Assembly (NCBI RefSeq): GCF_038446525.1
Contig: NZ_CP151792.1
Location: forward strand, 2,480,001-2,544,000
DNA length: 64,000 nucleotides
Reading direction: 5' to 3'
Origin: Methanolobus sp. ZRKC5
GTDB taxonomy: Archaea > Halobacteriota > Methanosarcinia > Methanosarcinales > Methanosarcinaceae
The notes under the pieces were generated by a model. The model was not told where the DNA came from. It worked only from the letters and a program-made list of their open reading frames with translations, and made no database searches. Below are positions 1-64,000 of the stretch, piece by piece (position 1 is the stretch's first letter; each line of letters starts with the position of its first letter). Position numbers and translations under genes: made by a program.

Positions 1-580
1 TAAGATAAAATATGACAATTATGGTATTTATGACGGCATATCAGAAACCATTGTTACAACGAGCAGAGGATGGACACCAAACGCCGCCCCCATGGGCATC
101 ATCCGGAAAAAAGACAAATTATTCGTACGTATGTTCAAAGGTTCTAATACCTACAACAATGTGCTTTCAGAGAAAACTCTCGTCGTAAATATTACTTTGG
201 ACCCTTTGGTCTTCGTCAATTCAACATTTACTGACCTTGATGATTCTGATTTTGAAAGCGTGAATATAGGTGGCAGGAATTTTGCTGCTCTTAAAAAAGC
301 CCAGTGCTGGATCGCTTTTGATTGTACGAACACTAAACTTACATCAGAAGCACTTGTAACAGAACTTGTGCCTGTAGGAACCCGTATGAATAAGCCACTA
401 ATAAGAGCCCCTAACCGTGGTCTTTTCGGAGTAATTGAAGCATGCATACATGCAACCAGATATCAGCTTACATCCGAGGATAGATACCTCAAACTTATCA
501 AAGCATATGGGGACATAGTAGACAAATGCGGCGGAGATAATGAAAAAGAAGCAATGAAATTGCTTTATGGATATCTCTGA
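1..580 (+). CDS. DUF447 family protein, 5' end outside the window
   Basis: The reading frame is open from the first bases of the window through the TGA at 578-580, so the true start lies upstream. The visible N-terminal part reads ISETIVTTSRGWTPNAAPMG, which resembles the beginning of DUF447 proteins, a euryarchaeal family thought to have a flavin-binding split-barrel fold. About 192 residues are visible. The ATG at 92 is internal to the conserved core and is unlikely to be the start. The biochemical function of the family is not established. The DmrX-like flavoprotein gene follows 48 bp downstream on the same strand, so the two may be co-transcribed; that link is an inference from spacing only. 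Confidence 0.75.
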   Translation, partial: KIKYDNYGIYDGISETIVTTSRGWTPNAAPMGIIRKKDKLFVRMFKGSNTYNNVLSEKTLVVNITLDPLVFVNSTFTDLDDSDFESVNIGGRNFAALKKAQCWIAFDCTNTKLTSEALVTELVPVGTRMNKPLIRAPNRGLFGVIEACIHATRYQLTSEDRYLKLIKAYGDIVDKCGGDNEKEAMKLLYGYL

Positions 581-628
581 ACTGTCCCAATGAAAAGAGT
601 ATAATACGAAAAAGACTATTTTCTCCCC

Positions 629-1333
629 ATGACAAAAACGATAGCATGGGGAATTACCGGAGCCGGTCATTTCCTTACATCCAGTTTCGGGATATTCAAA
701 CAACTCAAAAGTGAGAACGACATCAGAGTGAACACTTTCCTTTCTAGTGCTGCCGAAGAAGTTGTAAGGATGTACGGACTTGAGAGCGAACTGGAAACAA
801 TATCCTGTGGTGAATATCTTGAAGAGATCTTACTTGAGACTCAGCAGGGAAAAAGCTGGCCAAAAACAGGACGTTTCCTGCTCGATAAATATGATGCACT
901 TATCGTGACCCCGGCCACCTCCAACACCGTATCCAAGATAGCACACGGCACTGCAGATTCACTTGTTAATAACGCTGTTGCGCAGGCTGTGAAAGGAAGC
1001 GTGCCGGTCTATATCGTGCCTGTTGACATTGCAGGTGTCGTGGTATCGGAACTTCCATATGGCATTGCCAGGGAACTATGCCAGAAATGTGATCCATGCC
1101 CACCAAGAGATAGCTGTCCTAATAATGCTATAAGCGACCAGATAGACCTGCTTAAATGTAGTGGTTGTGGAATTTGCAAGGAACTTTGCAATTTCAATGC
1201 TATAAAAGGCGGGCCTGTTGAACTGAAAGTAAGGGATATCGATGCAAGAAATGTGGACATCATCAAAGAACTTGAAGGTATAACAGTATTGGAAAAACCG
1301 GAAGACATACCTGGAATTCTCGCAGATATCTAA
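629..1333 (+). CDS. dmrX: DmrX-like dihydromethanopterin reductase (iron-sulfur flavoprotein)
   Basis: This 234-residue protein has an N-terminal flavoprotein fold (start TKTIAWGITGAGHF, then ALIVTPATSNTVSKIAHG at about residues 89-107) of the FMN-binding flavoprotein family. A C-terminal ferredoxin-like part carries two cysteine clusters, CQKCDPC-x5-C (about 151-162) and CSGCGICKELC (about 176-186), enough for two [4Fe-4S] clusters. This architecture matches the archaeal flavoprotein DmrX described from Methanosarcina, which reduces dihydromethanopterin to tetrahydromethanopterin, the C1 carrier of methanogenesis. The older family name is archaeoflavoprotein AfpA. The exact acceptor and donor cannot be read from the sequence. 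It is likely cytoplasmic. The start ATG has no strong ribosome-binding site. Confidence 0.8.
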   Translation: MTKTIAWGITGAGHFLTSSFGIFKQLKSENDIRVNTFLSSAAEEVVRMYGLESELETISCGEYLEEILLETQQGKSWPKTGRFLLDKYDALIVTPATSNTVSKIAHGTADSLVNNAVAQAVKGSVPVYIVPVDIAGVVVSELPYGIARELCQKCDPCPPRDSCPNNAISDQIDLLKCSGCGICKELCNFNAIKGGPVELKVRDIDARNVDIIKELEGITVLEKPEDIPGILADI

Positions 1334-1358
1334 GTTAAGAGAACTTCATCTGATCTTA

Positions 1359-2030
1359 TTATCTTATTCCAAGACGTCTTCCAAGTTTATTCAAATGACC
1401 GACAAACATCTGTTTTACAACAAAGGACGTTGGAGTTTTTCCACCACCGGGACTGGTATGGCCTTTGCGTATGGCATCAAGCACAGCTTCAACTGTTCCG
1501 GACTCTGCGTCTATATTTGTATATGACCTGCCAACCATCTCTGCTTCGTGAGAATCACTTCCACCGACCATGGGAAATCCCAGTTCCTGAGCAGCTTTTC
1601 TGGCTTTGTTATTTGGACCATCAGTTACACAACGGGAATTCAACACTTCCACTGCATCAGTATCCAGCCCTTCAACATAGCCGATGCCGTGGGATGTCAT
1701 TTTAAAAGGATGAGGAATAACTACAACAGCTCCCTGTTGTCGTGCTTTTTTGATGGTTTCTTCAGGACTTAGTCCCGGCTCTATAGGTTCACGGATACCA
1801 AGTACAAGAATATGACCTTTGGATGAACTTACTTCCACCCCTGGTATGACAATAATATCCGAACCGATTTCCTTTGCCCTTCTGGAACATTCCATGCCAC
1901 CTTCTATGACATCATGATCACATATGGCAAAACCGTCAAGCCCGTTTTTGGATGCATATTCAAGAATATTATCAAGACTGGCATTGCTATCTTTTGAATA
2001 ACAGGAATGAACGTGAAGATCGAACTTCAT
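1359..2030 (-). CDS. PHP-domain metal-dependent phosphoesterase
   Basis: A 223-residue PHP-domain protein. The N-terminal metal motif DLHVHSCYSKDS, then AICDHDVIEG, VIPGVEVSS, the internal PHPFK motif and the C-terminal GGSDSHEAEMVG are all present, so the trinuclear metal site looks complete. The family includes histidinol phosphatases, nucleases and small-molecule phosphoesterases, and the substrate here is unknown. The gene converges with the dmrX-like gene (25-bp gap). The start at ATG 2030 is followed upstream by a TTTATAAA sequence at about 2053-2060, close enough to drive a nearly leaderless message. A second PHP protein, at 57987-58625, is a distinct subfamily. Confidence 0.85.
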   Translation of the reverse strand: MKFDLHVHSCYSKDSNASLDNILEYASKNGLDGFAICDHDVIEGGMECSRRAKEIGSDIIVIPGVEVSSSKGHILVLGIREPIEPGLSPEETIKKARQQGAVVVIPHPFKMTSHGIGYVEGLDTDAVEVLNSRCVTDGPNNKARKAAQELGFPMVGGSDSHEAEMVGRSYTNIDAESGTVEAVLDAIRKGHTSPGGGKTPTSFVVKQMFVGHLNKLGRRLGIR

Positions 2031-2067
2031 AGAAGTATCTTAGTCTTCAGAGTTTATAAAGATAATT

Positions 2068-2161
2068 TAAAAATAGTTGGTTGCGAACGGGTAATAGAAT
2101 TTTATTGGTTGGGTGGTTGGATAGGATTGGTGGTACATTAGAGAAGATATACCCGTTCGCA
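2068..2161 (-). ncRNA. Candidate small structured RNA
   Basis: The 205-bp gap between the PHP gene and hflX holds a perfect 12-bp inverted repeat, TGCGAACGGGTA at 2082-2093 and its complement at 2150-2161. The arms enclose a 56-nt segment that on the minus strand is rich in CCA/ACC and poor in G. On the minus strand a TATATATATA box centred near 2189 lies about 28 bp ahead of the first arm, the normal archaeal TATA-to-start distance. A T5 run (plus-strand A at 2069-2073) follows the second arm, like a terminator. Together these suggest an independently transcribed RNA of roughly 80-95 nt closed by its end-to-end helix. It matches no RNA family I recognise. Transcription is inferred, not shown. 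Confidence 0.4.
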
Positions 2162-2235
2162 TACATACAAACAACCTTATAGCATATATATATAGCGCTG
2201 CTAATAAAATAGTTCAGCACCAAATATCATGTATT

Positions 2236-3486
2236 TTAAGGTAGTTTTTCCACTAAAGAAATGGCTTTATTTATAATCTTGTCCCTCGCTTCAAAATCGA
2301 TTGAAATACCTTTATCGTACACTATATTATGAACAAGACCCTCATCAAATATCCATGCTACAAGGGACATCCCTTCCTCGGACATGGGGAAAGAGAGACT
2401 GATCCGCTCCCATTCAGGAAGTTGATTACGTATCTGCGCTTTTAAATCATCAAACCCAAAACCACTTTTTGCAGACACAGCTACGGGATTAGGAGCAAGA
2501 TAACCAAGATCCAACATACGTTCCTTCAGTTCTTTTTCATCTACAAGATCAGTTTTGTTGAAAACTGTAACAATAGACACGTCCTGCAGTTGGTCCCACA
2601 TCGTTTCATGACATACAAGCAATTTTTTGCGTATATTTTCCGGATCTTCTGAAGAGTCAACAACAAGAAGAAGAACATCTGCAAGGAATATTTCATCAAG
2701 GGTTGATCTGAAAGCATCCACCATCCAGTGAGGAAGATCTTCAATAAATCCTACTGTATCCGTTAGCAAAACATCACGGCCCTCTACATTCAAACAGCGG
2801 GTTGTAGGAAGTAGTGTGGTGAACAACATATCCTTAGACTCGACATTCTCACCTACAAGAGCATTGAAAAGGGTACTTTTTCCTGCGTTGGTATACCCGG
2901 CAAGTGCCACCAGTGAAAAACCCCGGGAGTGCCTGTGAGCCCGGAGGGATTCGTTGTCCTTCTGTATCGTTTCCAGTTCTTTACTGATACGTATCATCCG
3001 ATTCTTTATATCCTGTGCATAGGAATCCTCGTAGCCTCCAAGACCCATAAAGCCCGGCCTCTCATCTTTTTTAAGGATAGATATCACAGCTCTGGCCCTT
3101 GGAAGCTCATACTGGAGCCTTGCCAGTTCGACCTGTAGTTTGGAACGGTGAGTAGTTGCTCTGGTTGCGAATATCTCCAGAATTAGCTGGAATTTGTCTA
3201 TGGTTTCACAGCGACATATTTCGGAGATATTGTATATCTGCATCGTGCTTAACGGATTATGGAATATGATCTTATCAGGTTTCAGATGAACGACCATTTG
3301 AGCTAATTCATCCACCTTTCCTCTCCCAAGATGAAACTTCCTGTCAGGATGCCTGGTCTGGGTTAGTTCACACAGAACTTCATAACCTGCCGCTTCAGCC
3401 AGTTCCCTGAGCTCATTCAACTGAAGTATGTTCTTGCCATCTTCAGACCTTGGGTCATTCCGCTTTACTAAAATAACACTTTTCAT
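2236..3486 (-). CDS. hflX: GTPase HflX
   Basis: HflX is a ribosome-associated GTPase. The N-terminal HflX domain contains FHLGRGKVDEL and the glycine-rich stretch GFMGLGGYED. The G domain has P-loop GYTNAGKSTLFNAL, switch element DTVGFIEDLP and the NKTD guanine-specificity motif. I place the start at ATG 3486 (protein MKSVILVKR, 416 residues). A longer frame up to 3579 would overlap the upstream DUF2209 gene, whereas the chosen start leaves a 25-bp gap and matches the usual N-terminus of the family. The DUF2209 gene lies directly upstream on the same strand, so the two are probably one operon. Confidence 0.92.
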   Translation of the reverse strand: MKSVILVKRNDPRSEDGKNILQLNELRELAEAAGYEVLCELTQTRHPDRKFHLGRGKVDELAQMVVHLKPDKIIFHNPLSTMQIYNISEICRCETIDKFQLILEIFATRATTHRSKLQVELARLQYELPRARAVISILKKDERPGFMGLGGYEDSYAQDIKNRMIRISKELETIQKDNESLRAHRHSRGFSLVALAGYTNAGKSTLFNALVGENVESKDMLFTTLLPTTRCLNVEGRDVLLTDTVGFIEDLPHWMVDAFRSTLDEIFLADVLLLVVDSSEDPENIRKKLLVCHETMWDQLQDVSIVTVFNKTDLVDEKELKERMLDLGYLAPNPVAVSAKSGFGFDDLKAQIRNQLPEWERISLSFPMSEEGMSLVAWIFDEGLVHNIVYDKGISIDFEARDKIINKAISLVEKLP

Positions 3487-3511
3487 AGGGATACCCTGAT
3501 TTCCTGAATGG

Positions 3512-3904
3512 TCATTGAATGCCCATCTCTTTAAGAAGGAGTTTTCTTGAACCAAGTGATACATGATGAGCGATCTCAATGCATCTTCTTTCGCTCAAGG
3601 ATTCCTGATATTTGAAATCAGCAGAGAACATACTGTCAATAACCCATTGGGGTTTATTGTACATATCACCTGCTTCTGTGACGATGGTACCACCGAACCT
3701 GAGTTCTGAAACGGTAGCTTCAATCATCTTCACAACATACGGGACGTCAGGGGCAGATCTGCTCCTGAAGGATCTGATGGCTATCTGGTTGACTTTCTCT
3801 ACGTGATCAGCGGTAACGGATGCAGCAACAGCTGCACATACCATAAGATATTCGTCACCGGTCTTATGACGTCCTGAAATGTCCACTGCTATTATGTCAA
3901 ACAT
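3512..3904 (-). CDS. DUF2209 family protein
   Basis: A 130-residue protein starting FDIIAVDISGRHKTGDEYLMVCAAV. It resembles the methanogen-restricted DUF2209 family, whose function is unknown. The N-terminal pattern (hydrophobic strand, D, short glycine turn) recalls RNase H-like or actin-like folds, but that is only a fold impression. No signal peptide or membrane segment is visible, so it is probably cytoplasmic. It precedes hflX by 25 bp on the same strand. Confidence 0.65.
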   Translation of the reverse strand: MFDIIAVDISGRHKTGDEYLMVCAAVAASVTADHVEKVNQIAIRSFRSRSAPDVPYVVKMIEATVSELRFGGTIVTEAGDMYNKPQWVIDSMFSADFKYQESLSERRCIEIAHHVSLGSRKLLLKEMGIQ

Positions 3905-3968
3905 CTGCTAAAGCAAAGACAGGTATATTATATAAGTTTGAGCAGAATTTTTACATTTGCATTGACAC

Positions 3969-5036
3969 TTACATCTTTATCCTGCCGATATCGATATACT
4001 CAAGACCACTTGTAAATTCCACAGCATATAGCATCTGTTTCCTGACACTGTTGGCAAGTCTTACTGCCCTGGACATGAGAGGAAGGAAGAATTCATAGTC
4101 CTGCGGAATTGCATGGACCAGGTGATCCGAATGAGGAAGCTTGCTCAGGGATTTAACTTCATTGTATACCCTGAAATGAGTACCGAACTTAAAACCGGTC
4201 TTTGGAACAAAACCTCTGCTTCGAAGGTCAACATATGTGCTATACTTGCGTTCAAAATCAGGATCAATAGAGGATGCTGTCTCTGAGAATTCGGCAAGGT
4301 CAGGAATATTGCCCGTTGTGCCATCCTTTATCTTTATGACACCCTGCTCCAGCATGTATGCAGATTCTACAAGGGATAATTGAAGACGTTCATTATCAAG
4401 AGGTTTGCCGTAAAAACCATCTTCATAGAGCAGATGTGAGGCCTGTTCATCCCATATAAGGACACGGTCCTCCAGCATCGTTGCAGGAATTGGTTCATCC
4501 TGTGGTAAAATTGTCTCCATGCTCCCCTTTATATCTGCTTTTTTGACCTCATAATAAGTGAGATCACTTTCTTCATCAACGATGGCAAGCACCATTTGCT
4601 TGCGAACATTCACCGCTGCAGTGTACTGGGAAAGAAGGTCCTTAATAGGCATGGGGATACGCTCGGATCTTACGTAGACAAACATCTTTGCCTGGGTCTT
4701 GCCTGGGTGGCCCCCCCTTGGATATACCCTGAAATCAGTAACACTGGGCTGGACATAGTAACCTCTCTCACGAAGGTCTTTGTAAACGATGTACTTCAGC
4801 TCAAAGAACTGCTGCCTTTTTGAGGCTTCTGTGAAAAACTCCTCAAATGTAAGAGGTTTTTCATCCATGGCAATCTCAAGTTTGCTCTTGTAAAGCAGAT
4901 ATGCTGCTTCAACAAGTGTGAGTTCAAGAACATCGCCCTTTGGACGTCCGTAATACCCGGTATTATACAGCTCATTGATAGCCTGTTTCCCGGCCTTTAC
5001 CCTATCGTTGACAAGTTTTCCGATCAAAAAGTTCAC
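3969..5036 (-). CDS. endA: tRNA-intron endonuclease, duplicated-domain type
   Basis: EndA cuts archaeal pre-tRNA introns at the bulge-helix-bulge motif. This 355-residue form contains two tandem EndA units, the arrangement found in homodimeric enzymes of many euryarchaea. The C-terminal unit holds the complete catalytic set: Tyr291 in FGTHFRVY, His302 in PHSDHLVH, and Lys333 in NSVRKQML. The N-terminal unit keeps the FRVY and VRKQM elements (about residues 103-150) but lacks the equivalent histidine, so it is expected to be structural. The start at ATG 5036 fits the family N-terminus. The gene stands alone, with 185 bp to the upstream glucan phosphorylase gene. Confidence 0.93.
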   Translation of the reverse strand: MNFLIGKLVNDRVKAGKQAINELYNTGYYGRPKGDVLELTLVEAAYLLYKSKLEIAMDEKPLTFEEFFTEASKRQQFFELKYIVYKDLRERGYYVQPSVTDFRVYPRGGHPGKTQAKMFVYVRSERIPMPIKDLLSQYTAAVNVRKQMVLAIVDEESDLTYYEVKKADIKGSMETILPQDEPIPATMLEDRVLIWDEQASHLLYEDGFYGKPLDNERLQLSLVESAYMLEQGVIKIKDGTTGNIPDLAEFSETASSIDPDFERKYSTYVDLRSRGFVPKTGFKFGTHFRVYNEVKSLSKLPHSDHLVHAIPQDYEFFLPLMSRAVRLANSVRKQMLYAVEFTSGLEYIDIGRIKM

Positions 5037-5221
5037 CTGAATTAAATAAGAATATGTGTAAGAATGTATATGGATTCAAATATTGGACTAACTATTTAAC
5101 CATAGTGGACTGGAATCTGCAATTTCAAAATAATGACTGGTGTAAGAATAAAAGCAGAACAACAAAATCGGGTGCATGCAGAATAAATTAAAAAATTCGA
5201 AAAAGAAGCCTGAACCCTCTC

Positions 5222-6913
5222 TCAAAGGTAGGCTTCAGTAACATAACGGTGCATCATCCTGTGACTGTTGAAATAGTAGGCTATCATCTCAATGGAGTTA
5301 TTCATGAGATTTATCCACTCGTCCTTTCTCTGATAATATTTTGGGATCATGATGTATTCAAGTTTATTGTAAAGGTCATCAAGTTCCATCATTTCTACTT
5401 GTTCCGGGGACTTGTCCACTTCGGGTTTAGGTCCGATGGCATATCCGGTTACGCCTTCCACACACCCTTCTATCCACCAGCCATCAAGCACACTGAAATT
5501 AACGACACCGTTATGAGCTGCCTTCATACCACTTGTGCCGGAGGCTTCAAGTGGTTTTTTAGGATTGTTCAGCCAGATATCCACACCTGATATTATTTTC
5601 AGGGAGAGATCCATATTATAATTTTCCAGATAGGCGATCTTTATTTCGCTTTTGAGTTCTTCAGCATACCTGAATATGCTTTCAATGAACTGTTTACCCT
5701 GAATATCACGTGGATGAGCCTTTCCTGCAAAGATCAACTGTATCTTTCCGGCTTCATTCACCTTTCTGAGTCTTTTAAGGTCTGAAAAGATAAAAGTAGG
5801 CCTTTTGTACTCAGTAATACGTCTGGCAAAACCAATAGTCAGTGTATCATAATCCATATCAGTTCCGCATTCACTGTTAACATGATCTATCAGCTCTTTT
5901 TTTGCATTACCGTGGGCTTCCCATATTTCGCCATCTGGTATGCTGCGGACCCTGACAAGGAGCTCCGGCTCATTTGCCCATCCGGGAAGGTATTTATCGT
6001 AAAGCGTTCTGAAATGAGAGCAAACCCATGTATAGGAATGAACACCATTTGTAATCGAATTGAACTTGTATCCGGGGAACATTTTTTCAGATATCTGCCT
6101 GTGTCTTTTTGCAACACCGTTGACATAGTTGGAAAGGTTCAGGCCAAGGACAGTCATATTCAACTGGTGCTCTCCACCATACTTCTTCAGGATCTCAAAA
6201 TCCGAATTATTCCCAATCAACTCCATAACAAGATCATGTGAGAATACATCGTGTCCGCTTTCAATAGGTGTATGAGTGGTAAAAACACACAGTTCTTTGA
6301 CCGTAGAGAGAGAAGTGCCATTCTGACGTAGTAATTCAAGGGCCAGAAGACTGGAATGACCTTCATTCATATGATATTTGGTTATGGAATGACCAAGCTC
6401 TTTCAGCATCCGGACCCCACCGATTCCCAATATCATTTCCTGCTTCAACCGATATTTTCTATCCCCGCCGTAAAGACTATATGTGATCTGTCGGTCTTCC
6501 GAAGAATTACCTTCAACATCCGTATCCAGGAAAAGCACAGGAACTGTTTCCCGGGTCTGGCTTCGGTGTTCATAAAGCCATGCTTTTACCTTCACGTCTC
6601 TATTATGAATTTGAACAGTCACTTCAGCAGACAAAAGCTTCATGAAATCAGCTGGAGACCACTCTTGGGGATGTTCGGTTTGCCTGCCTGCAGAATCCAG
6701 TTTCTGCATAAAGTATCCCCTTCTGTTCAGGAGAGTGACACCAATAAGTGGAAGTCCCAGATCAGCACTTGCCCTTATTGTATCGCCTGCCAGTATACCC
6801 AAACCGCCGCTATAGGTCGGAATCTCCTTCTTTAATCCAATCTCCATTGAAAAATAAGCTATCTTACGCCCTTTTTCCAAAATGACATTATCCATATTAT
6901 CATGCACCTTCAT
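5222..6913 (-). CDS. glgP: Alpha-glucan (glycogen/maltodextrin) phosphorylase, short form
   Basis: This GT35-family phosphorylase releases glucose 1-phosphate from alpha-1,4-glucan using pyridoxal phosphate. The sequence shows YFSMEIGL near the N-terminus, TYSGGLGILAGD, the MNEGHSS loop, TNGVHSYTW, and the PLP-lysine region EASGTSGMKAAHNG. At 563 residues it is the short archaeal/bacterial type, without the N-terminal extension of eukaryotic enzymes. The start may be ATG 6913 or the ATG five codons later. It lies downstream of the glucosylglycerate genes on the same strand but is separated from them by a MITE insertion at 6957-7150, which may have split a former transcription unit. The glucose 1-phosphate it makes could feed nucleotide-sugar supply for solute synthesis; this link is inferred. 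Confidence 0.9.
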   Translation of the reverse strand: MKVHDNMDNVILEKGRKIAYFSMEIGLKKEIPTYSGGLGILAGDTIRASADLGLPLIGVTLLNRRGYFMQKLDSAGRQTEHPQEWSPADFMKLLSAEVTVQIHNRDVKVKAWLYEHRSQTRETVPVLFLDTDVEGNSSEDRQITYSLYGGDRKYRLKQEMILGIGGVRMLKELGHSITKYHMNEGHSSLLALELLRQNGTSLSTVKELCVFTTHTPIESGHDVFSHDLVMELIGNNSDFEILKKYGGEHQLNMTVLGLNLSNYVNGVAKRHRQISEKMFPGYKFNSITNGVHSYTWVCSHFRTLYDKYLPGWANEPELLVRVRSIPDGEIWEAHGNAKKELIDHVNSECGTDMDYDTLTIGFARRITEYKRPTFIFSDLKRLRKVNEAGKIQLIFAGKAHPRDIQGKQFIESIFRYAEELKSEIKIAYLENYNMDLSLKIISGVDIWLNNPKKPLEASGTSGMKAAHNGVVNFSVLDGWWIEGCVEGVTGYAIGPKPEVDKSPEQVEMMELDDLYNKLEYIMIPKYYQRKDEWINLMNNSIEMIAYYFNSHRMMHRYVTEAYL

Positions 6914-6956
6914 GTTCTATGAAAGATTTAATGAAAATGTTATATTAAAATTCTTT

Positions 6957-7150
6957 GTAACTATTCAGCCTGATAAAAACACTATCAATAGCAATCTTGA
7001 CAAAAAGTTGAGACCTACATTTTATTAGGATCATTAATTTTGATTGTTGCCATTGATTGCTTTTTTGATTCTTAGGTTGTTAGTGAGCAAACATCTCCGT
7101 TTTGATTAAATCAGTATCAATAGGCTAATTGTGGTAGGCTGAATAGTTAC
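6957..7150 (-). mobile_element. MITE copy 1 (194 bp), with 8-bp target duplication
   Basis: A 194-bp element with 15-16-bp terminal inverted repeats (GTAACTATTCAGCCT at 6957-6971, complement at 7136-7150). It is flanked by the direct repeat AATTCTTT at 6949-6956 and 7151-7158, so it inserted with an 8-bp target duplication. It has no coding capacity. It is the reverse-oriented, somewhat diverged relative of the two copies at 59112 and 59313, and its exact length is the same. It sits between glgP and the glucosyl-3-phosphoglycerate synthase gene. No transposase with matching ends is in the window. Confidence 0.9.
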
Positions 7151-7204
7151 AATTCTTTAAACAATAAAGAACTCCTGTTTAAAGATAAGCTTTCCCTTCA
7201 GTCT

Positions 7205-8413
7205 TTATATAAGTTCAAGGTCTTTTACAACTGCATTCTTCAGTTGTTCTCTCAAGTCAGGTACTGCTGAAAGTGCCCGTTTCCAGTCAGGCATCTGGAC
7301 ACTCTTATCGACTTCAAGATATGAATTACCAGTCTTCAGAAGGATATCGGAGAAAACTTCAACAAACTTTTCCTCAATATGCCGATCATATATCAGATTA
7401 TTACAGATCGCATCGGCATAATGCTGGCGAATCAAATCCTGTGCAGAGCGCCTGTATTTAACGTACAATCCCTGAATAAAGGGCTTCGATATCTGTATGC
7501 TTGTTGTTTCATTGGCTATACGGAGTAAAGTCAATACAATATCATTGACCATCTTTGAAAGGCCTTCGCTGATATTTTCCCCGGTATCTTTGTGCTTATG
7601 GTCGTAGAAACCAAGATCAGTTTGACATGTTCGTTTCAACGAACTGTTCCTATATACCTCGGCAAGAAGACCCACTTCAAGCCCCCAAGATGCCGGAAAC
7701 CTTAAATGAAGTGCTATATCGGATGTGAGGGCAAATTCACCTGCAAGAGTGTACCTGAATGCCTGAAGATAATCAAGAACTTCCGATTTATAGCCTACAT
7801 CTGTTTGTAATGCTTCGATAAAAGGTCTGACAAAAAGCCTGAATACCCTCCCATACATCATCCTGTTTTCTTTATTGATGCGTGCATAATATCCTTTGTT
7901 GAAAAGGAAGTTTAATTTCGGATTGAGTATCGGATATAGCAATTTAGCAGGAAAACTCTTGGAATATGTAAGTATATCCGCATCGTGAAGTACAATAGCA
8001 TATGCATCAAGAGTCGCAATACCCATAGCCAACCAGACATCTTTTCCTTTTCCTTTGAACTGGGAAATATCCAGGCCTTTTTCTTTCATATCTTCAATGA
8101 CCTTTGAAACACACGGACCATTACACCATACAACTAAATGGATCAGGTTCAGGTTCTTAAAGAAACGAACCACCTCCTCGTACTCTTCTTTGTTGCTGGC
8201 AGCTAATGCAATGATAATTTCCGAAATGAAATTACATTTGTTCAGTTCATAAACGATATTCACAAGACTTGGATTTTCTATTTCCGAATATAACATAGGA
8301 ATTATTAAGGCTGAACGTCTGCTTACTACAAGTTCCTGCAGATGATTTATTATCATGTCACCGTCATTTGAAAAATCATGTATCGTTGTTATTTTTTCCT
8401 GATAAAAATCCAT
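7205..8413 (-). CDS. gpgS: Glucosyl-3-phosphoglycerate synthase (GT81 type)
   Basis: The 402-residue protein resembles GpgS, which transfers glucose from a nucleotide sugar to D-3-phosphoglycerate in synthesis of the compatible solute glucosylglycerate. The GT-A fold is suggested by ALIIPMLYSEIENP near residue 36 and by the metal-binding motif HDADI at about residue 140. The downstream FPASWGLEVGLLAEV segment is the acceptor-site region of this family. The length agrees with the characterised Methanococcoides enzyme. A phosphatase of the matching HAD family is encoded at 10459-11262, supporting the pathway. Mannosyl-3-phosphoglycerate synthase is the alternative, but it belongs to another family with different motifs. 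The start is ATG 8413. Confidence 0.8.
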   Translation of the reverse strand: MDFYQEKITTIHDFSNDGDMIINHLQELVVSRRSALIIPMLYSEIENPSLVNIVYELNKCNFISEIIIALAASNKEEYEEVVRFFKNLNLIHLVVWCNGPCVSKVIEDMKEKGLDISQFKGKGKDVWLAMGIATLDAYAIVLHDADILTYSKSFPAKLLYPILNPKLNFLFNKGYYARINKENRMMYGRVFRLFVRPFIEALQTDVGYKSEVLDYLQAFRYTLAGEFALTSDIALHLRFPASWGLEVGLLAEVYRNSSLKRTCQTDLGFYDHKHKDTGENISEGLSKMVNDIVLTLLRIANETTSIQISKPFIQGLYVKYRRSAQDLIRQHYADAICNNLIYDRHIEEKFVEVFSDILLKTGNSYLEVDKSVQMPDWKRALSAVPDLREQLKNAVVKDLELI

Positions 8414-8465
8414 TTAACCCCAGTCCCCTTTTGACTATTAATGACATAGTCCCAAATTCACACTT

Positions 8466-9716
8466 TCATTTAGAAGAATTGCCAGCTCCAAATCTATTGA
8501 CAAAATTGTTGTAAGCACGAAGATATTCCGCATGTGGCCATATCAGAGGAATTGTCACATAAGCCAGACCATCATTCCATTTTGGATGAGAGCGTACATT
8601 CTTGATCATGGTCATTTTACTTTCCCTCAGTATGTTGGCATTTGTATAATCCTCTAACCAGAGTTCAAACCTGTCAATCGTGGAAATATGTTCAGGCAGC
8701 ATGTGATTGTGGGCCATGTCCACCACCCATCCCAGATACATTTCTGCCATATCCATGTTATCAGTTTCAACATAATGATTAGCCAGTTGACATGTAAAAT
8801 GGCACCAGGGACCATAACCTCCATTGTTTCTTCCCCAGTATTCAGGATACCTGTTAAGCCCGCCTATCTCAGAGTCCCACAATCTTTCATGTATTCTTTT
8901 TACCGTGGATTTTATCTTAATATCAGAATCATCCAGAAGCTCAAAATAGGCAGGTGAATATTCTACTGCATCCACATCGATGACAGTTGATGCAAAAGCA
9001 TCATACCCTATGGGTTTACTGTTACGGTCTTTGACCCGGATACATTTGATAAATGACCTTCTTCGGGGACTATACAGACGAGTTAGGATGGATTCACGTA
9101 TCTTTTCTGCCTCAGCCTTCCATTCAGAAACTTCCTTACCCAGAGCCTCAGCCATTTTCACAGAAGATAATATTCCAGCACAGCAAGCACAATTAGCATA
9201 TATCTCAAAACCATGTTCGTAAGCAGGATATTCATGAATACTGTTGATAGTATGGATCAGGTCCACCTCATCATTCTTGTTCATGAGAATGAATCCAACA
9301 GCTTTTTCAATCTTCTCCCAATGTTTTTCTACGAAAGCCCTGTCTGCCATCTCATCAAAAAAGGAGGCACCAGTAGCTTCAAAATATTTACCGAGGGCAA
9401 AGAGCACAAGACCATTACCGTCTATTTGAAGGTCCTTATAACTTGCATCATTACCATCGACGTCATACCTCTGGGAGAATTCCCCGAGTGGTTTCTGTGC
9501 ATTAAGAACGAATTCAAGAGCTTTTTTTGCCTCATCCAGCATCCCGGCAGCTACAGCCCCAAGAATATCCACAGAATGGTCTCTTGGGTATATGAACGGA
9601 TAACGTGTACCTGGCGGACTTGCATAAAATCCACCATTTTCATGTTGGTTCTCTTTTAAAATCTGGATGCTGTTTTCATATATCTTGAGAGCTTCGGAAT
9701 AATTCAAGATGCTCAC
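8466..9716 (-). CDS. GH15-like glycoside hydrolase
   Basis: A 416-residue alpha/alpha-barrel protein of the glucoamylase/GH15-like group. Visible hallmarks are RYPFIYPRDHSVDILGAV near the N-terminus, DLQIDGNGLVLFALGKY around residue 95, and a C-terminal YVTIPLIWPHAEYLRAY. There is no signal peptide, so it is probably cytoplasmic. It starts at GTG 9716 and overlaps the upstream gene's stop by 4 bp (GTGA), indicating translational coupling. It ends 52 bp before gpgS. Position between gpgS and the phosphatase suggests a role in turning over glucosylglycerate or another small glucoside. The substrate cannot be read from sequence, and glucan or trehalose hydrolysis are alternatives. Confidence 0.7.
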   Translation of the reverse strand: MSILNYSEALKIYENSIQILKENQHENGGFYASPPGTRYPFIYPRDHSVDILGAVAAGMLDEAKKALEFVLNAQKPLGEFSQRYDVDGNDASYKDLQIDGNGLVLFALGKYFEATGASFFDEMADRAFVEKHWEKIEKAVGFILMNKNDEVDLIHTINSIHEYPAYEHGFEIYANCACCAGILSSVKMAEALGKEVSEWKAEAEKIRESILTRLYSPRRRSFIKCIRVKDRNSKPIGYDAFASTVIDVDAVEYSPAYFELLDDSDIKIKSTVKRIHERLWDSEIGGLNRYPEYWGRNNGGYGPWCHFTCQLANHYVETDNMDMAEMYLGWVVDMAHNHMLPEHISTIDRFELWLEDYTNANILRESKMTMIKNVRSHPKWNDGLAYVTIPLIWPHAEYLRAYNNFVNRFGAGNSSK

Positions 9717-10243
9717 TCCTTTTCAAGATATTCTATCCTATATATACAAAAAGAACGGTCAAGCAGTTCACTTACCTGTTCTTTTGTCATCCTGGTCTTT
9801 TCAATGGCTTCTTCGTTGTACACTTTTACATTGCTCATAACTGACTTACTGCCTACATTGTATATCCTTGTATCAGCAAGCTCAGCGCGACGTTTGCTGT
9901 AGCTGTTATGAAGTATGCCAATCACGCTTGAAAGAGCAGGAAAATTCCATGGTTCATCAGATTCTTCTTTCAGCTTATTTACAAAATTGATAAGTGCATT
10001 GAACTGGGAAGGTGTTTCACCATAGATGTTGTTGAAATCAATTAATTCGTTGCCAAAAGGACAAATCGGTAAATAGTTTATATCATCTTCCCAGGCCCCT
10101 TCAAATCCCGGTCCTTCGATATCAGCAAGTTTGATACCAATAGAAGTCATCCATTGGTATGTCTTTTGGACACCTGCAATGTCCACCATTTCCACAATAC
10201 CAATTAAGAATGCTTTAGGAAGTATATTCTTTAATCGAATCAT
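9713..10243 (-). CDS. Protein of unknown function in the glucosylglycerate cluster
   Basis: A 176-residue protein I do not recognise. It begins IRLKNILPKAFLIGIVEMVD and has no clear signal peptide. The body is acidic with conserved-looking segments such as EGPGFEGAWEDDINYLPICP and a C-terminal helical region ending EYLEKE. Its stop overlaps the GTG start of the GH15-like gene by 4 bp, so the two are translationally coupled and probably act together. A GGGGTAG sequence lies just upstream of ATG 10243. Confidence 0.65.
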   Translation of the reverse strand: MIRLKNILPKAFLIGIVEMVDIAGVQKTYQWMTSIGIKLADIEGPGFEGAWEDDINYLPICPFGNELIDFNNIYGETPSQFNALINFVNKLKEESDEPWNFPALSSVIGILHNSYSKRRAELADTRIYNVGSKSVMSNVKVYNEEAIEKTRMTKEQVSELLDRSFCIYRIEYLEKE

Positions 10244-10458
10244 CTTCTACCCCATCTTCGTGATGATTTCGGCACAATCTACATTGATGGCCCTACCCAT
10301 AAGCCCGGAAGCTATGGATTATCAAAGTCAAATGCTAAGTCTCCCAAATATATATTCTGCATTGACCGTATAAATAATGATAAGCAACAACTCACGAAAA
10401 TGAACTTGAATAATATATTACAAGTAAAAACAACACAAAAAAATAACAATGTCCATGA

Positions 10459-11262
10459 TCATTTTACCAGACCTGATATCGCCATATTCCATCCCACAGG
10501 GCCGACACCTCCAACCCTGTTGACCCTCTCATCCGTGATATTTGAATCATATTTCCCACCTGGTTTCTGCACAAGAAAAGCAATATCCACCACTTTTAGC
10601 ATGGGATAGTCATTAAGACTATCACCAAGTCCAACAGTTTTTACATCCCCGAATTGTTTCCGATATATCTGTGTGAGAATTCGAACCGCTTTTCCCTTAT
10701 CGTTGTCACCGATTATGTGCCAGTACCTTCCGCCACGTGTATAGTTGAGTCCCTTTGCCCTGATATCCCTAATTAACTTCTCAGCATCGCTTTCGTCACC
10801 ATCCAGTTTGAAAGCTTCATCATACTCCCGCTGCTTCGCAAGACAGGCAGACTCTTGATCAAGCCCGGTATCCTCGCTCACCCCTACATCAGTCATGTCA
10901 CCAAAACCCATTACATCAAACCCCCCTGATGCCGCTATATTCAACAACACGTTCCTCAGTAGATTGTAATCCGTACCAAGCTCAATTATATCATACTTAT
11001 CCGTGGACCTGGAAGAAACAAAGTCCACATCAAAATACCCATGTGGAATAAAAATAGCTCCTCCATTCTCAGATATGAAAGGATGTACAATATCCAGCTT
11101 ATCCACATAGACCTCAATCTCTGCTCTGGTCTTGCTGGTACAGAATATAAGCGGTATGTCTTTTTCCTTTAATTGGTTAATTGCTGGCAGTGCTGCCTCG
11201 TACGAGTATGTATCGTGATCTACCAAGGTGCCGTCAAGGTCTGTAAAAACGATGTATTGCAT
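10459..11262 (-). CDS. gpgP: Glucosyl-3-phosphoglycerate phosphatase, MPGP-type HAD
   Basis: A HAD-IIB phosphatase of the mannosyl/glucosyl-3-phosphoglycerate phosphatase family. Motif I is FTDLDGTLVDHD, motif II is around FCTSKTR, and motifs III/IV include GDNDKGKAV and VGLGDSLNDYPML. It should dephosphorylate the GpgS product to glucosylglycerate. I chose ATG 11262 (MQYIVFTDLDG) because GGGAG lies about 9 bp upstream; a TTG five codons earlier would remove that spacing. It is the first gene of the minus-strand solute cluster. A 215-bp gap separates it from the next gene, so an internal promoter is possible. Confidence 0.82.
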   Translation of the reverse strand: MQYIVFTDLDGTLVDHDTYSYEAALPAINQLKEKDIPLIFCTSKTRAEIEVYVDKLDIVHPFISENGGAIFIPHGYFDVDFVSSRSTDKYDIIELGTDYNLLRNVLLNIAASGGFDVMGFGDMTDVGVSEDTGLDQESACLAKQREYDEAFKLDGDESDAEKLIRDIRAKGLNYTRGGRYWHIIGDNDKGKAVRILTQIYRKQFGDVKTVGLGDSLNDYPMLKVVDIAFLVQKPGGKYDSNITDERVNRVGGVGPVGWNMAISGLVK

Positions 11263-11344
11263 GTATCCAACTCCCAAAAATGGTTATGATAATATTTTGG
11301 AGGGAATTGTTGTTAAAATGATTGAATGAGAAATAAAATTGATT

Positions 11345-12808
11345 TTATTTAATCTGAAGCACAAAATCAACAAAACTCCCCGCGAACTCCCTGTAAGAAC
11401 TCGCAACCAGATGAGCATAGCATCCCAGCGTATTGTTCACCGTAAGCCCGTCCCAACCATCAATTATTCCAGTACCTCTGGAAAGTTTGATAGCGAACTT
11501 CGCGTCTTTAGGGATATCGGTAACTTCAGAGTGGTGGAATTCATGACCACGGAAAGAGTTTCCTGTTTTACCAATAACAGAATCCACAGCAAGTGAACCA
11601 ATATTATAGCTGACCACGCGCTTGTGACCCATTAAAGTATGACCTGGAAGTGCACCGACCATGTCGTGTGTGGATTCAGGCATCTCGGCCATGTTATGAG
11701 CTCCCTGTCCTTTAACACCTGTGCTGAGTTTCTCGGTCAGGTACATGAGACCGCCACATTCAGCATAGATAGGCAGACCGGAGAGTGACGCATCAAGGAT
11801 ATCCTCACGCATTGAGACATTATTCTCGAGTTCTGCGGCGAAAAGTTCGGGGTAGCCGCCGCCAAGATACAGACCGTCGACATCCGGAAGTTTTTTGTCA
11901 TGGATAGGGCTGAAGTATTTTATCTCAGCTCCTGCCATTTCAAGCAATTCAAGATTGTCATGATAATAGAAATTAAAAGCTTCATCAAGGGCAACACCGA
12001 TTACCGGACGCTCGCCTTCAATTTCACGGGGCGTAAAAACAGTCTTTGGCGGACGCTCAAGAGCAGGAGCTGTGTGAGCCATTTCCAGCAGACGGTCTAT
12101 CTGGATGCCATCTTTAATAGTAGTTTTAATGAAATCTATCCTTTCATCGTAATTATCAGCCCGGCGGCGTTCCTCTATTGCAGGAACAAGACCAAGGTGC
12201 CTCATGGATATCTTCATTGAATTATTGCGGCGGATAACACCAATAACAGGAATACCTGTATAGTGTTCAATGGCCTCGGTGGCTTTTTTCTCATGCCTGG
12301 GGCCGCCTATGTTGTTGAGGATAACACCGGTTATGTGCACATCCTTATCGAAGTCCTTGAAACCATTTACAAGGGCCGCAGCAGAGCGGGTAATGCTCCT
12401 TGCATTGATAATAAGAATTACAGAACATTTCAGTATCTTGGCTATCTGTGCAGTGCTGCCTGTATCCGTAAAGCTGTCAAAGCCTTCATACAGGCCACGT
12501 ACACCTTCGATGATGGCAATATCAGCATCACCGTCAGCCTCTGTACCATGTATGAAAACATCCCGCACACCTTCTTCATCCATCAGGAAACCATCGATAT
12601 TACGAGCTCTGCGGCCTGTAATTTCAGAATAGTAACTGGGATCTATGTAATCCAGTCCCACTTTATACGGCTGGACCTTATACCCGGCCTCAGTAAGAGC
12701 CGCAAGCAGACCAATGGTAATAGTAGTCTTGCCTGAGGAAGAACTGCCTGCGGACAGGAGTATCCTCGGTATTTCTTTTGTTTCCGGTTTCGAAGGTGTG
12801 TCGGACAT
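11345..12808 (-). CDS. cfbB: Ni-sirohydrochlorin a,c-diamide synthase
   Basis: CfbB amidates the a and c acetate groups of Ni-sirohydrochlorin in coenzyme F430 synthesis, using glutamine and ATP. It is homologous to cobyrinate a,c-diamide synthase (CbiA/CobB). The N-terminal DTBS-like domain has the P-loop SAGSSSSGKTTITIGLL. The C-terminal glutamine amidotransferase domain has the nucleophile motif YAECGGLMYLTE and a HEFHHSEV histidine segment. The immediate neighbourhood of cfbC, cfbD and cfbE identifies it as cfbB rather than the B12 enzyme. The start is likely ATG 12808 (MSDTPSK), preceded by GGTTGATC; an upstream TTG at 12817 is less likely. It follows the cfbC stop by 12 bp. Confidence 0.93.
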   Translation of the reverse strand: MSDTPSKPETKEIPRILLSAGSSSSGKTTITIGLLAALTEAGYKVQPYKVGLDYIDPSYYSEITGRRARNIDGFLMDEEGVRDVFIHGTEADGDADIAIIEGVRGLYEGFDSFTDTGSTAQIAKILKCSVILIINARSITRSAAALVNGFKDFDKDVHITGVILNNIGGPRHEKKATEAIEHYTGIPVIGVIRRNNSMKISMRHLGLVPAIEERRRADNYDERIDFIKTTIKDGIQIDRLLEMAHTAPALERPPKTVFTPREIEGERPVIGVALDEAFNFYYHDNLELLEMAGAEIKYFSPIHDKKLPDVDGLYLGGGYPELFAAELENNVSMREDILDASLSGLPIYAECGGLMYLTEKLSTGVKGQGAHNMAEMPESTHDMVGALPGHTLMGHKRVVSYNIGSLAVDSVIGKTGNSFRGHEFHHSEVTDIPKDAKFAIKLSRGTGIIDGWDGLTVNNTLGCYAHLVASSYREFAGSFVDFVLQIK

Positions 12809-12820
12809 TGCGATCAACCT

Positions 12821-13612
12821 TTAACGTGTAAGTTCACGTAGCCGTTCATCTTCAAGAGCTGAAGGCATAACTGAACCCTCATTGGACATGATGGTATGCG
12901 CAAGTTCACGATAAACACCTGCAACAGGTGAATCAGGGGCTTTTTCAAGCACAGAGAAACCATCCCTTTCACAATCCTGGACGATCTGTTCCTTTGGAAT
13001 GAAAGCCATGAGTTTGCTGCCGATCTCTTCTGAGAACTTCTTTACGATATCCTCTTCTCTGGTAACACTTCTGGAATTGCAGATAATACCTGACAGTGGA
13101 GTGTTTATCTTAATAAGCCCCCTGCAGATATTATTTGCAGCATAGAGTGGCATGTATTCACCTGATGTGAGAATATAAGCCTGATTAACAAGTCCTTTGC
13201 GTATAGGTGCAACAAACCCACCGCACACAATGTCTCCAGGAACATCGTAGATGATAAGATCCATATCATCTATGGAAGTGCATACTTTTCTCAGTTTCTG
13301 TATAGCAACAATTATACCACGACCGGCACATCCGATACCAGGCTCAGGACCGCCGACTTCCACGCATTTTACACCCTTGTAACCTTCATGAACAATATCT
13401 TTCTCAGTGACATCAAGCTTCTGCCTCAGAAGGTCCAGAATTGTTGGTATCCTCTTGCCACCAAGAAGCGTAATGGATGAATCACTTTTCGGGTCACACC
13501 CAATAATCATAACTTTATAGCCTTCATCAGCACAGGCGGCTGCAACATTTGAAGCAGTACTGGATTTGCCGATACCGCCTTTACCGTAAATGGCTATCCT
13601 TTTCTGTGCCAT
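12821..13612 (-). CDS. cfbC: F430 synthesis reductase, NifH-like component
   Basis: CfbC is the nitrogenase-reductase-like ATPase that feeds electrons to CfbD for the six-electron reduction and ring closure giving seco-F430. The P-loop is [14 protein letters not shown], the switch contains GCDPKSDS, and cysteines in GIGCAGRG and [10 protein letters not shown] are the expected ligands of the subunit-bridging [4Fe-4S] cluster. The start ATG 13612 shares its first base with the TGA of cfbD, and GGAGG lies seven bases upstream, indicating tight coupling. The 263-residue length is normal for NifH-like proteins. Confidence 0.95.
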
Positions 13613-14748
13613 CAAACAGCCTCCGAATTCCTTTCCAGCATATCTTTTGCAACTTCTCGTATCGTTGCTCCGAACTCGGATTCAACAATGTTGTTCACTC
13701 CAAGTGTCTTTGGATGCAGATCGATCTCTACAATAACATTTTCATGTCCCATTTCCTTTAATGGAATAACCTGTCTGGGCCCATTGGTAACGGATATAAC
13801 TTCCATTTCCTGGAGGTTGTCCATGGGTATTGCATGAGGTACACCAGTGATAACAGCAAAGTCAAAGTCGCTGTACTTTTCAGTGATCAGTCCACTGACC
13901 TTTTCACCAGTAATCGGGTACTCATCCATACCCCCGATGTTCTCATGGATTGTGATTCCTTTTTCCGTGAAGTCATCCATTATGGACTTTGCATGGTGGC
14001 GCACCCGAGGAAGACCAAGGGTATCGTCCACATTTGCCATATTGATGACATTATCTTCCATGCCAAGCTGTGAAGCCACTTCATTAATGGCGACGGTGAT
14101 GTCAGCGAACATATAACCAGTCTCCTTCTTAGCATTCATAATAGTGAGACAACGTTTACCCTCTTTCAAATAGTCGATAACCTTCTCAGCTACCTTGTAC
14201 TTCAGATCTCCACGTGAAGGAGTCAGGTATTCCCTGCTTGCTGCACCGTGGCGTTTCTCAACATTTGTTGCTTCCTCAAGAAGGATCTTCTGCCTTCCAA
14301 GTTCCTCCGGATCAATGATGCCTGCATCACATGCAGATTCCAGTGCTATCAAAACACCTTTGGTATTATTAGGATATCCTGCATGCACTTCCACCTCAAT
14401 GACAGGTACATCCAGATTTGCATCCTGGACAGGTTCACGAAGTTCTTCACCAATGATCATACTGGCACATGTTCCTACAACACCGATGAGCTTTGGATTG
14501 AACATCTCATTTACCTTGGTAAGCAAAGATGAGAGTTCATCGCGTCCTCCAAAGACAAAGCCATTCTCATCAAGGGCAGTGGTAACAACATGGATCCCGT
14601 CTTCTTCAAGAAGTCTTGCGTGTTTGAATGAGCAGCCAGGTGGACCGTGAAGTATAGCAACATCAACATTCAGGTCACGTAACGTGTACAACGCAGCCAC
14701 GATAGAACTGGGCCGCGGGTGTATTATTGAGATATCGTTTTCCGCCAT
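13612..14748 (-). CDS. cfbD: F430 synthesis reductase, NifD-like component
   Basis: CfbD is the catalytic NifD/K-like subunit that with CfbC reduces Ni-sirohydrochlorin a,c-diamide to 15,17(3)-seco-F430-17(3)-acid. The N-terminal [15 protein letters not shown], the [12 protein letters not shown] motif and [15 protein letters not shown] fit this subfamily. Cysteines at about 39 and 114 are candidate [4Fe-4S] ligands. The gene is 378 residues, shorter than nitrogenase subunits, as is usual for CfbD. It is separated from cfbE by 186 bp with its own AT-rich promoter-like region, which holds the palindrome at 14816-14830. Confidence 0.94.
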
Positions 14749-14815
14749 ATCGATCCCTTTTATTTTCTACTAGAGTAATCTAATTAGTATAATTGTTAAA
14801 TTTCGTATTAAATAG

Positions 14816-14830
14816 TATACTTAAAGTATA
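14816..14830. promoter_or_regulatory. Palindrome in the cfbE-cfbD gap
   Basis: TATACTT-A-AAGTATA is a perfect 7-bp inverted repeat around one base, placed 68-82 bp upstream of the cfbD start. It lies in an AT-rich segment that also holds TATA-like sequences. Such a site could be an operator for a dimeric regulator of the F430 genes, but an AT-rich palindrome can also arise by chance. Confidence 0.25.
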
Positions 14831-14934
14831 GGTGTTTTCTGCACTATCTAGTTCTTTATCGTATAAAAGCACTAATCATAACAAAAAAACAGAGGATAAA
14901 ATAAAGATAAAATCAATTATAAAAGGAGCTTGTA

Positions 14935-16305
14935 TCACCTGAAACATTTCACACACGACAATATAATATCACTTTGTGAAGAGACTTCAAGTGCCGTTTC
15001 AAGCCCTTCCCCTATTCCGGGAGCATATGCAACATTTACCCCACCTATCCCCTGCATCCTTTCACCCACTAGTATCAACTGTCCTATATCATTACCACGC
15101 CTCATGACAAACTCTGAAACCTTCTCAGGGGGAAGACCTTCACAAACCTGGGCAGCTTCTTCCCCAAGCACCATTATAATTCTTTTGGACTCGGTCTTAC
15201 TTTTATTCAAAGCATAATCCAATGAGCTTTCTGCTGAGCGTATATCCATGCCGGAATTGGAATTATCAATTAGCTTTCTTCCGGAAAGTTCCTTCTCCTG
15301 CATCCTTCCCTGCAAACCTTCAAAAGAGCCAATGACTTTGGATATATCCTTTGTAGATACTCCCATCCACATTGCCACGGAAACTGAAGCTGCAAAAGCA
15401 GTCGCATATGACCTGTAATTGTAACTGGACGATAGTGGTGAGGTAAAACTAACATCTCTGTGATCCATAACTAAAGAGTCGTCCTCAAAATTAAGCTTAA
15501 GATCAGCGTTCACTTCTGCAGAATCACTGAACGTGAAAAACGTCCTGCCATTTTCCCCTGCCTTAGCCACTGCCTTACAATCCCTTGCATTCAGGAAGAA
15601 TACCTCTTCTGGTTTGCATTGGGAAAGTGCCCCCATCTTGGAATCGCTTGCATCAGAAGTTGAAGCCGCTATCCTGTAATCAGGTTCCAATGTGGTAATT
15701 ATCCCCACATCAGCAAATCCGGTCAGACCTATTGAAATTTCAAGAATATAGCAATCTGCAGCAATATCTAACTCAGCCAGCATGTCAACTGCAAGCAATA
15801 TGCTTCCGGGAGCTATGCTTAAACCAAGGTGAACTGTACTGGAATGTCCCTGTTCCCACAATTCAAGGCCTCTGGAAGTATGGAGTATGACCTTCATCTT
15901 CCTTGAAAGCATTTCAGCAAGTAGGGATGCAGAACTTGTTTTGGCTTTTGAACCTGTTATCTCGATCACAGTAGCACCATCAAGAACACCAGTCATGGAC
16001 AATATCAAACCCACGGCTTTGTGATGGGTAATGATATCAATGCCCTTTTCCCTGGCATCTGCGAGCATGGCATATTCCGGATCCAGATGCGCAGGACTTA
16101 CTATAAGCTCGAATCCAGCAACATGTATAGGGTCCTTTGAAGTTAATATACCATAATCGGATTCCATTTTTGAGAGAATATCCTCGTCCACGGTCCCGTA
16201 AACATCTATTGCTGTCACATTGTAACCAAGGCCAGCAAATTTTTCTGCGATGATAATGCCTGCATGCGTCAGGTCAAGAACTGCAACGTTGGTATGATCT
16301 AACAT
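14935..16305 (-). CDS. cfbE: F430 synthesis Mur ligase-like enzyme
   Basis: CfbE activates the g-propionate side chain with ATP to form the carbocyclic F ring of F430. This 456-residue Mur-ligase-family protein has an N-terminal Rossmann-like part (DLTHAGIIIAEKFAGLGY), the nucleotide-binding loop ITGSKAKTSSASLL at about residue 116 (normally G-x-N-G-K-T/S in Mur ligases), and a C-terminal ligase domain with DNSNSGMDI. It is the first gene of the cfb group on the minus strand, with an AT-rich promoter-like sequence at 16318-16340. cfbA is not in the window. Confidence 0.92.
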   Translation of the reverse strand: MLDHTNVAVLDLTHAGIIIAEKFAGLGYNVTAIDVYGTVDEDILSKMESDYGILTSKDPIHVAGFELIVSPAHLDPEYAMLADAREKGIDIITHHKAVGLILSMTGVLDGATVIEITGSKAKTSSASLLAEMLSRKMKVILHTSRGLELWEQGHSSTVHLGLSIAPGSILLAVDMLAELDIAADCYILEISIGLTGFADVGIITTLEPDYRIAASTSDASDSKMGALSQCKPEEVFFLNARDCKAVAKAGENGRTFFTFSDSAEVNADLKLNFEDDSLVMDHRDVSFTSPLSSSYNYRSYATAFAASVSVAMWMGVSTKDISKVIGSFEGLQGRMQEKELSGRKLIDNSNSGMDIRSAESSLDYALNKSKTESKRIIMVLGEEAAQVCEGLPPEKVSEFVMRRGNDIGQLILVGERMQGIGGVNVAYAPGIGEGLETALEVSSQSDIILSCVKCFR

Positions 16306-16382
16306 AGTACCAGTATGATATAGAATTTAAAAGAGAAAAAATAAGTTAAAGATAATAATGAAAAAAAGAGAATAGAAAGAAC

Positions 16383-17009
16383 TCAGTTCTTTCCATCGTC
16401 TGCTTCATCATCCTTATAACTGTCAGAACCTACCATTGCAGCAGCAATTGAATCGATACCATCGAGCCATTCTGCAACAAGACCGTAAGGAACTTCTTCC
16501 ATTACTTTTTCAGTGAGCTCTTTACCACTGATAACAAGAGCACCGATCTCTGCAACTGCGCCAAGAGCAATCTCGATGTCATCAGAAGCTTCTGCTTCAA
16601 TAGCAACCTTTACAAGGTCTGCGATATCAACACTGTTGTCATAGTCACCATTTAAATAAGCCTCACATGCTGCAAAACCACCCATGAGAGATGCCTGAAG
16701 AGAATCGATCATCATATCTGCATCCTCGGAGATAGAGTCTATTTCCGCAAGTGCGACATCCCTTATCTGTGCAACATACTCCAATGCAGACTCCGGAGAT
16801 ACCTGCTTCTTTTCACATTTTGCAATTATCTTCAAACATGCAAGGACAATATCATCCTCCATGTTAACAAAGATAGCTCCTTCCTTACCCTGCGGTTCGT
16901 CGGACTCATCAAATTTGAAATCGCTTTCTTTTACCTGATTGATCCAGTTATTCCAGCGTTCTGCTGTGTAAAAATCATGATGTAACACATCACCGTCCTT
17001 CCCTGCCAT
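16383..17009 (-). CDS. DUF2150 family protein
   Basis: A 208-residue acidic archaeal protein beginning AGKDGDVLHHDFYTAERWNN. It is largely alpha-helical by pattern (repeated Ala/Glu/Asp-rich segments such as AIEAEASDDIEIALGAVAEI). It has no membrane segment. It resembles the DUF2150 family of Methanosarcinales and related archaea, whose function is unknown. GAGGT lies 7 bp before the ATG at 17009. It is not obviously part of the cfb operon: 77 bp with promoter-like AT-rich sequence separate it from cfbE. Confidence 0.6.
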   Translation of the reverse strand: MAGKDGDVLHHDFYTAERWNNWINQVKESDFKFDESDEPQGKEGAIFVNMEDDIVLACLKIIAKCEKKQVSPESALEYVAQIRDVALAEIDSISEDADMMIDSLQASLMGGFAACEAYLNGDYDNSVDIADLVKVAIEAEASDDIEIALGAVAEIGALVISGKELTEKVMEEVPYGLVAEWLDGIDSIAAAMVGSDSYKDDEADDGKN

Positions 17010-17096
17010 ATAATTACCTCTGTATGATAGTATAAATTTAATATTTCAGCTTATTATTACGAATTGCTTTTTATATAAAAGATGTTCGCAACGAAA

Positions 17097-17546
17097 CTAT
17101 ACTTTTAGTTCCACCATTTTAAGAGAACATCCTGAAACCATGTCCTCATCCATAGGACCAAGTACCTTAACAACTGTACATTTGTCCCCTTCCTTAAGAC
17201 CTTCGGGATAAAAGATGTCATAAACACTGTCATCGAAAGTCTGGCATTTTGGGTGTTCGTAGCTAATCTTAGAACCTTCCACTGCCTTGCGGGACTCAAT
17301 CGCCGCAACGATCGGGGAACTTTCAACATCAACAGTCAGCACTCCACTATCATGAATGAAACATTCGTGAACTGTATCGCTTCTGACCTTTGCAACACGA
17401 TACTTGCGACCAGGTACAAGATTCAAACAGGTACGCCTCAGCTTGCATTTCTTACATTCACGGGACTCACCCATAAATATGAAATCCTCGCCTTCTTTTG
17501 CAAGCCTTGAACCAATAAGTGTAATGGTAGTATTATTATCTGTCAT
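17097..17546 (-). CDS. UPF0179 family protein
   Basis: A 149-residue archaeal protein with the cysteine cluster ECKKCKLRRTC near residue 31 and a further conserved segment HECFIHDSGVL. These cysteines could bind zinc or an iron-sulfur cluster. It matches the UPF0179 family, which is widespread in euryarchaea and functionally uncharacterised. The start is ATG 17546 (MTDNNTT), with GGTGA seven bases upstream; an in-frame start six codons earlier lacks such a site. egsA lies 36 bp upstream on the same strand, so they are likely co-transcribed. Confidence 0.82.
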   Translation of the reverse strand: MTDNNTTITLIGSRLAKEGEDFIFMGESRECKKCKLRRTCLNLVPGRKYRVAKVRSDTVHECFIHDSGVLTVDVESSPIVAAIESRKAVEGSKISYEHPKCQTFDDSVYDIFYPEGLKEGDKCTVVKVLGPMDEDMVSGCSLKMVELKV

Positions 17547-17582
17547 ATAAATCACCTTGATCAATTGAATTTAGCTATCCTA

Positions 17583-18647
17583 CTATGAAATAACTTTTGT
17601 TAAGCGTGCGACTTTCTCTGCAGCCTCGGAAGTAAGACCTGCACCAAGTATTGTATATCTCTCAGGACGTATCTCATGTGCAACTAGAAGCGCCTCTAAT
17701 ATATACCTATCTTCAATTCCAAGTTCTTTAGCAGTAGTCGGGGCTCCTATTACCTCCAGGCATTCCTTTATTGTCTTCCAGTCACCACCGTGCAGGTACA
17801 TCATCATTATGGTACCTACGCCACATTGTTCACCATGGAGAGCCGTGTTTGGGACGAGCATATCAAGTGCATGGCTGAACATGTGTTCCGAACCGGAAGC
17901 TGGTCTGGATGAACCCGCTATGCTCATTGCAACCCCACTTGAGACAAGCGCCTTGACAACTATCCTCACTGAACTTTCCAGTTCGGGTTTAATATCTTCA
18001 GGAGAATCCATCAAGATCTGTGCCGTCATTCTGGAAAGAGCTGCTGAATACTCACTAAACGGTTCGTTCCTCAACCTGTGGGCAAGTTCCCAATCAAGGA
18101 CCGCAGTATAGTTTGAGATTATATCCCCGCAACCTGCAGCAAGCAAACGGTAAGGCGCACTGGCTATTATATGGGTATCCGCTATCACAGCCATGGGAGC
18201 ATTTACCTCGATTGATGTTTTTTTTCCCTTGTCGTGTATTGAAGCCCTAGAAGATACAATGCCATCATGTGATGCAGCTGTAGGGACACTTATGAAGGGA
18301 AGATCGAGCTGTGTGGCGGCAAGTTTCGCCACATCTATGGATTTACCGCTTCCGACTCCGATCAAGTATTTAGAATTTGATTCCTTCGCCTGTGCAGCCG
18401 CTTTTTTGACTTCGGCCATGGATGCTTCTTTTGAAACTGTGATAGATGGGTCGTAACCACATTCAGACAGCAGGTCAAATACAACATCTCCTGCTATCTT
18501 CTTAGTATTGTTTCCCGTAACAATAAAAGCACCTTCCCTAAGTTTCAGGTCATCGCAAACATCCTTCATGTCATAGATAACATCAGGACCTACAACAACA
18601 TCCCTTGGTAATTGCATCCATTTTTTCTTGCCTATTGTCGGGATCAC
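17583..18647 (-). CDS. egsA: sn-Glycerol-1-phosphate dehydrogenase
   Basis: EgsA reduces dihydroxyacetone phosphate with NAD(P)H to sn-glycerol 1-phosphate, the backbone of archaeal ether lipids. The sequence has the nucleotide-binding [32 protein letters not shown], and metal-ligand histidines in the [10 protein letters not shown] and HGEQCGVGT regions. At 354 residues it is full length. Translation appears to begin at GTG 18647 ([10 protein letters not shown]), with GGCAGG about 10 bp upstream. It is divergent from the DUF63 gene across a 175-bp AT-rich region that must hold both promoters. Confidence 0.94.
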
Positions 18648-18822
18648 TCATATACCTGCCAAAAACTGAATAATTAAATTTTTAATAATCAAATACTATC
18701 AAGCATTAGCTGCAAATAGGAACATGACTTGATTTGGGAAATTTCTTTTGATATATTAGGTACTTCCCATAAGCTATTAAATATTAGTTGTATTTAGGAT
18801 ATTCCTATATTATGCTACTGCT

Positions 18823-19680
18823 GTGATTATAATGCCATTAATAGATAAAGTTACCCGATTCATTAACGATTATTACATAGACCCCATTCTTCATGATAGT
18901 GGTTACAATATCGTTAATACAGTTACATGGGCGATATTGCTGGGAATATGTATTTTCGGCGTTGTAAAGTTGTTGAAAAAACTGGATATAGAGATAGATG
19001 ACAGGTTCACAGTATCTGTTATTCCTTTCATCCTTGCGGGTTCATCCCTCAGGGTTATAGAAGATACGGGAATCCTGACCGCCCCTATAAGTTACCTGTT
19101 CATAACCCCAAATATCTATTTTGTTGTATTTGCAATAACAGTGTTCTTCCTGGTCCTTTCAAAATGGATCGTGAAGTTAAATGGAACAGGAGATTATCGA
19201 AAGAACTTTGCAGGTTTTGGACTCGCATGGTTCCTTGTGAACCTCACAATCCTGTCCTATCTTGAAGACATGATACTCCCATGGGTGCCTGTTTTTGTCG
19301 TATGCGCAGCAAGCCTGATAGTATATTTTACAAAATTCGTATTCGACCGTATAGGTTTTGACCTGCTCAAAAGTAAGATCAATATAGCAATACTCTGGGT
19401 TCACCTTATGGATGCATCTTCAACTATTGCAGGAATTGATTTTCTCGGATATTACGAAAAGCATGTAGTACCATCATACCTTATCGACCTTACAGGCACT
19501 GCATTTGTGATGTATCCGTTAAAACTATCTATATTCATCCCGGTACTGTATATACTGGATAATCATTTTGACGAGGACGAAGAATCACAGACATTAAAGA
19601 CCTTCCTTAAACTAGTCATCATAGTCCTTGGATTATCACCTGCATGCAGGAACACTATCAGGATGGCATTTGGGGTTTAA
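18823..19680 (+). CDS. DUF63 family membrane protein
   Basis: A 285-residue polytopic membrane protein with about seven or eight predicted transmembrane helices. The N-terminal motif FINDYYIDPILHDSGYNIVN and AGSSLRVIEDTG fit the archaeal DUF63 family, which has unknown function. The start is either GTG 18823 or ATG 18832; no Shine-Dalgarno is evident, so a near-leaderless message is possible. The next gene, a SpoIIM-like membrane protein, starts 5 bp after its stop, so the pair is probably an operon. Confidence 0.8.
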   Translation: MIIMPLIDKVTRFINDYYIDPILHDSGYNIVNTVTWAILLGICIFGVVKLLKKLDIEIDDRFTVSVIPFILAGSSLRVIEDTGILTAPISYLFITPNIYFVVFAITVFFLVLSKWIVKLNGTGDYRKNFAGFGLAWFLVNLTILSYLEDMILPWVPVFVVCAASLIVYFTKFVFDRIGFDLLKSKINIAILWVHLMDASSTIAGIDFLGYYEKHVVPSYLIDLTGTAFVMYPLKLSIFIPVLYILDNHFDEDEESQTLKTFLKLVIIVLGLSPACRNTIRMAFGV

Positions 19681-19684
19681 GCCA

Positions 19685-20290
19685 ATGCATAATGAAAACA
19701 CAAAAGAGGCATTCAGGACATACATTGATGAGCTGATACCTTTCGTATGGATCAGTCTTTTATTTTTTGTATTGTCAACTATTGCAGGTTACGCCTATTA
19801 CACAATTGAACCTTCATACGCATTGAATTCACTTAGCGGGCTGGAAGAACTCGCAGAAATGCTTCAGGGCCTTTCTGCTTTTGAGATTATGCTGCTTATT
19901 TTTGTGAATAATTCTGTGAAAATGTTCTTCTCGATACTGCTTGGTTTCGCCCTGGGTATAATTCCCTTTGGATTTTTGGTGCTGAACGGCTTTATTCTGG
20001 GAGTATTCGCACATTATCAGGCAGTTGAAAGTGGAACCCTGTTTGTGATCGCAGGCCTGACACCCCATGGTATCATAGAGATACCCATGCTGATAATATC
20101 ATCTGCAGTTGGAATGAAGATAGGATACGTGGCACTAAATACCATCCGCTCACAGCCTGCTGACCTTAAGGGAGAGATTATCAGGGGAATTAAATTCTAC
20201 CTGCACTGGTTGTTCCCACTCATATTACTTGCAGCTATTATAGAGACTTTCATAACACCCGTGATAATTTATCTGGTGGCTGGAATTTGA
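19685..20290 (+). CDS. SpoIIM/DUF95 family membrane protein
   Basis: A 201-residue integral membrane protein with about five hydrophobic helices. The segment LLIFVNNSVKMFFSILLGFALGIIP and the later GLTPHGIIEIPMLIISSAVG are typical of the stage II sporulation protein M family, which is widespread in non-sporulating archaea, where its role is unknown. The start at ATG 19685 follows the DUF63 stop by 4 bp. An earlier in-frame start would overlap the upstream gene by more than 50 bp and lacks support. Confidence 0.82.
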   Translation: MHNENTKEAFRTYIDELIPFVWISLLFFVLSTIAGYAYYTIEPSYALNSLSGLEELAEMLQGLSAFEIMLLIFVNNSVKMFFSILLGFALGIIPFGFLVLNGFILGVFAHYQAVESGTLFVIAGLTPHGIIEIPMLIISSAVGMKIGYVALNTIRSQPADLKGEIIRGIKFYLHWLFPLILLAAIIETFITPVIIYLVAGI

Positions 20291-20369
20291 AATTCCAAAC
20301 AAAGCATTTTGACGTGAACAGATTTATTAATACTAAATACAATGTCTGGAAAAAAATCGAGGACATATA

Positions 20370-21527
20370 ATGATAGACAGAAAAGAGATCGCAGAGATCA
20401 TTGAAGATTATGACATGGACAAGGTCAAGATAGGTGCTGTTGCATCACACTCGGCACTTGATGTCTTTGATGGCGCAATTGAAGAGAACTTCAGGACATA
20501 TGCAGTCTGCCAGCAAGGCCGTGAAAAGACATACACAGACTACTTCAAGTCACAGAGGGACAGCAACGGCAACGTCGTGCGAGGTATTGTGGACGAACAC
20601 ATATTATTGAACAAGTTCAGCGAAACCACAAAACCAGAGATCCAGAAAAAACTGGTTGAGGAGAATGTGCTTTTCATACCCAACCGTTCCTTTACATCAT
20701 ACTGTGGCATCGATGAAGTGGAAAATGATTTCAAGGTACCTCTTGTTGGAAGCAGGAACATGCTTCGCAGTGAAGAACGGGGCATGGACCGCGATTATTA
20801 CTGGCTCCTTGAGAAGGCAGGATTGCCCTTCCCTGAGAGGATCAATGACCCTCAGGACATAGAGGAACTTGTAATGGTAAAGCTCCCTCACGCAGTTAAG
20901 AAACTCGAAAGAGGATTCTTCACCGCAGGAACCTATAAGGAATATCAGCAAAAAGCACAATCTCTCCTGAAACAGGGAGTTATCACCCAGGATGCACTTG
21001 ACAATGCAAGGATCGAGCGCTACGTGATAGGACCTGTGTTCAACTTTGACATGTTCTATTCACCTCTCGAGACAGAGATGAACAAGCTTGAGATCCTTGG
21101 TATTGATTGGCGCTTTGAGACAAGTCTGGATGGACATGTACGTCTGTCTGCACCACAGCAGATGACACTTGCAGAGCACCAGCTTACACCTGAATATACA
21201 GTATGTGGTCACAACTCCGCAACTCTCAGGGAATCACTCCTTGAAGAAGTGTTCAGGCTCTCTGAGAAATACATAGAGGCTGCAAGCAAATATTACGACC
21301 CGGGAGTAATCGGTCCATTCTGTCTGCAAACCTGTGTTGACAAAGACCTGAATTTCTACATATATGATGTAGCACCAAGAGTTGGTGGCGGAACAAATGT
21401 ACACATGTCGGTCGGACACCCATACGGAAACACCACATGGAGAAGACCAATGAGCACAGGTCGCCGTGTTGCCCACGAGATCAGAAGGGCTATTGAGACC
21501 GATCAGCTCGACAAGATAATAACATAA
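20370..21527 (+). CDS. purP: Formate-dependent FAICAR synthetase PurP
   Basis: PurP makes 5-formaminoimidazole-4-carboxamide ribotide from AICAR, formate and ATP, replacing the folate-dependent PurH step in archaea. This 385-residue ATP-grasp-like protein has the N-terminal IGAVASHSALDVFDGA and C-terminal YIYDVAPRVGGGTNVHMSVG motifs of the PurP family. Some archaea have PurP paralogues with altered function, and this cannot be excluded. The gene stands alone, with an AT-rich upstream region and a GAGGACA ribosome-binding site about 7 bp before ATG 20370. Confidence 0.88.
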   Translation: MIDRKEIAEIIEDYDMDKVKIGAVASHSALDVFDGAIEENFRTYAVCQQGREKTYTDYFKSQRDSNGNVVRGIVDEHILLNKFSETTKPEIQKKLVEENVLFIPNRSFTSYCGIDEVENDFKVPLVGSRNMLRSEERGMDRDYYWLLEKAGLPFPERINDPQDIEELVMVKLPHAVKKLERGFFTAGTYKEYQQKAQSLLKQGVITQDALDNARIERYVIGPVFNFDMFYSPLETEMNKLEILGIDWRFETSLDGHVRLSAPQQMTLAEHQLTPEYTVCGHNSATLRESLLEEVFRLSEKYIEAASKYYDPGVIGPFCLQTCVDKDLNFYIYDVAPRVGGGTNVHMSVGHPYGNTTWRRPMSTGRRVAHEIRRAIETDQLDKIIT

Positions 21528-21653
21528 ACGATCTTTTTTGTAATGGTCTGGACAGTTAAGTTCAGACTTTCTTTAATTTTTCAGTTTGCATCAACATGAA
21601 TTAATATACAGAAGTAAATAAAAGTCTTTTTATACAACTGTGTGCATACTATC

Positions 21654-22415
21654 ATGCGCATGGAAATCAACAGGGTTCCAACAGGAATCTATGAACTTGA
21701 CGAAATACTCGAAGGTGGGTATCCTTCACAACAGGGCATTCTGATAAGTGGACCCCCTGGATCGGGAAAAAGTATCCTTGCAACTCATTTTCTTCACAGG
21801 TCATGCAAAGACGGAAAAAAATGTATGCTAATGCTCACCCAGGTTAACGTTGAGAGTTACCTTGAACAGGCTTTGAGCATAGGAATTGATTTTCAGACTT
21901 GCATTGACAAAGGAACCCTGCTTATTACTAAATCATTTGAAACCCGCACGAACAAAATATATAATGCTGAAAGACACGGAACAGGAATAGGATTCCTTGA
22001 AAAGGATTGTGTCCAGAACGTACAGGATATACCTGATGACGTAGAGATCGTAGTAATAGACAATCTTGACATGTTGTCCCTTTATCACAGCACAGAAGAT
22101 TTTGCGGACAAGTTCTTTGCTATAAATGACATCCTATTCGCTAAAAAATGTACAACACTTTTTTTAATAGGTCAGGAAGACTCTAAGACAAAACATGCTA
22201 TTGCACAGCACACGTCTTTTGGGAACATTGAACTTTATACGGACCGTGATCCTGCAACCGGAAGAGGTATGCGTCAAATGTATATTCCAAAAATGAGATG
22301 TACCTATCTTTCACTTGACCCCCTTAATTTCAAGATAACAAAAGAAGGTATAAAAATAGAGAAGATATTCCAGAGGGATGAGATCATAAAAGATGCCCTC
22401 AATGCTTTTGTTTGA
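21654..22415 (+). CDS. RecA-superfamily ATPase, KaiC/GvpD-like
   Basis: A 253-residue single-domain protein of the KaiC/RadA-like RecA superfamily. It starts with VPTGIYELDEILEGGYP, then Walker A ISGPPGSGKSILATHF and Walker B EIVVIDNLDMLSL. Archaeal members are associated with signal transduction, but the target is unknown. A TTTTTATAC box at about 21626-21634 lies some 25 bp before the proposed start at ATG 21654, which implies a leaderless transcript; ATG 21660 is possible. It is not obviously in an operon. Confidence 0.75.
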   Translation: MRMEINRVPTGIYELDEILEGGYPSQQGILISGPPGSGKSILATHFLHRSCKDGKKCMLMLTQVNVESYLEQALSIGIDFQTCIDKGTLLITKSFETRTNKIYNAERHGTGIGFLEKDCVQNVQDIPDDVEIVVIDNLDMLSLYHSTEDFADKFFAINDILFAKKCTTLFLIGQEDSKTKHAIAQHTSFGNIELYTDRDPATGRGMRQMYIPKMRCTYLSLDPLNFKITKEGIKIEKIFQRDEIIKDALNAFV

Positions 22416-22654
22416 GAACTGTAAATTCAGGCCCTATCTTCTATGTACTCTTTTTCGTAGTAAGCTATATACACCATTAAAAGAATAAGAACTGTTTTGC
22501 CATACTATAGGCATTTGTACTTTCTGTTTTGTTCGAAATCATTTAAATATGATTAGTCGAATGATACACCACAATCTAAACAGATAATATATTAAACTTA
22601 TACTGAAGTTATTACGCTTTTAGAATATTGCCCAACCGGGAGGGAAATCAAAAA

Positions 22655-23881
22655 TTGAGTCAACCTTGTGTTAATATCGGCATGGTAGGTCATGTCGACC
22701 ACGGAAAAACCACACTTGTCAGCGCGCTGTCAGGAGTCTGGACAGACACGCACAGCGAAGAGCTGAAGCGTGGAATATCTATAAGGCTAGGATACGCCGA
22801 TGCCACGTTCAGAAAATGCCCCAACTGCCCCGAACCTCAGTGTTATACTGTAGCAAACACTTGTGAGGGATGTAGTGAGCCATCTGAAGAGCTAAGGACA
22901 GTGTCATTTGTAGATGCGCCAGGTCACGAGACATTGATGGCAACTATGCTATCAGGTGCAGCTATAATGGATGGTGCAATGCTTGTTATTGCAGCAAACG
23001 AGACATGTCCACAGCCCCAGACAAAAGAACACCTGATGGCATTGAACATCATAGGCATCAAGAACATTGTCATTGTGCAGAACAAGATCGATCTTGTACC
23101 CAAAGAAAAGGTTATTGAACATTATCACCAGATAAAAGAATTCGTTAAGGGTACTGTTGCCGAAGATGCCCCAATTGTGCCAATATCAGCACAGCAAAAT
23201 ATAAACATCGATGCACTTATCATGACGATGGAAGAAATGATTCCAGCGCCTGTGCATAAGAGTGACAAACCACCTCACATGCTTATTGCAAGATCTTTTG
23301 ACATTAACAAACCAGGAACCCCTATTAAGAATATAACTGGCGGAGTCATTGGTGGAACACTCACAGAAGGAGTCCTGCATCCCAACGATGAACTAGAGAT
23401 CAGACCTGGCAGGAAAGTAGAAAGTGACGGAACTACCAGATGGGTACCTATTAAAACAAAAGTATCAATGGTTATTGCTGGCAAGGATGATGTGGAAGAA
23501 GCAACCCCTGGAGGACTTCTTGCAGTCGGTACAAGCCTTGACCCTACACTTACTAAGAGTGATTCGCTTACAGGACAGGTTGCAGGTCTGCCAGAAACTT
23601 TGCCACCAATCCACGATGATTTAAAACTAGAACTACATCTGCTTGAAAGAGTAGTTGGAGTATCTGATGAGGAGGAGATCGGTCCTATTAAGACAAGCGA
23701 GCCACTTATGCTGAATGTAGGTACAGCTACTACAGTAGGAGTAGTTACCAGTGCACGTAAGGACATCGCAGAGGTCAAGTTGAAGAGACCTGTATGCGCA
23801 GAGATCGGTTCCACTGTGGCTATCAGTAGACGTGTAGGCTCACGCTGGAGACTCATAGGCGTAGGAGTTATCGCGACTTGA
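22655..23881 (+). CDS. eif2g: Translation initiation factor 2 gamma subunit
   Basis: aIF2-gamma is the GTPase subunit that delivers initiator Met-tRNA to the archaeal small subunit. The sequence has P-loop [14 protein letters not shown], switch [18 protein letters not shown] and the SAQ motif. A four-cysteine zinc knuckle (CPNCPEPQC and CEGC) lies in the G domain. The start is TTG 22655 (MSQPCVNIG) preceded by GGGAGGG; the in-frame TTG at 22628 lies upstream of that ribosome-binding site. The PIN-domain gene overlaps its stop, heading a tight run of translation and transcription genes. Confidence 0.95.
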
Positions 23882-24246
23882 AGGTAATTATTGATACAAA
23901 TGCATTGATGATACCTGTTCAGTTCAATGTTGATATTTTCGAAGAGTTGAAAAGACTGGGATATGACACATATCTCGTCCCTACAGCAGTTATCAACGAA
24001 CTGGATATCCTGATAAAGAATCTCAAAGGCGGAGACAGAACAGCTGCAAAGGTTGCGCGAGCAATGGCAGATAGGTGTGAGATAATCCAGGCAGACGGAC
24101 ATGCAGATGATGTCATCCTGGACCTTGCTATCAGTCATGCGGCATCTGTGCTCACCAATGACATAGGGTTACGGAAAAGATTGAAAAAAAGAGATGTACC
24201 CGCCATATGCCTGCGACAGAAGAACAGGCTTGAGATAATATCATAA
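23878..24246 (+). CDS. PIN-domain protein, Fcf1/Nob1-like type
   Basis: A 122-residue PIN-domain protein. Acidic metal-binding residues are seen in IIDTNALM, the NELDILIKN motif and the C-terminal [15 protein letters not shown]. It resembles archaeal homologues of rRNA-processing nuclease Fcf1/Utp24. It begins at TTG 23878, overlapping the TGA of aIF2-gamma by four bases, so it is translationally coupled. Its position in a ribosome/translation operon supports an rRNA-processing role over a toxin role; no antitoxin is adjacent. Confidence 0.8.
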
Positions 24247-24323
24247 CAGGATAATTATAGATTAATTTAAAATCATATAAGTTGTTAAAGGCTAATTATA
24301 CAGGATTATTGGAGTTAGTCACC

Positions 24324-24890
24324 ATGTACAAAAAGATGAAGCTTGCCGATACAATTCGCGTTGCACCCGACCTTTTAGGCAAGGACGTTAATGAAAATGT
24401 CAAGAATGCCTTGAGACATAAACTTGAAGGCAGGATTGACAAGGAGCTAGGAGCCATCGTTGCCATTACACAGATAAACGAGATAGGAGAAGGACATATT
24501 CTCGTAGGCGATGGTGCTGTATATTACGACGCGGTCTTTGAGGCAATAGTATTCGTACCAACTATCCAGGAAGTAATAGAAGGAGAAGTTGTTGAAACTG
24601 TTGATTTTGGAGCATTTGTAAGTATCGGAGCTATGGACGGACTCCTTCACGTGAGCCAGGTCACTGATGACTTCATGTCATATGACGGTAAGAATGGAAG
24701 ACTGGTCAGCAAAGCAGGCGGCAGGTCACTTGCTGAAGGCGATAAGATCAGGGCACGTATAGTTGCGGTAAGTATCAATGAAAGAGACCCAAGGGAAAGT
24801 AAAATTGGACTGACCATGCGCCAGCACTCCCTGGGTAAGATGGAATGGCTTGAAGAAGCTAGAAGGCCATCCGCAGAAAATGAAGAGTAA
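24324..24890 (+). CDS. rpoE1: RNA polymerase subunit E' (Rpo7)
   Basis: This protein forms the RNA polymerase stalk with RpoF and binds emerging RNA. The N-terminal tip domain (MYKKMKLADTIRVAPDLLG) is followed by an S1/OB domain with EGEVVETVDFGAFVSIGAMDG. The 188-residue length is normal. I chose ATG 24324, with GGAG nine bases upstream, over an in-frame start at 24282. Spt4 starts 16 bp after its stop, the typical archaeal RpoE'-Spt4 pairing. Confidence 0.94.
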   Translation: MYKKMKLADTIRVAPDLLGKDVNENVKNALRHKLEGRIDKELGAIVAITQINEIGEGHILVGDGAVYYDAVFEAIVFVPTIQEVIEGEVVETVDFGAFVSIGAMDGLLHVSQVTDDFMSYDGKNGRLVSKAGGRSLAEGDKIRARIVAVSINERDPRESKIGLTMRQHSLGKMEWLEEARRPSAENEE

Positions 24891-24906
24891 TATCGGAGAG
24901 TATTAG

Positions 24907-25092
24907 ATGAGTGAACAGGTTTGCCGGGAATGTCACCGAATAATCAATGGCCAAACATGTGCCATTTGCGGATCAAGTAATCTCAGTTCCGACTGGAGCG
25001 GTATGGTAATTATCATAGATCCGGAACGCTCAGAGATAGCAAAGAAAATTGACGTGAAAGTCCCGGATAAGTATGCATTGAAGGTGCGCTAA
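24907..25092 (+). CDS. spt4: Transcription elongation factor Spt4 (RpoE'')
   Basis: A 61-residue zinc-ribbon protein with CRECHRII and CAICGSSNLSSDW, the four zinc-binding cysteines, and SGMVIIIDPERSEIA, which forms the Spt5-binding face. With Spt5 it makes the elongation clamp factor of archaeal RNA polymerase. The start is ATG 24907 with GGAGAG about 10 bp upstream. The DUF359 gene begins on the base after its stop codon. Confidence 0.95.
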   Translation: MSEQVCRECHRIINGQTCAICGSSNLSSDWSGMVIIIDPERSEIAKKIDVKVPDKYALKVR

Positions 25093-25686
25093 TTGGGCCT
25101 TCATTTAACTTTACCCGATACACTGCGACCACGTTTTCGGGAGAGTTTTGGGAGCCTTTACAGAGGAAAAGGCGATGACACCATCAAAAAACTTTCCAAG
25201 GACCTTGGTAGTCCCACAAAACTTATATCCGTAGGTGATGTTACTACCTTCCACTTGCTCAATATTGGAATAATACCGGACATCCTCATAGTGGATGACC
25301 GCACCAAACGCGGACCGGCATCAGACCGGGTCGTAGTAGGTACTAAGCATAAAGGGTTCACCGAAATATCCGTTGACAATCCAGCAGGGGTAATAACCGA
25401 AGATCTGATAGACGCCGTAAGAAATGCGTTGAATACAGATGAAAATGTCAGGATATTTGTGCGCGGCGAGGAGGACCTGGCTGCTGTGCCTGCGATTCTT
25501 ATGGCACCTGAAGGCTCAGCTGTTCTTTATGGGCAGCCGGACGAAGGTGTTGTGCTTGTTAAGATAACGTTACCTAAAAAGGAACAAATGAAGAACCTGT
25601 TAACTGAAATACTCAAAGAACAGGATCATGATTCAGAACAAATAGAAACTATTCGGAGGAAACTGGATGGATATCAAAATCATTAA
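25093..25686 (+). CDS. GTP-dependent dephospho-CoA kinase (DUF359)
   Basis: A 197-residue member of the DUF359 family, shown in archaea to phosphorylate dephospho-CoA with GTP, the last step of CoA synthesis. Characteristic segments include [29 protein letters not shown], and [23 protein letters not shown]. The start is TTG 25093, directly after the spt4 stop. Its 3' end overlaps the start of S24e by 20 bp, indicating strong coupling within this operon. Confidence 0.88.
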
Positions 25687-25996
25687 CGATAAAAATAATG
25701 CGCTTCTCAACAGACGTGAATTAAACCTCACTGTCACTTTTGACGGAGCAACACCGTCAAGAGATGATGTGAAAGGCAAAATTGCAGCTATGCTCACTGT
25801 ACCACTAGAACTTGTAATCGTTCAGAAGATCGAAAACGAGTTCGGTAAGCAGGAACTTAAAGCATATATCAAGATATATGAAGATGAAGCCCGCATGAAG
25901 CAGGTTGAAGAAGCATATGTACTTGAAAGAAACAAGCTTCCTGAACCAGAAGTCGTAGAGGAAGAAGAAGAAGAAGAAACACCTGCAGAGGAATAA
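25667..25996 (+). CDS. rps24e: Ribosomal protein S24e
   Basis: A 109-residue small-subunit protein. The core [17 protein letters not shown], followed by [14 protein letters not shown] and [17 protein letters not shown], is diagnostic of S24e. The C-terminal tail is a run of glutamates ([12 protein letters not shown]), common in halotolerant or acidic-proteome archaea. ATG 25667 overlaps the DUF359 coding region; GGAGGA lies about 8 bp upstream. S27ae follows after 2 bp. Confidence 0.95.
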
Positions 25997-25998
25997 TC

Positions 25999-26148
25999 AT
26001 GGCAGTAAAAGATTACTACAAGGTCAGCGGCGAGTCCATCGAGCGCACCCGTCAGGCCTGCCCACGCTGTGGCGAAGGAGTATTCCTTGCAGAGCACAAG
26101 GACAGACGCACTTGCGGAAAGTGCGGATACACCGAATTCAAGAAATAA
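25999..26148 (+). CDS. rps27ae: Ribosomal protein S27ae
   Basis: A 49-residue zinc-ribbon ribosomal protein. The sequence starts [20 protein letters not shown] and contains the CPRC and CGKCGY zinc-binding pairs. The ATG lies 2 bp after the S24e stop. It is the last gene of the information-processing operon and is followed by a good hairpin-plus-T-run terminator. In many euryarchaea Kae1 comes next; here Kae1 is 27 kb away, beyond the chelatase and protease block. Confidence 0.93.
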
Positions 26149-26160
26149 TTATTGTATAGT

Positions 26161-26192
26161 ACAGCCCATAAAGGGTTGTCTTCTTTTTTTTA
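26161..26192 (+). terminator. Terminator after S27ae
   Basis: A short hairpin (CAGCCC / GGGTTG with one G-U pair, loop ATAAA) is followed by TCTTCTTTTTTTT. It sits 13 bp beyond the S27ae stop and should end the translation-gene operon. Confidence 0.6.
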
Positions 26193-26194
26193 GA

Positions 26195-26546
26195 ACTTTT
26201 TCTTAAAAACCAGATGTGCTAGTTACATCTGTATTGAACCTGAAAAATTTACGTTTTAACTATTTTTTGAAGTTACCTCTTTTTTTTCATTATAATAGAT
26301 AATATATTTTGTATATGTACTGTATCAGCACATTGTGAAATTTTATACTGCCTGATACGCATTTTATGTGAGAACATTCCGAAAGATTTAATAATAGGTA
26401 GATTGTTTGCACTTATTAGTTGTAAAGCAAACATGCATAATTTAAATATATATATACATTGTTTAAACTATAATGTATGAGTTGTTTTCACTCATAAAAA
26501 TTACTCACATCGATATTCATAATAAATTATAAAAAAGAGGAATTCA
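26195..26546 (+). other. Intergenic region with promoter of the transporter operon
   Basis: About 350 bp without a gene, strongly AT-rich. A TATA-like stretch AATTTAAATATATATATA lies at about 26441-26458, and a small inverted repeat ATGAGT/ACTCAT at about 26476-26493 could form a 5'-leader hairpin. AGAGGA sits just ahead of the ATG at 26547. No GCCGCC/GGGGG leader element like those at 33879 and 38471 is present here. Confidence 0.45.
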
Positions 26547-27221
26547 ATGAGCTACGTTTATGCAGCAGTGGTAGGCATACTAATAGGCATCTTCATATTT
26601 GGTTTGAAGACCGGAGTAGGATGTGGTTTTTCCACTGTCAGAAAAAGAGATATCCTGATACTTGCAAGCAGTTACTTTGTCATTTCCATAATACTTGGGA
26701 GTCTTGTGGAAATAGTGGACCAATCCTATATTGAAGCTATTTCAAATCTTGGAATGACATTACATGTATTCATAGCACTTGTCCTCATTGGTGCAGGCAT
26801 ATATACACAGAAAAAATGGTCTTGTGGCCATGACGTTTCCAAAAAGACGTTCCTTGTGATCTCCGTACCATGCCCGGTTTGCCTTACAGCTCTTTTTGTT
26901 TCATGCATGATACTGGCATCAACCCTTGAGGTCAGCGGCTGGAAGGTCGGGGTACTTGTAGGATTTGTTTTCTTTATCTCAGTAATATCATCAACATGGG
27001 TCTTCAGAAAAATGAAAAGAACACCTGAAGATCTTGGAACAACAATGATGTTCCTTGGAATTTTCTACCTTCTAGGAGCGATGATAGTTCCAGCTTACAT
27101 CAAGGCAAAGAAACTCAACCTGGTACTAAGTAGCGGGGGAGAGTTCGAGATTATTCCACTGTTGGTATTCACCATTTTCATAATAGGGGGCTATGCCCTC
27201 AATAACATTAGAGGTCAATAA
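26547..27221 (+). CDS. DUF2162 predicted membrane transporter
   Basis: A 224-residue integral membrane protein with about six transmembrane helices. The N-terminal FGLKTGVGCGFS, WSCGHD and the in-membrane VPCPVCLTALFVSCM give it an unusual set of cysteines. It resembles DUF2162, a methanogen family annotated as predicted transporters, possibly within the LysE/DsbD-like superfamily. The ion or compound moved is unknown. It is the first gene of an operon with the ExbB-like and ExbD-like genes, directly upstream of the surface chelatases, so metal or tetrapyrrole movement is a reasonable hypothesis. The cysteines could bind a metal or carry redox equivalents. Confidence 0.78.
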   Translation: MSYVYAAVVGILIGIFIFGLKTGVGCGFSTVRKRDILILASSYFVISIILGSLVEIVDQSYIEAISNLGMTLHVFIALVLIGAGIYTQKKWSCGHDVSKKTFLVISVPCPVCLTALFVSCMILASTLEVSGWKVGVLVGFVFFISVISSTWVFRKMKRTPEDLGTTMMFLGIFYLLGAMIVPAYIKAKKLNLVLSSGGEFEIIPLLVFTIFIIGGYALNNIRGQ

Positions 27222-27223
27222 AA

Positions 27224-27847
27224 ATGGATGCTACTTCTTCATTGTTTGGTATATTGTACACATTTTCAGCTTCATTGCTGTACCCGGTGATCATCATTCT
27301 CATACTGCTGGTAGTCTTCTCCCTAATGCTTATAGGAGAATTCCTGTCAGAATATGCAAAAAGACATAGAGATATCGGAAACCTTGAACTGTGTTGTAAC
27401 AAGGTAAGAGAACATGTCAGCTCCCATAAATACGGAGAGGCTGCCAGTTCACTACGAAATATAAAGCAAAATTTCATGGTTACAAGTTTTGCGATTTCTG
27501 CTGCCGATCATCTTGAAAAGAACATGCTACCTGCTGTTGAATGGCTCTCCCAGGAATATGAGATAAGAATGGCAAAGAGACTTGAACAGACAAGGATCGT
27601 TGCAACTATCGCACCAATGCTCGGCCTGATGGGAACTCTTATTCCCCTTGGACCTGCACTTATAGGTCTTTCACAAGGAGATATCGTACAGCTTGCAAAC
27701 AACCTCATGATAGCTTTTGCTACAACAGTGATCGGTCTTTTCGCAGGAATTATCGGTTATGTGCTTACCCAGGTAAGAAAAAGATGGTACTGGCAGGATA
27801 TGGCTGATATAGACTATATCCTCGACACTCTGGAGGTTGCGGAGTGA
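27224..27847 (+). CDS. MotA/TolQ/ExbB-family proton channel protein
   Basis: A 207-residue protein of the MotA/TolQ/ExbB family, which conducts protons or sodium ions and drives movement of a partner protein. An N-terminal membrane helix (about residues 15-40) is followed by a cytoplasmic loop and then the paired C-terminal helices with IVATIAPMLGLMGTLIPLG and LMIAFATTVIGLFAGIIGYVL, the conserved family core. It begins 2 bp after the DUF2162 stop and overlaps the DUF2149 start by 4 bp, so the three genes are tightly coupled. Methanogens lack an outer membrane, so the energised target is unlikely to be a TonB-type receptor. Confidence 0.88.
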   Translation: MDATSSLFGILYTFSASLLYPVIIILILLVVFSLMLIGEFLSEYAKRHRDIGNLELCCNKVREHVSSHKYGEAASSLRNIKQNFMVTSFAISAADHLEKNMLPAVEWLSQEYEIRMAKRLEQTRIVATIAPMLGLMGTLIPLGPALIGLSQGDIVQLANNLMIAFATTVIGLFAGIIGYVLTQVRKRWYWQDMADIDYILDTLEVAE

Positions 27848-28212
27848 AGAGAAGAAGAAGCCGACGAACAGGACTCATAAATAATGAGGATGAACAAAAC
27901 CCCCTTACAGGGGTTGCCAACCTTTTTGATATTGCAATGGTTTTCTCAGTTGCACTCCTGGTAGCACTGGTTATGTCCTACCAGTTACCGGAACTTCTCA
28001 GTCCCACGGAAGATATAACGATAGTAAAGAATCCCGGACAAAAGGATATGAAAATAATCATCAAGGACCAGGGAAAACCCATTGAAGTTCTGAACATGAC
28101 CGACCAGATAGGCGGTGGAACAGGAGAGGCACTTGGTACAGCCTACAAACTGGCTGACGGAAGAGTTGTTTATGTGCCAGAAGAAGAGGGGGCAAATACT
28201 ACCTCGACTTAA
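27844..28212 (+). CDS. DUF2149, ExbD-like partner protein
   Basis: A 122-residue protein with a basic N-terminus, one membrane helix (FDIAMVFSVALLVALVMSY, residues 28-46) and a short extracytoplasmic domain. Asp29 at the start of the helix sits where ExbD and TolR carry their essential membrane aspartate. The layout matches ExbD: short cytoplasmic tail, one helix, external domain. The family name is DUF2149, with no established function. It starts at GTG 27844 overlapping the ExbB-like stop. A T-rich run follows the stop at 28212, so the downstream chelatase gene may have its own promoter. Confidence 0.78.
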   Translation: MKRRRSRRTGLINNEDEQNPLTGVANLFDIAMVFSVALLVALVMSYQLPELLSPTEDITIVKNPGQKDMKIIIKDQGKPIEVLNMTDQIGGGTGEALGTAYKLADGRVVYVPEEEGANTTST

Positions 28213-28231
28213 TTTTTTATTTTTTTTTATT
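28213..28231 (+). terminator. T-rich terminator after the ExbD-like gene
   Basis: A stretch of almost unbroken T follows the stop codon of the ExbD-like gene. U-rich tracts without a hairpin can terminate archaeal transcripts. A TTTATAG element about 35 bp further on may start the next transcript. Confidence 0.4.
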
Positions 28232-28311
28232 ATCATGAACGCAAGTTTATTTGTTTTAAAACAATTTATAGTTACTAAACCATAAAAATGGTGGATGAAA
28301 AGTCAGTATAA

Positions 28312-31300
28312 ATGGATCAGATGGTGGTCGGTATGATAGAAAAGAGAATAGTTAAAAAAAATTACATCGGAATTGCTGGAAAGATCAGTCTAATCTTTCT
28401 TTTAAGCATAGTTATGTTTTCATCTAGTGCAACCGCACTGGACCTGAGCCAGTTTGAGTTTGTTGCGAATACGACCAGTGACTCAAATGGAAATTTTACT
28501 TTTGAGAATATTCCAAATGGAGAATACGTCCTGTACTCAGTAAATGAATCATATTCTAAAAAATATGACGAATGGAGATGGTACAATGGAAAAATAGACA
28601 TAAAAGTAAATAGTTCAGACATTACAGGCCTTGAACTTGAAGTGGCCAGTGGATCAGATATAGATCAAAGCGAAGTATTGGCATATCTGGACAAGTCAGC
28701 AATAACAGGAAATACTTACCTCTATGCAATGAGCACCTATTACTACAAAGCAAGTACGTTGGTTCTCATTGACAAACAAACAGATGAACTTATAGCTAAC
28801 ACCACATCTGATAGCAGCGGTAATTTTACTTTTGAAGATATTCCAAATGGAGAATATGTCCTGTACTCGGTCAATGAATCATATTCTAAAAAGTATGATG
28901 AGTGGAGATGGTACAACGGAAAAGTGGACATAAAAGTAAACAGCTCAGACATTGCAGGCCTTGAACTTGAAGTGGCCAGCGGATCAGATATAGATCAAAG
29001 CGAAGTATTGGCATATCTGGACAAGTCAGCAATAACAGGAAATACTTACCTCTATGCAATGAGCACCTATTACTACAAAGCAAGTACGTTGGTTCTCATT
29101 GACAAACAAACAGATGAACTTATAGCTAACACCACATCTGATAGCAGCGGTAATTTTACTTTTGAAGATATTCCAAATGGAGAATATGTCCTGTACTCGG
29201 TCAATGAATCATATTCTAAAAAGTATGATGAGTGGAGATGGTACAATGGGAAAGTAGACATAAACATAAAAAGCTCAGACATTACAGACCTTGAGCTTGA
29301 AGTAGTCAGCGGATCAGATATAGATCAAAGCGAAGTATTGGCATATCTGGACAAATCAGCAATAACAGGAAATACTTACCTTTATGCAATGAGCACCTAT
29401 TACTACAAGACAAGTGATCTGGTTCTGCTGAAGCAAAGAGCATCTTCCATCACCAATGAGCCTCACCTGGATGTAGCAATAATTACCGGGTATTCATCAT
29501 ATGAGGAAGAACTTGCCAATTTCACAAACAGGGTTAATTCTAATCCTGAGCTAAACATAAATGTAAGTACATATATCACTACAAAATTGCCTGATAATAT
29601 TGATCTCAGCAATATGGATATAATTTACATAAAAATGGTTACGCAGAGTGCTTCAGAATTTGAGGATTCGCTTCAGGAAGCTATTGATAATGGCGCATTG
29701 GTAATTGGTCAGAATACATATTTGCCTGAGAGCAATTACACACTTCCGTCCAATCCAAATTATGATACAATTACTAAATTCAAAGATCATTTGGACGACT
29801 ACTGGTCTGGCGCTTCGTTAGATGACACAAACTTTGACAATCTCATATTCTATCTGGCACAGGAATATTATGGTCGTAATGATCTAACTGTAAAAGAACC
29901 CAGTGTGATACCAAAGGCAATTTATCACCCAGGAATGGAAAACATGCCTGCTGAATACCTCGTGGTCGATGCAGACGAGTATTTTGGCTGGTATGCCAAC
30001 AGAACAGATGGACATGCTTTCGATGAGAACGCACCAACCATAGGCATCACATTTTATGGCTCCTACTATCTGGATGACATGGAACCAATTGATAAAATCA
30101 TAGAGGGATTTGAAAGCAGAGGAGCGAATGTCATTGCATGTTACGGAAAATCAGGCTACTATCTTGAGCCCTATCTGAACCACAGCAGCCAGACAAAAGT
30201 TGATGCTGTTGTTTCCTTCCATTATCGTGGAAATTACTTTGATCTTGATGAACTTGGAGTGCCTGTTATGAATGCCATACTCAACGGGTACATGAACACA
30301 AGCCAGTGGATGGAAACCAGTACTCCGTTGCCAGTAACTAATATGCTAAGACTTTACAGACCTGAAACTGAAGGTGCTATTGATCCTATTATGATCGGAG
30401 CTCTGGAAACGATTGTTGAGGACGACAGTACAGTAGAAAAGTACATTGGACATGATGAACAGATTAACTGGCTAATTGAACGTACAATTGCTCAGGCAGA
30501 GCTTGGTATTGAAGAAGAATCTGACAAGAAGATAGCTATCATCTACTACAACCATGGTGGCGGAAAGGACAATATCGGTGCATCATATCTGGAAGTTGCA
30601 CCAAGTATTGTGAACCTCCTTGAAGGAATGGATGATGCTGGATACGACGTGAATGGAACACTCATACCAAACAAGACAGAACTCGTGGACCTCATGGTCT
30701 ATCAGGGAAGGAATGTTGGTACATGGGCTCCCGGGGAACTGGACAAGATGGTTGAGACCGGAAAGGTCGAACTCATACCTGAAAGCACATATTTGGGCTG
30801 GTTCAATGAACTTCCCGAAGTAAGAAGGACAGAAGTTATCGACATGTGGGGAGAGGCTCCCGGAGAGATAATGGTCTACACCGATGGCAATGATGACAGA
30901 TTTATCGTCATCCCGAAGATAAGCCTCAGTGACAATGTGATCCTTGCGCCACAGCCAACAAGAGGATGGTTGCAGGACAACGAAGTACTCTACCATGACG
31001 AGGAACTACCACCTCACCATCAATACATTGCATTTTATCTATGGATGCAGAACGAGTTCGATGCTGATGCAATGGTAAACATGGGAAGACATGGAACCGT
31101 TGAATGGTTACCTGGTAAGGATTTCTGCTTGCTCAGTGAGGAATGGCCTGCTATCATGACAGGTGACATACCTGTTGTATATCCATACGTAATGGATGGT
31201 ATGGGAGAAGGAATGCAGGCAAAACGCAGAGGCAATGCCGTTATCATTGACCACCTGATACCACCTGTAGTGTCTGCCGGAAGCTACGGTAATTACAGTG

Positions 31301-33585
31301 TGTTGAATGATAAGATCAATACCTACAAGACATCAGTCACAGAATCCGAATCACTTCTACAGGCTCATCTGCAGGACATAATAACCCTTACACTGGAGCT
31401 TGGCCTTGACAGCAGAGTGAACATGAGCCTTGCAGAGAACAATGCCACAGTAGATTTCTTCCTGGATGACCTGGATGACGTGCTAAGGGATCTGAGAAGC
31501 CAGTCCATGCCTTACGGACTTCACATACTTGGCGAAGCACCACAGGACGATGAACTTGTAGGTATGATCAATTCCATGCTTGGTGATGACTACACAGAGG
31601 CTGTTGCAGTCTACAACGAGTCTGAATCCGCACCATTGGACATACTCAGTCTTGTTCTGCTTGACAGCATGAACACAACAGATGCTCAGATGCAGGTACT
31701 ACTCGGTAACAGTTCCACAGATTTGGATGGTCACCTTGCCAATGCAATTGATTATGCAGCACTTCTGGTAGAAGCAGATAATGAAGTTGATCAGGTGCTC
31801 AAGGCAATGGATGGAGGATTCATCGAGCCAAACCTTGGTGGCGATCCGATACTCCGTCCTGACACTCTGCCAACAGGCAGGAACTTCTATGCATTCGATG
31901 AACAATTGATCCCAACAAAACATGCATGGGATGAGGGTACAGCACTGGTAGACCAATGGATAACCGATTACTATGCAGAACATGGTGAATACCCAAACAA
32001 GGCAGGATACATACTTTGGGCTGGAGAATCCACACGTCACGAAGGTGTAATGGAAGCACAGATATTCTATCTGCTTGGAGTCAAACCTGTCTGGGATGAG
32101 GACGATAGTGAAGTCGTTGATGTGGAACTGATACCAGCAGCTGAACTGGGAAGACCTCGCATCGATGTCATGGTACAAATATCAGGTCTTTACAGGGATA
32201 CATTCCCAATGAAGGTAGAACTCATCGATAAGGCAGTAAGACTTGCCTACGAGGATGAATCCGGCACCAATTATGTCAGGGAGAACACCGATGCTCTTCA
32301 GTCATCTCTTAATGATACCATCAGTAACTACAACCTGTCACTTGATATAGCACAGTTCAGGGTATTCGGTCCGGAGGACGGTTCCTACGGAACGGGAATG
32401 TCAAACGCTGTGTCAGCCAGTAACACCTGGGATGACAACAGCGAGCTTGCTGAGCTTTACATCAACAAGATGAGCTACATCTATGGCCAGAACCTCTGGG
32501 GACAGACTGTAGAGGAGTACATTAAGCAGCAGACAGGTGAGGATGTAAAGATCGATGATACATTTGTCTTTGAGAACATCCTGGACGGAACCGAAGTGCT
32601 TGTACACAGCAGAAGTTCCAACACTTACGGTGCCACAAACACCGATGAGTTCTTCCAGTACATGTCAGGTCTGGCCAATGCCATTGAACACATCTCCGGT
32701 GAAATGCCTGATCTTCTGGTAGCCAACCTGGAAAATCCTGACGACCTCGTGGTAGAGGACATGGAAACATACCTCGCGAACGAACTGTACACCGTTTTCA
32801 GTGATACTAACATTGAAGGATGGATGGCACATGGTTACGAGGGTGCCAGAATGATGATGAACTTCGTTGAGAACCTCTGGGGACTTGAAGCTCTGACACC
32901 TGGTCTTGTAACCGATGACATGTGGGACCAGACCTATGGAAAGTTCGTTGCAGACCAGGCAGTATCGGATTGGATGAAAGATGCTAGTCCCTATGCCTAT
33001 GAATCAACAACTGGCAGACTGATCGAAGTGGTTCGGACAGGAAACTGGAACCCTTCAGATAATGTTATGGAAGATATTGTGAACGAGTATATTGACACTG
33101 TTAACGATAATGGTGTTACATGCTGCCATCACACCTGTGGTAACCCAACACTTGATGAGTTCATCCAGAGTGAGATCGATTCCGGAAGGATTCAGGTGTC
33201 ACAAGAAAAGATGGACAAGTACAAGAAGATCATGGAGGAAACAAGGAATCCACTCCCGAAAACAGCAACTCCAACTTCAACTCCAAGTAGCAGCAAGAGT
33301 TCCAGTAGTACCGGAACTGAACTGAATGTTGTTGAAACCAGTGGAGGAAATCAGAGTAGCTTCACTGATTCCGGTGCAGGAGAAATACTGGAAGAAGAAG
33401 CTTCCCTGAAGTCACCTGTTGAAGACAGTTATGTCGAGGGCTATGAAATGACAAGGGAAACTGTTGAAGATGAATCTGAAAGCAGTCCCTATTCTATATC
33501 AGGCTCAGACATTGTAGCTTCTGTACTGGTGATTGGCCTTGTAGGAATTATGTATGTAGGATTCTGGAGAAGAAGGCAGTTCTGA
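28312..33585 (+). CDS. Surface CobN-type metallochelatase paralogue 1, with N-terminal repeats
   Basis: A 1757-residue protein. An N-terminal signal peptide is followed by three direct 110-residue beta-rich repeats (TTSDSSGNFTFEDIPNGEY type, transthyretin/carboxypeptidase-regulatory-like), then a full CobN/BchH-type chelatase large-subunit body. Chelatase landmarks are HGTVEWLPGK from residue 927, EGMQAKRRGNAVIIDHL, PYGLHILGEAP, and LPTGRNFYAFDEQLIPTK. Near the end are CCHHTCGN (from residue 1604), a Ser/Thr-rich linker, and a membrane helix ending WRRRQF. Cytoplasmic CobN inserts cobalt into hydrogenobyrinate diamide with CobS/CobT, none of which are encoded here. This protein is predicted to face outside, so the substrate and direction of metal movement are unknown. 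The start may be ATG 28333, which has GGTGG seven bases upstream. Confidence 0.85.
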   Translation: MDQMVVGMIEKRIVKKNYIGIAGKISLIFLLSIVMFSSSATALDLSQFEFVANTTSDSNGNFTFENIPNGEYVLYSVNESYSKKYDEWRWYNGKIDIKVNSSDITGLELEVASGSDIDQSEVLAYLDKSAITGNTYLYAMSTYYYKASTLVLIDKQTDELIANTTSDSSGNFTFEDIPNGEYVLYSVNESYSKKYDEWRWYNGKVDIKVNSSDIAGLELEVASGSDIDQSEVLAYLDKSAITGNTYLYAMSTYYYKASTLVLIDKQTDELIANTTSDSSGNFTFEDIPNGEYVLYSVNESYSKKYDEWRWYNGKVDINIKSSDITDLELEVVSGSDIDQSEVLAYLDKSAITGNTYLYAMSTYYYKTSDLVLLKQRASSITNEPHLDVAIITGYSSYEEELANFTNRVNSNPELNINVSTYITTKLPDNIDLSNMDIIYIKMVTQSASEFEDSLQEAIDNGALVIGQNTYLPESNYTLPSNPNYDTITKFKDHLDDYWSGASLDDTNFDNLIFYLAQEYYGRNDLTVKEPSVIPKAIYHPGMENMPAEYLVVDADEYFGWYANRTDGHAFDENAPTIGITFYGSYYLDDMEPIDKIIEGFESRGANVIACYGKSGYYLEPYLNHSSQTKVDAVVSFHYRGNYFDLDELGVPVMNAILNGYMNTSQWMETSTPLPVTNMLRLYRPETEGAIDPIMIGALETIVEDDSTVEKYIGHDEQINWLIERTIAQAELGIEEESDKKIAIIYYNHGGGKDNIGASYLEVAPSIVNLLEGMDDAGYDVNGTLIPNKTELVDLMVYQGRNVGTWAPGELDKMVETGKVELIPESTYLGWFNELPEVRRTEVIDMWGEAPGEIMVYTDGNDDRFIVIPKISLSDNVILAPQPTRGWLQDNEVLYHDEELPPHHQYIAFYLWMQNEFDADAMVNMGRHGTVEWLPGKDFCLLSEEWPAIMTGDIPVVYPYVMDGMGEGMQAKRRGNAVIIDHLIPPVVSAGSYGNYSVLNDKINTYKTSVTESESLLQAHLQDIITLTLELGLDSRVNMSLAENNATVDFFLDDLDDVLRDLRSQSMPYGLHILGEAPQDDELVGMINSMLGDDYTEAVAVYNESESAPLDILSLVLLDSMNTTDAQMQVLLGNSSTDLDGHLANAIDYAALLVEADNEVDQVLKAMDGGFIEPNLGGDPILRPDTLPTGRNFYAFDEQLIPTKHAWDEGTALVDQWITDYYAEHGEYPNKAGYILWAGESTRHEGVMEAQIFYLLGVKPVWDEDDSEVVDVELIPAAELGRPRIDVMVQISGLYRDTFPMKVELIDKAVRLAYEDESGTNYVRENTDALQSSLNDTISNYNLSLDIAQFRVFGPEDGSYGTGMSNAVSASNTWDDNSELAELYINKMSYIYGQNLWGQTVEEYIKQQTGEDVKIDDTFVFENILDGTEVLVHSRSSNTYGATNTDEFFQYMSGLANAIEHISGEMPDLLVANLENPDDLVVEDMETYLANELYTVFSDTNIEGWMAHGYEGARMMMNFVENLWGLEALTPGLVTDDMWDQTYGKFVADQAVSDWMKDASPYAYESTTGRLIEVVRTGNWNPSDNVMEDIVNEYIDTVNDNGVTCCHHTCGNPTLDEFIQSEIDSGRIQVSQEKMDKYKKIMEETRNPLPKTATPTSTPSSSKSSSSTGTELNVVETSGGNQSSFTDSGAGEILEEEASLKSPVEDSYVEGYEMTRETVEDESESSPYSISGSDIVASVLVIGLVGIMYVGFWRRRQF
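28468..29415 (+). repeat. Three 330-bp direct repeats inside chelatase paralogue 1
   Basis: Copies begin at 28468, 28798 and 29128, each 330 bp (110 codons), with the third ending near 29415 where it diverges. Long stretches of copies 2 and 3 are identical at the nucleotide level, including synonymous positions, while copy 1 differs slightly. The reading frame is kept. The pattern indicates recent duplication or gene conversion of a surface-exposed beta-domain. Copy 1 starts abruptly after the signal peptide, without the strand that precedes copies 2 and 3. Confidence 0.9.
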
Positions 33586-33594
33586 AGTGTTTTT

Positions 33595-33630
33595 GGCGCT
33601 TTTCAAAAAAAGCGCATTTTCTTTTTTTAT
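33595..33630 (+). terminator. Terminator after chelatase paralogue 1
   Basis: GCGCTTT / AAAGCGC hairpin followed by ATTTTCTTTTTTTA, 10 bp after the stop. Closely similar sequences follow paralogues 2 and 3. Confidence 0.7.
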
Positions 33631-33878
33631 CGCGAAAAAAGCGAAACTTTTATATATACAACAATTATTAGTTTTAACGATTACAAACCTAAGCTAACAT
33701 ATAGTTAATGTTGCTTATAGTGATGTAATTATAACCAATAGTGTAAATGGTGGTTTGTTGAAAAAATTATATATATATTCATTTAAACACACGTAGTGCT
33801 ATGCAGGAAGAAACGAAGTTTTGGAAAAGCATAGCCTATTTTATGCTTTTGTTGAGCTAGAATTATAACTATTATATA
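33631..33878 (+). promoter_or_regulatory. Promoter and upper leader of chelatase paralogue 2
   Basis: This non-coding stretch holds a TATATATAT box at about 33769-33778, predicting a transcript start near 33800 and a leader of about 140 nt before ATG 33940. A 7-bp helix GCTATGC (33798-33804) / GCATAGC (33829-33835) would form near the 5' end. The long leader is unusual among the genes of this window. Confidence 0.45.
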
Positions 33879-33942
33879 GCACTCCATTAAGCCGCCAAGC
33901 AAAAAATGGAGTGCTTGAAACACGTTATCGGGGGATAACATG
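33879..33942 (+). promoter_or_regulatory. Two-hairpin leader element at chelatase paralogue 2
   Basis: Hairpin 1 is a perfect 9-bp stem (GCACTCCAT 33879-33887 with 33906-33914) whose loop contains AGCCGCCAAGCAA. Hairpin 2 is GTTATC-GGGG-GATAAC (33924-33939), ending exactly at the ATG at 33940. The GGGGG within hairpin 2 (33930-33934) can pair with the 16S CCUCC tail through one G-U pair and is five bases from the start, so it is likely the ribosome-binding site held in a hairpin. The same design recurs at 38471-38530 with compensatory changes. This looks like a translational control element; it matches no riboswitch class I know. Confidence 0.6.
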
Positions 33943-36900
33943 CAATTAAGAATAAAATCGATATTAGTATTAAGTATATTGTTGTTGGTATCACTAACAA
34001 CTGTTGTATCGGCAGAAGAAAACCATGTAAATATTACATTGATTACTTATGATGATGCAGAAGTGATTGATTTTGCTAACCGTTCAAATCCTTATAATGA
34101 AAGCATAAATGTTCAATATTTTACAACAAAGAATAACCTCTCAGACATTGATCTGAGTAATCAGGATGTCATATTTACCTACATGCTATGGGGTTCTAAA
34201 TATGAAGAGTTCTCCAATGAAATGGAGAAAGCAAAAGGTAATGGAACCACCCTTGTGAACATTGCGAGTTACATTGACACCTCAATATACGATTATGACT
34301 TCGATGGTGGTGAACCCTACGAAAGTGACGATGAGAATTACTTCTTCAATATGGGAATGAAGGAAGAGTTTCTGAAAGCTAATGCTGAAAATTTCATTAT
34401 ATACCTTGCAAAGACCTATGGCAACAAATCAGCACTCACTGATAGCTGGGAATGTCAGCCTCCTGTACTACTCCCACAGGGTCTTTATCATCCGGATGAT
34501 GATGTTTACTGGTTTGACACCACAGAAGAATATCTGGAATGGTACCAGAATGAATCTGATGGTGAACATCACATATATGATCCTACCAAGCCTACGATTG
34601 GCATATGGTTCCATAAATCAGATTACAAGGATGGTAACACAGAGGTTGTCGACGCTCTTATATATGATCTTGAAAGCAAGGGCTGTAATGTTATAGCCGG
34701 CTTTGATACATTCCTTGATATCAGCGGATACTATTGTGATGAAAGTGGAACCCCACTGGTTCAGTGTATGATATCCCTCAAAAGCTTTGGACTGGACGTG
34801 AGCATGTATGATGGATATGGCCTAACCGAGCTTACAAATCTTGATGTTCCCGTACTGAAAGGTATGGTTGCTGATCCTGATTCAGGTGATCCGGCAGATG
34901 CTAACAGAGGTATCTCTAACGAAGAAGCCGTCAGAAAGACAGTAAGTCCAAACATCGACGGTATCTTCGAATATATTGTACTAGGACAGAGTAAGCAGAT
35001 AAAATATGGTGTCTACGAGTACGAACCTAATGATGCACAGATAAACTGGATGACTAACCGCTCTATCAAATGGGCAGAACTAAAGCGATTGGATAACGCG
35101 GAGAAAAAAGTTGGTGTTATTTATTACAACTATCCATCAGGTAAGGACAATATAGGAGCCAGTTACCTGGATACAATGTCAAGCATGATGAACCTGCTCA
35201 CCAAAATGAATGAAAGTGACTATAGTCTTGATAATGTTCCAGAGAACAAAACACTTCTTCAGGAAATGATTATGGAACAGGGGATAAATGCAGGTTCCTG
35301 GGCACCTGGTGTTCTTGAAGAAATGGTGAACAACCGAACTGAATGGGGACTGCAACTTATCCCAATGGATGAATATCAGGAATGGTTTGAGAATGAGTTA
35401 CCTCAAAACCTTAAAGACGATGTAATAAATGAGTGGGGAGTACCTTGGGCAGATGATTTCCCCGAAGACAAAAAACTCATGATGTGGGAAAATGAAACTG
35501 GAAAATATATTGTAATTCCAACAATCCAATGCGGCAACGTATGGCTCATGCCACAACCTGCCCGTGGTTCCCTTCAGAATGATAACGTGCTGTACCACAG
35601 CTCCGTTGTTCCTCCTACACACCAGTACATTGCCTTCTACCTCTGGCTTAACAAAGACTGGGATCCTGATGCCATTATCCATCTTGGTACTCACGGTACA
35701 CATGAATGGCTTCCAGGACTTGCATACGGTATGAACAGGACAGCCGACTGGGCACCACTTCTTCTGCAGGATTTACCTAACATATACCCATACATCGTGG
35801 CCAACATAGGAGAAGGACTGACAGCAGAATACCGTGGAAATGCTTTGATCATAGACCACCTCACGCCAACCCTTGAACGCGGAGGTCTGCATGGCGAGAT
35901 GGCTGATATTGCAGCAAATATCCAGGTGTACTATGACCCTGCAATTACAGATGAAGTTAGGAACGGTTACAGAGAAACAATAATTGACCAGATGGTAGAA
36001 CTCAATCTCCATAAGGATCTTGATGTGAATGAGACTATGATAGAAACCTACAGGGCAGACGATTCACAGTTCCAGGTCTTTGTAAAGAATGTGCTCCATG
36101 AATATCTGGAGGAGATTTCCGAGGAGAACATACCATATGGTTTCCATATACTCGGAGAAGTTCCACCTATGAACGAAAGTGGACCAGTGGATGACCAGAT
36201 ATCTGTAATGGTAAGGTCAATGCTTGGAAGCAGTTTTGAAACTCTGATATCCAGCACTTTCTATTCAGATACAACTGAGTACCCACTTGGAATACCCTAC
36301 AACGATACAAAAATTGACTGGCTTGTATGGGAAGTTGTTACTAACAACACTGACTCTGCACAGGCACAGGATATGGTATATGGATATAATGATTCATCAG
36401 TTACTGCTTTACTTGAAAGTGGAATAATACACAGAGATAACCTTATTGCATCAGCTACTGAGATTGATCGGGTTATAAATGCCCTGAATGCAGGCTTCGT
36501 ACCACCAGGACCAGGAAGAGACCCCATCCAGAATACGGATTCTGTACCCACAGGCCGTAATTTCTATGGAGTTGATTCGAGACTATATCCATCCCCAACC
36601 ACATGGGATCTTGGTTCCAGGCTTGCACAGGATCTGCTGGTGGATTACTATGACAAATATGGAGAATATCCACAGAAAGTATCATTCTCAAGATTCGGTG
36701 TGGAATTCATAAGGGACCACGGTACACTTGAAGCTGAGATGCTATACATGCTTGGAGTAAAACCAAAATGGGATGATACTTCCAAACAGGTAATTGGTCT
36801 TAAATTGATGAACGAGTCCGAACTTATGCCAAGCTATGGCGAATACCCCGGCAGACCTCGTATTGATGTTGTCTATGCAACCGCAGGAATGAGGGATGCA

Positions 36901-38247
36901 TTCCCCGACAAGCTCAAGATGATAGATGAGGCGGTAAGACTTGCAAACACTGCCCCATCTGGCAACCATACCAACTATGTGAATGAGAGTACAATCTCAA
37001 TAAAACAGGCATTGCTAGAGGCTGGCTACGATAATGAGACTGCGGATCAGATTTCCACAATGCGTTGTTTCGCTGTAAGAGACGGTACTTATGAGATTGG
37101 TATTTCCAATGCCATAGAAGCAAGTGGCACATGGGATGATGAAGCCCAGATAGGAGAACTTTACCTGAGTAAAATGGGATATGCCTACGGTACGGAACTC
37201 TGGGGTCAGCAATGTTCAGACCTACTCAAACAGAACCTTATGAATGTTGACGCTTCGGTACATTCAGATTCATCCAACCTCTATGATACACTGGACAATG
37301 ATGACTTCTTCCAGTATTTTGGAGGTCTCAACCTTGCAACCAGATATGTGTCCGGCAAAACGCCAGAGATGTATGTTTCAGACACAAGGGATTCTGAAAA
37401 TAGCGGAATGGTCACCATGCAGAAATATCTGAACACGAATCTGCGTTCCAGATACCTCAACGACAAGTGGATAGAAGGTATGATGAAGTATGATTATGCC
37501 GGTGCACGAATGATGTCTGAATTCGTGGACAATCTTTGGGGATGGGAAGTATCCAATCCAGAGCTTGTTGATGATAGTATGTGGGAGACCGTATATAACA
37601 CATACATAAACGACGAAATGAGGGAGTTTTTCAATGCAAACAACCCTGGTGCCTATCAGTCCATGACCGGCAGGATGCTGGAAGGTGTACGTAAAGGGTA
37701 TATCGATCTACCGGATGATATTGTCAATAACCTTGTGAATGAGTATATGGAGTCAGTTGCAGAGTATGGAGCAACATGCTGTCACCACACCTGTGGAAAT
37801 CCATCGCTTGATGGATTTGTTCAGGGTAATATACCAGCTGACCTTAGCCAGCAAGTGATAGATGACTACAATAAGCAGATGTTCGATGCAACACAGAGAG
37901 ATGAATTCCAGGTACAGAAACAGACAGAAACTGATTTACAAAAGGTTAAGGATGATTCACTCAACTCTGTCCAAAGAACAATGGCATCAGGATCAGGGTC
38001 ATCTAACCAGACCATGATGGCAAATTCCGGAGGAGCTGGTCTGGATTCTGACGCGCCTGTGCAGGATTCACCGAAATCAACCCCCGATAACTACGTTGAA
38101 GGCTACGAAATGACAAAGCAAAGTATCACGAACAATGATAATGCAAATAGTCCATCAGTATCCAGTTCTGATATAGTAGCTTCGGTATTTGTTCTTGGTG
38201 CATTAGGAGCTATGTATGTAGGATTCTGGAGAAGAAGGAAAGTCTAA
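33940..38247 (+). CDS. Surface CobN-type metallochelatase paralogue 2
   Basis: A 1435-residue protein with a clear signal peptide (ILVLSILLLVSLTTVVSA, cleavage near residue 26), the CobN/BchH chelatase body, and a C-terminal membrane helix ending GFWRRRKV. It keeps the full canonical motif HGTHEWLPG (from residue 585), then DLPNIYPYIVANIGEG and NALIIDHLTP, PYGFHILGEVP and VPTGRNFYGVD. CCHHTCGN starts at residue 1280. Of the three paralogues it is closest to ordinary CobN in the active-site motif, so it is the best candidate for real chelatase activity. No cytoplasmic AAA+ partner (CobS/ChlI-like) is encoded nearby. Expression is probably controlled by the two-hairpin leader. Confidence 0.87.
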   Translation: MQLRIKSILVLSILLLVSLTTVVSAEENHVNITLITYDDAEVIDFANRSNPYNESINVQYFTTKNNLSDIDLSNQDVIFTYMLWGSKYEEFSNEMEKAKGNGTTLVNIASYIDTSIYDYDFDGGEPYESDDENYFFNMGMKEEFLKANAENFIIYLAKTYGNKSALTDSWECQPPVLLPQGLYHPDDDVYWFDTTEEYLEWYQNESDGEHHIYDPTKPTIGIWFHKSDYKDGNTEVVDALIYDLESKGCNVIAGFDTFLDISGYYCDESGTPLVQCMISLKSFGLDVSMYDGYGLTELTNLDVPVLKGMVADPDSGDPADANRGISNEEAVRKTVSPNIDGIFEYIVLGQSKQIKYGVYEYEPNDAQINWMTNRSIKWAELKRLDNAEKKVGVIYYNYPSGKDNIGASYLDTMSSMMNLLTKMNESDYSLDNVPENKTLLQEMIMEQGINAGSWAPGVLEEMVNNRTEWGLQLIPMDEYQEWFENELPQNLKDDVINEWGVPWADDFPEDKKLMMWENETGKYIVIPTIQCGNVWLMPQPARGSLQNDNVLYHSSVVPPTHQYIAFYLWLNKDWDPDAIIHLGTHGTHEWLPGLAYGMNRTADWAPLLLQDLPNIYPYIVANIGEGLTAEYRGNALIIDHLTPTLERGGLHGEMADIAANIQVYYDPAITDEVRNGYRETIIDQMVELNLHKDLDVNETMIETYRADDSQFQVFVKNVLHEYLEEISEENIPYGFHILGEVPPMNESGPVDDQISVMVRSMLGSSFETLISSTFYSDTTEYPLGIPYNDTKIDWLVWEVVTNNTDSAQAQDMVYGYNDSSVTALLESGIIHRDNLIASATEIDRVINALNAGFVPPGPGRDPIQNTDSVPTGRNFYGVDSRLYPSPTTWDLGSRLAQDLLVDYYDKYGEYPQKVSFSRFGVEFIRDHGTLEAEMLYMLGVKPKWDDTSKQVIGLKLMNESELMPSYGEYPGRPRIDVVYATAGMRDAFPDKLKMIDEAVRLANTAPSGNHTNYVNESTISIKQALLEAGYDNETADQISTMRCFAVRDGTYEIGISNAIEASGTWDDEAQIGELYLSKMGYAYGTELWGQQCSDLLKQNLMNVDASVHSDSSNLYDTLDNDDFFQYFGGLNLATRYVSGKTPEMYVSDTRDSENSGMVTMQKYLNTNLRSRYLNDKWIEGMMKYDYAGARMMSEFVDNLWGWEVSNPELVDDSMWETVYNTYINDEMREFFNANNPGAYQSMTGRMLEGVRKGYIDLPDDIVNNLVNEYMESVAEYGATCCHHTCGNPSLDGFVQGNIPADLSQQVIDDYNKQMFDATQRDEFQVQKQTETDLQKVKDDSLNSVQRTMASGSGSSNQTMMANSGGAGLDSDAPVQDSPKSTPDNYVEGYEMTKQSITNNDNANSPSVSSSDIVASVFVLGALGAMYVGFWRRRKV

Positions 38248-38256
38248 AGTGTTTTT

Positions 38257-38290
38257 GGCGCTTTTCAAAGAAAGCGTCTTTTCTTTTTTA
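38257..38290 (+). terminator. Terminator after chelatase paralogue 2
   Basis: GGCGCTTTTC with AAAGCGTC forms a hairpin followed by TTTTCTTTTTTA. It is almost the same as the terminator after paralogue 1. Confidence 0.7.
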
Positions 38291-38470
38291 TTTTTTCAAA
38301 GTTAATGAATTGTTTTATAAGCACGAACATGTATATTTGTTTTAGCTAATACATGTTTGCACAATCATAATATATGTAGCATTTTTGAATATTTGTATAA
38401 TTGAAAGAAATTCTATGTGAAACGAGGATGATGATCAAGAAGTTATGAATTAATAAAACAATGGTCGTGA
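38291..38470 (+). promoter_or_regulatory. Promoter and upper leader before the mini-ORF and paralogue 3
   Basis: Non-coding, AT-rich. A TTTTATAA box at about 38313-38320 would start transcription near 38343, giving a leader of about 190 nt to the mini-ORF start at 38531. A second TATA-like sequence, ATATATG, lies near 38368. Apart from GAAACGA, shared with the upper leader of paralogue 2, little is conserved between the two upper leaders. Confidence 0.35.
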
Positions 38471-38533
38471 ACACTCCTGTTCAGCCGCCAAGCAATTGCA
38501 GGAGTGTCCTACACATTGTCGGGGGACAATATG
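38471..38533 (+). promoter_or_regulatory. Two-hairpin leader element before the signal-peptide mini-ORF
   Basis: Hairpin 1 is ACACTCCTG (38471-38479) with 38499-38507, with a loop containing AGCCGCCAAGCAA. Hairpin 2 is ATTGTC-GGGG-GACAAT (38515-38530), directly abutting ATG 38531. Compared with the element at 33879, hairpin 2 has two compensatory pair changes (G-C to A-T, and A-T to G-C), and the base of hairpin 1 also differs with pairing kept. Loop sequences and the GGGGG ribosome-binding site are unchanged. Confidence 0.6.
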
Positions 38534-38641
38534 CAGTGTAAATATATAATATTTATAATATTAAGTTTTTCCCTATTTTTTTCAATAACGAATGTCTCAT
38601 CAGCTGATTATCATAGTATAGATCAAATAAACTTGATTTAA
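38531..38641 (+). CDS. 36-residue signal-peptide mini-ORF
   Basis: ATG 38531 directly follows the hairpin-2 stem of the leader element and opens a 36-codon frame: a strongly hydrophobic core (YIIFIILSFSLFFSITNVSSA), a signal-peptidase-like site, then eleven further residues and TAA. It resembles the first 36 residues of a surface chelatase such as paralogue 2. It may be the remnant of a decayed fourth paralogue, or a leader peptide that couples the leader RNA to translation of paralogue 3, whose start is 38 bp downstream. Whether it is translated is unknown. Confidence 0.45.
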   Translation: MQCKYIIFIILSFSLFFSITNVSSADYHSIDQINLI

Positions 38642-38678
38642 ATCAACTTACATAACTAACTTGGTGGTGAGGTACGAT

Positions 38679-41600
38679 ATGGTACTTAAAAACATTAAAA
38701 AATACAGGAATATCTTTGCAGCAGCTCTTATAATAGTATTCTTAGCAACAGCATTTGCTGCTGCAGAGAGTGCTGGTAACGATACAATAAATACAACTGA
38801 CAATGCAGTAGATTCAGCCTTATCGGAAAACGATACAATAGCTGTAAATACTTCTATTATAGTGAAAATACCGGACATGGATATAAGGCCAAAAATAAGC
38901 TATGTGCTATCCCGTCCTTATGCGGTCACACTTATGCAGAACGTAGCTGCCGACCCGCAGATAAGTTCACAGATGGATATCAGTATCTATCTTGGCACAT
39001 CATATGCAGACCTAGGTTTTGATCTGAGCGATCAGGACATGATTGTTCTTAGGAACCTTGATGCCTATGTTGTGGACAGCATTGCACCAACAGTAAATGA
39101 AGCGAAAACAAACGGTGCACATGTCGTCTCAATAGGAGAGACCTTGGAAGCTTACGGACTTCATAACGTAAATACATCAGATCCGCAGTACTCTGACATA
39201 AATCTTTATCAGGAGTACGCATCCCAGGAGAACTTCAACGGACTCACTACTTTCCTTGGGGTGAAGTTCTTCGGTTTGAACTACTCCATCACAGCACCTG
39301 TGGAAAGACCTGTCTACGGTATCTATCATCCACTTGCACCTCAGATATATGATAATCTCAATGATTACCTTGACTGGTACAGTTCAACAGGAACATATGA
39401 TACAGACAGTCCTACCATTGCAATAATAACCACCAGTTACAAAAGAGTGGAAAGGGACATGCCTCTGCTTGACCCGCTTGTTGAGGATATAGAAGGAAAA
39501 GGATACAATACGATTGTAACTACTTATGCTTACAAGGATGAAAAATCCCTTAGCTACCTTATGAAGGATAATATGTCCATTGCAGACGCTGCTATTATGA
39601 TATCACGTGGGTCACGTCTGCATTATTCAGACAATGAGCATGGAATTTCTGACCTTCAGACACTGAACATAACTGTCCTGAACGGTGCCCGCTTGTTTTC
39701 AGGAGTAAATGTGGAAGAATGGGAGAACAGTGTGCATGGTGTGCCGCCTGCTCAACAGTATCAGGTAGCTTATGCAGAACTTGATGGAATCATCGAGCCA
39801 ATAGTCATCAGCGGAAAAGCCATAGATGAGGCAACAGGAATCGAATATAACCAGCCAATTTATTATCAGATAGATTGGCTTGTCGACAGGACAATAGCCT
39901 GGACTGAACTGCACCAAAAATCGAATTCAGAGAAGAAAGTGGTTATACCATATTACAATCCTGAAGGCGGTAAAGCAGATATGGGCGCAGACATTGATTA
40001 TTATCTTGATGCACAGGCAAGTCTGGCAAACCTTCTTGAAGCTATGCAAGAGAGAGGTTATGATGTTGGCAGTGAGCCACTTCCAAATTCCAGTGAACTT
40101 GCAGATATGATGATGGAAAGCGGACACAATATTGGTAGCTGGGCTCCCGGAGAACTTACCAAATGTGTTGAGAATGGAAGCACAATACTCATACCTGAAT
40201 CCCAGTACAGGGAGTGGTTCGAAGAACTCCCACAGGATAAAATTGATGAAATGACAGCAATGTGGGGTGAAGCTCCTGGAAATATAATGGTCTATGAGAA
40301 TTCCACAGACAAATATCTGGTCATACCTGTGCTCGAATTCGGAAATGTTCTTCTTGCACCTGACCCACAACACGGATGGTCTTCAAGTGAAAAAGCAATG
40401 TATAACAATGCTTCATATCCACCAACACATCAGTGTTTTGCTTTCTACAAATACATGTCAAGGGAATATGAAGCCGACGCATTATTCACTATATTCTCAA
40501 GCGTTGAGCTGATGCCCGGTAAAGAATGCGGTCTTTCCGCAAAGGATTGGGGAGCACTCTTACTTGAAGATATGCCACATATCCACGTACTTCCAATGGA
40601 TGCAGAAGGTGTCTTTGACAGAAGAAGAGCAAATATGCTCATCATTGATTTCATGACACCGACAATAGTGCCGGCAGGTCTTTATGGCGACCTTGCAAAC
40701 CTCCAGCAGGAGATCACATTATTCAAACAAGCAACAGACAGCGTGGTGAAAGAGAGTTACAGAGAGAGTATCATAAACCAGACAAGAAACCTGAGCCTTG
40801 ACAATGACCTCAGTGTTGACCTTGACTCAATTTCAGGTGATGCAGACCTTACAGATGCTTTCATTAATGAACTCTCGAATTATCTCTATGAACTGAAGAC
40901 TGCCTACATGCCATACGGATCTCATATACTTGGTGAGGTTCCTGAAGGCGAGAGTCTCATCATGCTCATAAAAGGCATGCTTGGAGATGAATATGTAGAA
41001 CATGTGGAAACTCTTGGTGGAAACGAGGAACTTTCAGTATTACTATTGAATGAAACAATACTGAACGGAAGCTTTCCTTACGATGCACAAATAATGCTAC
41101 TTGGTCAGAACTCCACAGAACTTGGAAGTGACCTGGATCTGGCACTTGAGTATATGGAAAGGATACAGGACTGCGAATGTGAAATAACGAAGATACTCGA
41201 TGCACTTGACGGTACGTATATCACACCGGGACCATCCGGTGACCCTATCAGGAACCCTGATGCATTGCCAACAGGCAGGAATCTCTACACATTCGATGAC
41301 CGCCTCATCCCCACAAAAGCGGCATGGGATGTTGGTTCACAACTTGCAGACGATATACTTGCACTGAAACTTGAAGAAGATGGGCAATATCCTGAAAAGA
41401 TAGCGTTCCTGCTATGGTCTGTGGAAACAACAAGGAACCAGGGAGTTATGGAATCCGAGATATTCAAACTTCTGGGAGTAGAACCCTATTATGACAGCAA
41501 GAACAGAGTAAAAGGTTTCACACTAATCGATTCCGAGGAACTTGGCAGATCAAGGATAGATGTTATGGTGGTAACCTCAGGTCTTTACCGTGATGTGTAT

Positions 41601-42956
41601 CCGAGCAAGATTGAGCTCATAGATGAAGCTATCAGGATGGCGGCAGGAGCTGACAATGACACATATCCCAACTATGTGAAAATGCATTCCAGTGAAACAT
41701 ACCATAGCCTCATAGATGAAGGATACAATGAATCGATTGCATACAACCTGTCAGTTTCAAAGATATTCTGTCCCCCACCAGGAGGATATACACCTGGGAT
41801 ACAGGAAGCCATAAGCAGTGATACATGGGAAGATTCAGACGAGATCGCCGACCTCTACATTGACAGGATGGGATATATCTATGGTCAAGAAATATGGGGT
41901 GAGCATTACTCAAGTGTACTGGAGAAGAACCTTGCAGACGTTGATACTGCAGTGTTTAGCAGAACATCAAATCTTTACGGTGTGCTTGACCACAATATGG
42001 TAGCTGCCTATTTCGGTGGTTTGAGCATGTCAGTTGAAAGAATCAGCGGTTCTGCACCTGACATGTATATCAATGACCTCAGCAGCTCTGCAGACATTGA
42101 AACCCTGAGTGAGTTCCTTAACAAGGACTTACGCTCACGTTACCTGAATCCAAACTGGATAGAAGGAATGATGGGTAACGGTTTTGACGGTACAAGATAT
42201 ATGGATTCAGTCTTTGAAGTCCTGCATGTGTTTGATGTAACAGACCCATCTCTTGTTACTGATGATATGTGGAATGAGATGTATGATGTCTACGTCGAGG
42301 ACAAATATGGCCTTGGTGTAAGCGATTACCTTGAAACTACAAATCCATATGCATCCCAGTCAATGAAAGCTACATTACTGGAATCCGCTCGCACGGATTA
42401 TTGGAATCCATCTGATGGAGTGACCCACAATCTTGTGAAAGAATATGTTAGATCAGTTGTCGAAAATGATGTTACCTGCTGCCATCATACCTGTGGAAAT
42501 CCATTGCTTGATAAATTTATACAAGAAAATATGGATCCATCAGGAGTTAGCAAGAAAATGCAGGATGCATATAAGAAAAAAATGTACGATGCAACCCTGA
42601 GAGAAGTGGTCCAGACACCACAATCTGAGCAGGAAGAAACGGTTAGTAGCCGAAGTAGCAGTTCAGCCGGAACGGAGCTGAAGATCGTTGAATCCAGCTC
42701 TGAATCAGGGTCAACCAACCAGACAACTGCGACTGATTCCGGAGCAGGTATGGATGCTGATACACCTGTACAGGATGTACAACGGTCTACACCGGATGAT
42801 TACGTAGAAGGTTATGAAATGACAAAGCAAAGTGTCGCAAATACCGAAAGCTCAAGCGGTTTCTCAGTAACCGGTTCTGAGCTGGCAGCTTCTGTGCTGG
42901 TACTTGCCGGAGTAGGAGCTATGTATGTAGGATTCTGGAGAAAGAGGAAGTTCTAA
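38679..42956 (+). CDS. Surface CobN-type metallochelatase paralogue 3, altered active-site motif
   Basis: About 1425 residues. It begins at ATG 38679 (MVLKNIKKYRN), which has GGTGGTGAGG six bases upstream; a TTG at 38661 is within that ribosome-binding site. A signal peptide (AAALIIVFLATAFAAA) is followed by the CobN body and a C-terminal membrane helix ending WRKRKF. Most landmarks are kept (LPTGRNLYTFDDRLIPTK, PYGSHILGEVP, and CCHHTCGN from residue 1267). However, the HGTHEWLPG motif is replaced by FSSVELMPG (about residue 605), losing both histidines and keeping only the Glu and PG. The protein may be a non-catalytic binding subunit or have changed specificity. Confidence 0.85.
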   Translation: MVLKNIKKYRNIFAAALIIVFLATAFAAAESAGNDTINTTDNAVDSALSENDTIAVNTSIIVKIPDMDIRPKISYVLSRPYAVTLMQNVAADPQISSQMDISIYLGTSYADLGFDLSDQDMIVLRNLDAYVVDSIAPTVNEAKTNGAHVVSIGETLEAYGLHNVNTSDPQYSDINLYQEYASQENFNGLTTFLGVKFFGLNYSITAPVERPVYGIYHPLAPQIYDNLNDYLDWYSSTGTYDTDSPTIAIITTSYKRVERDMPLLDPLVEDIEGKGYNTIVTTYAYKDEKSLSYLMKDNMSIADAAIMISRGSRLHYSDNEHGISDLQTLNITVLNGARLFSGVNVEEWENSVHGVPPAQQYQVAYAELDGIIEPIVISGKAIDEATGIEYNQPIYYQIDWLVDRTIAWTELHQKSNSEKKVVIPYYNPEGGKADMGADIDYYLDAQASLANLLEAMQERGYDVGSEPLPNSSELADMMMESGHNIGSWAPGELTKCVENGSTILIPESQYREWFEELPQDKIDEMTAMWGEAPGNIMVYENSTDKYLVIPVLEFGNVLLAPDPQHGWSSSEKAMYNNASYPPTHQCFAFYKYMSREYEADALFTIFSSVELMPGKECGLSAKDWGALLLEDMPHIHVLPMDAEGVFDRRRANMLIIDFMTPTIVPAGLYGDLANLQQEITLFKQATDSVVKESYRESIINQTRNLSLDNDLSVDLDSISGDADLTDAFINELSNYLYELKTAYMPYGSHILGEVPEGESLIMLIKGMLGDEYVEHVETLGGNEELSVLLLNETILNGSFPYDAQIMLLGQNSTELGSDLDLALEYMERIQDCECEITKILDALDGTYITPGPSGDPIRNPDALPTGRNLYTFDDRLIPTKAAWDVGSQLADDILALKLEEDGQYPEKIAFLLWSVETTRNQGVMESEIFKLLGVEPYYDSKNRVKGFTLIDSEELGRSRIDVMVVTSGLYRDVYPSKIELIDEAIRMAAGADNDTYPNYVKMHSSETYHSLIDEGYNESIAYNLSVSKIFCPPPGGYTPGIQEAISSDTWEDSDEIADLYIDRMGYIYGQEIWGEHYSSVLEKNLADVDTAVFSRTSNLYGVLDHNMVAAYFGGLSMSVERISGSAPDMYINDLSSSADIETLSEFLNKDLRSRYLNPNWIEGMMGNGFDGTRYMDSVFEVLHVFDVTDPSLVTDDMWNEMYDVYVEDKYGLGVSDYLETTNPYASQSMKATLLESARTDYWNPSDGVTHNLVKEYVRSVVENDVTCCHHTCGNPLLDKFIQENMDPSGVSKKMQDAYKKKMYDATLREVVQTPQSEQEETVSSRSSSSAGTELKIVESSSESGSTNQTTATDSGAGMDADTPVQDVQRSTPDDYVEGYEMTKQSVANTESSSGFSVTGSELAASVLVLAGVGAMYVGFWRKRKF

Positions 42957-42965
42957 AGTATTTTT

Positions 42966-43002
42966 GACGCTTTTCAGTATAAAAGCGTCTTTTCTTTTTT
43001 TT
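42966..43002 (+). terminator. Terminator after chelatase paralogue 3
   Basis: GACGCTTTT (42966-42974) pairs with AAAAGCGTC (42981-42989), followed by TTTTCTTTTTTTT. It is the third member of the set seen after paralogues 1 and 2, with the first stem pair changed in a compensatory way relative to GGCGC/GCGC in paralogue 1. Confidence 0.75.
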
Positions 43003-43161
43003 GCTCAACTATTGCATAGTGTCAACCCACATTAATATACACATACAAAAGATACTATTTTTAAGATACTCATTGCGTTTTATATACAAGTTTGCCTGAA
43101 TATATTTACTACTTAGATATTTCTAATCCTACATATCAGCACAAAAACAGGAACACGGCCC

Positions 43162-46100
43162 ATGAATCGAACAACAACGATATTCATATCCATTATCATT
43201 ATCCTGCTTTCTGCTCTGGTCGTTTCGGCCAGTGACGAAAATCTAATCTTTTTGAAATCAGGTAATATAGATACAGACCGCCCACCGGAAAAAAATGTAT
43301 CCGAACAGGATCAGGCCAAAGTATCTTCAACATTTGAATTGGAGGATAGTTCCGAAACATATTATATCGTGCAGTTTGAAGGACCTGTCAGTCAACAATG
43401 GAAAGATGAAGTGCAGAATGTCGGAGCCGAATTCTTTGATTATATCCCAAACAACGCTTTTGTGCTCAGGATGAATGGAACAGAGAAGATTCTTGTGGAA
43501 TCGCTTGATTTTGTGCGTTGGACAGGGGAGTTTCTGCCGGAGTATAAATACACAGATGAAAACCTGATCATTCAGGATACAAATTTGCTTGCAGATGATG
43601 TAAATGCTTCTGAGATGATACTATTCATATTTGACCCCATTGAAAGTTATGATATTGAATCAAATGTAGAAACCTTAGGTGGAATAGTTGTTGATGCGTC
43701 GGACCGCATATTAAGAATACAAATTCCATCTGACAATCTTGAAGACCTGGCTTCCATTAGTGGAATCTGCTGGATAGATAAATATGAGGAAACATCTGTA
43801 TCAAACGATGTTGCAGCAAGTATTGTCAAAGTAAATGCAATCCATAATACATTGAAGCTGAACGGAAGCGATCAAATTATTGCGGTCTGCGATACAGGAC
43901 TTGACACAGGAGTAAATGACAACTCAATGCATGCCGATATAAGAGGCAGGATACTATCTATTACGGACTTTTCCGGAGACGGTGCACAGGATATAACAGG
44001 CCATGGAACTCATGTTACTGGCTCCGTCCTTGGTAATGGAGAAATGTCAGATGGTCAGTATGCAGGAATGGCACCCGAAGCATCACTTATATTTCAGGCT
44101 GTAGGAACGGACGACTGGGAACTTGGAGGAATACCAACTTCAAACATCAGTATTCTTTTTCAGAATGCATACGATGCAGGCGCAAGGATACACACCAATA
44201 GTTGGGGAGCGGATTCCAATGGAGCATATAATTCCTATTCATATTCTGTTGACCAGTTCTCATGGAGTCATCCTGACATGCTGATATTGTTCTCCGCTGG
44301 TAATGAAGGGAGTGACTTGGATTATGACAGCGTGGTCGATTCAGATTCACTTAACACACCTGCAACCGCAAAGAACTGTATAGCAGTCGGTGCATCTGAA
44401 AATGATAGAGGTGATAATTTTGGAACCGCTTACAAAAAATGGGGAGATATCGATTGGTCAGGTGGGCGATTCTTGATAAACCCCATCAAAGATGATTACA
44501 CTGCAAACAATCCAGAAGGAATTGCTGCTTTTAGCAGCAGAGGGCCAACTGATGATGGAAGGATTAAACCCGACATTGTTGCCCCAGGTACTTTCATCGC
44601 CTCCACAAAATCGAGTCAGGCAAGCTGGTATGATTGGGGTATTGTTACTGAAAATACCAATTATGCATATTTAGGCGGATCAAGCATGTCCACGCCAATT
44701 GTTGCCGGTTCCGCAGCGCTTGTCCGGGAATACTACACTGAAATAGAAAATATGGCTAATCCAAGTGCTGCGTTGATGAAAGCAACCCTACTCAATGGTG
44801 CATATGATATGGCACCGGGACAGTATGATGACGAGGACACACAGGAGATAGACAGCAGACCTGACTACTCACAAGGATGGGGACGTCTTGATGTCGAGAA
44901 CTCAATACTTGTGCCATATCCTGAAGTGATAGCATATTTTGATGATATTTCGCTGTCTACTTCGGATTCATGGAGTCATATATATGAATATGTGAAGAGT
45001 GGCCAACCAATGAGAGCAACCCTTGCATGGACCGATTATCCGGGAACCATCTTTTCATCAAAAGAACTTGTCAATGATCTTGATATGATAATTTCAGGCC
45101 CATCGGGCACATATTATGGTAACAATGGACCAGATCACGTAAACAATGTTGAAGGAATTGAACTCAGTAATACAGCAGAGGGAGATTACACTATCACAGT
45201 AGTGGGTTATAGTATCATTCAGCCTTTAGACCTGCCGCAACAGCCCTTTGCACTGGTATTAGCATTTACCTGCGATAATAACAAGTTTCCGGCACAGAAC
45301 TCCTATACAGAAAATAGCACAACTGTAGTGTCAACAGATGTTGTACATCCGGCAGGAGTAGACCAGAGTTCCATAAATATGTCAATCAACGATATCCCGG
45401 TAGTATTCAATTATGGCAGTATACCTGATGGATACAATATCTGGTACAATACACCTGTTCCTTACCAGGAAGGAGAATATAATGTATCTGTTACGGCCAT
45501 GACAGATAGCGGACAACAATTTTCTTACGGATGGAAATTTAATGTTGAAGCTGCACAAGTTTCTAATCATGCTCCCGTTTTGGAGTACATTGGCGATAAG
45601 GTAATCATTGAATCTGAAATTCTTCATATAGATATATCTGCTATTGATGAAGATGATGATAATCTTACCTTTGCTACCAATGCAAGTTTTGGCAGCCTTA
45701 ATGATAACATATTCACCTGGACTCCAGACTATAATGATTCAGGAGTGTACTATGTAGAATTCAATGTAACCGATGGAATTGAAATTGATAATGAGACAAT
45801 CACCATAACGGTCGAAAATAAAGACAGAGCACCAGAACTCACCGCAATCGATAACAAGACAGTTGATGAAAATGAGCTGTTAAATTTCACCATCTTGGCA
45901 ACTGATCCTGATGGTGAAACTGTAGCTTACTTTGCTACTAATTTACCTAATGGAGCGAACCTTGACCCAAGCACAGGAGTCTTTAGCTGGATTCCAGGAT
46001 ATGATCATAAAGGCACTTATAATGTAGAATTCATTGCGACAGCAAACAGTCTTAATGATTCTGAAACTATCGTCATAACAGTGGAAAATGTCGATAGAGC

Positions 46101-48972
46101 ACCAGAGCTTGCTACAATAGGTAACAAGGCCGTTGATGAAAATGAGCTGTTAAGTTTCACAATATCAGCAACTGACCCTGATGATGAAACTGTAACTTAC
46201 TCTGCTACTAATTTGCCTGATGGAGCTAACCTTGATCCCAGTACAGGAGAATTTAGATGGACACCTGATTATAACGATGAAAATAGTTACGATGTAGAGT
46301 TTATTGCAGAATCCAATAGCCTCAGTGACTCTGAAACTATCGTCATAACAGTGGAAAATGTCGATAGAGAACCAGAACTTGCTGCAATCGGTAACAAGGC
46401 AGTTAATGAAAACGAATTACTTAGTTTTGCGATATCAGCAACAGATCCTGATGATGAAACTGTAACTTACAATGCTATTAATTTGCCTGATGGAGCTAAC
46501 CTTAATCCCAGTACAGGAGAATTTAGATGGACACCTGATTATAACGATGAAAATAGTTACGATGTAGAGTTTATTGCAGAATCCAATAGCCTAAGTGACT
46601 CTGAAACTATCGTCATAACAGTGGAAAATGTCGATAGAGCACCAGAGCTCGCTACAATAAGTAACAAGGCTGTTGATGAGAATGAGCTGTTAAGTTTCAC
46701 AATCTCGGCAACTGACCCTGATGATGAAACTATAACTTACTCTGCTACTACTTTACCTGATGGAGCTAACCTTGATCCCAGCACAGGAGAATTTAGATGG
46801 ATTCCTGATTATAATGATGAAGGTAGTTACTATGTACAGTTTATTGCGGAATCAAATAGCCTCAGTGACTCTGAAACTATCGTCATAACAGTGGAAAATG
46901 TCGATAGAGCACCAGAACTTGCTACAATAAGTAACAAGGCTGTTGATGAGAATGAGCTGTTAAGTTTCACAATCTCGGCAACTGACCCTGATGGTGAAAC
47001 TGTAACTTACTCTACTACTAATTTGCCTGGTGGAGCTAATCTTGATCCCAGTACAGGAGAATTTACCTGGACACCTGCATACGGTGAATCTGGAAACTAT
47101 GATGTAGAGTTTATTGCTGAAGCTAATGGCCTTGATGATACCGAGACTATAACTATCTCCGTAGGAAATGTCGATAGAGCACCAGAGCTTGCTACAATAG
47201 GAAACAAGGCCGTTGATGAAAATGAGCTGTTAAGTTTCACAATATCAGCAACTGACCCTGATGATGAAACTGTAACTTACTCTGCTACTAATTTGCCTGA
47301 TGGAGCTAACCTTGATCCCAGCACGGGAGAATTTAGATGGACTCCTGGGTACAATGATTCAGGTAGTTATAATGTCAATTTCATTGCAACTGCAAATAGT
47401 CTGACTGACTTAGAGACAATAACCATAACAGTAAATAATATTGATAGAGCTCCAAACTTTGAACCAATAGGTAACAGAGTAGTTGATGAAAATGAACTTT
47501 TGAGTTTTACCACCTCTGCAATTGATCTCGATGATGACACAATAATCTACTCAACTAATACATTGCCTGCCGGAGCCACCTTCGACTCCATTACGAAAGA
47601 GTTTAGATGGACTCCGGGATATGATGATTCAGGTAGTTACGATATCAATTTCATTGCAACTGCAAACAGTCTTACTGACTCAGAGACGATAACCATAACA
47701 GTAGATAATATTGATAGAGCTCCCGAACTTGATCCAATAGGTAACAAGGTAACTGATGAGAATGAGCTTCTTATTTTTTCCATTTCAGCTACTGACCCTG
47801 ATGATGACAAAAGAACTTATTCTGCAGTAGACCTGCCTTCTGAAGCTACTTTTGATTCAAGTACAGGAGAATTTAGATGGACTCCAGGGCACAATGATTC
47901 TGGTAGCTACAATATAGAGTTTATTGTAACCGCAAAAAGTCTAAATGACTCAGAAAAAATCACTATAACGGTAGTAAATGTAAATTCTCCACCATCATTT
48001 GAATTAGTGTCCTCTAAAACCATAGAAATAAACGAAAACCTTCAGTTCACCATCAATGCAACAGATGCCGATAACGAACATCTTGATTTTTCGAACGTTG
48101 GTACTTTACCAGATGGTGCGACATTCAACGACTCGTCTCTCTTGTTCAACTGGACACCAATAGACAATCAAACAGGGACCTACTCTGTGAACTTCACAGT
48201 AACAGACGGAATAGACCATGATAACCTTACGGTTCCAATAACAGTAACTGAAGTATCAGTAGCTACAGCCTCAATATCCACAACTAGCGGAGGCGGAGGA
48301 GGCGGAGGCGGAGGTGGAACCACAGGAGAGGAATTTGAGAACATTGAACTTAAGGATGTAAGTTCCCTATTTGTTGGAAAAGATAATGTTAAATTCGAAT
48401 TCCGCAATGAGGACAACGATATCCAGTATATTGGTTACAAATCACTGAAAAATGCAGGAACCATATCTGTGACAGTCGAGATACTCAGAGATAAGTCAAC
48501 ATTTGCTGACTCCCTGCCATCCGGGACGATATACAAAAACATAAACATATGGGTTGGAAAAACAGGATATGCCATCGACAGCAATATCGATGATCCGGTA
48601 ATAGGATTTAGAGTAGACAGAAAGTGGATAGAGAACTACAATATTGGCCAGGATTCCATTGTGATTAACAGATACAATGGCGTTTGGAGTCGACTTTCAA
48701 CCACGCAGACAAGTTCAGATGATAACTACCTCTACTTCGAAGCAAGCGTTCCGGGCTTTTCACCGTTTGCAATCACCGGTGAGGCATTGGCCAGTGAGAA
48801 AAGCCTGCGTGATGAAACTGATGCACTGTATTCAACAGAAGATAACAGCACATATGACTCCAATGTTTCAAAACCAAATGAAAACCAACCAGAAAACACA
48901 CTTTATGCTCTTTCCACTTTGGTATCTTGTCTGATAATATCATTTGTCTGTTTTCTTATGAGGAAGCAGTAA
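43162..48972 (+). CDS. Giant secreted subtilase with Ig/cadherin-like repeats, paralogue 1
   Basis: A 1936-residue S8 (subtilisin-like) peptidase. Order of domains: signal peptide; I9-like propeptide region (YYIVQFEGPVSQQW); catalytic domain with Asp in VCDTGLDTG, His in GHGTHVTG, Asn in SAGNEG and Ser in GGSSMSTPIVAGS; a beta-sandwich; ten Ig/cadherin-like repeats of about 90 residues; a glycine-only linker (about residue 1715); a PGF-pre-PGF-like domain (NINIWVGKTGYA); and a C-terminal membrane helix. All catalytic residues are present, so it is likely active at the cell surface. It follows the chelatase genes on the same strand but has its own 205-bp upstream region. Confidence 0.9.
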   Translation: MNRTTTIFISIIIILLSALVVSASDENLIFLKSGNIDTDRPPEKNVSEQDQAKVSSTFELEDSSETYYIVQFEGPVSQQWKDEVQNVGAEFFDYIPNNAFVLRMNGTEKILVESLDFVRWTGEFLPEYKYTDENLIIQDTNLLADDVNASEMILFIFDPIESYDIESNVETLGGIVVDASDRILRIQIPSDNLEDLASISGICWIDKYEETSVSNDVAASIVKVNAIHNTLKLNGSDQIIAVCDTGLDTGVNDNSMHADIRGRILSITDFSGDGAQDITGHGTHVTGSVLGNGEMSDGQYAGMAPEASLIFQAVGTDDWELGGIPTSNISILFQNAYDAGARIHTNSWGADSNGAYNSYSYSVDQFSWSHPDMLILFSAGNEGSDLDYDSVVDSDSLNTPATAKNCIAVGASENDRGDNFGTAYKKWGDIDWSGGRFLINPIKDDYTANNPEGIAAFSSRGPTDDGRIKPDIVAPGTFIASTKSSQASWYDWGIVTENTNYAYLGGSSMSTPIVAGSAALVREYYTEIENMANPSAALMKATLLNGAYDMAPGQYDDEDTQEIDSRPDYSQGWGRLDVENSILVPYPEVIAYFDDISLSTSDSWSHIYEYVKSGQPMRATLAWTDYPGTIFSSKELVNDLDMIISGPSGTYYGNNGPDHVNNVEGIELSNTAEGDYTITVVGYSIIQPLDLPQQPFALVLAFTCDNNKFPAQNSYTENSTTVVSTDVVHPAGVDQSSINMSINDIPVVFNYGSIPDGYNIWYNTPVPYQEGEYNVSVTAMTDSGQQFSYGWKFNVEAAQVSNHAPVLEYIGDKVIIESEILHIDISAIDEDDDNLTFATNASFGSLNDNIFTWTPDYNDSGVYYVEFNVTDGIEIDNETITITVENKDRAPELTAIDNKTVDENELLNFTILATDPDGETVAYFATNLPNGANLDPSTGVFSWIPGYDHKGTYNVEFIATANSLNDSETIVITVENVDRAPELATIGNKAVDENELLSFTISATDPDDETVTYSATNLPDGANLDPSTGEFRWTPDYNDENSYDVEFIAESNSLSDSETIVITVENVDREPELAAIGNKAVNENELLSFAISATDPDDETVTYNAINLPDGANLNPSTGEFRWTPDYNDENSYDVEFIAESNSLSDSETIVITVENVDRAPELATISNKAVDENELLSFTISATDPDDETITYSATTLPDGANLDPSTGEFRWIPDYNDEGSYYVQFIAESNSLSDSETIVITVENVDRAPELATISNKAVDENELLSFTISATDPDGETVTYSTTNLPGGANLDPSTGEFTWTPAYGESGNYDVEFIAEANGLDDTETITISVGNVDRAPELATIGNKAVDENELLSFTISATDPDDETVTYSATNLPDGANLDPSTGEFRWTPGYNDSGSYNVNFIATANSLTDLETITITVNNIDRAPNFEPIGNRVVDENELLSFTTSAIDLDDDTIIYSTNTLPAGATFDSITKEFRWTPGYDDSGSYDINFIATANSLTDSETITITVDNIDRAPELDPIGNKVTDENELLIFSISATDPDDDKRTYSAVDLPSEATFDSSTGEFRWTPGHNDSGSYNIEFIVTAKSLNDSEKITITVVNVNSPPSFELVSSKTIEINENLQFTINATDADNEHLDFSNVGTLPDGATFNDSSLLFNWTPIDNQTGTYSVNFTVTDGIDHDNLTVPITVTEVSVATASISTTSGGGGGGGGGGTTGEEFENIELKDVSSLFVGKDNVKFEFRNEDNDIQYIGYKSLKNAGTISVTVEILRDKSTFADSLPSGTIYKNINIWVGKTGYAIDSNIDDPVIGFRVDRKWIENYNIGQDSIVINRYNGVWSRLSTTQTSSDDNYLYFEASVPGFSPFAITGEALASEKSLRDETDALYSTEDNSTYDSNVSKPNENQPENTLYALSTLVSCLIISFVCFLMRKQ
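45564..48250 (+). repeat. Ten 270-bp Ig/cadherin-like coding repeats
   Basis: The unit is 270 bp (90 codons), with registers at 45826, 46093, 46363, 46633, 46903, 47173, 47443 and 47713 marked by the codons for DRAPEL or close variants, plus one more divergent unit at each end. Each unit contains DENELLSF, ATDPDDET and STGEFRWTP type strands, rich in acidic residues suited to calcium binding. Units between about 46090 and 47350 are nearly identical at the DNA level, indicating recent expansion. These are protein repeats in one open frame, not a CRISPR array. Confidence 0.9.
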
Positions 48973-49094
48973 CCTTTTCTATTATTGGTTCAACGAACCA
49001 TATCTAAGAACAGCAGCAACATTTCATTTTTTATTAAACAGCACATATAAATATATTTAGGGTAATATATGGGTGCTTTGAATCTAATCTGAGA

Positions 49095-52000
49095 ATGTTG
49101 CTCATGCGCACTAAAAACAAGATCCTGATACTATTTACACTCATAATTTTAGCCATTGCCTCAATTACCTCTGTAAGCGCAGGCAATGGAGATGTAGACA
49201 ATAATAATCTCCTTCTTTTGAAGGCCGGGAATGTAAATACGGACACAATTACCGGACCTGAAAGACAAATTGATGAACCGGAACTTATGAGCTCTTCAGT
49301 TCAATCCATAGACAGTATAGAAAATTATTACATTGTGCAATTCACAGGGCCTGTTCAGGAGATATGGAAACAGAACATAAAATCAAGAGGAGCCACCATC
49401 CACAATTACATTCCAAACAATGCATTTGTTTTCAGTATGAGTAAAGATGTAAAAGCTCAGGTGTACACACTGGATTTCGTAAAATGGATTGGTGATTACA
49501 AACCATCATATAAGTATGAACCTAAATTAACATACACCAGCAGTATTCAGACAGCAAGTACTAAAGTTGATACCGAGAATACATATCATGTACTCCTTTT
49601 CTCCACAAAAGATAATGAAAGGATAAAAAGTTCCATCGAATCAATTGGTGGAAAAATCCTTTCATGTTCAGGAACAAAACTAAGGATACAGGTTTCAGCA
49701 GACAGGTTGCCAGATATAGCAGCAATCAATGGTGTCAGCTGGATAGTGAAATATGTTCAGCCGAATATATACAATGATGTTGCTGCAGATATTATTAATG
49801 TAGATACTGTTCATGAGACCTACGGACTGAACGGTAGTGAACAGATAGTGGCAATTTCAGACACAGGACTTGATACAGGAGTAAATAACAGCTCTATGCA
49901 TGCAGACCTAAGAGGAAGAATACTGAGTATCATAGATACGTCAAATGATGGAAGTGCCGCCGATCAGGCAGGTCATGGAACTCATGTTGCCGGTTCTGTA
50001 TTAGGCAATGGTTCACTTTCCGAAGGAAATTACAGTGGGATGGCACCTGAAGCAAAATTAGTATTCCAAGCTATTGGAAATAGTAGTGATTATTTGTTCC
50101 CCCCGAATGACCTAAACGATCTATTCCAAGAGGCATACACTCTCGGGGCAAGAATACACACTAATAGTTGGGGCAGTAATGTTAATGGAGAATACACGGA
50201 TTATTCACAAGATGTAGACCAATTTGTCTGGGATCACCCTGATATGCTGATACTTTTTGCATCTGGCAATTCAGGAGTTGATTCAAATGAAGATGGAGTT
50301 ATAGACGAAGATTCAATTGGATCACCTGCATCTGCAAAGAACTGTCTTGCAGTTGGTGCATCAGAAAGTGAAAGAGGAAATACTTTCGGAATAGCACCTT
50401 ACCTGAGTTGGACAGTATGGGATCGTTATCCATTAAACCCTATCAGAGATGATTTCATGGCTACCAATAGTGGAGGTCTGGCTGCATTCAGTAGTCGTGG
50501 ACCAACTGATGACGGCAGGATCAAACCAGATGTTGTTGCACCGGGAACATTCATTGCTTCCACGAACTCAAGTATGGCAAACACATCAGGATGGGGAATT
50601 ATTGATGAAAATTATCTATATATGGGTGGTACAAGCATGGCCACTCCTGTTGTTGCAGGATCTGCTGCTATTGTCAGGGAGTACTATACCAGAGTTGAAA
50701 ATCTAAGCAGCCCAAGCGCTGCATTGCTAAAGGCAACATTGATTAACGGTGCATATAACATGACTCCCGGGCAATATGGAACAGGAGATTATCAGGAGAT
50801 AGCGGGCAGACCTGATTATTCCCAGGGATGGGGACGTGTTGATATTGAGAATTCAATCTATCCTCAATATCCAAAAACGATTAAATATTTTGATAATCCA
50901 ACTCCTTTGAACTTCAATGAATCATGGAATGTGAGCTATGATCTTCTCTGTACATCTGAACCTCTCAGAGTTACGCTCGTCTGGACAGATTATCCCGGAG
51001 ATGCTGCTGTAGTCCCACAACTTGTGAACAACCTTGATCTGGTAGTTGTTGGCCCTGATGGCACATATTATGGAAATGGAGCTCCTGACACAGTGAACAA
51101 TGTAGAAGATGTTGAATTACTGGAACCAGTTATCGGCACATATACCATCATGATAAATGGTACAAACGTCCCACAAGGGCCACAGAATTTCTCACTTGTG
51201 GTTTCTTATGGTCATGATGGCACCGATATGTATCCTGAACATAACTCATACACAACTAACAGCACAACTGCTGTCTATATGAACCTTACACATGCAGATG
51301 GAATTAATTCCAGCACTATAAACATGATAATTGACGGTTCGGATGTAATCCACTCCCTTGCTAACATCACTGGTGGATACAAAATAGAGAATCTGACGGT
51401 ACAGCCATATTCAGAAGGTTATCACAATGTATCTGTCAGTGCATTGACAAATCTAAGTGAAGAAATAAGTTATGGATGGAGATTTTACGCCAGCGTTGAA
51501 GATAATGTAATAAATATACAGGGTCTTGAGGAAAACACCGTAATACAGAATGATGAATTTGATATCAATATCACCAACAACAAATTATGTGACTTCTGGT
51601 ACAATACTGATAATGGAACTAATTCCACAAATGAAACCGGATTCTCATTCAATGCAACCCTGAACCTAAGTGAAAGCAATCATAATCTAACGGTCTTTGC
51701 TGAAGATATCACAGGATACACTAATTCGACTACTGTGAATTTTACTGTATTTACAAGCCAGCCGACAATCGATACACCTGTGTCCGGAGCGATATATTAT
51801 CTCCCGGAGAACAGTTTTACAATGAACGGAACTGGCGGCATAGCAACAAATGTTTCGGTCTACGTGAACGAAGCACTTACAAACTGGTCATATCCGGTTT
51901 CAAACGAACTGTTCAATCTAAGTAACATTCCGCTTTCTAACGGAACAAACACCGTCAACATCACTTCCATCTTCAATAATTCAGTGGATGACTACTTTAG

Positions 52001-53423
52001 TTCCAACAAAACCATATATCTCAGTCTTGGAGAGACATTCAACACAGAAGGTAATGATGAAGCTACACTTGCAGTTCCCGGCATGGGAAGCAATATCAGT
52101 CACCCAACAATTAACTTCAATGTTACCGGTACATCTGCCAATCCTGGAAATGTGTCTGCTGCAGTTGTAACGGGAGAAGAACCTGAAAACGGATCGATTC
52201 TTACAGGTCCGGCAATTGACATCAGGGTACTGAATGAATCAGATGCAAACTATTCACATCAATTCGGAAGAAACGTTTCCCTTACACTTGGATATAATCA
52301 GAGTCTTGTAAATGATACTGATAAACTTGTGGTCGCATGGTATGACAATGAGGGGGAGATTTGGACCCCATTCAGAAGTACGGTAAACACCTCTGCACAC
52401 ACAGTTACCGCAAATATTACTCACCTGAGCATATATACACCAATTGAGGATAATACCGCACCTATCATCAGCAATCTTGCTAGTTCCGATAGCACCACAT
52501 CCATAACTCTCACATGGGAAGCATCAACTGACACAGACTACATGGAAATATGGAAAGATGAGACTTTCCTTGCAAACCATTCAACTTCACCGATGACGGA
52601 CACAGGTCTGTCTTCCGGCACAAGCTACAATTATAGTCTTAAACCATTCGACTTTGTAGGTAACTCTGGAAACTGGTCCAATACTACCGTAATAACATCC
52701 ACACCGGTTACTGCCACATCAGCTTCCTCCAGCGGAGGTGGAGGAGGCGGGGGTGGTGGCTCCACAGGCGAAGATGTTGAGAACATCGTATTCAAAGATG
52801 TGCTTTCAGTGTATGCCGGAATGGATGACATCGTAGACTTTGATTTTGATGATGATAAGAACGATATTGACTATATCCGCTATCAATCACTGAAAAATGC
52901 TGGAAAAATAAGTACTACCATTGAGATATTGAAGAGCACATCCACATTTGCAGATAAGCCGGTCTCCGGGTTAGTATACAAAAATATGAATATCTGGGTG
53001 GGTAAGACGGGTTATGCCACAGAGAACAATATCAACAACCCGGTCATAGGGTTCAGGGTCAGTAAAGAATGGATAGAGAACAATGGCATTGATCCAGCCA
53101 CCATAGCACTAAACAGATACAATGGAAATGCCTGGGAAATGCTGGATACAAAACAAAATGACCCTGGTGATAACTATCTTTACTTTGAAGCAAGCACTCA
53201 GGGATTCTCACCTTTTGCAATTACTGCAGAAGAACCACCGAAAAACAATGCAGAAGAAGCTGCAATCACTGACATATTAACAGAAGAGAGCACAGATACC
53301 ACCACATCCCCGGCAGAAGAAAATGAAAACGGCAGTAGTAGAGACATACCTGCTATATCAGGTCTTGTAACAATATTGATACTAACAATTGTCTGTGTAT
53401 TTGTCAGGAAACAGCAAAATTAA
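49095..53423 (+). CDS. Secreted subtilase, paralogue 2
   Basis: A 1442-residue S8 peptidase paralogous to the preceding gene. It has a signal peptide (LFTLIILAIASITSVSA), an I9-like region (YYIVQFTGPVQEIW), the catalytic triad in AISDTGLDTG, GHGTHVAG and GGTSMATPVVAGS, beta-rich middle domains without the 90-residue repeat array, a fibronectin-like stretch, a glycine linker near residue 1218, a PGF-pre-PGF-like domain (NMNIWVGKTGYA) and a C-terminal membrane helix. The start is ATG 49095 or 49104. It lies 122 bp after paralogue 1. The pair probably arose by duplication, followed by repeat expansion in the first copy. Confidence 0.9.
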   Translation: MLLMRTKNKILILFTLIILAIASITSVSAGNGDVDNNNLLLLKAGNVNTDTITGPERQIDEPELMSSSVQSIDSIENYYIVQFTGPVQEIWKQNIKSRGATIHNYIPNNAFVFSMSKDVKAQVYTLDFVKWIGDYKPSYKYEPKLTYTSSIQTASTKVDTENTYHVLLFSTKDNERIKSSIESIGGKILSCSGTKLRIQVSADRLPDIAAINGVSWIVKYVQPNIYNDVAADIINVDTVHETYGLNGSEQIVAISDTGLDTGVNNSSMHADLRGRILSIIDTSNDGSAADQAGHGTHVAGSVLGNGSLSEGNYSGMAPEAKLVFQAIGNSSDYLFPPNDLNDLFQEAYTLGARIHTNSWGSNVNGEYTDYSQDVDQFVWDHPDMLILFASGNSGVDSNEDGVIDEDSIGSPASAKNCLAVGASESERGNTFGIAPYLSWTVWDRYPLNPIRDDFMATNSGGLAAFSSRGPTDDGRIKPDVVAPGTFIASTNSSMANTSGWGIIDENYLYMGGTSMATPVVAGSAAIVREYYTRVENLSSPSAALLKATLINGAYNMTPGQYGTGDYQEIAGRPDYSQGWGRVDIENSIYPQYPKTIKYFDNPTPLNFNESWNVSYDLLCTSEPLRVTLVWTDYPGDAAVVPQLVNNLDLVVVGPDGTYYGNGAPDTVNNVEDVELLEPVIGTYTIMINGTNVPQGPQNFSLVVSYGHDGTDMYPEHNSYTTNSTTAVYMNLTHADGINSSTINMIIDGSDVIHSLANITGGYKIENLTVQPYSEGYHNVSVSALTNLSEEISYGWRFYASVEDNVINIQGLEENTVIQNDEFDINITNNKLCDFWYNTDNGTNSTNETGFSFNATLNLSESNHNLTVFAEDITGYTNSTTVNFTVFTSQPTIDTPVSGAIYYLPENSFTMNGTGGIATNVSVYVNEALTNWSYPVSNELFNLSNIPLSNGTNTVNITSIFNNSVDDYFSSNKTIYLSLGETFNTEGNDEATLAVPGMGSNISHPTINFNVTGTSANPGNVSAAVVTGEEPENGSILTGPAIDIRVLNESDANYSHQFGRNVSLTLGYNQSLVNDTDKLVVAWYDNEGEIWTPFRSTVNTSAHTVTANITHLSIYTPIEDNTAPIISNLASSDSTTSITLTWEASTDTDYMEIWKDETFLANHSTSPMTDTGLSSGTSYNYSLKPFDFVGNSGNWSNTTVITSTPVTATSASSSGGGGGGGGGSTGEDVENIVFKDVLSVYAGMDDIVDFDFDDDKNDIDYIRYQSLKNAGKISTTIEILKSTSTFADKPVSGLVYKNMNIWVGKTGYATENNINNPVIGFRVSKEWIENNGIDPATIALNRYNGNAWEMLDTKQNDPGDNYLYFEASTQGFSPFAITAEEPPKNNAEEAAITDILTEESTDTTTSPAEENENGSSRDIPAISGLVTILILTIVCVFVRKQQN

Positions 53424-53461
53424 TATTCAACTGCATACCATTTAGCGCTGGAGAAATCAAG

Positions 53462-54475
53462 TTGAAAGGAACAGTGCTTGGTATCGAGGGTACCGCGTGG
53501 AACCTCAGTGCTGCAATAGTTAATGAGAAAGATGTCATTGCAGAAGTGTCTGACATGTACCGGCCCCCCACTGGAGGAATACATCCCAGGGAGGCTGCTC
53601 AGCATCATGCAAAGTATGCTTCTTATGTGGTAAAGGGAGTTCTGGAGGAAGCAAAGAAAAAAGGTGGGGATGCTTCACAAATAGATGCTATCTCTTTTTC
53701 CCAGGGACCTGGACTTGGCGCATGTCTGCGCACCGTGGCAACTGCCGCCAGGATGCTTGCAATAAGTCTTGATGTACCGCTTGTGGGTGTAAATCACTGT
53801 CTTGCCCATGTGGAAGTCGGTCGGTGGAAAACTCCTGCAACAGATCCTGTCACCCTTTATGTTAGTGGTGCCAACTCACAGGTACTGGCTTACAGGATGG
53901 GAAGATACAGGGTCTTTGGAGAAACACTGGACATCGGTCTGGGAAATGCCTTTGACAAGTTCGCAAGAAGTGCCGGCCTTGGACATCCCGGAGGACCACA
54001 GATAGAACAGTTTGCAAAGGATGCTTCAAAATATATTCCGCTCCCGTATGTTGTAAAGGGAATGGATCTCTCTTTTTCAGGACTGTCCACGGCTGCAACA
54101 GATGCCCTTAAAGCTAATTCCATGGAAGATGTATGTTACTCTTTTCAGGAAACTGCCTTTGCAATGGTTGTTGAAGTCACGGAAAGAGCCCTTGCACACA
54201 CCGAAAAGAATGAAGTCCTTCTGGCAGGTGGAGTCGGAGCCAATATGAGACTGCGGGAAATGCTGGATGTAATGTGCACAGAAAGAGGAGCTTCTTTCTA
54301 TGTACCGGAAAAAAGGTTCATGGGAGATAATGGTGCTATGATAGCATATCTTGGACTTTTGATGTATGATTCAGGGAATGTCATTGACATTGAGAATTCA
54401 CATGTGAATCCTAATTTCCGGCCTGATAGTGTGGATGTCACATGGCTTCCGAAAGACATTGCAGGCAGGAGATAA
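53462..54475 (+). CDS. kae1: Kae1, tRNA threonylcarbamoyladenosine transferase subunit
   Basis: Kae1 is the catalytic subunit of the KEOPS complex that forms t6A37 in ANN-decoding tRNAs. Key segments are VLGIEGTAWNLSAAIV, the PPTGGIHPREAAQHHA region, the metal-binding NHCLAHVEVGR, and ETAFAMVVEVTERAL with LLAGGVGANMRLREML. The start is TTG 53462, with GGAG eight bases upstream. Bud32 starts 2 bp after its stop; here the two are separate genes rather than the fused form seen in some methanogens and haloarchaea. Confidence 0.95.
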   Translation: MKGTVLGIEGTAWNLSAAIVNEKDVIAEVSDMYRPPTGGIHPREAAQHHAKYASYVVKGVLEEAKKKGGDASQIDAISFSQGPGLGACLRTVATAARMLAISLDVPLVGVNHCLAHVEVGRWKTPATDPVTLYVSGANSQVLAYRMGRYRVFGETLDIGLGNAFDKFARSAGLGHPGGPQIEQFAKDASKYIPLPYVVKGMDLSFSGLSTAATDALKANSMEDVCYSFQETAFAMVVEVTERALAHTEKNEVLLAGGVGANMRLREMLDVMCTERGASFYVPEKRFMGDNGAMIAYLGLLMYDSGNVIDIENSHVNPNFRPDSVDVTWLPKDIAGRR

Positions 54476-54477
54476 AC

Positions 54478-55050
54478 ATGTATCTAACAAGTGGTGCCGA
54501 AGCAACCGTAAAACTGGAAGATGGAGTGCTCATCAAAGAGAGAGTACCAAAAAGATACCGTCTGAAAGAGCTTGATGAAAAGATAAGAAGAGAGAGAACA
54601 AAAGCCGAAGCCAGATTGTTATCCGAAGCCAGAAGAGCTGGAGTGCCAACACCCATCATCTATGACATCGATAATTCCACCATAAAAATGCAGTACCTCG
54701 ATGGAACTGCAATGAAACATGTGATCGATGAGAATCTCAGTGAGCAAACAGGAATCCTTGTGGCTGAACTACATATGGCAGGCATTATCCACGGAGACCT
54801 CACAACATCCAACCTGATATGTTTCAGCGACAGGATATATATGATAGATTTCGGACTCTCATTTAATGACAGTAGCATCGAGGCACGTGGTGTTGATGTA
54901 CATGTCCTGTTCCAGACATTTGAGAGCACACACCATAACCATGAGAAACTTATTGATGCATTCTGCAGAGGTTACAGGAAGGATTTCAGACAGGCAGATG
55001 AAGTTCTTGAAAGAGTAAAAGAGATTGAAAAAAGAGGAAGATATGCGTAA
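54478..55050 (+). CDS. bud32: Bud32, KEOPS-associated kinase/ATPase
   Basis: A 190-residue atypical small protein kinase that regulates Kae1 within KEOPS. It has the glycine-poor N-lobe start YLTSGAEATVKLEDG, ERVPKRYRLKELDEKIRRER, the catalytic-loop motif HGDLTTSNLI and DFG-equivalent IDFGLSF. ATG 54478 is 2 bp after the kae1 stop. Its 3' end overlaps the XTP pyrophosphatase start by 8 bp, indicating a coupled kae1-bud32-rdgB operon. Confidence 0.94.
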   Translation: MYLTSGAEATVKLEDGVLIKERVPKRYRLKELDEKIRRERTKAEARLLSEARRAGVPTPIIYDIDNSTIKMQYLDGTAMKHVIDENLSEQTGILVAELHMAGIIHGDLTTSNLICFSDRIYMIDFGLSFNDSSIEARGVDVHVLFQTFESTHHNHEKLIDAFCRGYRKDFRQADEVLERVKEIEKRGRYA

Positions 55051-55588
55051 AATAATATTTGTCACGGGTAATAAGGGTAAGTTCAGGGAAGTAAAGGACA
55101 TACTTGCAGCAAGGGGATTTGAAGTCATACAGAATACAGATGGCTATCCTGAGCTTCAGGAAGATGATCTGGAGCCTATTGCTGCATACGGTGCAAAATG
55201 GGCAGCAGATAAATTAGGAATACCTGTTATGGTTGATGATTCCGGACTCTTCATCAATGTACTCAACGGTTTCCCTGGACCTTACTCCGCATTTGTTGAA
55301 AAGAACCTTGGAAACCAGAGAGTCCTTAAGATAATGGAAGATGAAACTGAAAGGGCAGCAATGTTCAAGTCAGTCATAGGATATTGTGAACCTGATGGTG
55401 AACCGCTCACGTTTACCGGAATAGTGGAAGGAAATATCGCTTTTGAAGAGCTTGGAACCGGCGGGTTCGGATATGACCCTATATTCGATTACAATGGAAA
55501 GACCTTTGGAGAACTTGGGGATGAGTTCAAGAATACTGTTTCACATCGCAGAAAAGCACTTGATAAGTTCTTAGAATGGCTTGAATGA
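55043..55588 (+). CDS. rdgB: XTP/dITP diphosphatase (RdgB/HAM1 family)
   Basis: This enzyme removes non-canonical purine nucleotides (XTP, ITP, dITP) to the monophosphates. The sequence has IIFVTGNKGKFREVKDIL, DDSGLFINVLNGFPGPYSA, and GYDPIFDYNGKTFGEL with SHRRKALDKF. I chose ATG 55043, preceded by AGAGGAAG and overlapping the bud32 stop by 8 bp; an in-frame TTG six codons earlier is less likely. Confidence 0.94.
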   Translation: MRKIIFVTGNKGKFREVKDILAARGFEVIQNTDGYPELQEDDLEPIAAYGAKWAADKLGIPVMVDDSGLFINVLNGFPGPYSAFVEKNLGNQRVLKIMEDETERAAMFKSVIGYCEPDGEPLTFTGIVEGNIAFEELGTGGFGYDPIFDYNGKTFGELGDEFKNTVSHRRKALDKFLEWLE

Positions 55589-55608
55589 AATTGAAGGGGA
55601 CATAAAAA

Positions 55609-56201
55609 GTGGTGGGGGTTAAAATAACTACTTTTTTCAGGGATACACGTGGTGTTGACACAATTCCTCTTAAAATGGTGTTTTATCTTGCAGTGACATG
55701 TGCTGTCATATTCCTTGTAGCTTTTTCATGGAATAGCCTGTCTCCAATCTATTCAGGGGCAAAGGACAGCAAGCAGATCAATGACGCTGCACTTTTGAGC
55801 TCTTGTCTATACAAAACGGATATGCAAGGACCCTTCAGGAACATAATAGCCCACAGGGATCCACGTGCACTATCAAATTGTCAATGCCTGATGTAGATTA
55901 TCTGGCATTTGGAGTGGACCCGGACCCGGATATGAATCACAATCTTAATGATACTCACTGGATTCAGGAAAACAATACAATTATCTGCCAGTACAAAAAC
56001 GGTGTCAAGGACAGATATGATATTGATGGTAATGTAATCTATTTCAGAAAAGGAAAGCTGGATAATACCCGAAAGTGGGTTCTTGATGATAGCCAGGATA
56101 TAAGTGAAAATATGAGAGTTATAATTGAAGGTCCCATATCAGGATACTTCAATTTTGAACTTGTACTTGCAGATAAGAAATATACACTTTCTCATTTTTG
56201 A
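55609..56201 (+). pseudogene. Frameshifted membrane-anchored, pilin-like protein
   Basis: Two frames together look like one gene. The first (55609-55896) encodes a short basic N-terminus and one membrane helix (MVFYLAVTCAVIFLVAFSW), then runs into unlike sequence. The second (from about 55803 to TGA 56201, minus-one frame) continues with SIQNGYARTLQEHNSPQG and a beta-rich domain ending YTLSHF. Joined near 55800 they give a single protein of about 195 residues like archaeal small surface or pilin-like proteins. A one-base deletion explains the break. It may be a true pseudogene or a sequence error. I do not recognise a named family. Confidence 0.5.
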
Positions 56202-56209
56202 GCTGACCT

Positions 56210-57085
56210 TCAATATCTCAGCAGTATATACTTGTTATCGAAATAAGCACCTGGTGTTGTAAAGTCGAATACTACAAGGGATCCGGCTTCCGGCCTCACC
56301 TGGAAAGATACTTCCGTTCTTGGAGGAAGTCCTTCATAGTCATCATCATCTGCCTGGAAAACTTTTCGGATATCGACTACTACTTTCATGATATCCCCGG
56401 TCCTCAATACAGGTTGTGTAGCTTTGAACACGGTTTCGTCACGGGAGCGGATGGAACTTACTGCGAAATATTCAGATGTAGGATTATGCACTTCATCACT
56501 GGAATCTGAAGTATCATATCTTACATTGGCAACATGTGACCCATCTGAGAGATAGATAATCAGTTGTGACAGGTCAACATCTTCACTGCCCGGTCCAAGT
56601 GATACAGAAATATGTAACTTTACAATCTCACCATATTCAAGTGTATCATTTGCAACTACTGTACCGGTGGTGGTGGTTGAGCCATCATCTATAGTGAAAT
56701 TATAAGTCGTGTCCTCTGAAAAACGATATTCGAAGTACGAGCCATCGGCAACAGAATCATTTTCTCCATCCACCGATATATCAAAAGCTCCTGAAGAAGA
56801 GATCCATTCAACCATTTGGCCTTCATAAACCGTTAAATTGGTATCAGAAACCACACCATCTGTTACCGTAACCGTAGAATATGTGGCACGTTCACCTTCA
56901 ACACGGTCAATTCTCAGGTTAGAAGCAACCTCACGTGTCGTTTCCTGTCCGGTCTGTGATGCTTTCTGCTGTAACACACCAGAAGTCTTTATTAAAAGAG
57001 CTGATGCTACTGCAGCTACAAGTACCATTGATATAAAGATGATAAGAGTACCTATACCTACTTGTGCACGGTCATCCCTGTGCAT
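56210..57085 (-). CDS. flaB: Archaellin (archaeal flagellin) with inserted beta-domain
   Basis: The N-terminus [20 protein letters not shown] and the following hydrophobic helix are diagnostic of class-III-signal archaellins, the filament subunits of the archaellum. The C-terminal half ([20 protein letters not shown] and [13 protein letters not shown]) is a standard archaellin beta-domain. Between them, at about residues 72-132, there is an extra segment containing [11 protein letters not shown] and TTTTGTVV that resembles a plastocyanin-like fold without copper ligands. No other archaellum genes (flaC-J) are adjacent. The 230-bp AT-rich upstream region has TATA-like sequences. Confidence 0.85.
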
Positions 57086-57315
57086 TGAATGCTTCTGATT
57101 TGCTTTCGTGCGATTCCCTCATGAAACGTTTTAGCAATCGTGTAACAGAATTGTATTGCTAGACATACTATATTAATCCTGTTATTTAATACTATTGTAT
57201 CGTTAATATAAATATTGAGATATTTATATCCAAATACGTAACTATATATCGGAATATAAAAGGTATCGTATTTAAAGTAATCTATGAACACTTTAACATT
57301 TTACTATGCAAATAA

Positions 57316-57963
57316 TTATATAAAACATGCCTTGTCCATCAGAATTGCACGTGCTGGCGCGCCATCACACCCAATTAGTTTCAATGGAAGGCAGATGAAA
57401 AAATAAATGCCAGCTCTTACTTCACTTAAGTGCAAATACTCAACAATACTCAATCCATTGCGCAAAAAAAGATTATGGTTTGGCAGGGTAAATTCTGAAT
57501 CAACAGAAAGAGTATCCACACCAACTACGGTAAATCCATTATCCATTATCCAGTTACCTGCAGTTGCCGCAAGCATACGTCCCGAATCGGGAGATTTACA
57601 ATAATTAGAATGCTTTTCTGTTTTTATCAAAAGAACAGACAAATCCTCTTCATTTATATATTGTACAAAACACTTTTCCAGTTCATCCTCTGTAATGCAG
57701 CCATCACCAGAAGATAGGTCAAGCAGAACAGCTTTCCCCATAAATGATCCAGGTGTAAGTTCATCAACACTCTTCCCATTAACAAATATATGAGAAGGAG
57801 CATCAACATGAGTTCCGGTATGTGTCCCAATGCTCATTCTGGATACCACAAAACCATCATTTTCTATTGATGAGACTCTTTCAATAAGTGGTTCTGGATC
57901 TCCATCGTATACTGGAGTATCTACAGATATACCAGTAGTTATGTCTATTACATTGAACGACAT
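57316..57963 (-). CDS. Cyclase-family protein (kynurenine formamidase-like)
   Basis: A metal-dependent hydrolase of the cyclase family (Pfam Cyclase). The zinc-binding motif is HTGTHVDAPSH, preceded by DTPVYDGDPEP; GVDTLSVDS and the LPLKLIGCDGAPARAIL tail are typical. Substrates in the family include formylkynurenine and other amides. I place the start at ATG 57963 (MSFNVIDIT), as the family usually begins just before the IDI strand; a GTG at 57990 would overlap the upstream PHP gene. It follows that gene on the same strand, likely as an operon. Confidence 0.8.
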   Translation of the reverse strand: MSFNVIDITTGISVDTPVYDGDPEPLIERVSSIENDGFVVSRMSIGTHTGTHVDAPSHIFVNGKSVDELTPGSFMGKAVLLDLSSGDGCITEDELEKCFVQYINEEDLSVLLIKTEKHSNYCKSPDSGRMLAATAGNWIMDNGFTVVGVDTLSVDSEFTLPNHNLFLRNGLSIVEYLHLSEVRAGIYFFICLPLKLIGCDGAPARAILMDKACFI

Positions 57964-57986
57964 TTTAAAGAAAACAGGAGGATATT

Positions 57987-58625
57987 TCACTCCAGAAAAC
58001 GAAGAGAATTATCAAGTACAGCCTGTGCCTGCTTTTCAGTCAAACCTGCGCCCATGGCAACTTTTAAGGCAAACTCTTTTGTAATGAGATTACCGGGACT
58101 GTGAGCATCCGTATCAACTACAAGAGTGGCGCCTGCTTCCATACCAATCCTTGCAACATGGCCGTTCGTCCTGTTGTGCCCGTTACGGGCAGTTATCTCA
58201 AGACACACGTCATTATCAAGAGCAATTTCAGCTTCTTCAATAGTGATAAAACCAGGATGTGCAAGTATATCGACATCTGCAAGTTCGACTGAAGCAGCAT
58301 TGGTGCCTGGCATAACAGGTTCATTTATGGTTTCACCATGAACTACCACGATATCAGCGCCCAGTTCTTTTGCCATCCTTGCAAGAGGAGCTATTTTTCG
58401 AGGAGGGACATGGGTTATCTCCACACCTACTTTAACCTGAATATCAAGCTCATCTTCAAGGTACTTGGCCTTACTTACATTTTTCAGAACATGTTCAACA
58501 TTTGTGAAATCTGCGTGGTCAGTAATACCTATAGCTCTGTATCCGTGAACCACAGCCCGCCTCACAAGTTCACTGGGAATGAGCTCACCATCACTGAAAA
58601 TAGTATGAGTATGCATATCTATCAT
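57987..58625 (-). CDS. PHP-domain histidinol-phosphatase-family protein
   Basis: A 212-residue PHP-domain protein with MHTHTIFSDGEL, GITDHADF, VKVGVEITHV, LAHPGFI and DTDAHSPGNL, a complete metal site. The order and length match the archaeal PHP subgroup annotated as histidinol-phosphate phosphatase family, but the substrate is uncertain. GAGGT lies six bases before ATG 58625. It precedes the cyclase-family gene. Confidence 0.83.
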   Translation of the reverse strand: MIDMHTHTIFSDGELIPSELVRRAVVHGYRAIGITDHADFTNVEHVLKNVSKAKYLEDELDIQVKVGVEITHVPPRKIAPLARMAKELGADIVVVHGETINEPVMPGTNAASVELADVDILAHPGFITIEEAEIALDNDVCLEITARNGHNRTNGHVARIGMEAGATLVVDTDAHSPGNLITKEFALKVAMGAGLTEKQAQAVLDNSLRFLE

Positions 58626-58783
58626 AAAAATACCTCATTAATTATGAGAATGAATTGTTCTATGTTCTGAAAATAGATAAAGTCATTCATAGAAAGACAA
58701 AAATAATATAGTGTTTTACATGCAATGCTTAAAAGTTTAAATATTCATAGAACTATGACTTTCTGATAAGGAAGGATTAAAAA

Positions 58784-59074
58784 TTGACAGGAATTAGAAG
58801 ATTGGTTCTGGATGTGCTTAAACCCCACCATCCATCAATTGTTGAATTGTCTACGACACTAAGTGTACTTCCAGGAGTACATGGCGTGAACCTCAGTCTT
58901 TACGAAGTAGACCAACAAACAGAAACGGTCAAAATTACCGTTGAAGGTGAAAACCTGGATTATGAAGAAGTGAAACAATCCATAGAGAATCTCGGAGCGG
59001 TTATCCACAGTATAGATGAGATAGCTGCAGGAAAGAGGCTTGTGGAAGAAGTTGAGACACTACAGGAGAGATAA
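58784..59074 (+). CDS. DUF211 family protein
   Basis: A 96-residue ferredoxin-fold-like (beta-alpha-beta) protein starting [18 protein letters not shown], a hallmark of DUF211. Structures from other archaea show small oligomers with a metal or ligand site, but no function is established. It starts at TTG 58784 with GGAAGG about eight bases upstream. A terminator hairpin overlaps its stop codon. Confidence 0.88.
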
Positions 59075-59098
59075 AAGTATCGTATAGATACTTTTTTG
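59073..59098 (+). terminator. Terminator overlapping the DUF211 stop codon
   Basis: AAAAGTATC (59073-59081), loop GTATA, and GATACTTTT (59087-59095) form a perfect 9-bp hairpin followed by T residues. The first two bases of the stem are the last two of the TAA stop. Confidence 0.75.
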
Positions 59099-59111
59099 CC
59101 TTTTAAAAAGA

Positions 59112-59305
59112 GTAACTATTCAGCCTGGCACGATTTGCCTATTGGTACTGATTTCATCGAAATAGAGATGTCTGCTCACTAACAATCTAACAATCAAAAA
59201 AGCAATCAATAGCAACAATCAAAATAAATGATCCTAATGAAATTTACGTTTCAACTTTTTGTCAAGATTGTTATTGATAGCGTTTTTATCAGGCTGAATA
59301 GTTAC
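59112..59305 (+). mobile_element. MITE copy 2 (194 bp)
   Basis: The 194-bp element has perfect 16-bp terminal inverted repeats (GTAACTATTCAGCCTG and its complement). TAAAAAGA at 59104-59111 flanks the left end, and TAAAAAG at 59306-59312 separates it from copy 3. It differs from copy 3 at a single base (about position 119). It is non-coding. Together with copy 3 it fills most of the 464-bp gap between the DUF211 and TPR genes. Confidence 0.9.
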
Positions 59306-59312
59306 TAAAAAG

Positions 59313-59506
59313 GTAACTATTCAGCCTGGCACGATTTGCCTATTGGTACTGATTTCATCGAAATAGAGATGTCTGCTCACTAACAATCTAACAATCAAAA
59401 AAGCAATCAATAGCAACAATCAAAATAAATGATTCTAATGAAATTTACGTTTCAACTTTTTGTCAAGATTGTTATTGATAGCGTTTTTATCAGGCTGAAT
59501 AGTTAC
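59313..59506 (+). mobile_element. MITE copy 3 (194 bp), tandem to copy 2
   Basis: Same orientation and length as copy 2, with one base difference. Its right end is followed, after one extra C, by TAAAAAGA at 59508-59515. The arrangement target repeat-MITE-target repeat-MITE-target repeat fits tandem duplication of an already inserted element, or insertion of a second copy at the same target. Confidence 0.9.
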
Positions 59507-59538
59507 CTAAAAAGATTTATTTGTTGAACATTGTTTAC

Positions 59539-60546
59539 TTAAAGACTTTTATAAGCCCGTGCAATATTGTGAATGACCCCTTCATGCTCACTGGGAAAAA
59601 GACCGACAGTAAATATCTTCAATGCCTCATGATAGGCATCAACAGCCATTTCAACATTACTTTCTTTATTCTCTATTTCTGACATGGCCAAATATGCACT
59701 CCCAAGGTTGTTCTGAACAGTAGCATATTCTATGGGACGGCTTTCGATAGAATAGACCTCAAGAGCATTGCTAAAAGCAATCATGGCACTATTTATATTG
59801 CTCTTTTTATCGCTGAATTCTGACATTTCAATGTAGAGATTTCCAAGGTTGTTCTGAACCCCTGCATACTCTAAAGGATAAGTATCTTTCCTGAAAACTC
59901 TTAAAGATTCATTATACGCGCTAAGAGCAGTTTGAAAGTTTTCGGTATCCTTTCCTGTGTTGCCAATCTTACGCCAAGAATTGCCAAGCTTGTTGTTTAT
60001 AGATGCAAAGTACACGGGATCCACAGCTATGGAATAGTAAGTGAGCGCTTCATTGTAATGGATAATGGAATTATTGATGTTTTCTTCGGTATCCTGAAAG
60101 ACATATAGTTTCAGGTAAGCACCACCCAGACTGTACTGTACCCTGGCAAATTCAGCCGGATACTCATCTTTTGTGATGTATTTTAGGGAAGAATCATAGG
60201 CATATATACTGTTCTTCAGGTTACTTGAAGCATTGGCAGTATATACTGAAGCCATTTCTTCATATGTAGCACCACGATAATAATGATTCATCCCACATTC
60301 AAGAGGAAACTCATTTGACGAGATCATTCCGAATACGGACTTGTAGATCTGTAATGACTGATCATAATTACCTTCTTTCCGCAATGTTGATGCATTCCCC
60401 CAGGAAGAATCGACATCATGCAATATACTTTGTTTTTGCATATAGTCCCCTAAGAGAAGATAGCCTGCTACAAGAACCACAATAATGGTCAAAATCACAG
60501 GGATATATTTTGAATGGTTATTTGGTTCAGGGACTTCAGCATTCAT
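59539..60546 (-). CDS. Membrane-anchored tetratricopeptide-repeat protein
   Basis: A 335-residue protein. After a short polar N-terminus there is one membrane helix (YIPVILTIIVVLVAGYLLLG, residues 15-34), then TPR-like helical repeats of about 40-45 residues with the recurring pattern EYAxVQNNLGxxY or similar. This is a scaffold for protein binding facing the cell exterior or cytoplasm; orientation is not certain. No enzymatic domain is visible. Neighbouring genes give no functional clue, as an IS element lies directly upstream. Confidence 0.8.
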   Translation of the reverse strand: MNAEVPEPNNHSKYIPVILTIIVVLVAGYLLLGDYMQKQSILHDVDSSWGNASTLRKEGNYDQSLQIYKSVFGMISSNEFPLECGMNHYYRGATYEEMASVYTANASSNLKNSIYAYDSSLKYITKDEYPAEFARVQYSLGGAYLKLYVFQDTEENINNSIIHYNEALTYYSIAVDPVYFASINNKLGNSWRKIGNTGKDTENFQTALSAYNESLRVFRKDTYPLEYAGVQNNLGNLYIEMSEFSDKKSNINSAMIAFSNALEVYSIESRPIEYATVQNNLGSAYLAMSEIENKESNVEMAVDAYHEALKIFTVGLFPSEHEGVIHNIARAYKSL

Positions 60547-60695
60547 GTAACCAGATTCTTGGAGTGTTTACAGAACCTGTTTGCAAAAGAATAAGGTTCT
60601 GGTTAAGAAAGTACTACAAGTATATGTGCCAACCTTGTATAAAATATATTATATAAAGAAGATATATAATTAAAGTTTGGTCATAAATTATATAT

Positions 60696-61575
60696 GAGCC
60701 TATTTCAAAACGTCCCTTATACCTTTTCCCAGCATAACATAAAACATGCAATTTCTATTAGCCCCTTGAAAACCACGTTAAGTCTTTCATATCTACTTGC
60801 TATTTTTCTGAAAGCCATCTTCAACCATGCAAAGAATCGTTCTATTGTTCCTCTTTTATGGTATGACTCATACTCGAACCTTGTGGGCCTTCCTTTTTTT
60901 CTATTTTTCCGAATCCTGATATTGATAGGAATGTTACTTTTGATCGCTCTTGATCTCAAGTATTTTCTGATTACAACATTATCATAAGCAGAATCCGCAA
61001 GCACTTCTGATGGTCTCGTACTTGGTCTTCCATCCGTCTTGACCCTGATACTTTCCATGATCTCGATGAAATGCTGACTATCATGCTCTTTTCCAGAAGC
61101 GATCTGTATTGTCAAAGGAAAGCCTTCGCAACTTACACAAACATGGATCTTTATGCCGTTCCTTTTTTTGTGGCCGTTGTATACGGAATCTTCTCCCCTT
61201 TTTTAGTTTCAATGAAACTGCTATCAACACATACGACATCCATGGTGAACTTACCTTTTTGGTAAGCTGAATCCCAAAGGGATTCCATTATCACAGTCCA
61301 CATTCCTTCCTCTGACCACCTTTTTAGTCTTCTCCAGGCAGTTGCCTGGGAACCATAACTAACTGGCATATCTCCCCATCTGCAACCGGTTATCAGAACA
61401 AAGAGAATACCATTGATGACCTTACGGTCATCAGCTCTCTTTCTTCCGGTTATTGGTTGCGGAGGTAAGTGTGGCCTAATAAACGTCCATTGCTCATCAG
61501 AGAGTTCTCTGAATTCCATTCATATCCCCATAATAAACTTCAGAGACATAGTATTTATAGTTTTGAGATAGGTCC
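60696..61575 (-). mobile_element. IS5-family insertion sequence, 880 bp
   Basis: Imperfect terminal inverted repeats (GAGCCTATTTCAAAAC at 60696-60711, and GTTTTGAGATAGGTCC at 61560-61575, 13 of 16 matched) flank a two-frame DDE transposase. TAT is present on both outer sides (60693-60695 and 61576-61578), consistent with a 3-bp target duplication. Size, ends and frameshifted transposase fit the IS427-type group of the IS5 family. The ends do not match the MITE ends. Confidence 0.85.
60717..61519 (-). CDS. IS5-family transposase, made by -1 frameshift
   Basis: Two overlapping frames encode one transposase. The first starts at ATG 61519 (MEFRELSDEQWTFIRPHLPP), carries the first catalytic Asp in CVDSSFIE, and ends at 61151. 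At the run of seven A on the minus strand, just before that stop, a -1 slip continues as RNGIKIHVCVSCEGFPLTIQ and on to the second Asp (LADSAYD) and the Glu (RGTIERFFAWLK), ending at 60717. The joined protein (about 267 residues) keeps all DDE residues, so it looks functional. This is the usual expression mode for this IS group. Confidence 0.82.
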
Positions 61576-61680
61576 TATCAATTAAAGATCTCTTTGTAGA
61601 GAAGCAGAGTATACCAATTATGCATGTTGTCCATAATAATGAATTACATGTGAGCTATTCTTATGCCAACAGCTTTTGAA

Positions 61681-61705
61681 ATGAATCACTTTCAAAGTGG
61701 TTCAT
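61681..61705. repeat. Near-perfect 25-bp palindrome
   Basis: ATGAATCACTTT-C-AAAGTGGTTCAT: two 12-bp arms, 11 of 12 matched, around one base. The one-base centre makes a stable RNA loop unlikely, so a DNA-binding site or relic of an element end is more likely. Confidence 0.4.
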
Positions 61706-61820
61706 TTAATGCACTTTTCTAATTTGAATATGTTTTACAAAGAGCACTGAATTATCTGCATTCACTTTATTCCCATATATAGCCAAGAACATGGAGCATG
61801 TGTTGGTATTTTTTGACTTG

Positions 61821-61885
61821 TCCGAATAATACTATTTTTGACCGAAAAATCATGTTGTTGACCGAAAATTACCCTATTTTTCGGA
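61821..61885 (-). terminator. Repeat-rich hairpin region downstream of rlmE
   Basis: On the minus strand this 65-nt stretch begins TCCGAAAAATA and ends TATTATTCGGA, so its ends can pair. Inside are two direct copies of TTTTCGGTCAA. T-rich segments lie within. It begins 15 bp after the rlmE stop and probably acts as a terminator or 3'-UTR structure. Confidence 0.4.
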
Positions 61886-61900
61886 TAAAGCGTATAAATC

Positions 61901-62674
61901 TCATTCTAAATTCCCAATTACTTCTGCAAAAGCAAAGTTCGGTTTTACATCCTGAATCTTTATCCTTACACGATCTCCAAGCTCAACCCCTTTGACAAAA
62001 ACTACAAAATTGTCTATTAGAACCGCACCATCGCCACTTGAGCCAAGTTCTTTGATCTCAACTTCGAACTCATTACCACGTCTGACAGGTGATGTAAGGA
62101 ACTTTTTCCCAATTACGTAAATCTCAGCACTCTGGGATCGTGAAGCTTTGGGAGAATAAGAGCGTGTGTAAGTGAAATTATCCTTTACCTCTTCAAGGAA
62201 CTCCTTGAACATGTCACCCTGGAATACCTTGACAACAAAATTCCCCCCAGGTTTGAGAATCTTCTTTGCGCATCCAAGAGCAGACCGGGTGAGATCAATG
62301 GACCTCGCATGGTCGTAACTCCAGTTACCACTAAGATTTGGCGCAGCATCACATATCACAACATCTGCTCCTGCCTGTCCGACAAGTCCCAGAATCTTTT
62401 CAATTGTCCGGTCGGCAGTAATATCACCCACAATGGTCTCAACATCTTCAATTGGAACGATTTTTCTCAGGTCAACACCAACCACCCGCCCACCTGATAG
62501 TTCCTTTGCGACTTCAAGCCAGCCGCCGGGAGCTGCGCCCAAGTCCACAATAGTATCATCTTCTTTTATGATATTGTGTTTTCCATTGATCTGGAAAAGC
62601 TTGTAAGATGCCCTCGAACGATAACCTTCGTCCTTAGCTTTCCAGTAATATTTGTCGCGTCTGTCTCTTGCCAT
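61901..62674 (-). CDS. rlmE: 23S rRNA 2'-O-methyltransferase RlmE/FtsJ with TRAM domain
   Basis: A SAM-dependent ribose methyltransferase. The K-D-K-E-type site is visible as KYYWKAKDEGYRSRASYKL near the N-terminus, DLGAAPGGWLEVAKEL (SAM binding), CDAAPNLSG, and GGNFVVKVFQG. The C-terminal 60 residues form a TRAM-like RNA-binding domain (RGNEFEVEIKELGSSGDGAV), an addition typical of archaeal members. The target is expected to be 23S rRNA, but tRNA cannot be excluded. Start ATG 62674. Confidence 0.9.
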   Translation of the reverse strand: MARDRRDKYYWKAKDEGYRSRASYKLFQINGKHNIIKEDDTIVDLGAAPGGWLEVAKELSGGRVVGVDLRKIVPIEDVETIVGDITADRTIEKILGLVGQAGADVVICDAAPNLSGNWSYDHARSIDLTRSALGCAKKILKPGGNFVVKVFQGDMFKEFLEEVKDNFTYTRSYSPKASRSQSAEIYVIGKKFLTSPVRRGNEFEVEIKELGSSGDGAVLIDNFVVFVKGVELGDRVRIKIQDVKPNFAFAEVIGNLE

Positions 62675-62699
62675 ATGAATACCTGATACTACCTAAAAG

Positions 62700-63284
62700 T
62701 CAAATACCTTGTGCCGACTTCAGAGCTTCGATCCTGTTACTGAGTTCCTGAATCTCAGCCTCAATGCCTGACATATCACCCGGAAGCCAGAAACTGTAAT
62801 CATAAAACTGGTTCAGTATGTCACTATATCTATGTTCAAGGTTTTCCAAATCATGCAGATGAAATTTACCCTTGTTGACAGAATCGATCTTATCGTCCAG
62901 ATTTTTAATCCTTTTATGCAGATTTTTACTGAATCTGCTGGCCACCCTACTAAAGTCAACTTCCCTCTTTTCCATCTCAAGTATATCAATGACCTCGCTC
63001 AAATCGAAAGGGACTTCAGGAAAGGCGTTTGGTCCTGATATATAGTAGGAAAGGTCATTTTCATCCAGACCAGCAACTTCTTCCCAGGATACAACAGCGA
63101 TAAGATGTTCTTTTTCAGCCTCTTCGCAAATGTTTTTTATCGAAGGCAAAGTCAATGGAACGCTGCCTCTAAGTAAATATAATTCCTTTGTAACTGAATA
63201 AATGTCCCCTATAGACAGGGCACCAAGAGCATCGATTATTCCACAGAGTTCTTCTTTACTTACCATATCAACCGACCTCATCAT
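62700..63284 (-). CDS. Archaeal coiled-coil protein of unknown function
   Basis: A 194-residue protein I cannot name. The N-terminal half looks like a winged-helix-type fold (EELCGIIDALGALSIGDI), and the C-terminal half is charged and helical, with a probable coiled coil (HKRIKNLDDKIDSVNKGKFH and IEAEIQELSNRIEALKS). Its ATG 63284 overlaps the stop of the upstream VLRF1-like gene (ATGA), so the two are translationally coupled and likely act together. An internal ATG at 63266 with GAGG upstream is an alternative start. rlmE follows on the same strand. Confidence 0.6.
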   Translation of the reverse strand: MMRSVDMVSKEELCGIIDALGALSIGDIYSVTKELYLLRGSVPLTLPSIKNICEEAEKEHLIAVVSWEEVAGLDENDLSYYISGPNAFPEVPFDLSEVIDILEMEKREVDFSRVASRFSKNLHKRIKNLDDKIDSVNKGKFHLHDLENLEHRYSDILNQFYDYSFWLPGDMSGIEAEIQELSNRIEALKSAQGI

Positions 63285-64000
63285 AACCTGTATCTACGAT
63301 ATATCAATATCTGCTTTAGGATATCTGAAACGTTATTCTTTTCTATACGAATATCAGAAGAAGAGAATACTTGTTCAATATTAAGAGGAACATCCATCGT
63401 TATTTCTCTTGCAAGTTGTGAGTCACCTGCTAAAATGAGATAGTCGATACTGTCTCCGAATTCTTCAAGCAGGCCTTTTAGAGATTCTTTTACTTTGTCA
63501 ATGTGATGCGCAATATCCTCATCCCTTAGGCGCTCAAACCTTCTCTGACTGAAACCTCCTTTTGCATGCTTAGCCTTGACGCTGCTCTTTATCACCTGAA
63601 ATGAATCAAACTCTATCAAGTCAAGAGATAAACCTACAAATGACTCACCTGCATGCGCTACCAGAACACACATACTTGCATCCTCATTTAGAGATTCCAC
63701 GAAAGGAGTTGTGTCAAAATAATTTCCGGTATTCCAGTAAGACCTCTTTAGAGGCAAAGGAGGGATAATGAGTTCATTTACCATGTGGTCAGGAGAATAG
63801 AACAGTACAAATCCTGTTGATGAGGATATCTTCTCGATCAACACAAGAGATTCATTGTCAATCCTTTCAATCAGGTTTTCATGGTCCTTTATGTTATTCA
63901 GTTGTTCCCCGGCAGCAACATAGACCGTTAGTAGTGATTCTGTAGAGTAATTTACAGATGAAATGGACGATATAAACTCTTCAGTTCGTTGCTTGCTAAA
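63281..64000 (-). CDS. VLRF1/Vms1-like release-factor-type protein, 5' end outside the window
   Basis: The frame is open from the right edge to TGA 63281, so only the C-terminal 239 residues are seen. The segment KGGFSQRRFERLRD contains the GGxSQ-type loop characteristic of the VLRF1 domain of Vms1/ANKZF1 and related archaeal eRF1-like proteins. In eukaryotes that loop hydrolyses peptidyl-tRNA on stalled 60S subunits. The following DYLILAGDSQLAREI resembles the eRF1 domain-2 layout. The likely role is ribosome rescue. The GTG at 63844 is internal to the domain and should not be taken as the start. Confidence 0.72.
   Translation of the reverse strand, partial: FSKQRTEEFISSISSVNYSTESLLTVYVAAGEQLNNIKDHENLIERIDNESLVLIEKISSSTGFVLFYSPDHMVNELIIPPLPLKRSYWNTGNYFDTTPFVESLNEDASMCVLVAHAGESFVGLSLDLIEFDSFQVIKSSVKAKHAKGGFSQRRFERLRDEDIAHHIDKVKESLKGLLEEFGDSIDYLILAGDSQLAREITMDVPLNIEQVFSSSDIRIEKNNVSDILKQILIYRRYRL

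Follow-up and report, generated by a model that had tools for sequence, protein, structure and literature searches.

What would an archaeon do with three very large homologs of the chelatase subunit CobN that are predicted to lie outside its membrane, encoded directly after a pair of proteins resembling an ion-driven motor? The enzymes to which such proteins are related insert metals into rings of the vitamin B12 or heme type, or remove them. This question is raised by a cluster at positions 26547–42956, on the plus strand, of a 64,000-nucleotide stretch of DNA from Methanolobus sp. ZRKC5 (hereafter, the window). Pfam confirms all six of its proteins, which we call T, U, V, S1, S2 and S3.

T, 26547..27221, plus strand: DUF2162 polytopic membrane protein, predicted transporter (PF09930, E 3e-68)
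U, 27224..27847, plus strand: MotA/TolQ/ExbB-family channel protein (PF01618, E 2e-12)
V, 27844..28212, plus strand: DUF2149 protein (PF09919, E 8e-35)
S1, 28312..33585, plus strand: CobN-Mg_chel protein (PF02514), 1757 aa, catalytic-His motif GRHG kept
S2, 33940..38247, plus strand: CobN-Mg_chel protein (PF02514), 1435 aa, catalytic-His motif GTHG kept
S3, 38661..42956, plus strand: CobN-Mg_chel protein (PF02514), 1431 aa, FTIFSS in place of xGTHG

The cluster and its six products

T and U are separated by 2 bp, U and V overlap, and 99 bp lie between V and S1. The gaps between S1 and S2 (354 bp) and between S2 and S3 (413 bp) suggest that S2 and S3 may have promoters of their own. The genome has no PF02514 genes other than S1, S2 and S3. 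The same gene order is found in Methanosarcinaceae, Methanothrix, ANME-1/2/3, Methanoculleus and several bacterial phyla, and an arrangement that recurs so widely is not due to chance. The original prediction had also pointed to F430 genes in the same window. These genes (cfbB, cfbC, cfbD and cfbE) are indeed there, but they form a separate cluster on the minus strand (11345–16305) and are not close neighbours; no metal-transport or corrin gene adjoins the Methanolobus T-U-V-S locus.

A 47-sequence alignment of T revealed invariant residues at Lys21, in a GCG motif (Cys26) and in Pro-Cys-Pro-x-Cys (residues 108–112). Its AF2 model is all-helical (pLDDT 79.5, pTM 0.67) and found no match at E 0.001 in a fold search against the PDB. 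U scored 47.3 bits against PF01618 (MotA_ExbB; gathering cut-off, 22.9 bits), matched Trichlorobacter ExbB with an hhalign E value of 1.6e-4 and, in alignments, carries the segments GLMGTLIP and FATTVxGL; it also has the TM2–TM3 signature of the MotA/TolQ/ExbB family. V has a basic N-terminus, a single TM helix that carries Asp29 close to its beginning, and an outer domain of ~75 residues; its fold was predicted poorly (pLDDT 59.6). Asp29 had been proposed to occupy the ExbD position, and this residue proved to be invariant in 46 relatives and Asp or Glu in bacteria. The ExbD-like character of V lies in its layout, a single membrane-spanning helix that bears an acidic residue; homology to ExbD could not be shown by sequence: no Pfam ExbD profile scored above its cut-off, DUF2149 being the sole family to do so, and hhalign against one ExbD was not significant (E 0.4), although the Asp residues align. 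The locus contains no TonB.

S1, S2 and S3 match the Pfam CobN-Mg_chel family with E values of ~1e-290 or less. Each has hydrophobic segments at both its N- and C-terminus, the latter followed by a basic tail (RRRQF, RRRKV and RKRKF), from which the bodies of the proteins are predicted to lie outside the cell. In S1, three transthyretin/CarboxypepD-like repeats precede the chelatase body; the true start of S3 probably lies downstream of the TTG. By their sequences, the three are homologs of class-I chelatase H subunits, and each is predicted to lie outside the membrane, with a signal peptide and a C-terminal anchor. The operon structure originally described, a DUF2162 protein, a MotA/TolQ/ExbB protein and a one-helix protein with Asp29 followed by three anchored CobN-type proteins, was borne out by Pfam and hydropathy.

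Conservation of U, V and S across genomes

We surveyed 120 genomes of the class. V is present in 84 of them, and all 84 also encode CobN, one (G115) only as a truncated gene because its S is cut by a contig end. CobN without V occurs in 15 genomes, where it is cytosolic, the exception being the draft genome G017 with a single anchored fragment at the edge of a contig. We also looked for the pattern that would speak against the original prediction, namely surface CobN genes occurring as a rule without the ExbB/ExbD-like genes, and did not find it. Among 80 loci, U adjoins V in 76 of 77 cases and T in 61 of 75, and S lies within 9 kb in 39 of the 49 with full windows. These results show that, from genome to genome, the anchored S proteins go with U and V.

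The T position is less uniform. While T is directly 5′ of U in most archaeal loci, U-V-S occurs without DUF2162 in Azospirillum, Comamonadaceae and Planctomycetota, and some bacterial U-V-S loci have neither T nor a TonB receptor annotated nearby. In Bacteroides and Runella the T slot is filled by non-orthologous proteins; hhalign of T against Bacteroides HmuT and against the Runella NicO-like protein was not significant, and we rejected homology to either. What stays constant in archaea and bacteria is the U-V-S core; the T slot varies. Some T-U-V loci have no S nearby, some U-V pairs adjoin S-layer genes, and a DUF2149 match on a Paracoccus plasmid has no CobN neighbour annotated.

Genes flanking the relatives' loci include CbiMNQO and cbi/cob genes adjoining S or T (several ANME-1 loci), NikR and, separately, hyp genes with a NicO-like T (both in bacteria), cobT/bzaF with a separate ExbB-ExbD-TonB, and HmuY (Bacteroidota). 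ArsR-DUF4430 or ArsR-type regulators are found divergent from T, and DUF4430 with an alpha-toroid after V. In Methanothrix-family genomes, DUF4430 domains like those of transcobalamin-like SLBB/DUF4430 proteins (PMC1796856) lie near S or are fused inside S frames; the Methanolobus genome itself has no DUF4430 at E 0.001. The relatives' neighbour genes point to acquisition of metal (Co/Ni) or tetrapyrroles, in line with the uptake theme first proposed.

Relation to HmuS, and an RNA leader before S genes

The hmuYRSTUV operon of Bacteroidota likewise places the gene for an anchored CobN-like protein beside those for a MotA/TolQ/ExbB and a DUF2149 protein, a gene order that we read directly in Bacteroides and Prevotella records. 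T-U-V-S is an archaeal relative of the hmuSTUV heme operon and so is not unprecedented; archaeal homologs had already been noticed (PMC12583661, PMC10846266), and two CobN-like proteins of Methanosarcina barkeri differ between iron sources (PMC10846266). HmuS has been proven to de-chelate heme: it removes the Fe and is inactivated by H538A (PMC12583661). The two systems differ in that hmuYRSTUV includes HmuY and the TonB receptor HmuR and serves a cell with an outer membrane, whereas the Methanolobus locus has neither protein and the cell no outer membrane. In addition, HmuT is replaced by DUF2162 with no detectable homology, and S is present as three paralogs.

HmuS (9d26) was the best PDB match of S1. 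The motif around the catalytic His538, HFG(T/A)HG, reads NMGRHG in S1 and HLGTHG in S2, both keeping the histidine, and FTIFSS in S3, which lacks it. This loss is common to five related sequences from Methanosarcinaceae, Methanoculleus and Methanofollis, which form a conserved clade, and S3 is probably a binding or helper subunit. The HmuS segment LSLDHxxEFMGG (His1209, Glu1212) is not conserved, S1–S3 reading TNTDEFFQYMSG, LDNDDFFQYFGG and LDHNMVAAYFGG; at these two positions they have Asp/Glu and Gln, as does CobN. Nor are the heme ligands Met79 and His254 conserved: S1 and S2 have a Met near position 79 but out of register, and the 254 region reads HYRG in S1 (His aligned by phmmer), KSF in S2 and RGS in S3. 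By eye, the Met-rich insertion of HmuS domain IV is absent from S1 (~1069–1141). As the heme-ligand and His1209/Glu1212 residues are missing, heme need not be the substrate. We do not claim S1–S3 as plain HmuS proteins because they lack several HmuS-defining residues.

Two copies of an RNA element lie in the gaps between the S genes.

Leader 1, 33873..33942, plus strand: two-hairpin RNA ending at the S2 start codon
Leader 2, 38466..38533, plus strand: second copy, upstream of S3

Their cmsearch scores, 71.3 and 77 bits, respectively, are to be read with the fact that the window's copies belong to the covariance model's own training sequences. The S2 leader shows covariation and a folding z of −4.7, and its second hairpin, GUUAUC-GGGG-GAUAAC, stands immediately 5′ of the AUG, where it would hold the likely ribosome-binding site. 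The AUG of leader 2 (38531) opens a short signal-peptide-like ORF of ~36 codons, read by eye from the DNA, which is probably a remnant of another S gene. No match to Rfam 15 was found at gathering, nor, for the S2 leader, with E values as high as 5, and identity with a known Rfam riboswitch was rejected. The covarying two-hairpin leader is new in that it is absent from Rfam 15. All convincing matches examined precede S genes or S remnants, so that other genomic sites gave no clue to a ligand. Some S genes, here S2, are probably under translational control by this dedicated leader. The original prediction had overlooked both the RNA leaders before S2 and S3 and the missing catalytic histidine of S3.

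A candidate ion-driven chelatase and its alternatives

We lean, with about even confidence, towards T-U-V-S being a cell-surface module for metal or tetrapyrrole acquisition, built around an ion-gradient-coupled (de)chelatase. S would bind a metallo-tetrapyrrole or metal chelate from outside the cell, and the conserved His would be the site at which S1 and S2 strip off the metal. U and V would form an ExbB/ExbD-like ion-driven motor, in which the outer domain of V may work on S by loading, opening or product release, standing in for the AAA+ partner that drives cytosolic CobN with ATP. Once free, the metal may enter via T or an ordinary Co/Ni/Fe importer. The original proposal of a motor acting on the chelatases was upheld as regards gene co-occurrence; the action itself is read from gene content. 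Purified HmuS de-chelates heme with NADH in the absence of U/V (PMC12583661), so the chemistry may do without a motor. The cofactor served in ANME-1 is most likely a corrinoid (cobalt), and the three Methanolobus paralogs may serve Co, Ni or Fe. More tentative is the fuller version, in which such a motor, in an archaeon with a single membrane, powers the removal of metal from external corrinoids, F430 or heme by a CobN homolog anchored at the surface.

The least plausible alternative is that these genes encode ordinary cytosolic cobaltochelatases of B12 synthesis, as the automatic match to CobN and a ChlI/ChlD-like AAA+ pair 1.3 Mb away in the genome might suggest. Some genomes that have no CobN (G072, G052, G070 and G118) carry such a pair too, whereas at least 12 near-complete genomes with anchored S lack a CobS/CobT or I/D partner, in keeping with the earlier suggestion that the motor replaces it. 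The signal peptide and anchor of S1–S3, together with a 99% branch that parts them from cytosolic CobN/BchH in an unrooted tree, complete the case, and we reject this reading. Scarcely more credible is that S acts at the surface as an inserting enzyme, loading a tetrapyrrole with Co, Ni or some other metal. The CobN-like Asp/Glu at HmuS position 1209 and the corrin genes nearby in ANME-1 would fit it, but we know of no extracellular metal-free tetrapyrrole in methanogens, and the anaerobic corrin and F430 routes insert Co and Ni early, in the cytosol, by CbiX/CfbA-type enzymes. Moreover, the characterised anchored relative, HmuS, works in the direction of removal (PMC12583661).

A stronger contender, though still an unlikely one, is that S is a surface receptor capturing an intact corrinoid or other tetrapyrrole, which U, V and T import with its metal kept, in a TonB-like manner across a single membrane. 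The transcobalamin-like DUF4430 domains that adjoin S or are fused to it, the retention in several genera of an S3 clade lacking the catalytic His, and the proposal in one HmuS study that HmuTUV is an inner-membrane heme transporter (PMC13227078) all favour it. Against it, S1 and S2 retain the His that HmuS de-chelation requires, several U-V-S loci lack a conserved T, and corrin-synthesis and free-cobalt importer neighbours suggest free metal over intact cofactor. The variable T slot weighs also on the idea that U and V energise the transporter T while S is a separate enzyme merely sharing the operon; the usual position of T before U and its polytopic structure with conserved Cys and Lys agree with that idea, which the U-V-S loci without DUF2162 and the non-orthologous T of Bacteroides and Runella render improbable.

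How Archaea employ their many HmuS/CobN/ChlH homologs was called unclear in the HmuS paper of 2025, given that they have no complete hmu operons (PMC12583661), and the M. barkeri proteome paper assumed the remainder of the operon to be missing (PMC10846266). What is new here is the finding that archaea and bacteria alike keep U, V and S together as a core. Archaea lack both an outer membrane and a TonB receptor, and Trichlorobacter carries U-V and a separate ExbB-ExbD-TonB in one cluster; these facts cast doubt on the current view that HmuU/HmuV power the receptor HmuR. If the ion-driven chelatase reading is true, HmuU/HmuV of Bacteroidota would likewise act on HmuS instead of the TonB-dependent receptor, and the enzyme would be governed by an RNA switch of its own; this can be tested in the genetically tractable Methanosarcina and in Bacteroides thetaiotaomicron. 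The cluster suggests how archaea could gather scarce metals (cobalt, nickel or iron) at their surface, and would add a route of Co, Ni and Fe supply for methanogens and methane oxidisers.

Composition and occurrence of the module

The window spans 2.48-2.54 Mb of the 3.05-Mb single-contig genome. Pfam matches and hydrophobic segments confirmed the operon that had been read from the sequence alone, in which a DUF2162 membrane protein (T), a MotA/TolQ/ExbB-family channel protein (U) and a DUF2149 protein (V) precede three anchored CobN-type chelatase-like proteins (S; copies S1-S3).

Genes of the module, with Pfam assignments
26547-27221, + strand: T, DUF2162 (PF09930)
27224-27847, + strand: U, MotA/TolQ/ExbB family (MotA_ExbB, above cut-off)
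27844-28212, + strand: V, DUF2149 (PF09919)
28312-33585, + strand: S1, CobN-Mg_chel (PF02514)
33940-38247, + strand: S2, CobN-Mg_chel (PF02514)
38661-42956, + strand: S3, CobN-Mg_chel (PF02514)

T, U and V are spaced by 2 bp or overlap, and gaps of 99, 354 and 413 bp lie upstream of S1, S2 and S3, the only PF02514 genes of the genome. Each S protein has one hydrophobic segment at its N-terminus and another at its C-terminus, with a basic tail after the latter; under the positive-inside rule, this strongly predicts that the chelatase body of ~1200 residues lies outside the membrane. S1 carries three transthyretin/CarboxypepD-like repeats (Pfam) between signal peptide and chelatase body; this N-terminal region differs among relatives, whose total lengths reach 2616 aa. 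The F430 synthesis genes cfbB, cfbC, cfbD and cfbE (11345-16305, - strand) lie ~10 kb upstream on the opposite strand. Downstream are two giant surface subtilases, one (49095-53423) with PF00082 and PGF-pre-PGF and the other (43162-48972) its homolog. Subtilase homologs also stand beside S genes at several Methanolobus loci; these proteases might release tetrapyrroles from proteins. Two adjoining frames at 60717-61519 (- strand) resemble, by eye, a split IS5-like transposase.

The module is not unique to the window. Profile counts across 120 genomes of the class found V in 84, T in 84 (83 above cut-off) and CobN in 98. Surface CobN genes did not as a rule occur without the ExbB/ExbD-like genes, in line with the original prediction, and CobN was present in 83 of the 84 V-bearing genomes; in the sole exception (G115), the S gene is cut by a contig end. 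The complete CobN genes fetched from the 15 genomes with CobN but no V were of the cytosolic kind (1200-1300 aa, unanchored); one anchored fragment among V-less genomes lies at a contig edge of G017, a 150-contig draft. At 80 loci from named genomes, U adjoins V at 76 of 77 scorable loci and T adjoins at 61 of 75; of the 49 loci with full flanks, 39 have S no more than 9 kb away.

Relation to the hmu system and the role of U and V

DUF2149, an ExbB-family protein and CobN also occur together in bacteria; in Bacteroides, Prevotella and Aureibacter the same set lies within a cluster of the hmuY-(hmuR)-hmuS-hmuT-hmuU-hmuV type. The HmuS protein of B. thetaiotaomicron is bound to the membrane, de-chelates heme in an NADH-dependent manner and is inactive as His538Ala; HmuU and HmuV were assigned to powering the TonB-dependent receptor HmuR, HmuT was left open, and the role of the numerous archaeal HmuS homologs was called unclear (PMC12583661). 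In P. gingivalis, HmuV was described as having no known homology and HmuT as a putative permease (PMC13227078).

The gene neighborhoods bear on this assignment. U-V-S is the constant core, and the T slot varies: it holds DUF2162 in Trichlorobacter and a protein weakly similar to NicO/DsbD in Runella, and Bacteroides HmuT has no detectable relation to DUF2162. A Comamonadaceae plasmid carries U, V and S with neither T nor a TonB receptor annotated nearby, while in Azospirillum the three adjoin ABC-transporter genes, a TonB-dependent receptor and nikR. Trichlorobacter has T-U-V-S plus a complete ExbB-ExbD-TonB set within one cluster, and archaea, as is well established, lack an outer membrane. 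The variable T slot, the receptor-less U-V-S set, the Trichlorobacter double set and the archaeal envelope together argue against a TonB receptor as the partner of U-V; most simply, U-V would act on S. Elsewhere in Methanolobus, another U-V pair, accompanied by neither T nor S, follows S-layer (PF07752) and CARDB genes (L126:4829-9336), two other contigs (L150, L157) have similar-sized neighbors, and the window's own genome retains a DUF2149 remnant of 29 codons close to a frame that looks S-layer-like (G000:C1:2729047-2729133). There, U-V may serve another surface partner.

U aligned with Trichlorobacter ExbB (hhalign E 1.6e-4) via two conserved segments, and GLxGTLIPxG and a Thr-rich FATT segment are kept in most U sequences across phyla. 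V combines a basic N-terminus with a TM helix and a small outer domain; Asp29, close to the start of the helix, is invariant in 46 relatives, and bacterial V has Asp or Glu here. V had no ExbD match in Pfam, and hhalign to one ExbD was not significant though both Asp residues align, so that the apparent similarity is one of plan. The AlphaFold model of V was too poor for use; that of T was fair (pLDDT 79.5) and matched nothing in the PDB. The invariant Cys26 and Pro-Cys-Pro-x-Cys of T could have a role in metal passage or redox.

The original prediction also had the motor replacing an ATP-driven AAA+ partner. In these genomes, a full Cob-chelat-sub (I/D-type) gene is found close to the cytosolic CobN genes (e.g. 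G117, G064, G026, G104). Among the 120 genomes, 12 near-complete ones with CobN and V (G003, G006, G008, G018, G020, G042, G046, G048, G054, G056, G066, G097) gave AAA+ matches only at background level (E 1e-7 to 1e-4, where clear matches reach ~1e-146 or better). The window's genome has an I/D-like pair 1.3 Mb from the S cluster, and the same pair occurs in genomes without any CobN (G072, G052, G070, G118). Anchored S is thus independent of an AAA+ partner.

In an unrooted tree of 71 proteins, made by a quick method and containing long branches, a 99% branch parts cytosolic CobN and BchH from the anchored proteins. S1, S2 and S3 form three separate clades, each with 100% support and common to more than one genus, so the paralogs are old. 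Against B. finegoldii HmuS, whose numbering fits that of the HmuS paper, His538 is kept in S1 (NMGRHG) and S2 (HLGTHG), and FTIFSS replaces the motif in S3. This loss is common to five related sequences (Methanosarcinaceae, Methanoculleus, Methanofollis), which argues that S3 is a maintained paralog, not a local defect, and would be non-catalytic or work differently. His1209 and Glu1212 of HmuS correspond to Asp/Glu and Gln in S1, S2 and most archaeal relatives, as in CobN; S1-S3 do not conserve the HmuS heme ligands Met79 and His254 in register, but a His of S1 does lie close to the second site.

A two-hairpin RNA leader

Two copies of an RNA leader lie in the S cluster.

33873-33942: leader copy 1, before S2
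38466-38533: leader copy 2, upstream of S3

Hairpin 1 is a 9-10-bp stem with a conserved AGCCGCCAAGCAA loop; hairpin 2, GUUAUC-GGGG-GAUAAC or AUUGUC-GGGG-GACAAU, ends at an AUG. Across 35 sequences, 92.5% of cells paired, a share that fell to 50% or below on sliding; 71 cells had changed on both sides, versus 25.8 in shuffles; folding was also better than in shuffles (z -2.9 to -5.4). The leader had no match in Rfam 15. Searching the 120 genomes with a covariance model located it in 43, by coordinates mostly just downstream of V. The outlying sites that we opened lie upstream of S genes or S remnants, except for weak antisense matches, one weak match resembling CRISPR and one leader-like site that precedes T in G054. 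Its position suggests that it acts in translational control. S1 has no copy. The AUG of copy 2 (38531) opens a short signal-peptide-like frame, not S3, and this copy may be the leftover of a lost S gene. Tandem S copies and truncated S remnants behind intact leaders (L251, L099 and window 38531) suggest gene turnover within S clusters.

Substrate and proposed mechanism

ANME-1-type loci have the module built into cobalt and corrin genes: S is followed by CbiM, CbiN, CbiQ, CbiO, CbiT and CbiL (L192) or by CbiT, CbiL, CbiF/G and CobD (L172), genes after S in L189 and L184 have N-termini matching these by eye, and CbiM, CbiQ and an ABC ATPase lie upstream of T in L177, which L170 resembles by eye. 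Bacterial contexts point to nickel (NikR, hyp genes), corrinoid (cobT, bzaF) or heme (HmuY). In Methanothrix, the genes after V encode a DUF4430 protein (weak match) and an alpha/alpha-toroid protein (L193:9549-12095; L195:9549-12072), like two halves of the intrinsic factor/transcobalamin architecture and possibly an archaeal corrinoid-binding pair; DUF4430 matches also occur inside the reading frames of long CobN genes. Divergently upstream of T, Ethanoperedens has an ArsR-type HTH fused to DUF4430 (L163:7230-7751, - strand), a candidate tetrapyrrole-sensing regulator, and Methanosarcina an ArsR-type protein; Methanosarcina ArsR-SLBB fusions were earlier predicted to be sensors of B12 or of related ligands (PMC1796856). 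In M. barkeri, Fe(II)/cysteine and FeS2 cultures contained more of two CobN-like BtuS proteins than Fe(II)/sulfide cultures did, the remaining operon being assumed missing (PMC10846266), and a protein annotated as CobN1 was abundant only under nickel limitation in a hydrogenotrophic methanogen (PMC12350162). What these contexts share is a link to metal-containing tetrapyrroles and to the supply of Co, Ni or Fe; the Methanolobus locus has no adjacent gene of this kind, so its own context does not favor any one substrate.

We propose that S, with strong prediction displayed outside the cell, would bind a metal chelate or tetrapyrrole, as its family and context suggest. By analogy with HmuS, metal would be removed at the His site of S1 and S2, the CobN-like residues leaving the direction open. 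U-V would drive S via an ion gradient, in keeping with the U-V-S core and the lack of an AAA+ partner and outer membrane, and metal would enter through T or ECF/Feo importers. Taken as a whole, this scheme is just about probable; the strict claim that an ion gradient powers the chelatase is somewhat less likely than not. Sequence comparison partly supports the original prediction, in that the ExbB/ExbD-like pair appears to belong to the chelatase; the kind of system was already known as Bacteroidota HmuSTUV, and we place the window's module as its archaeal variant, with a new RNA element.
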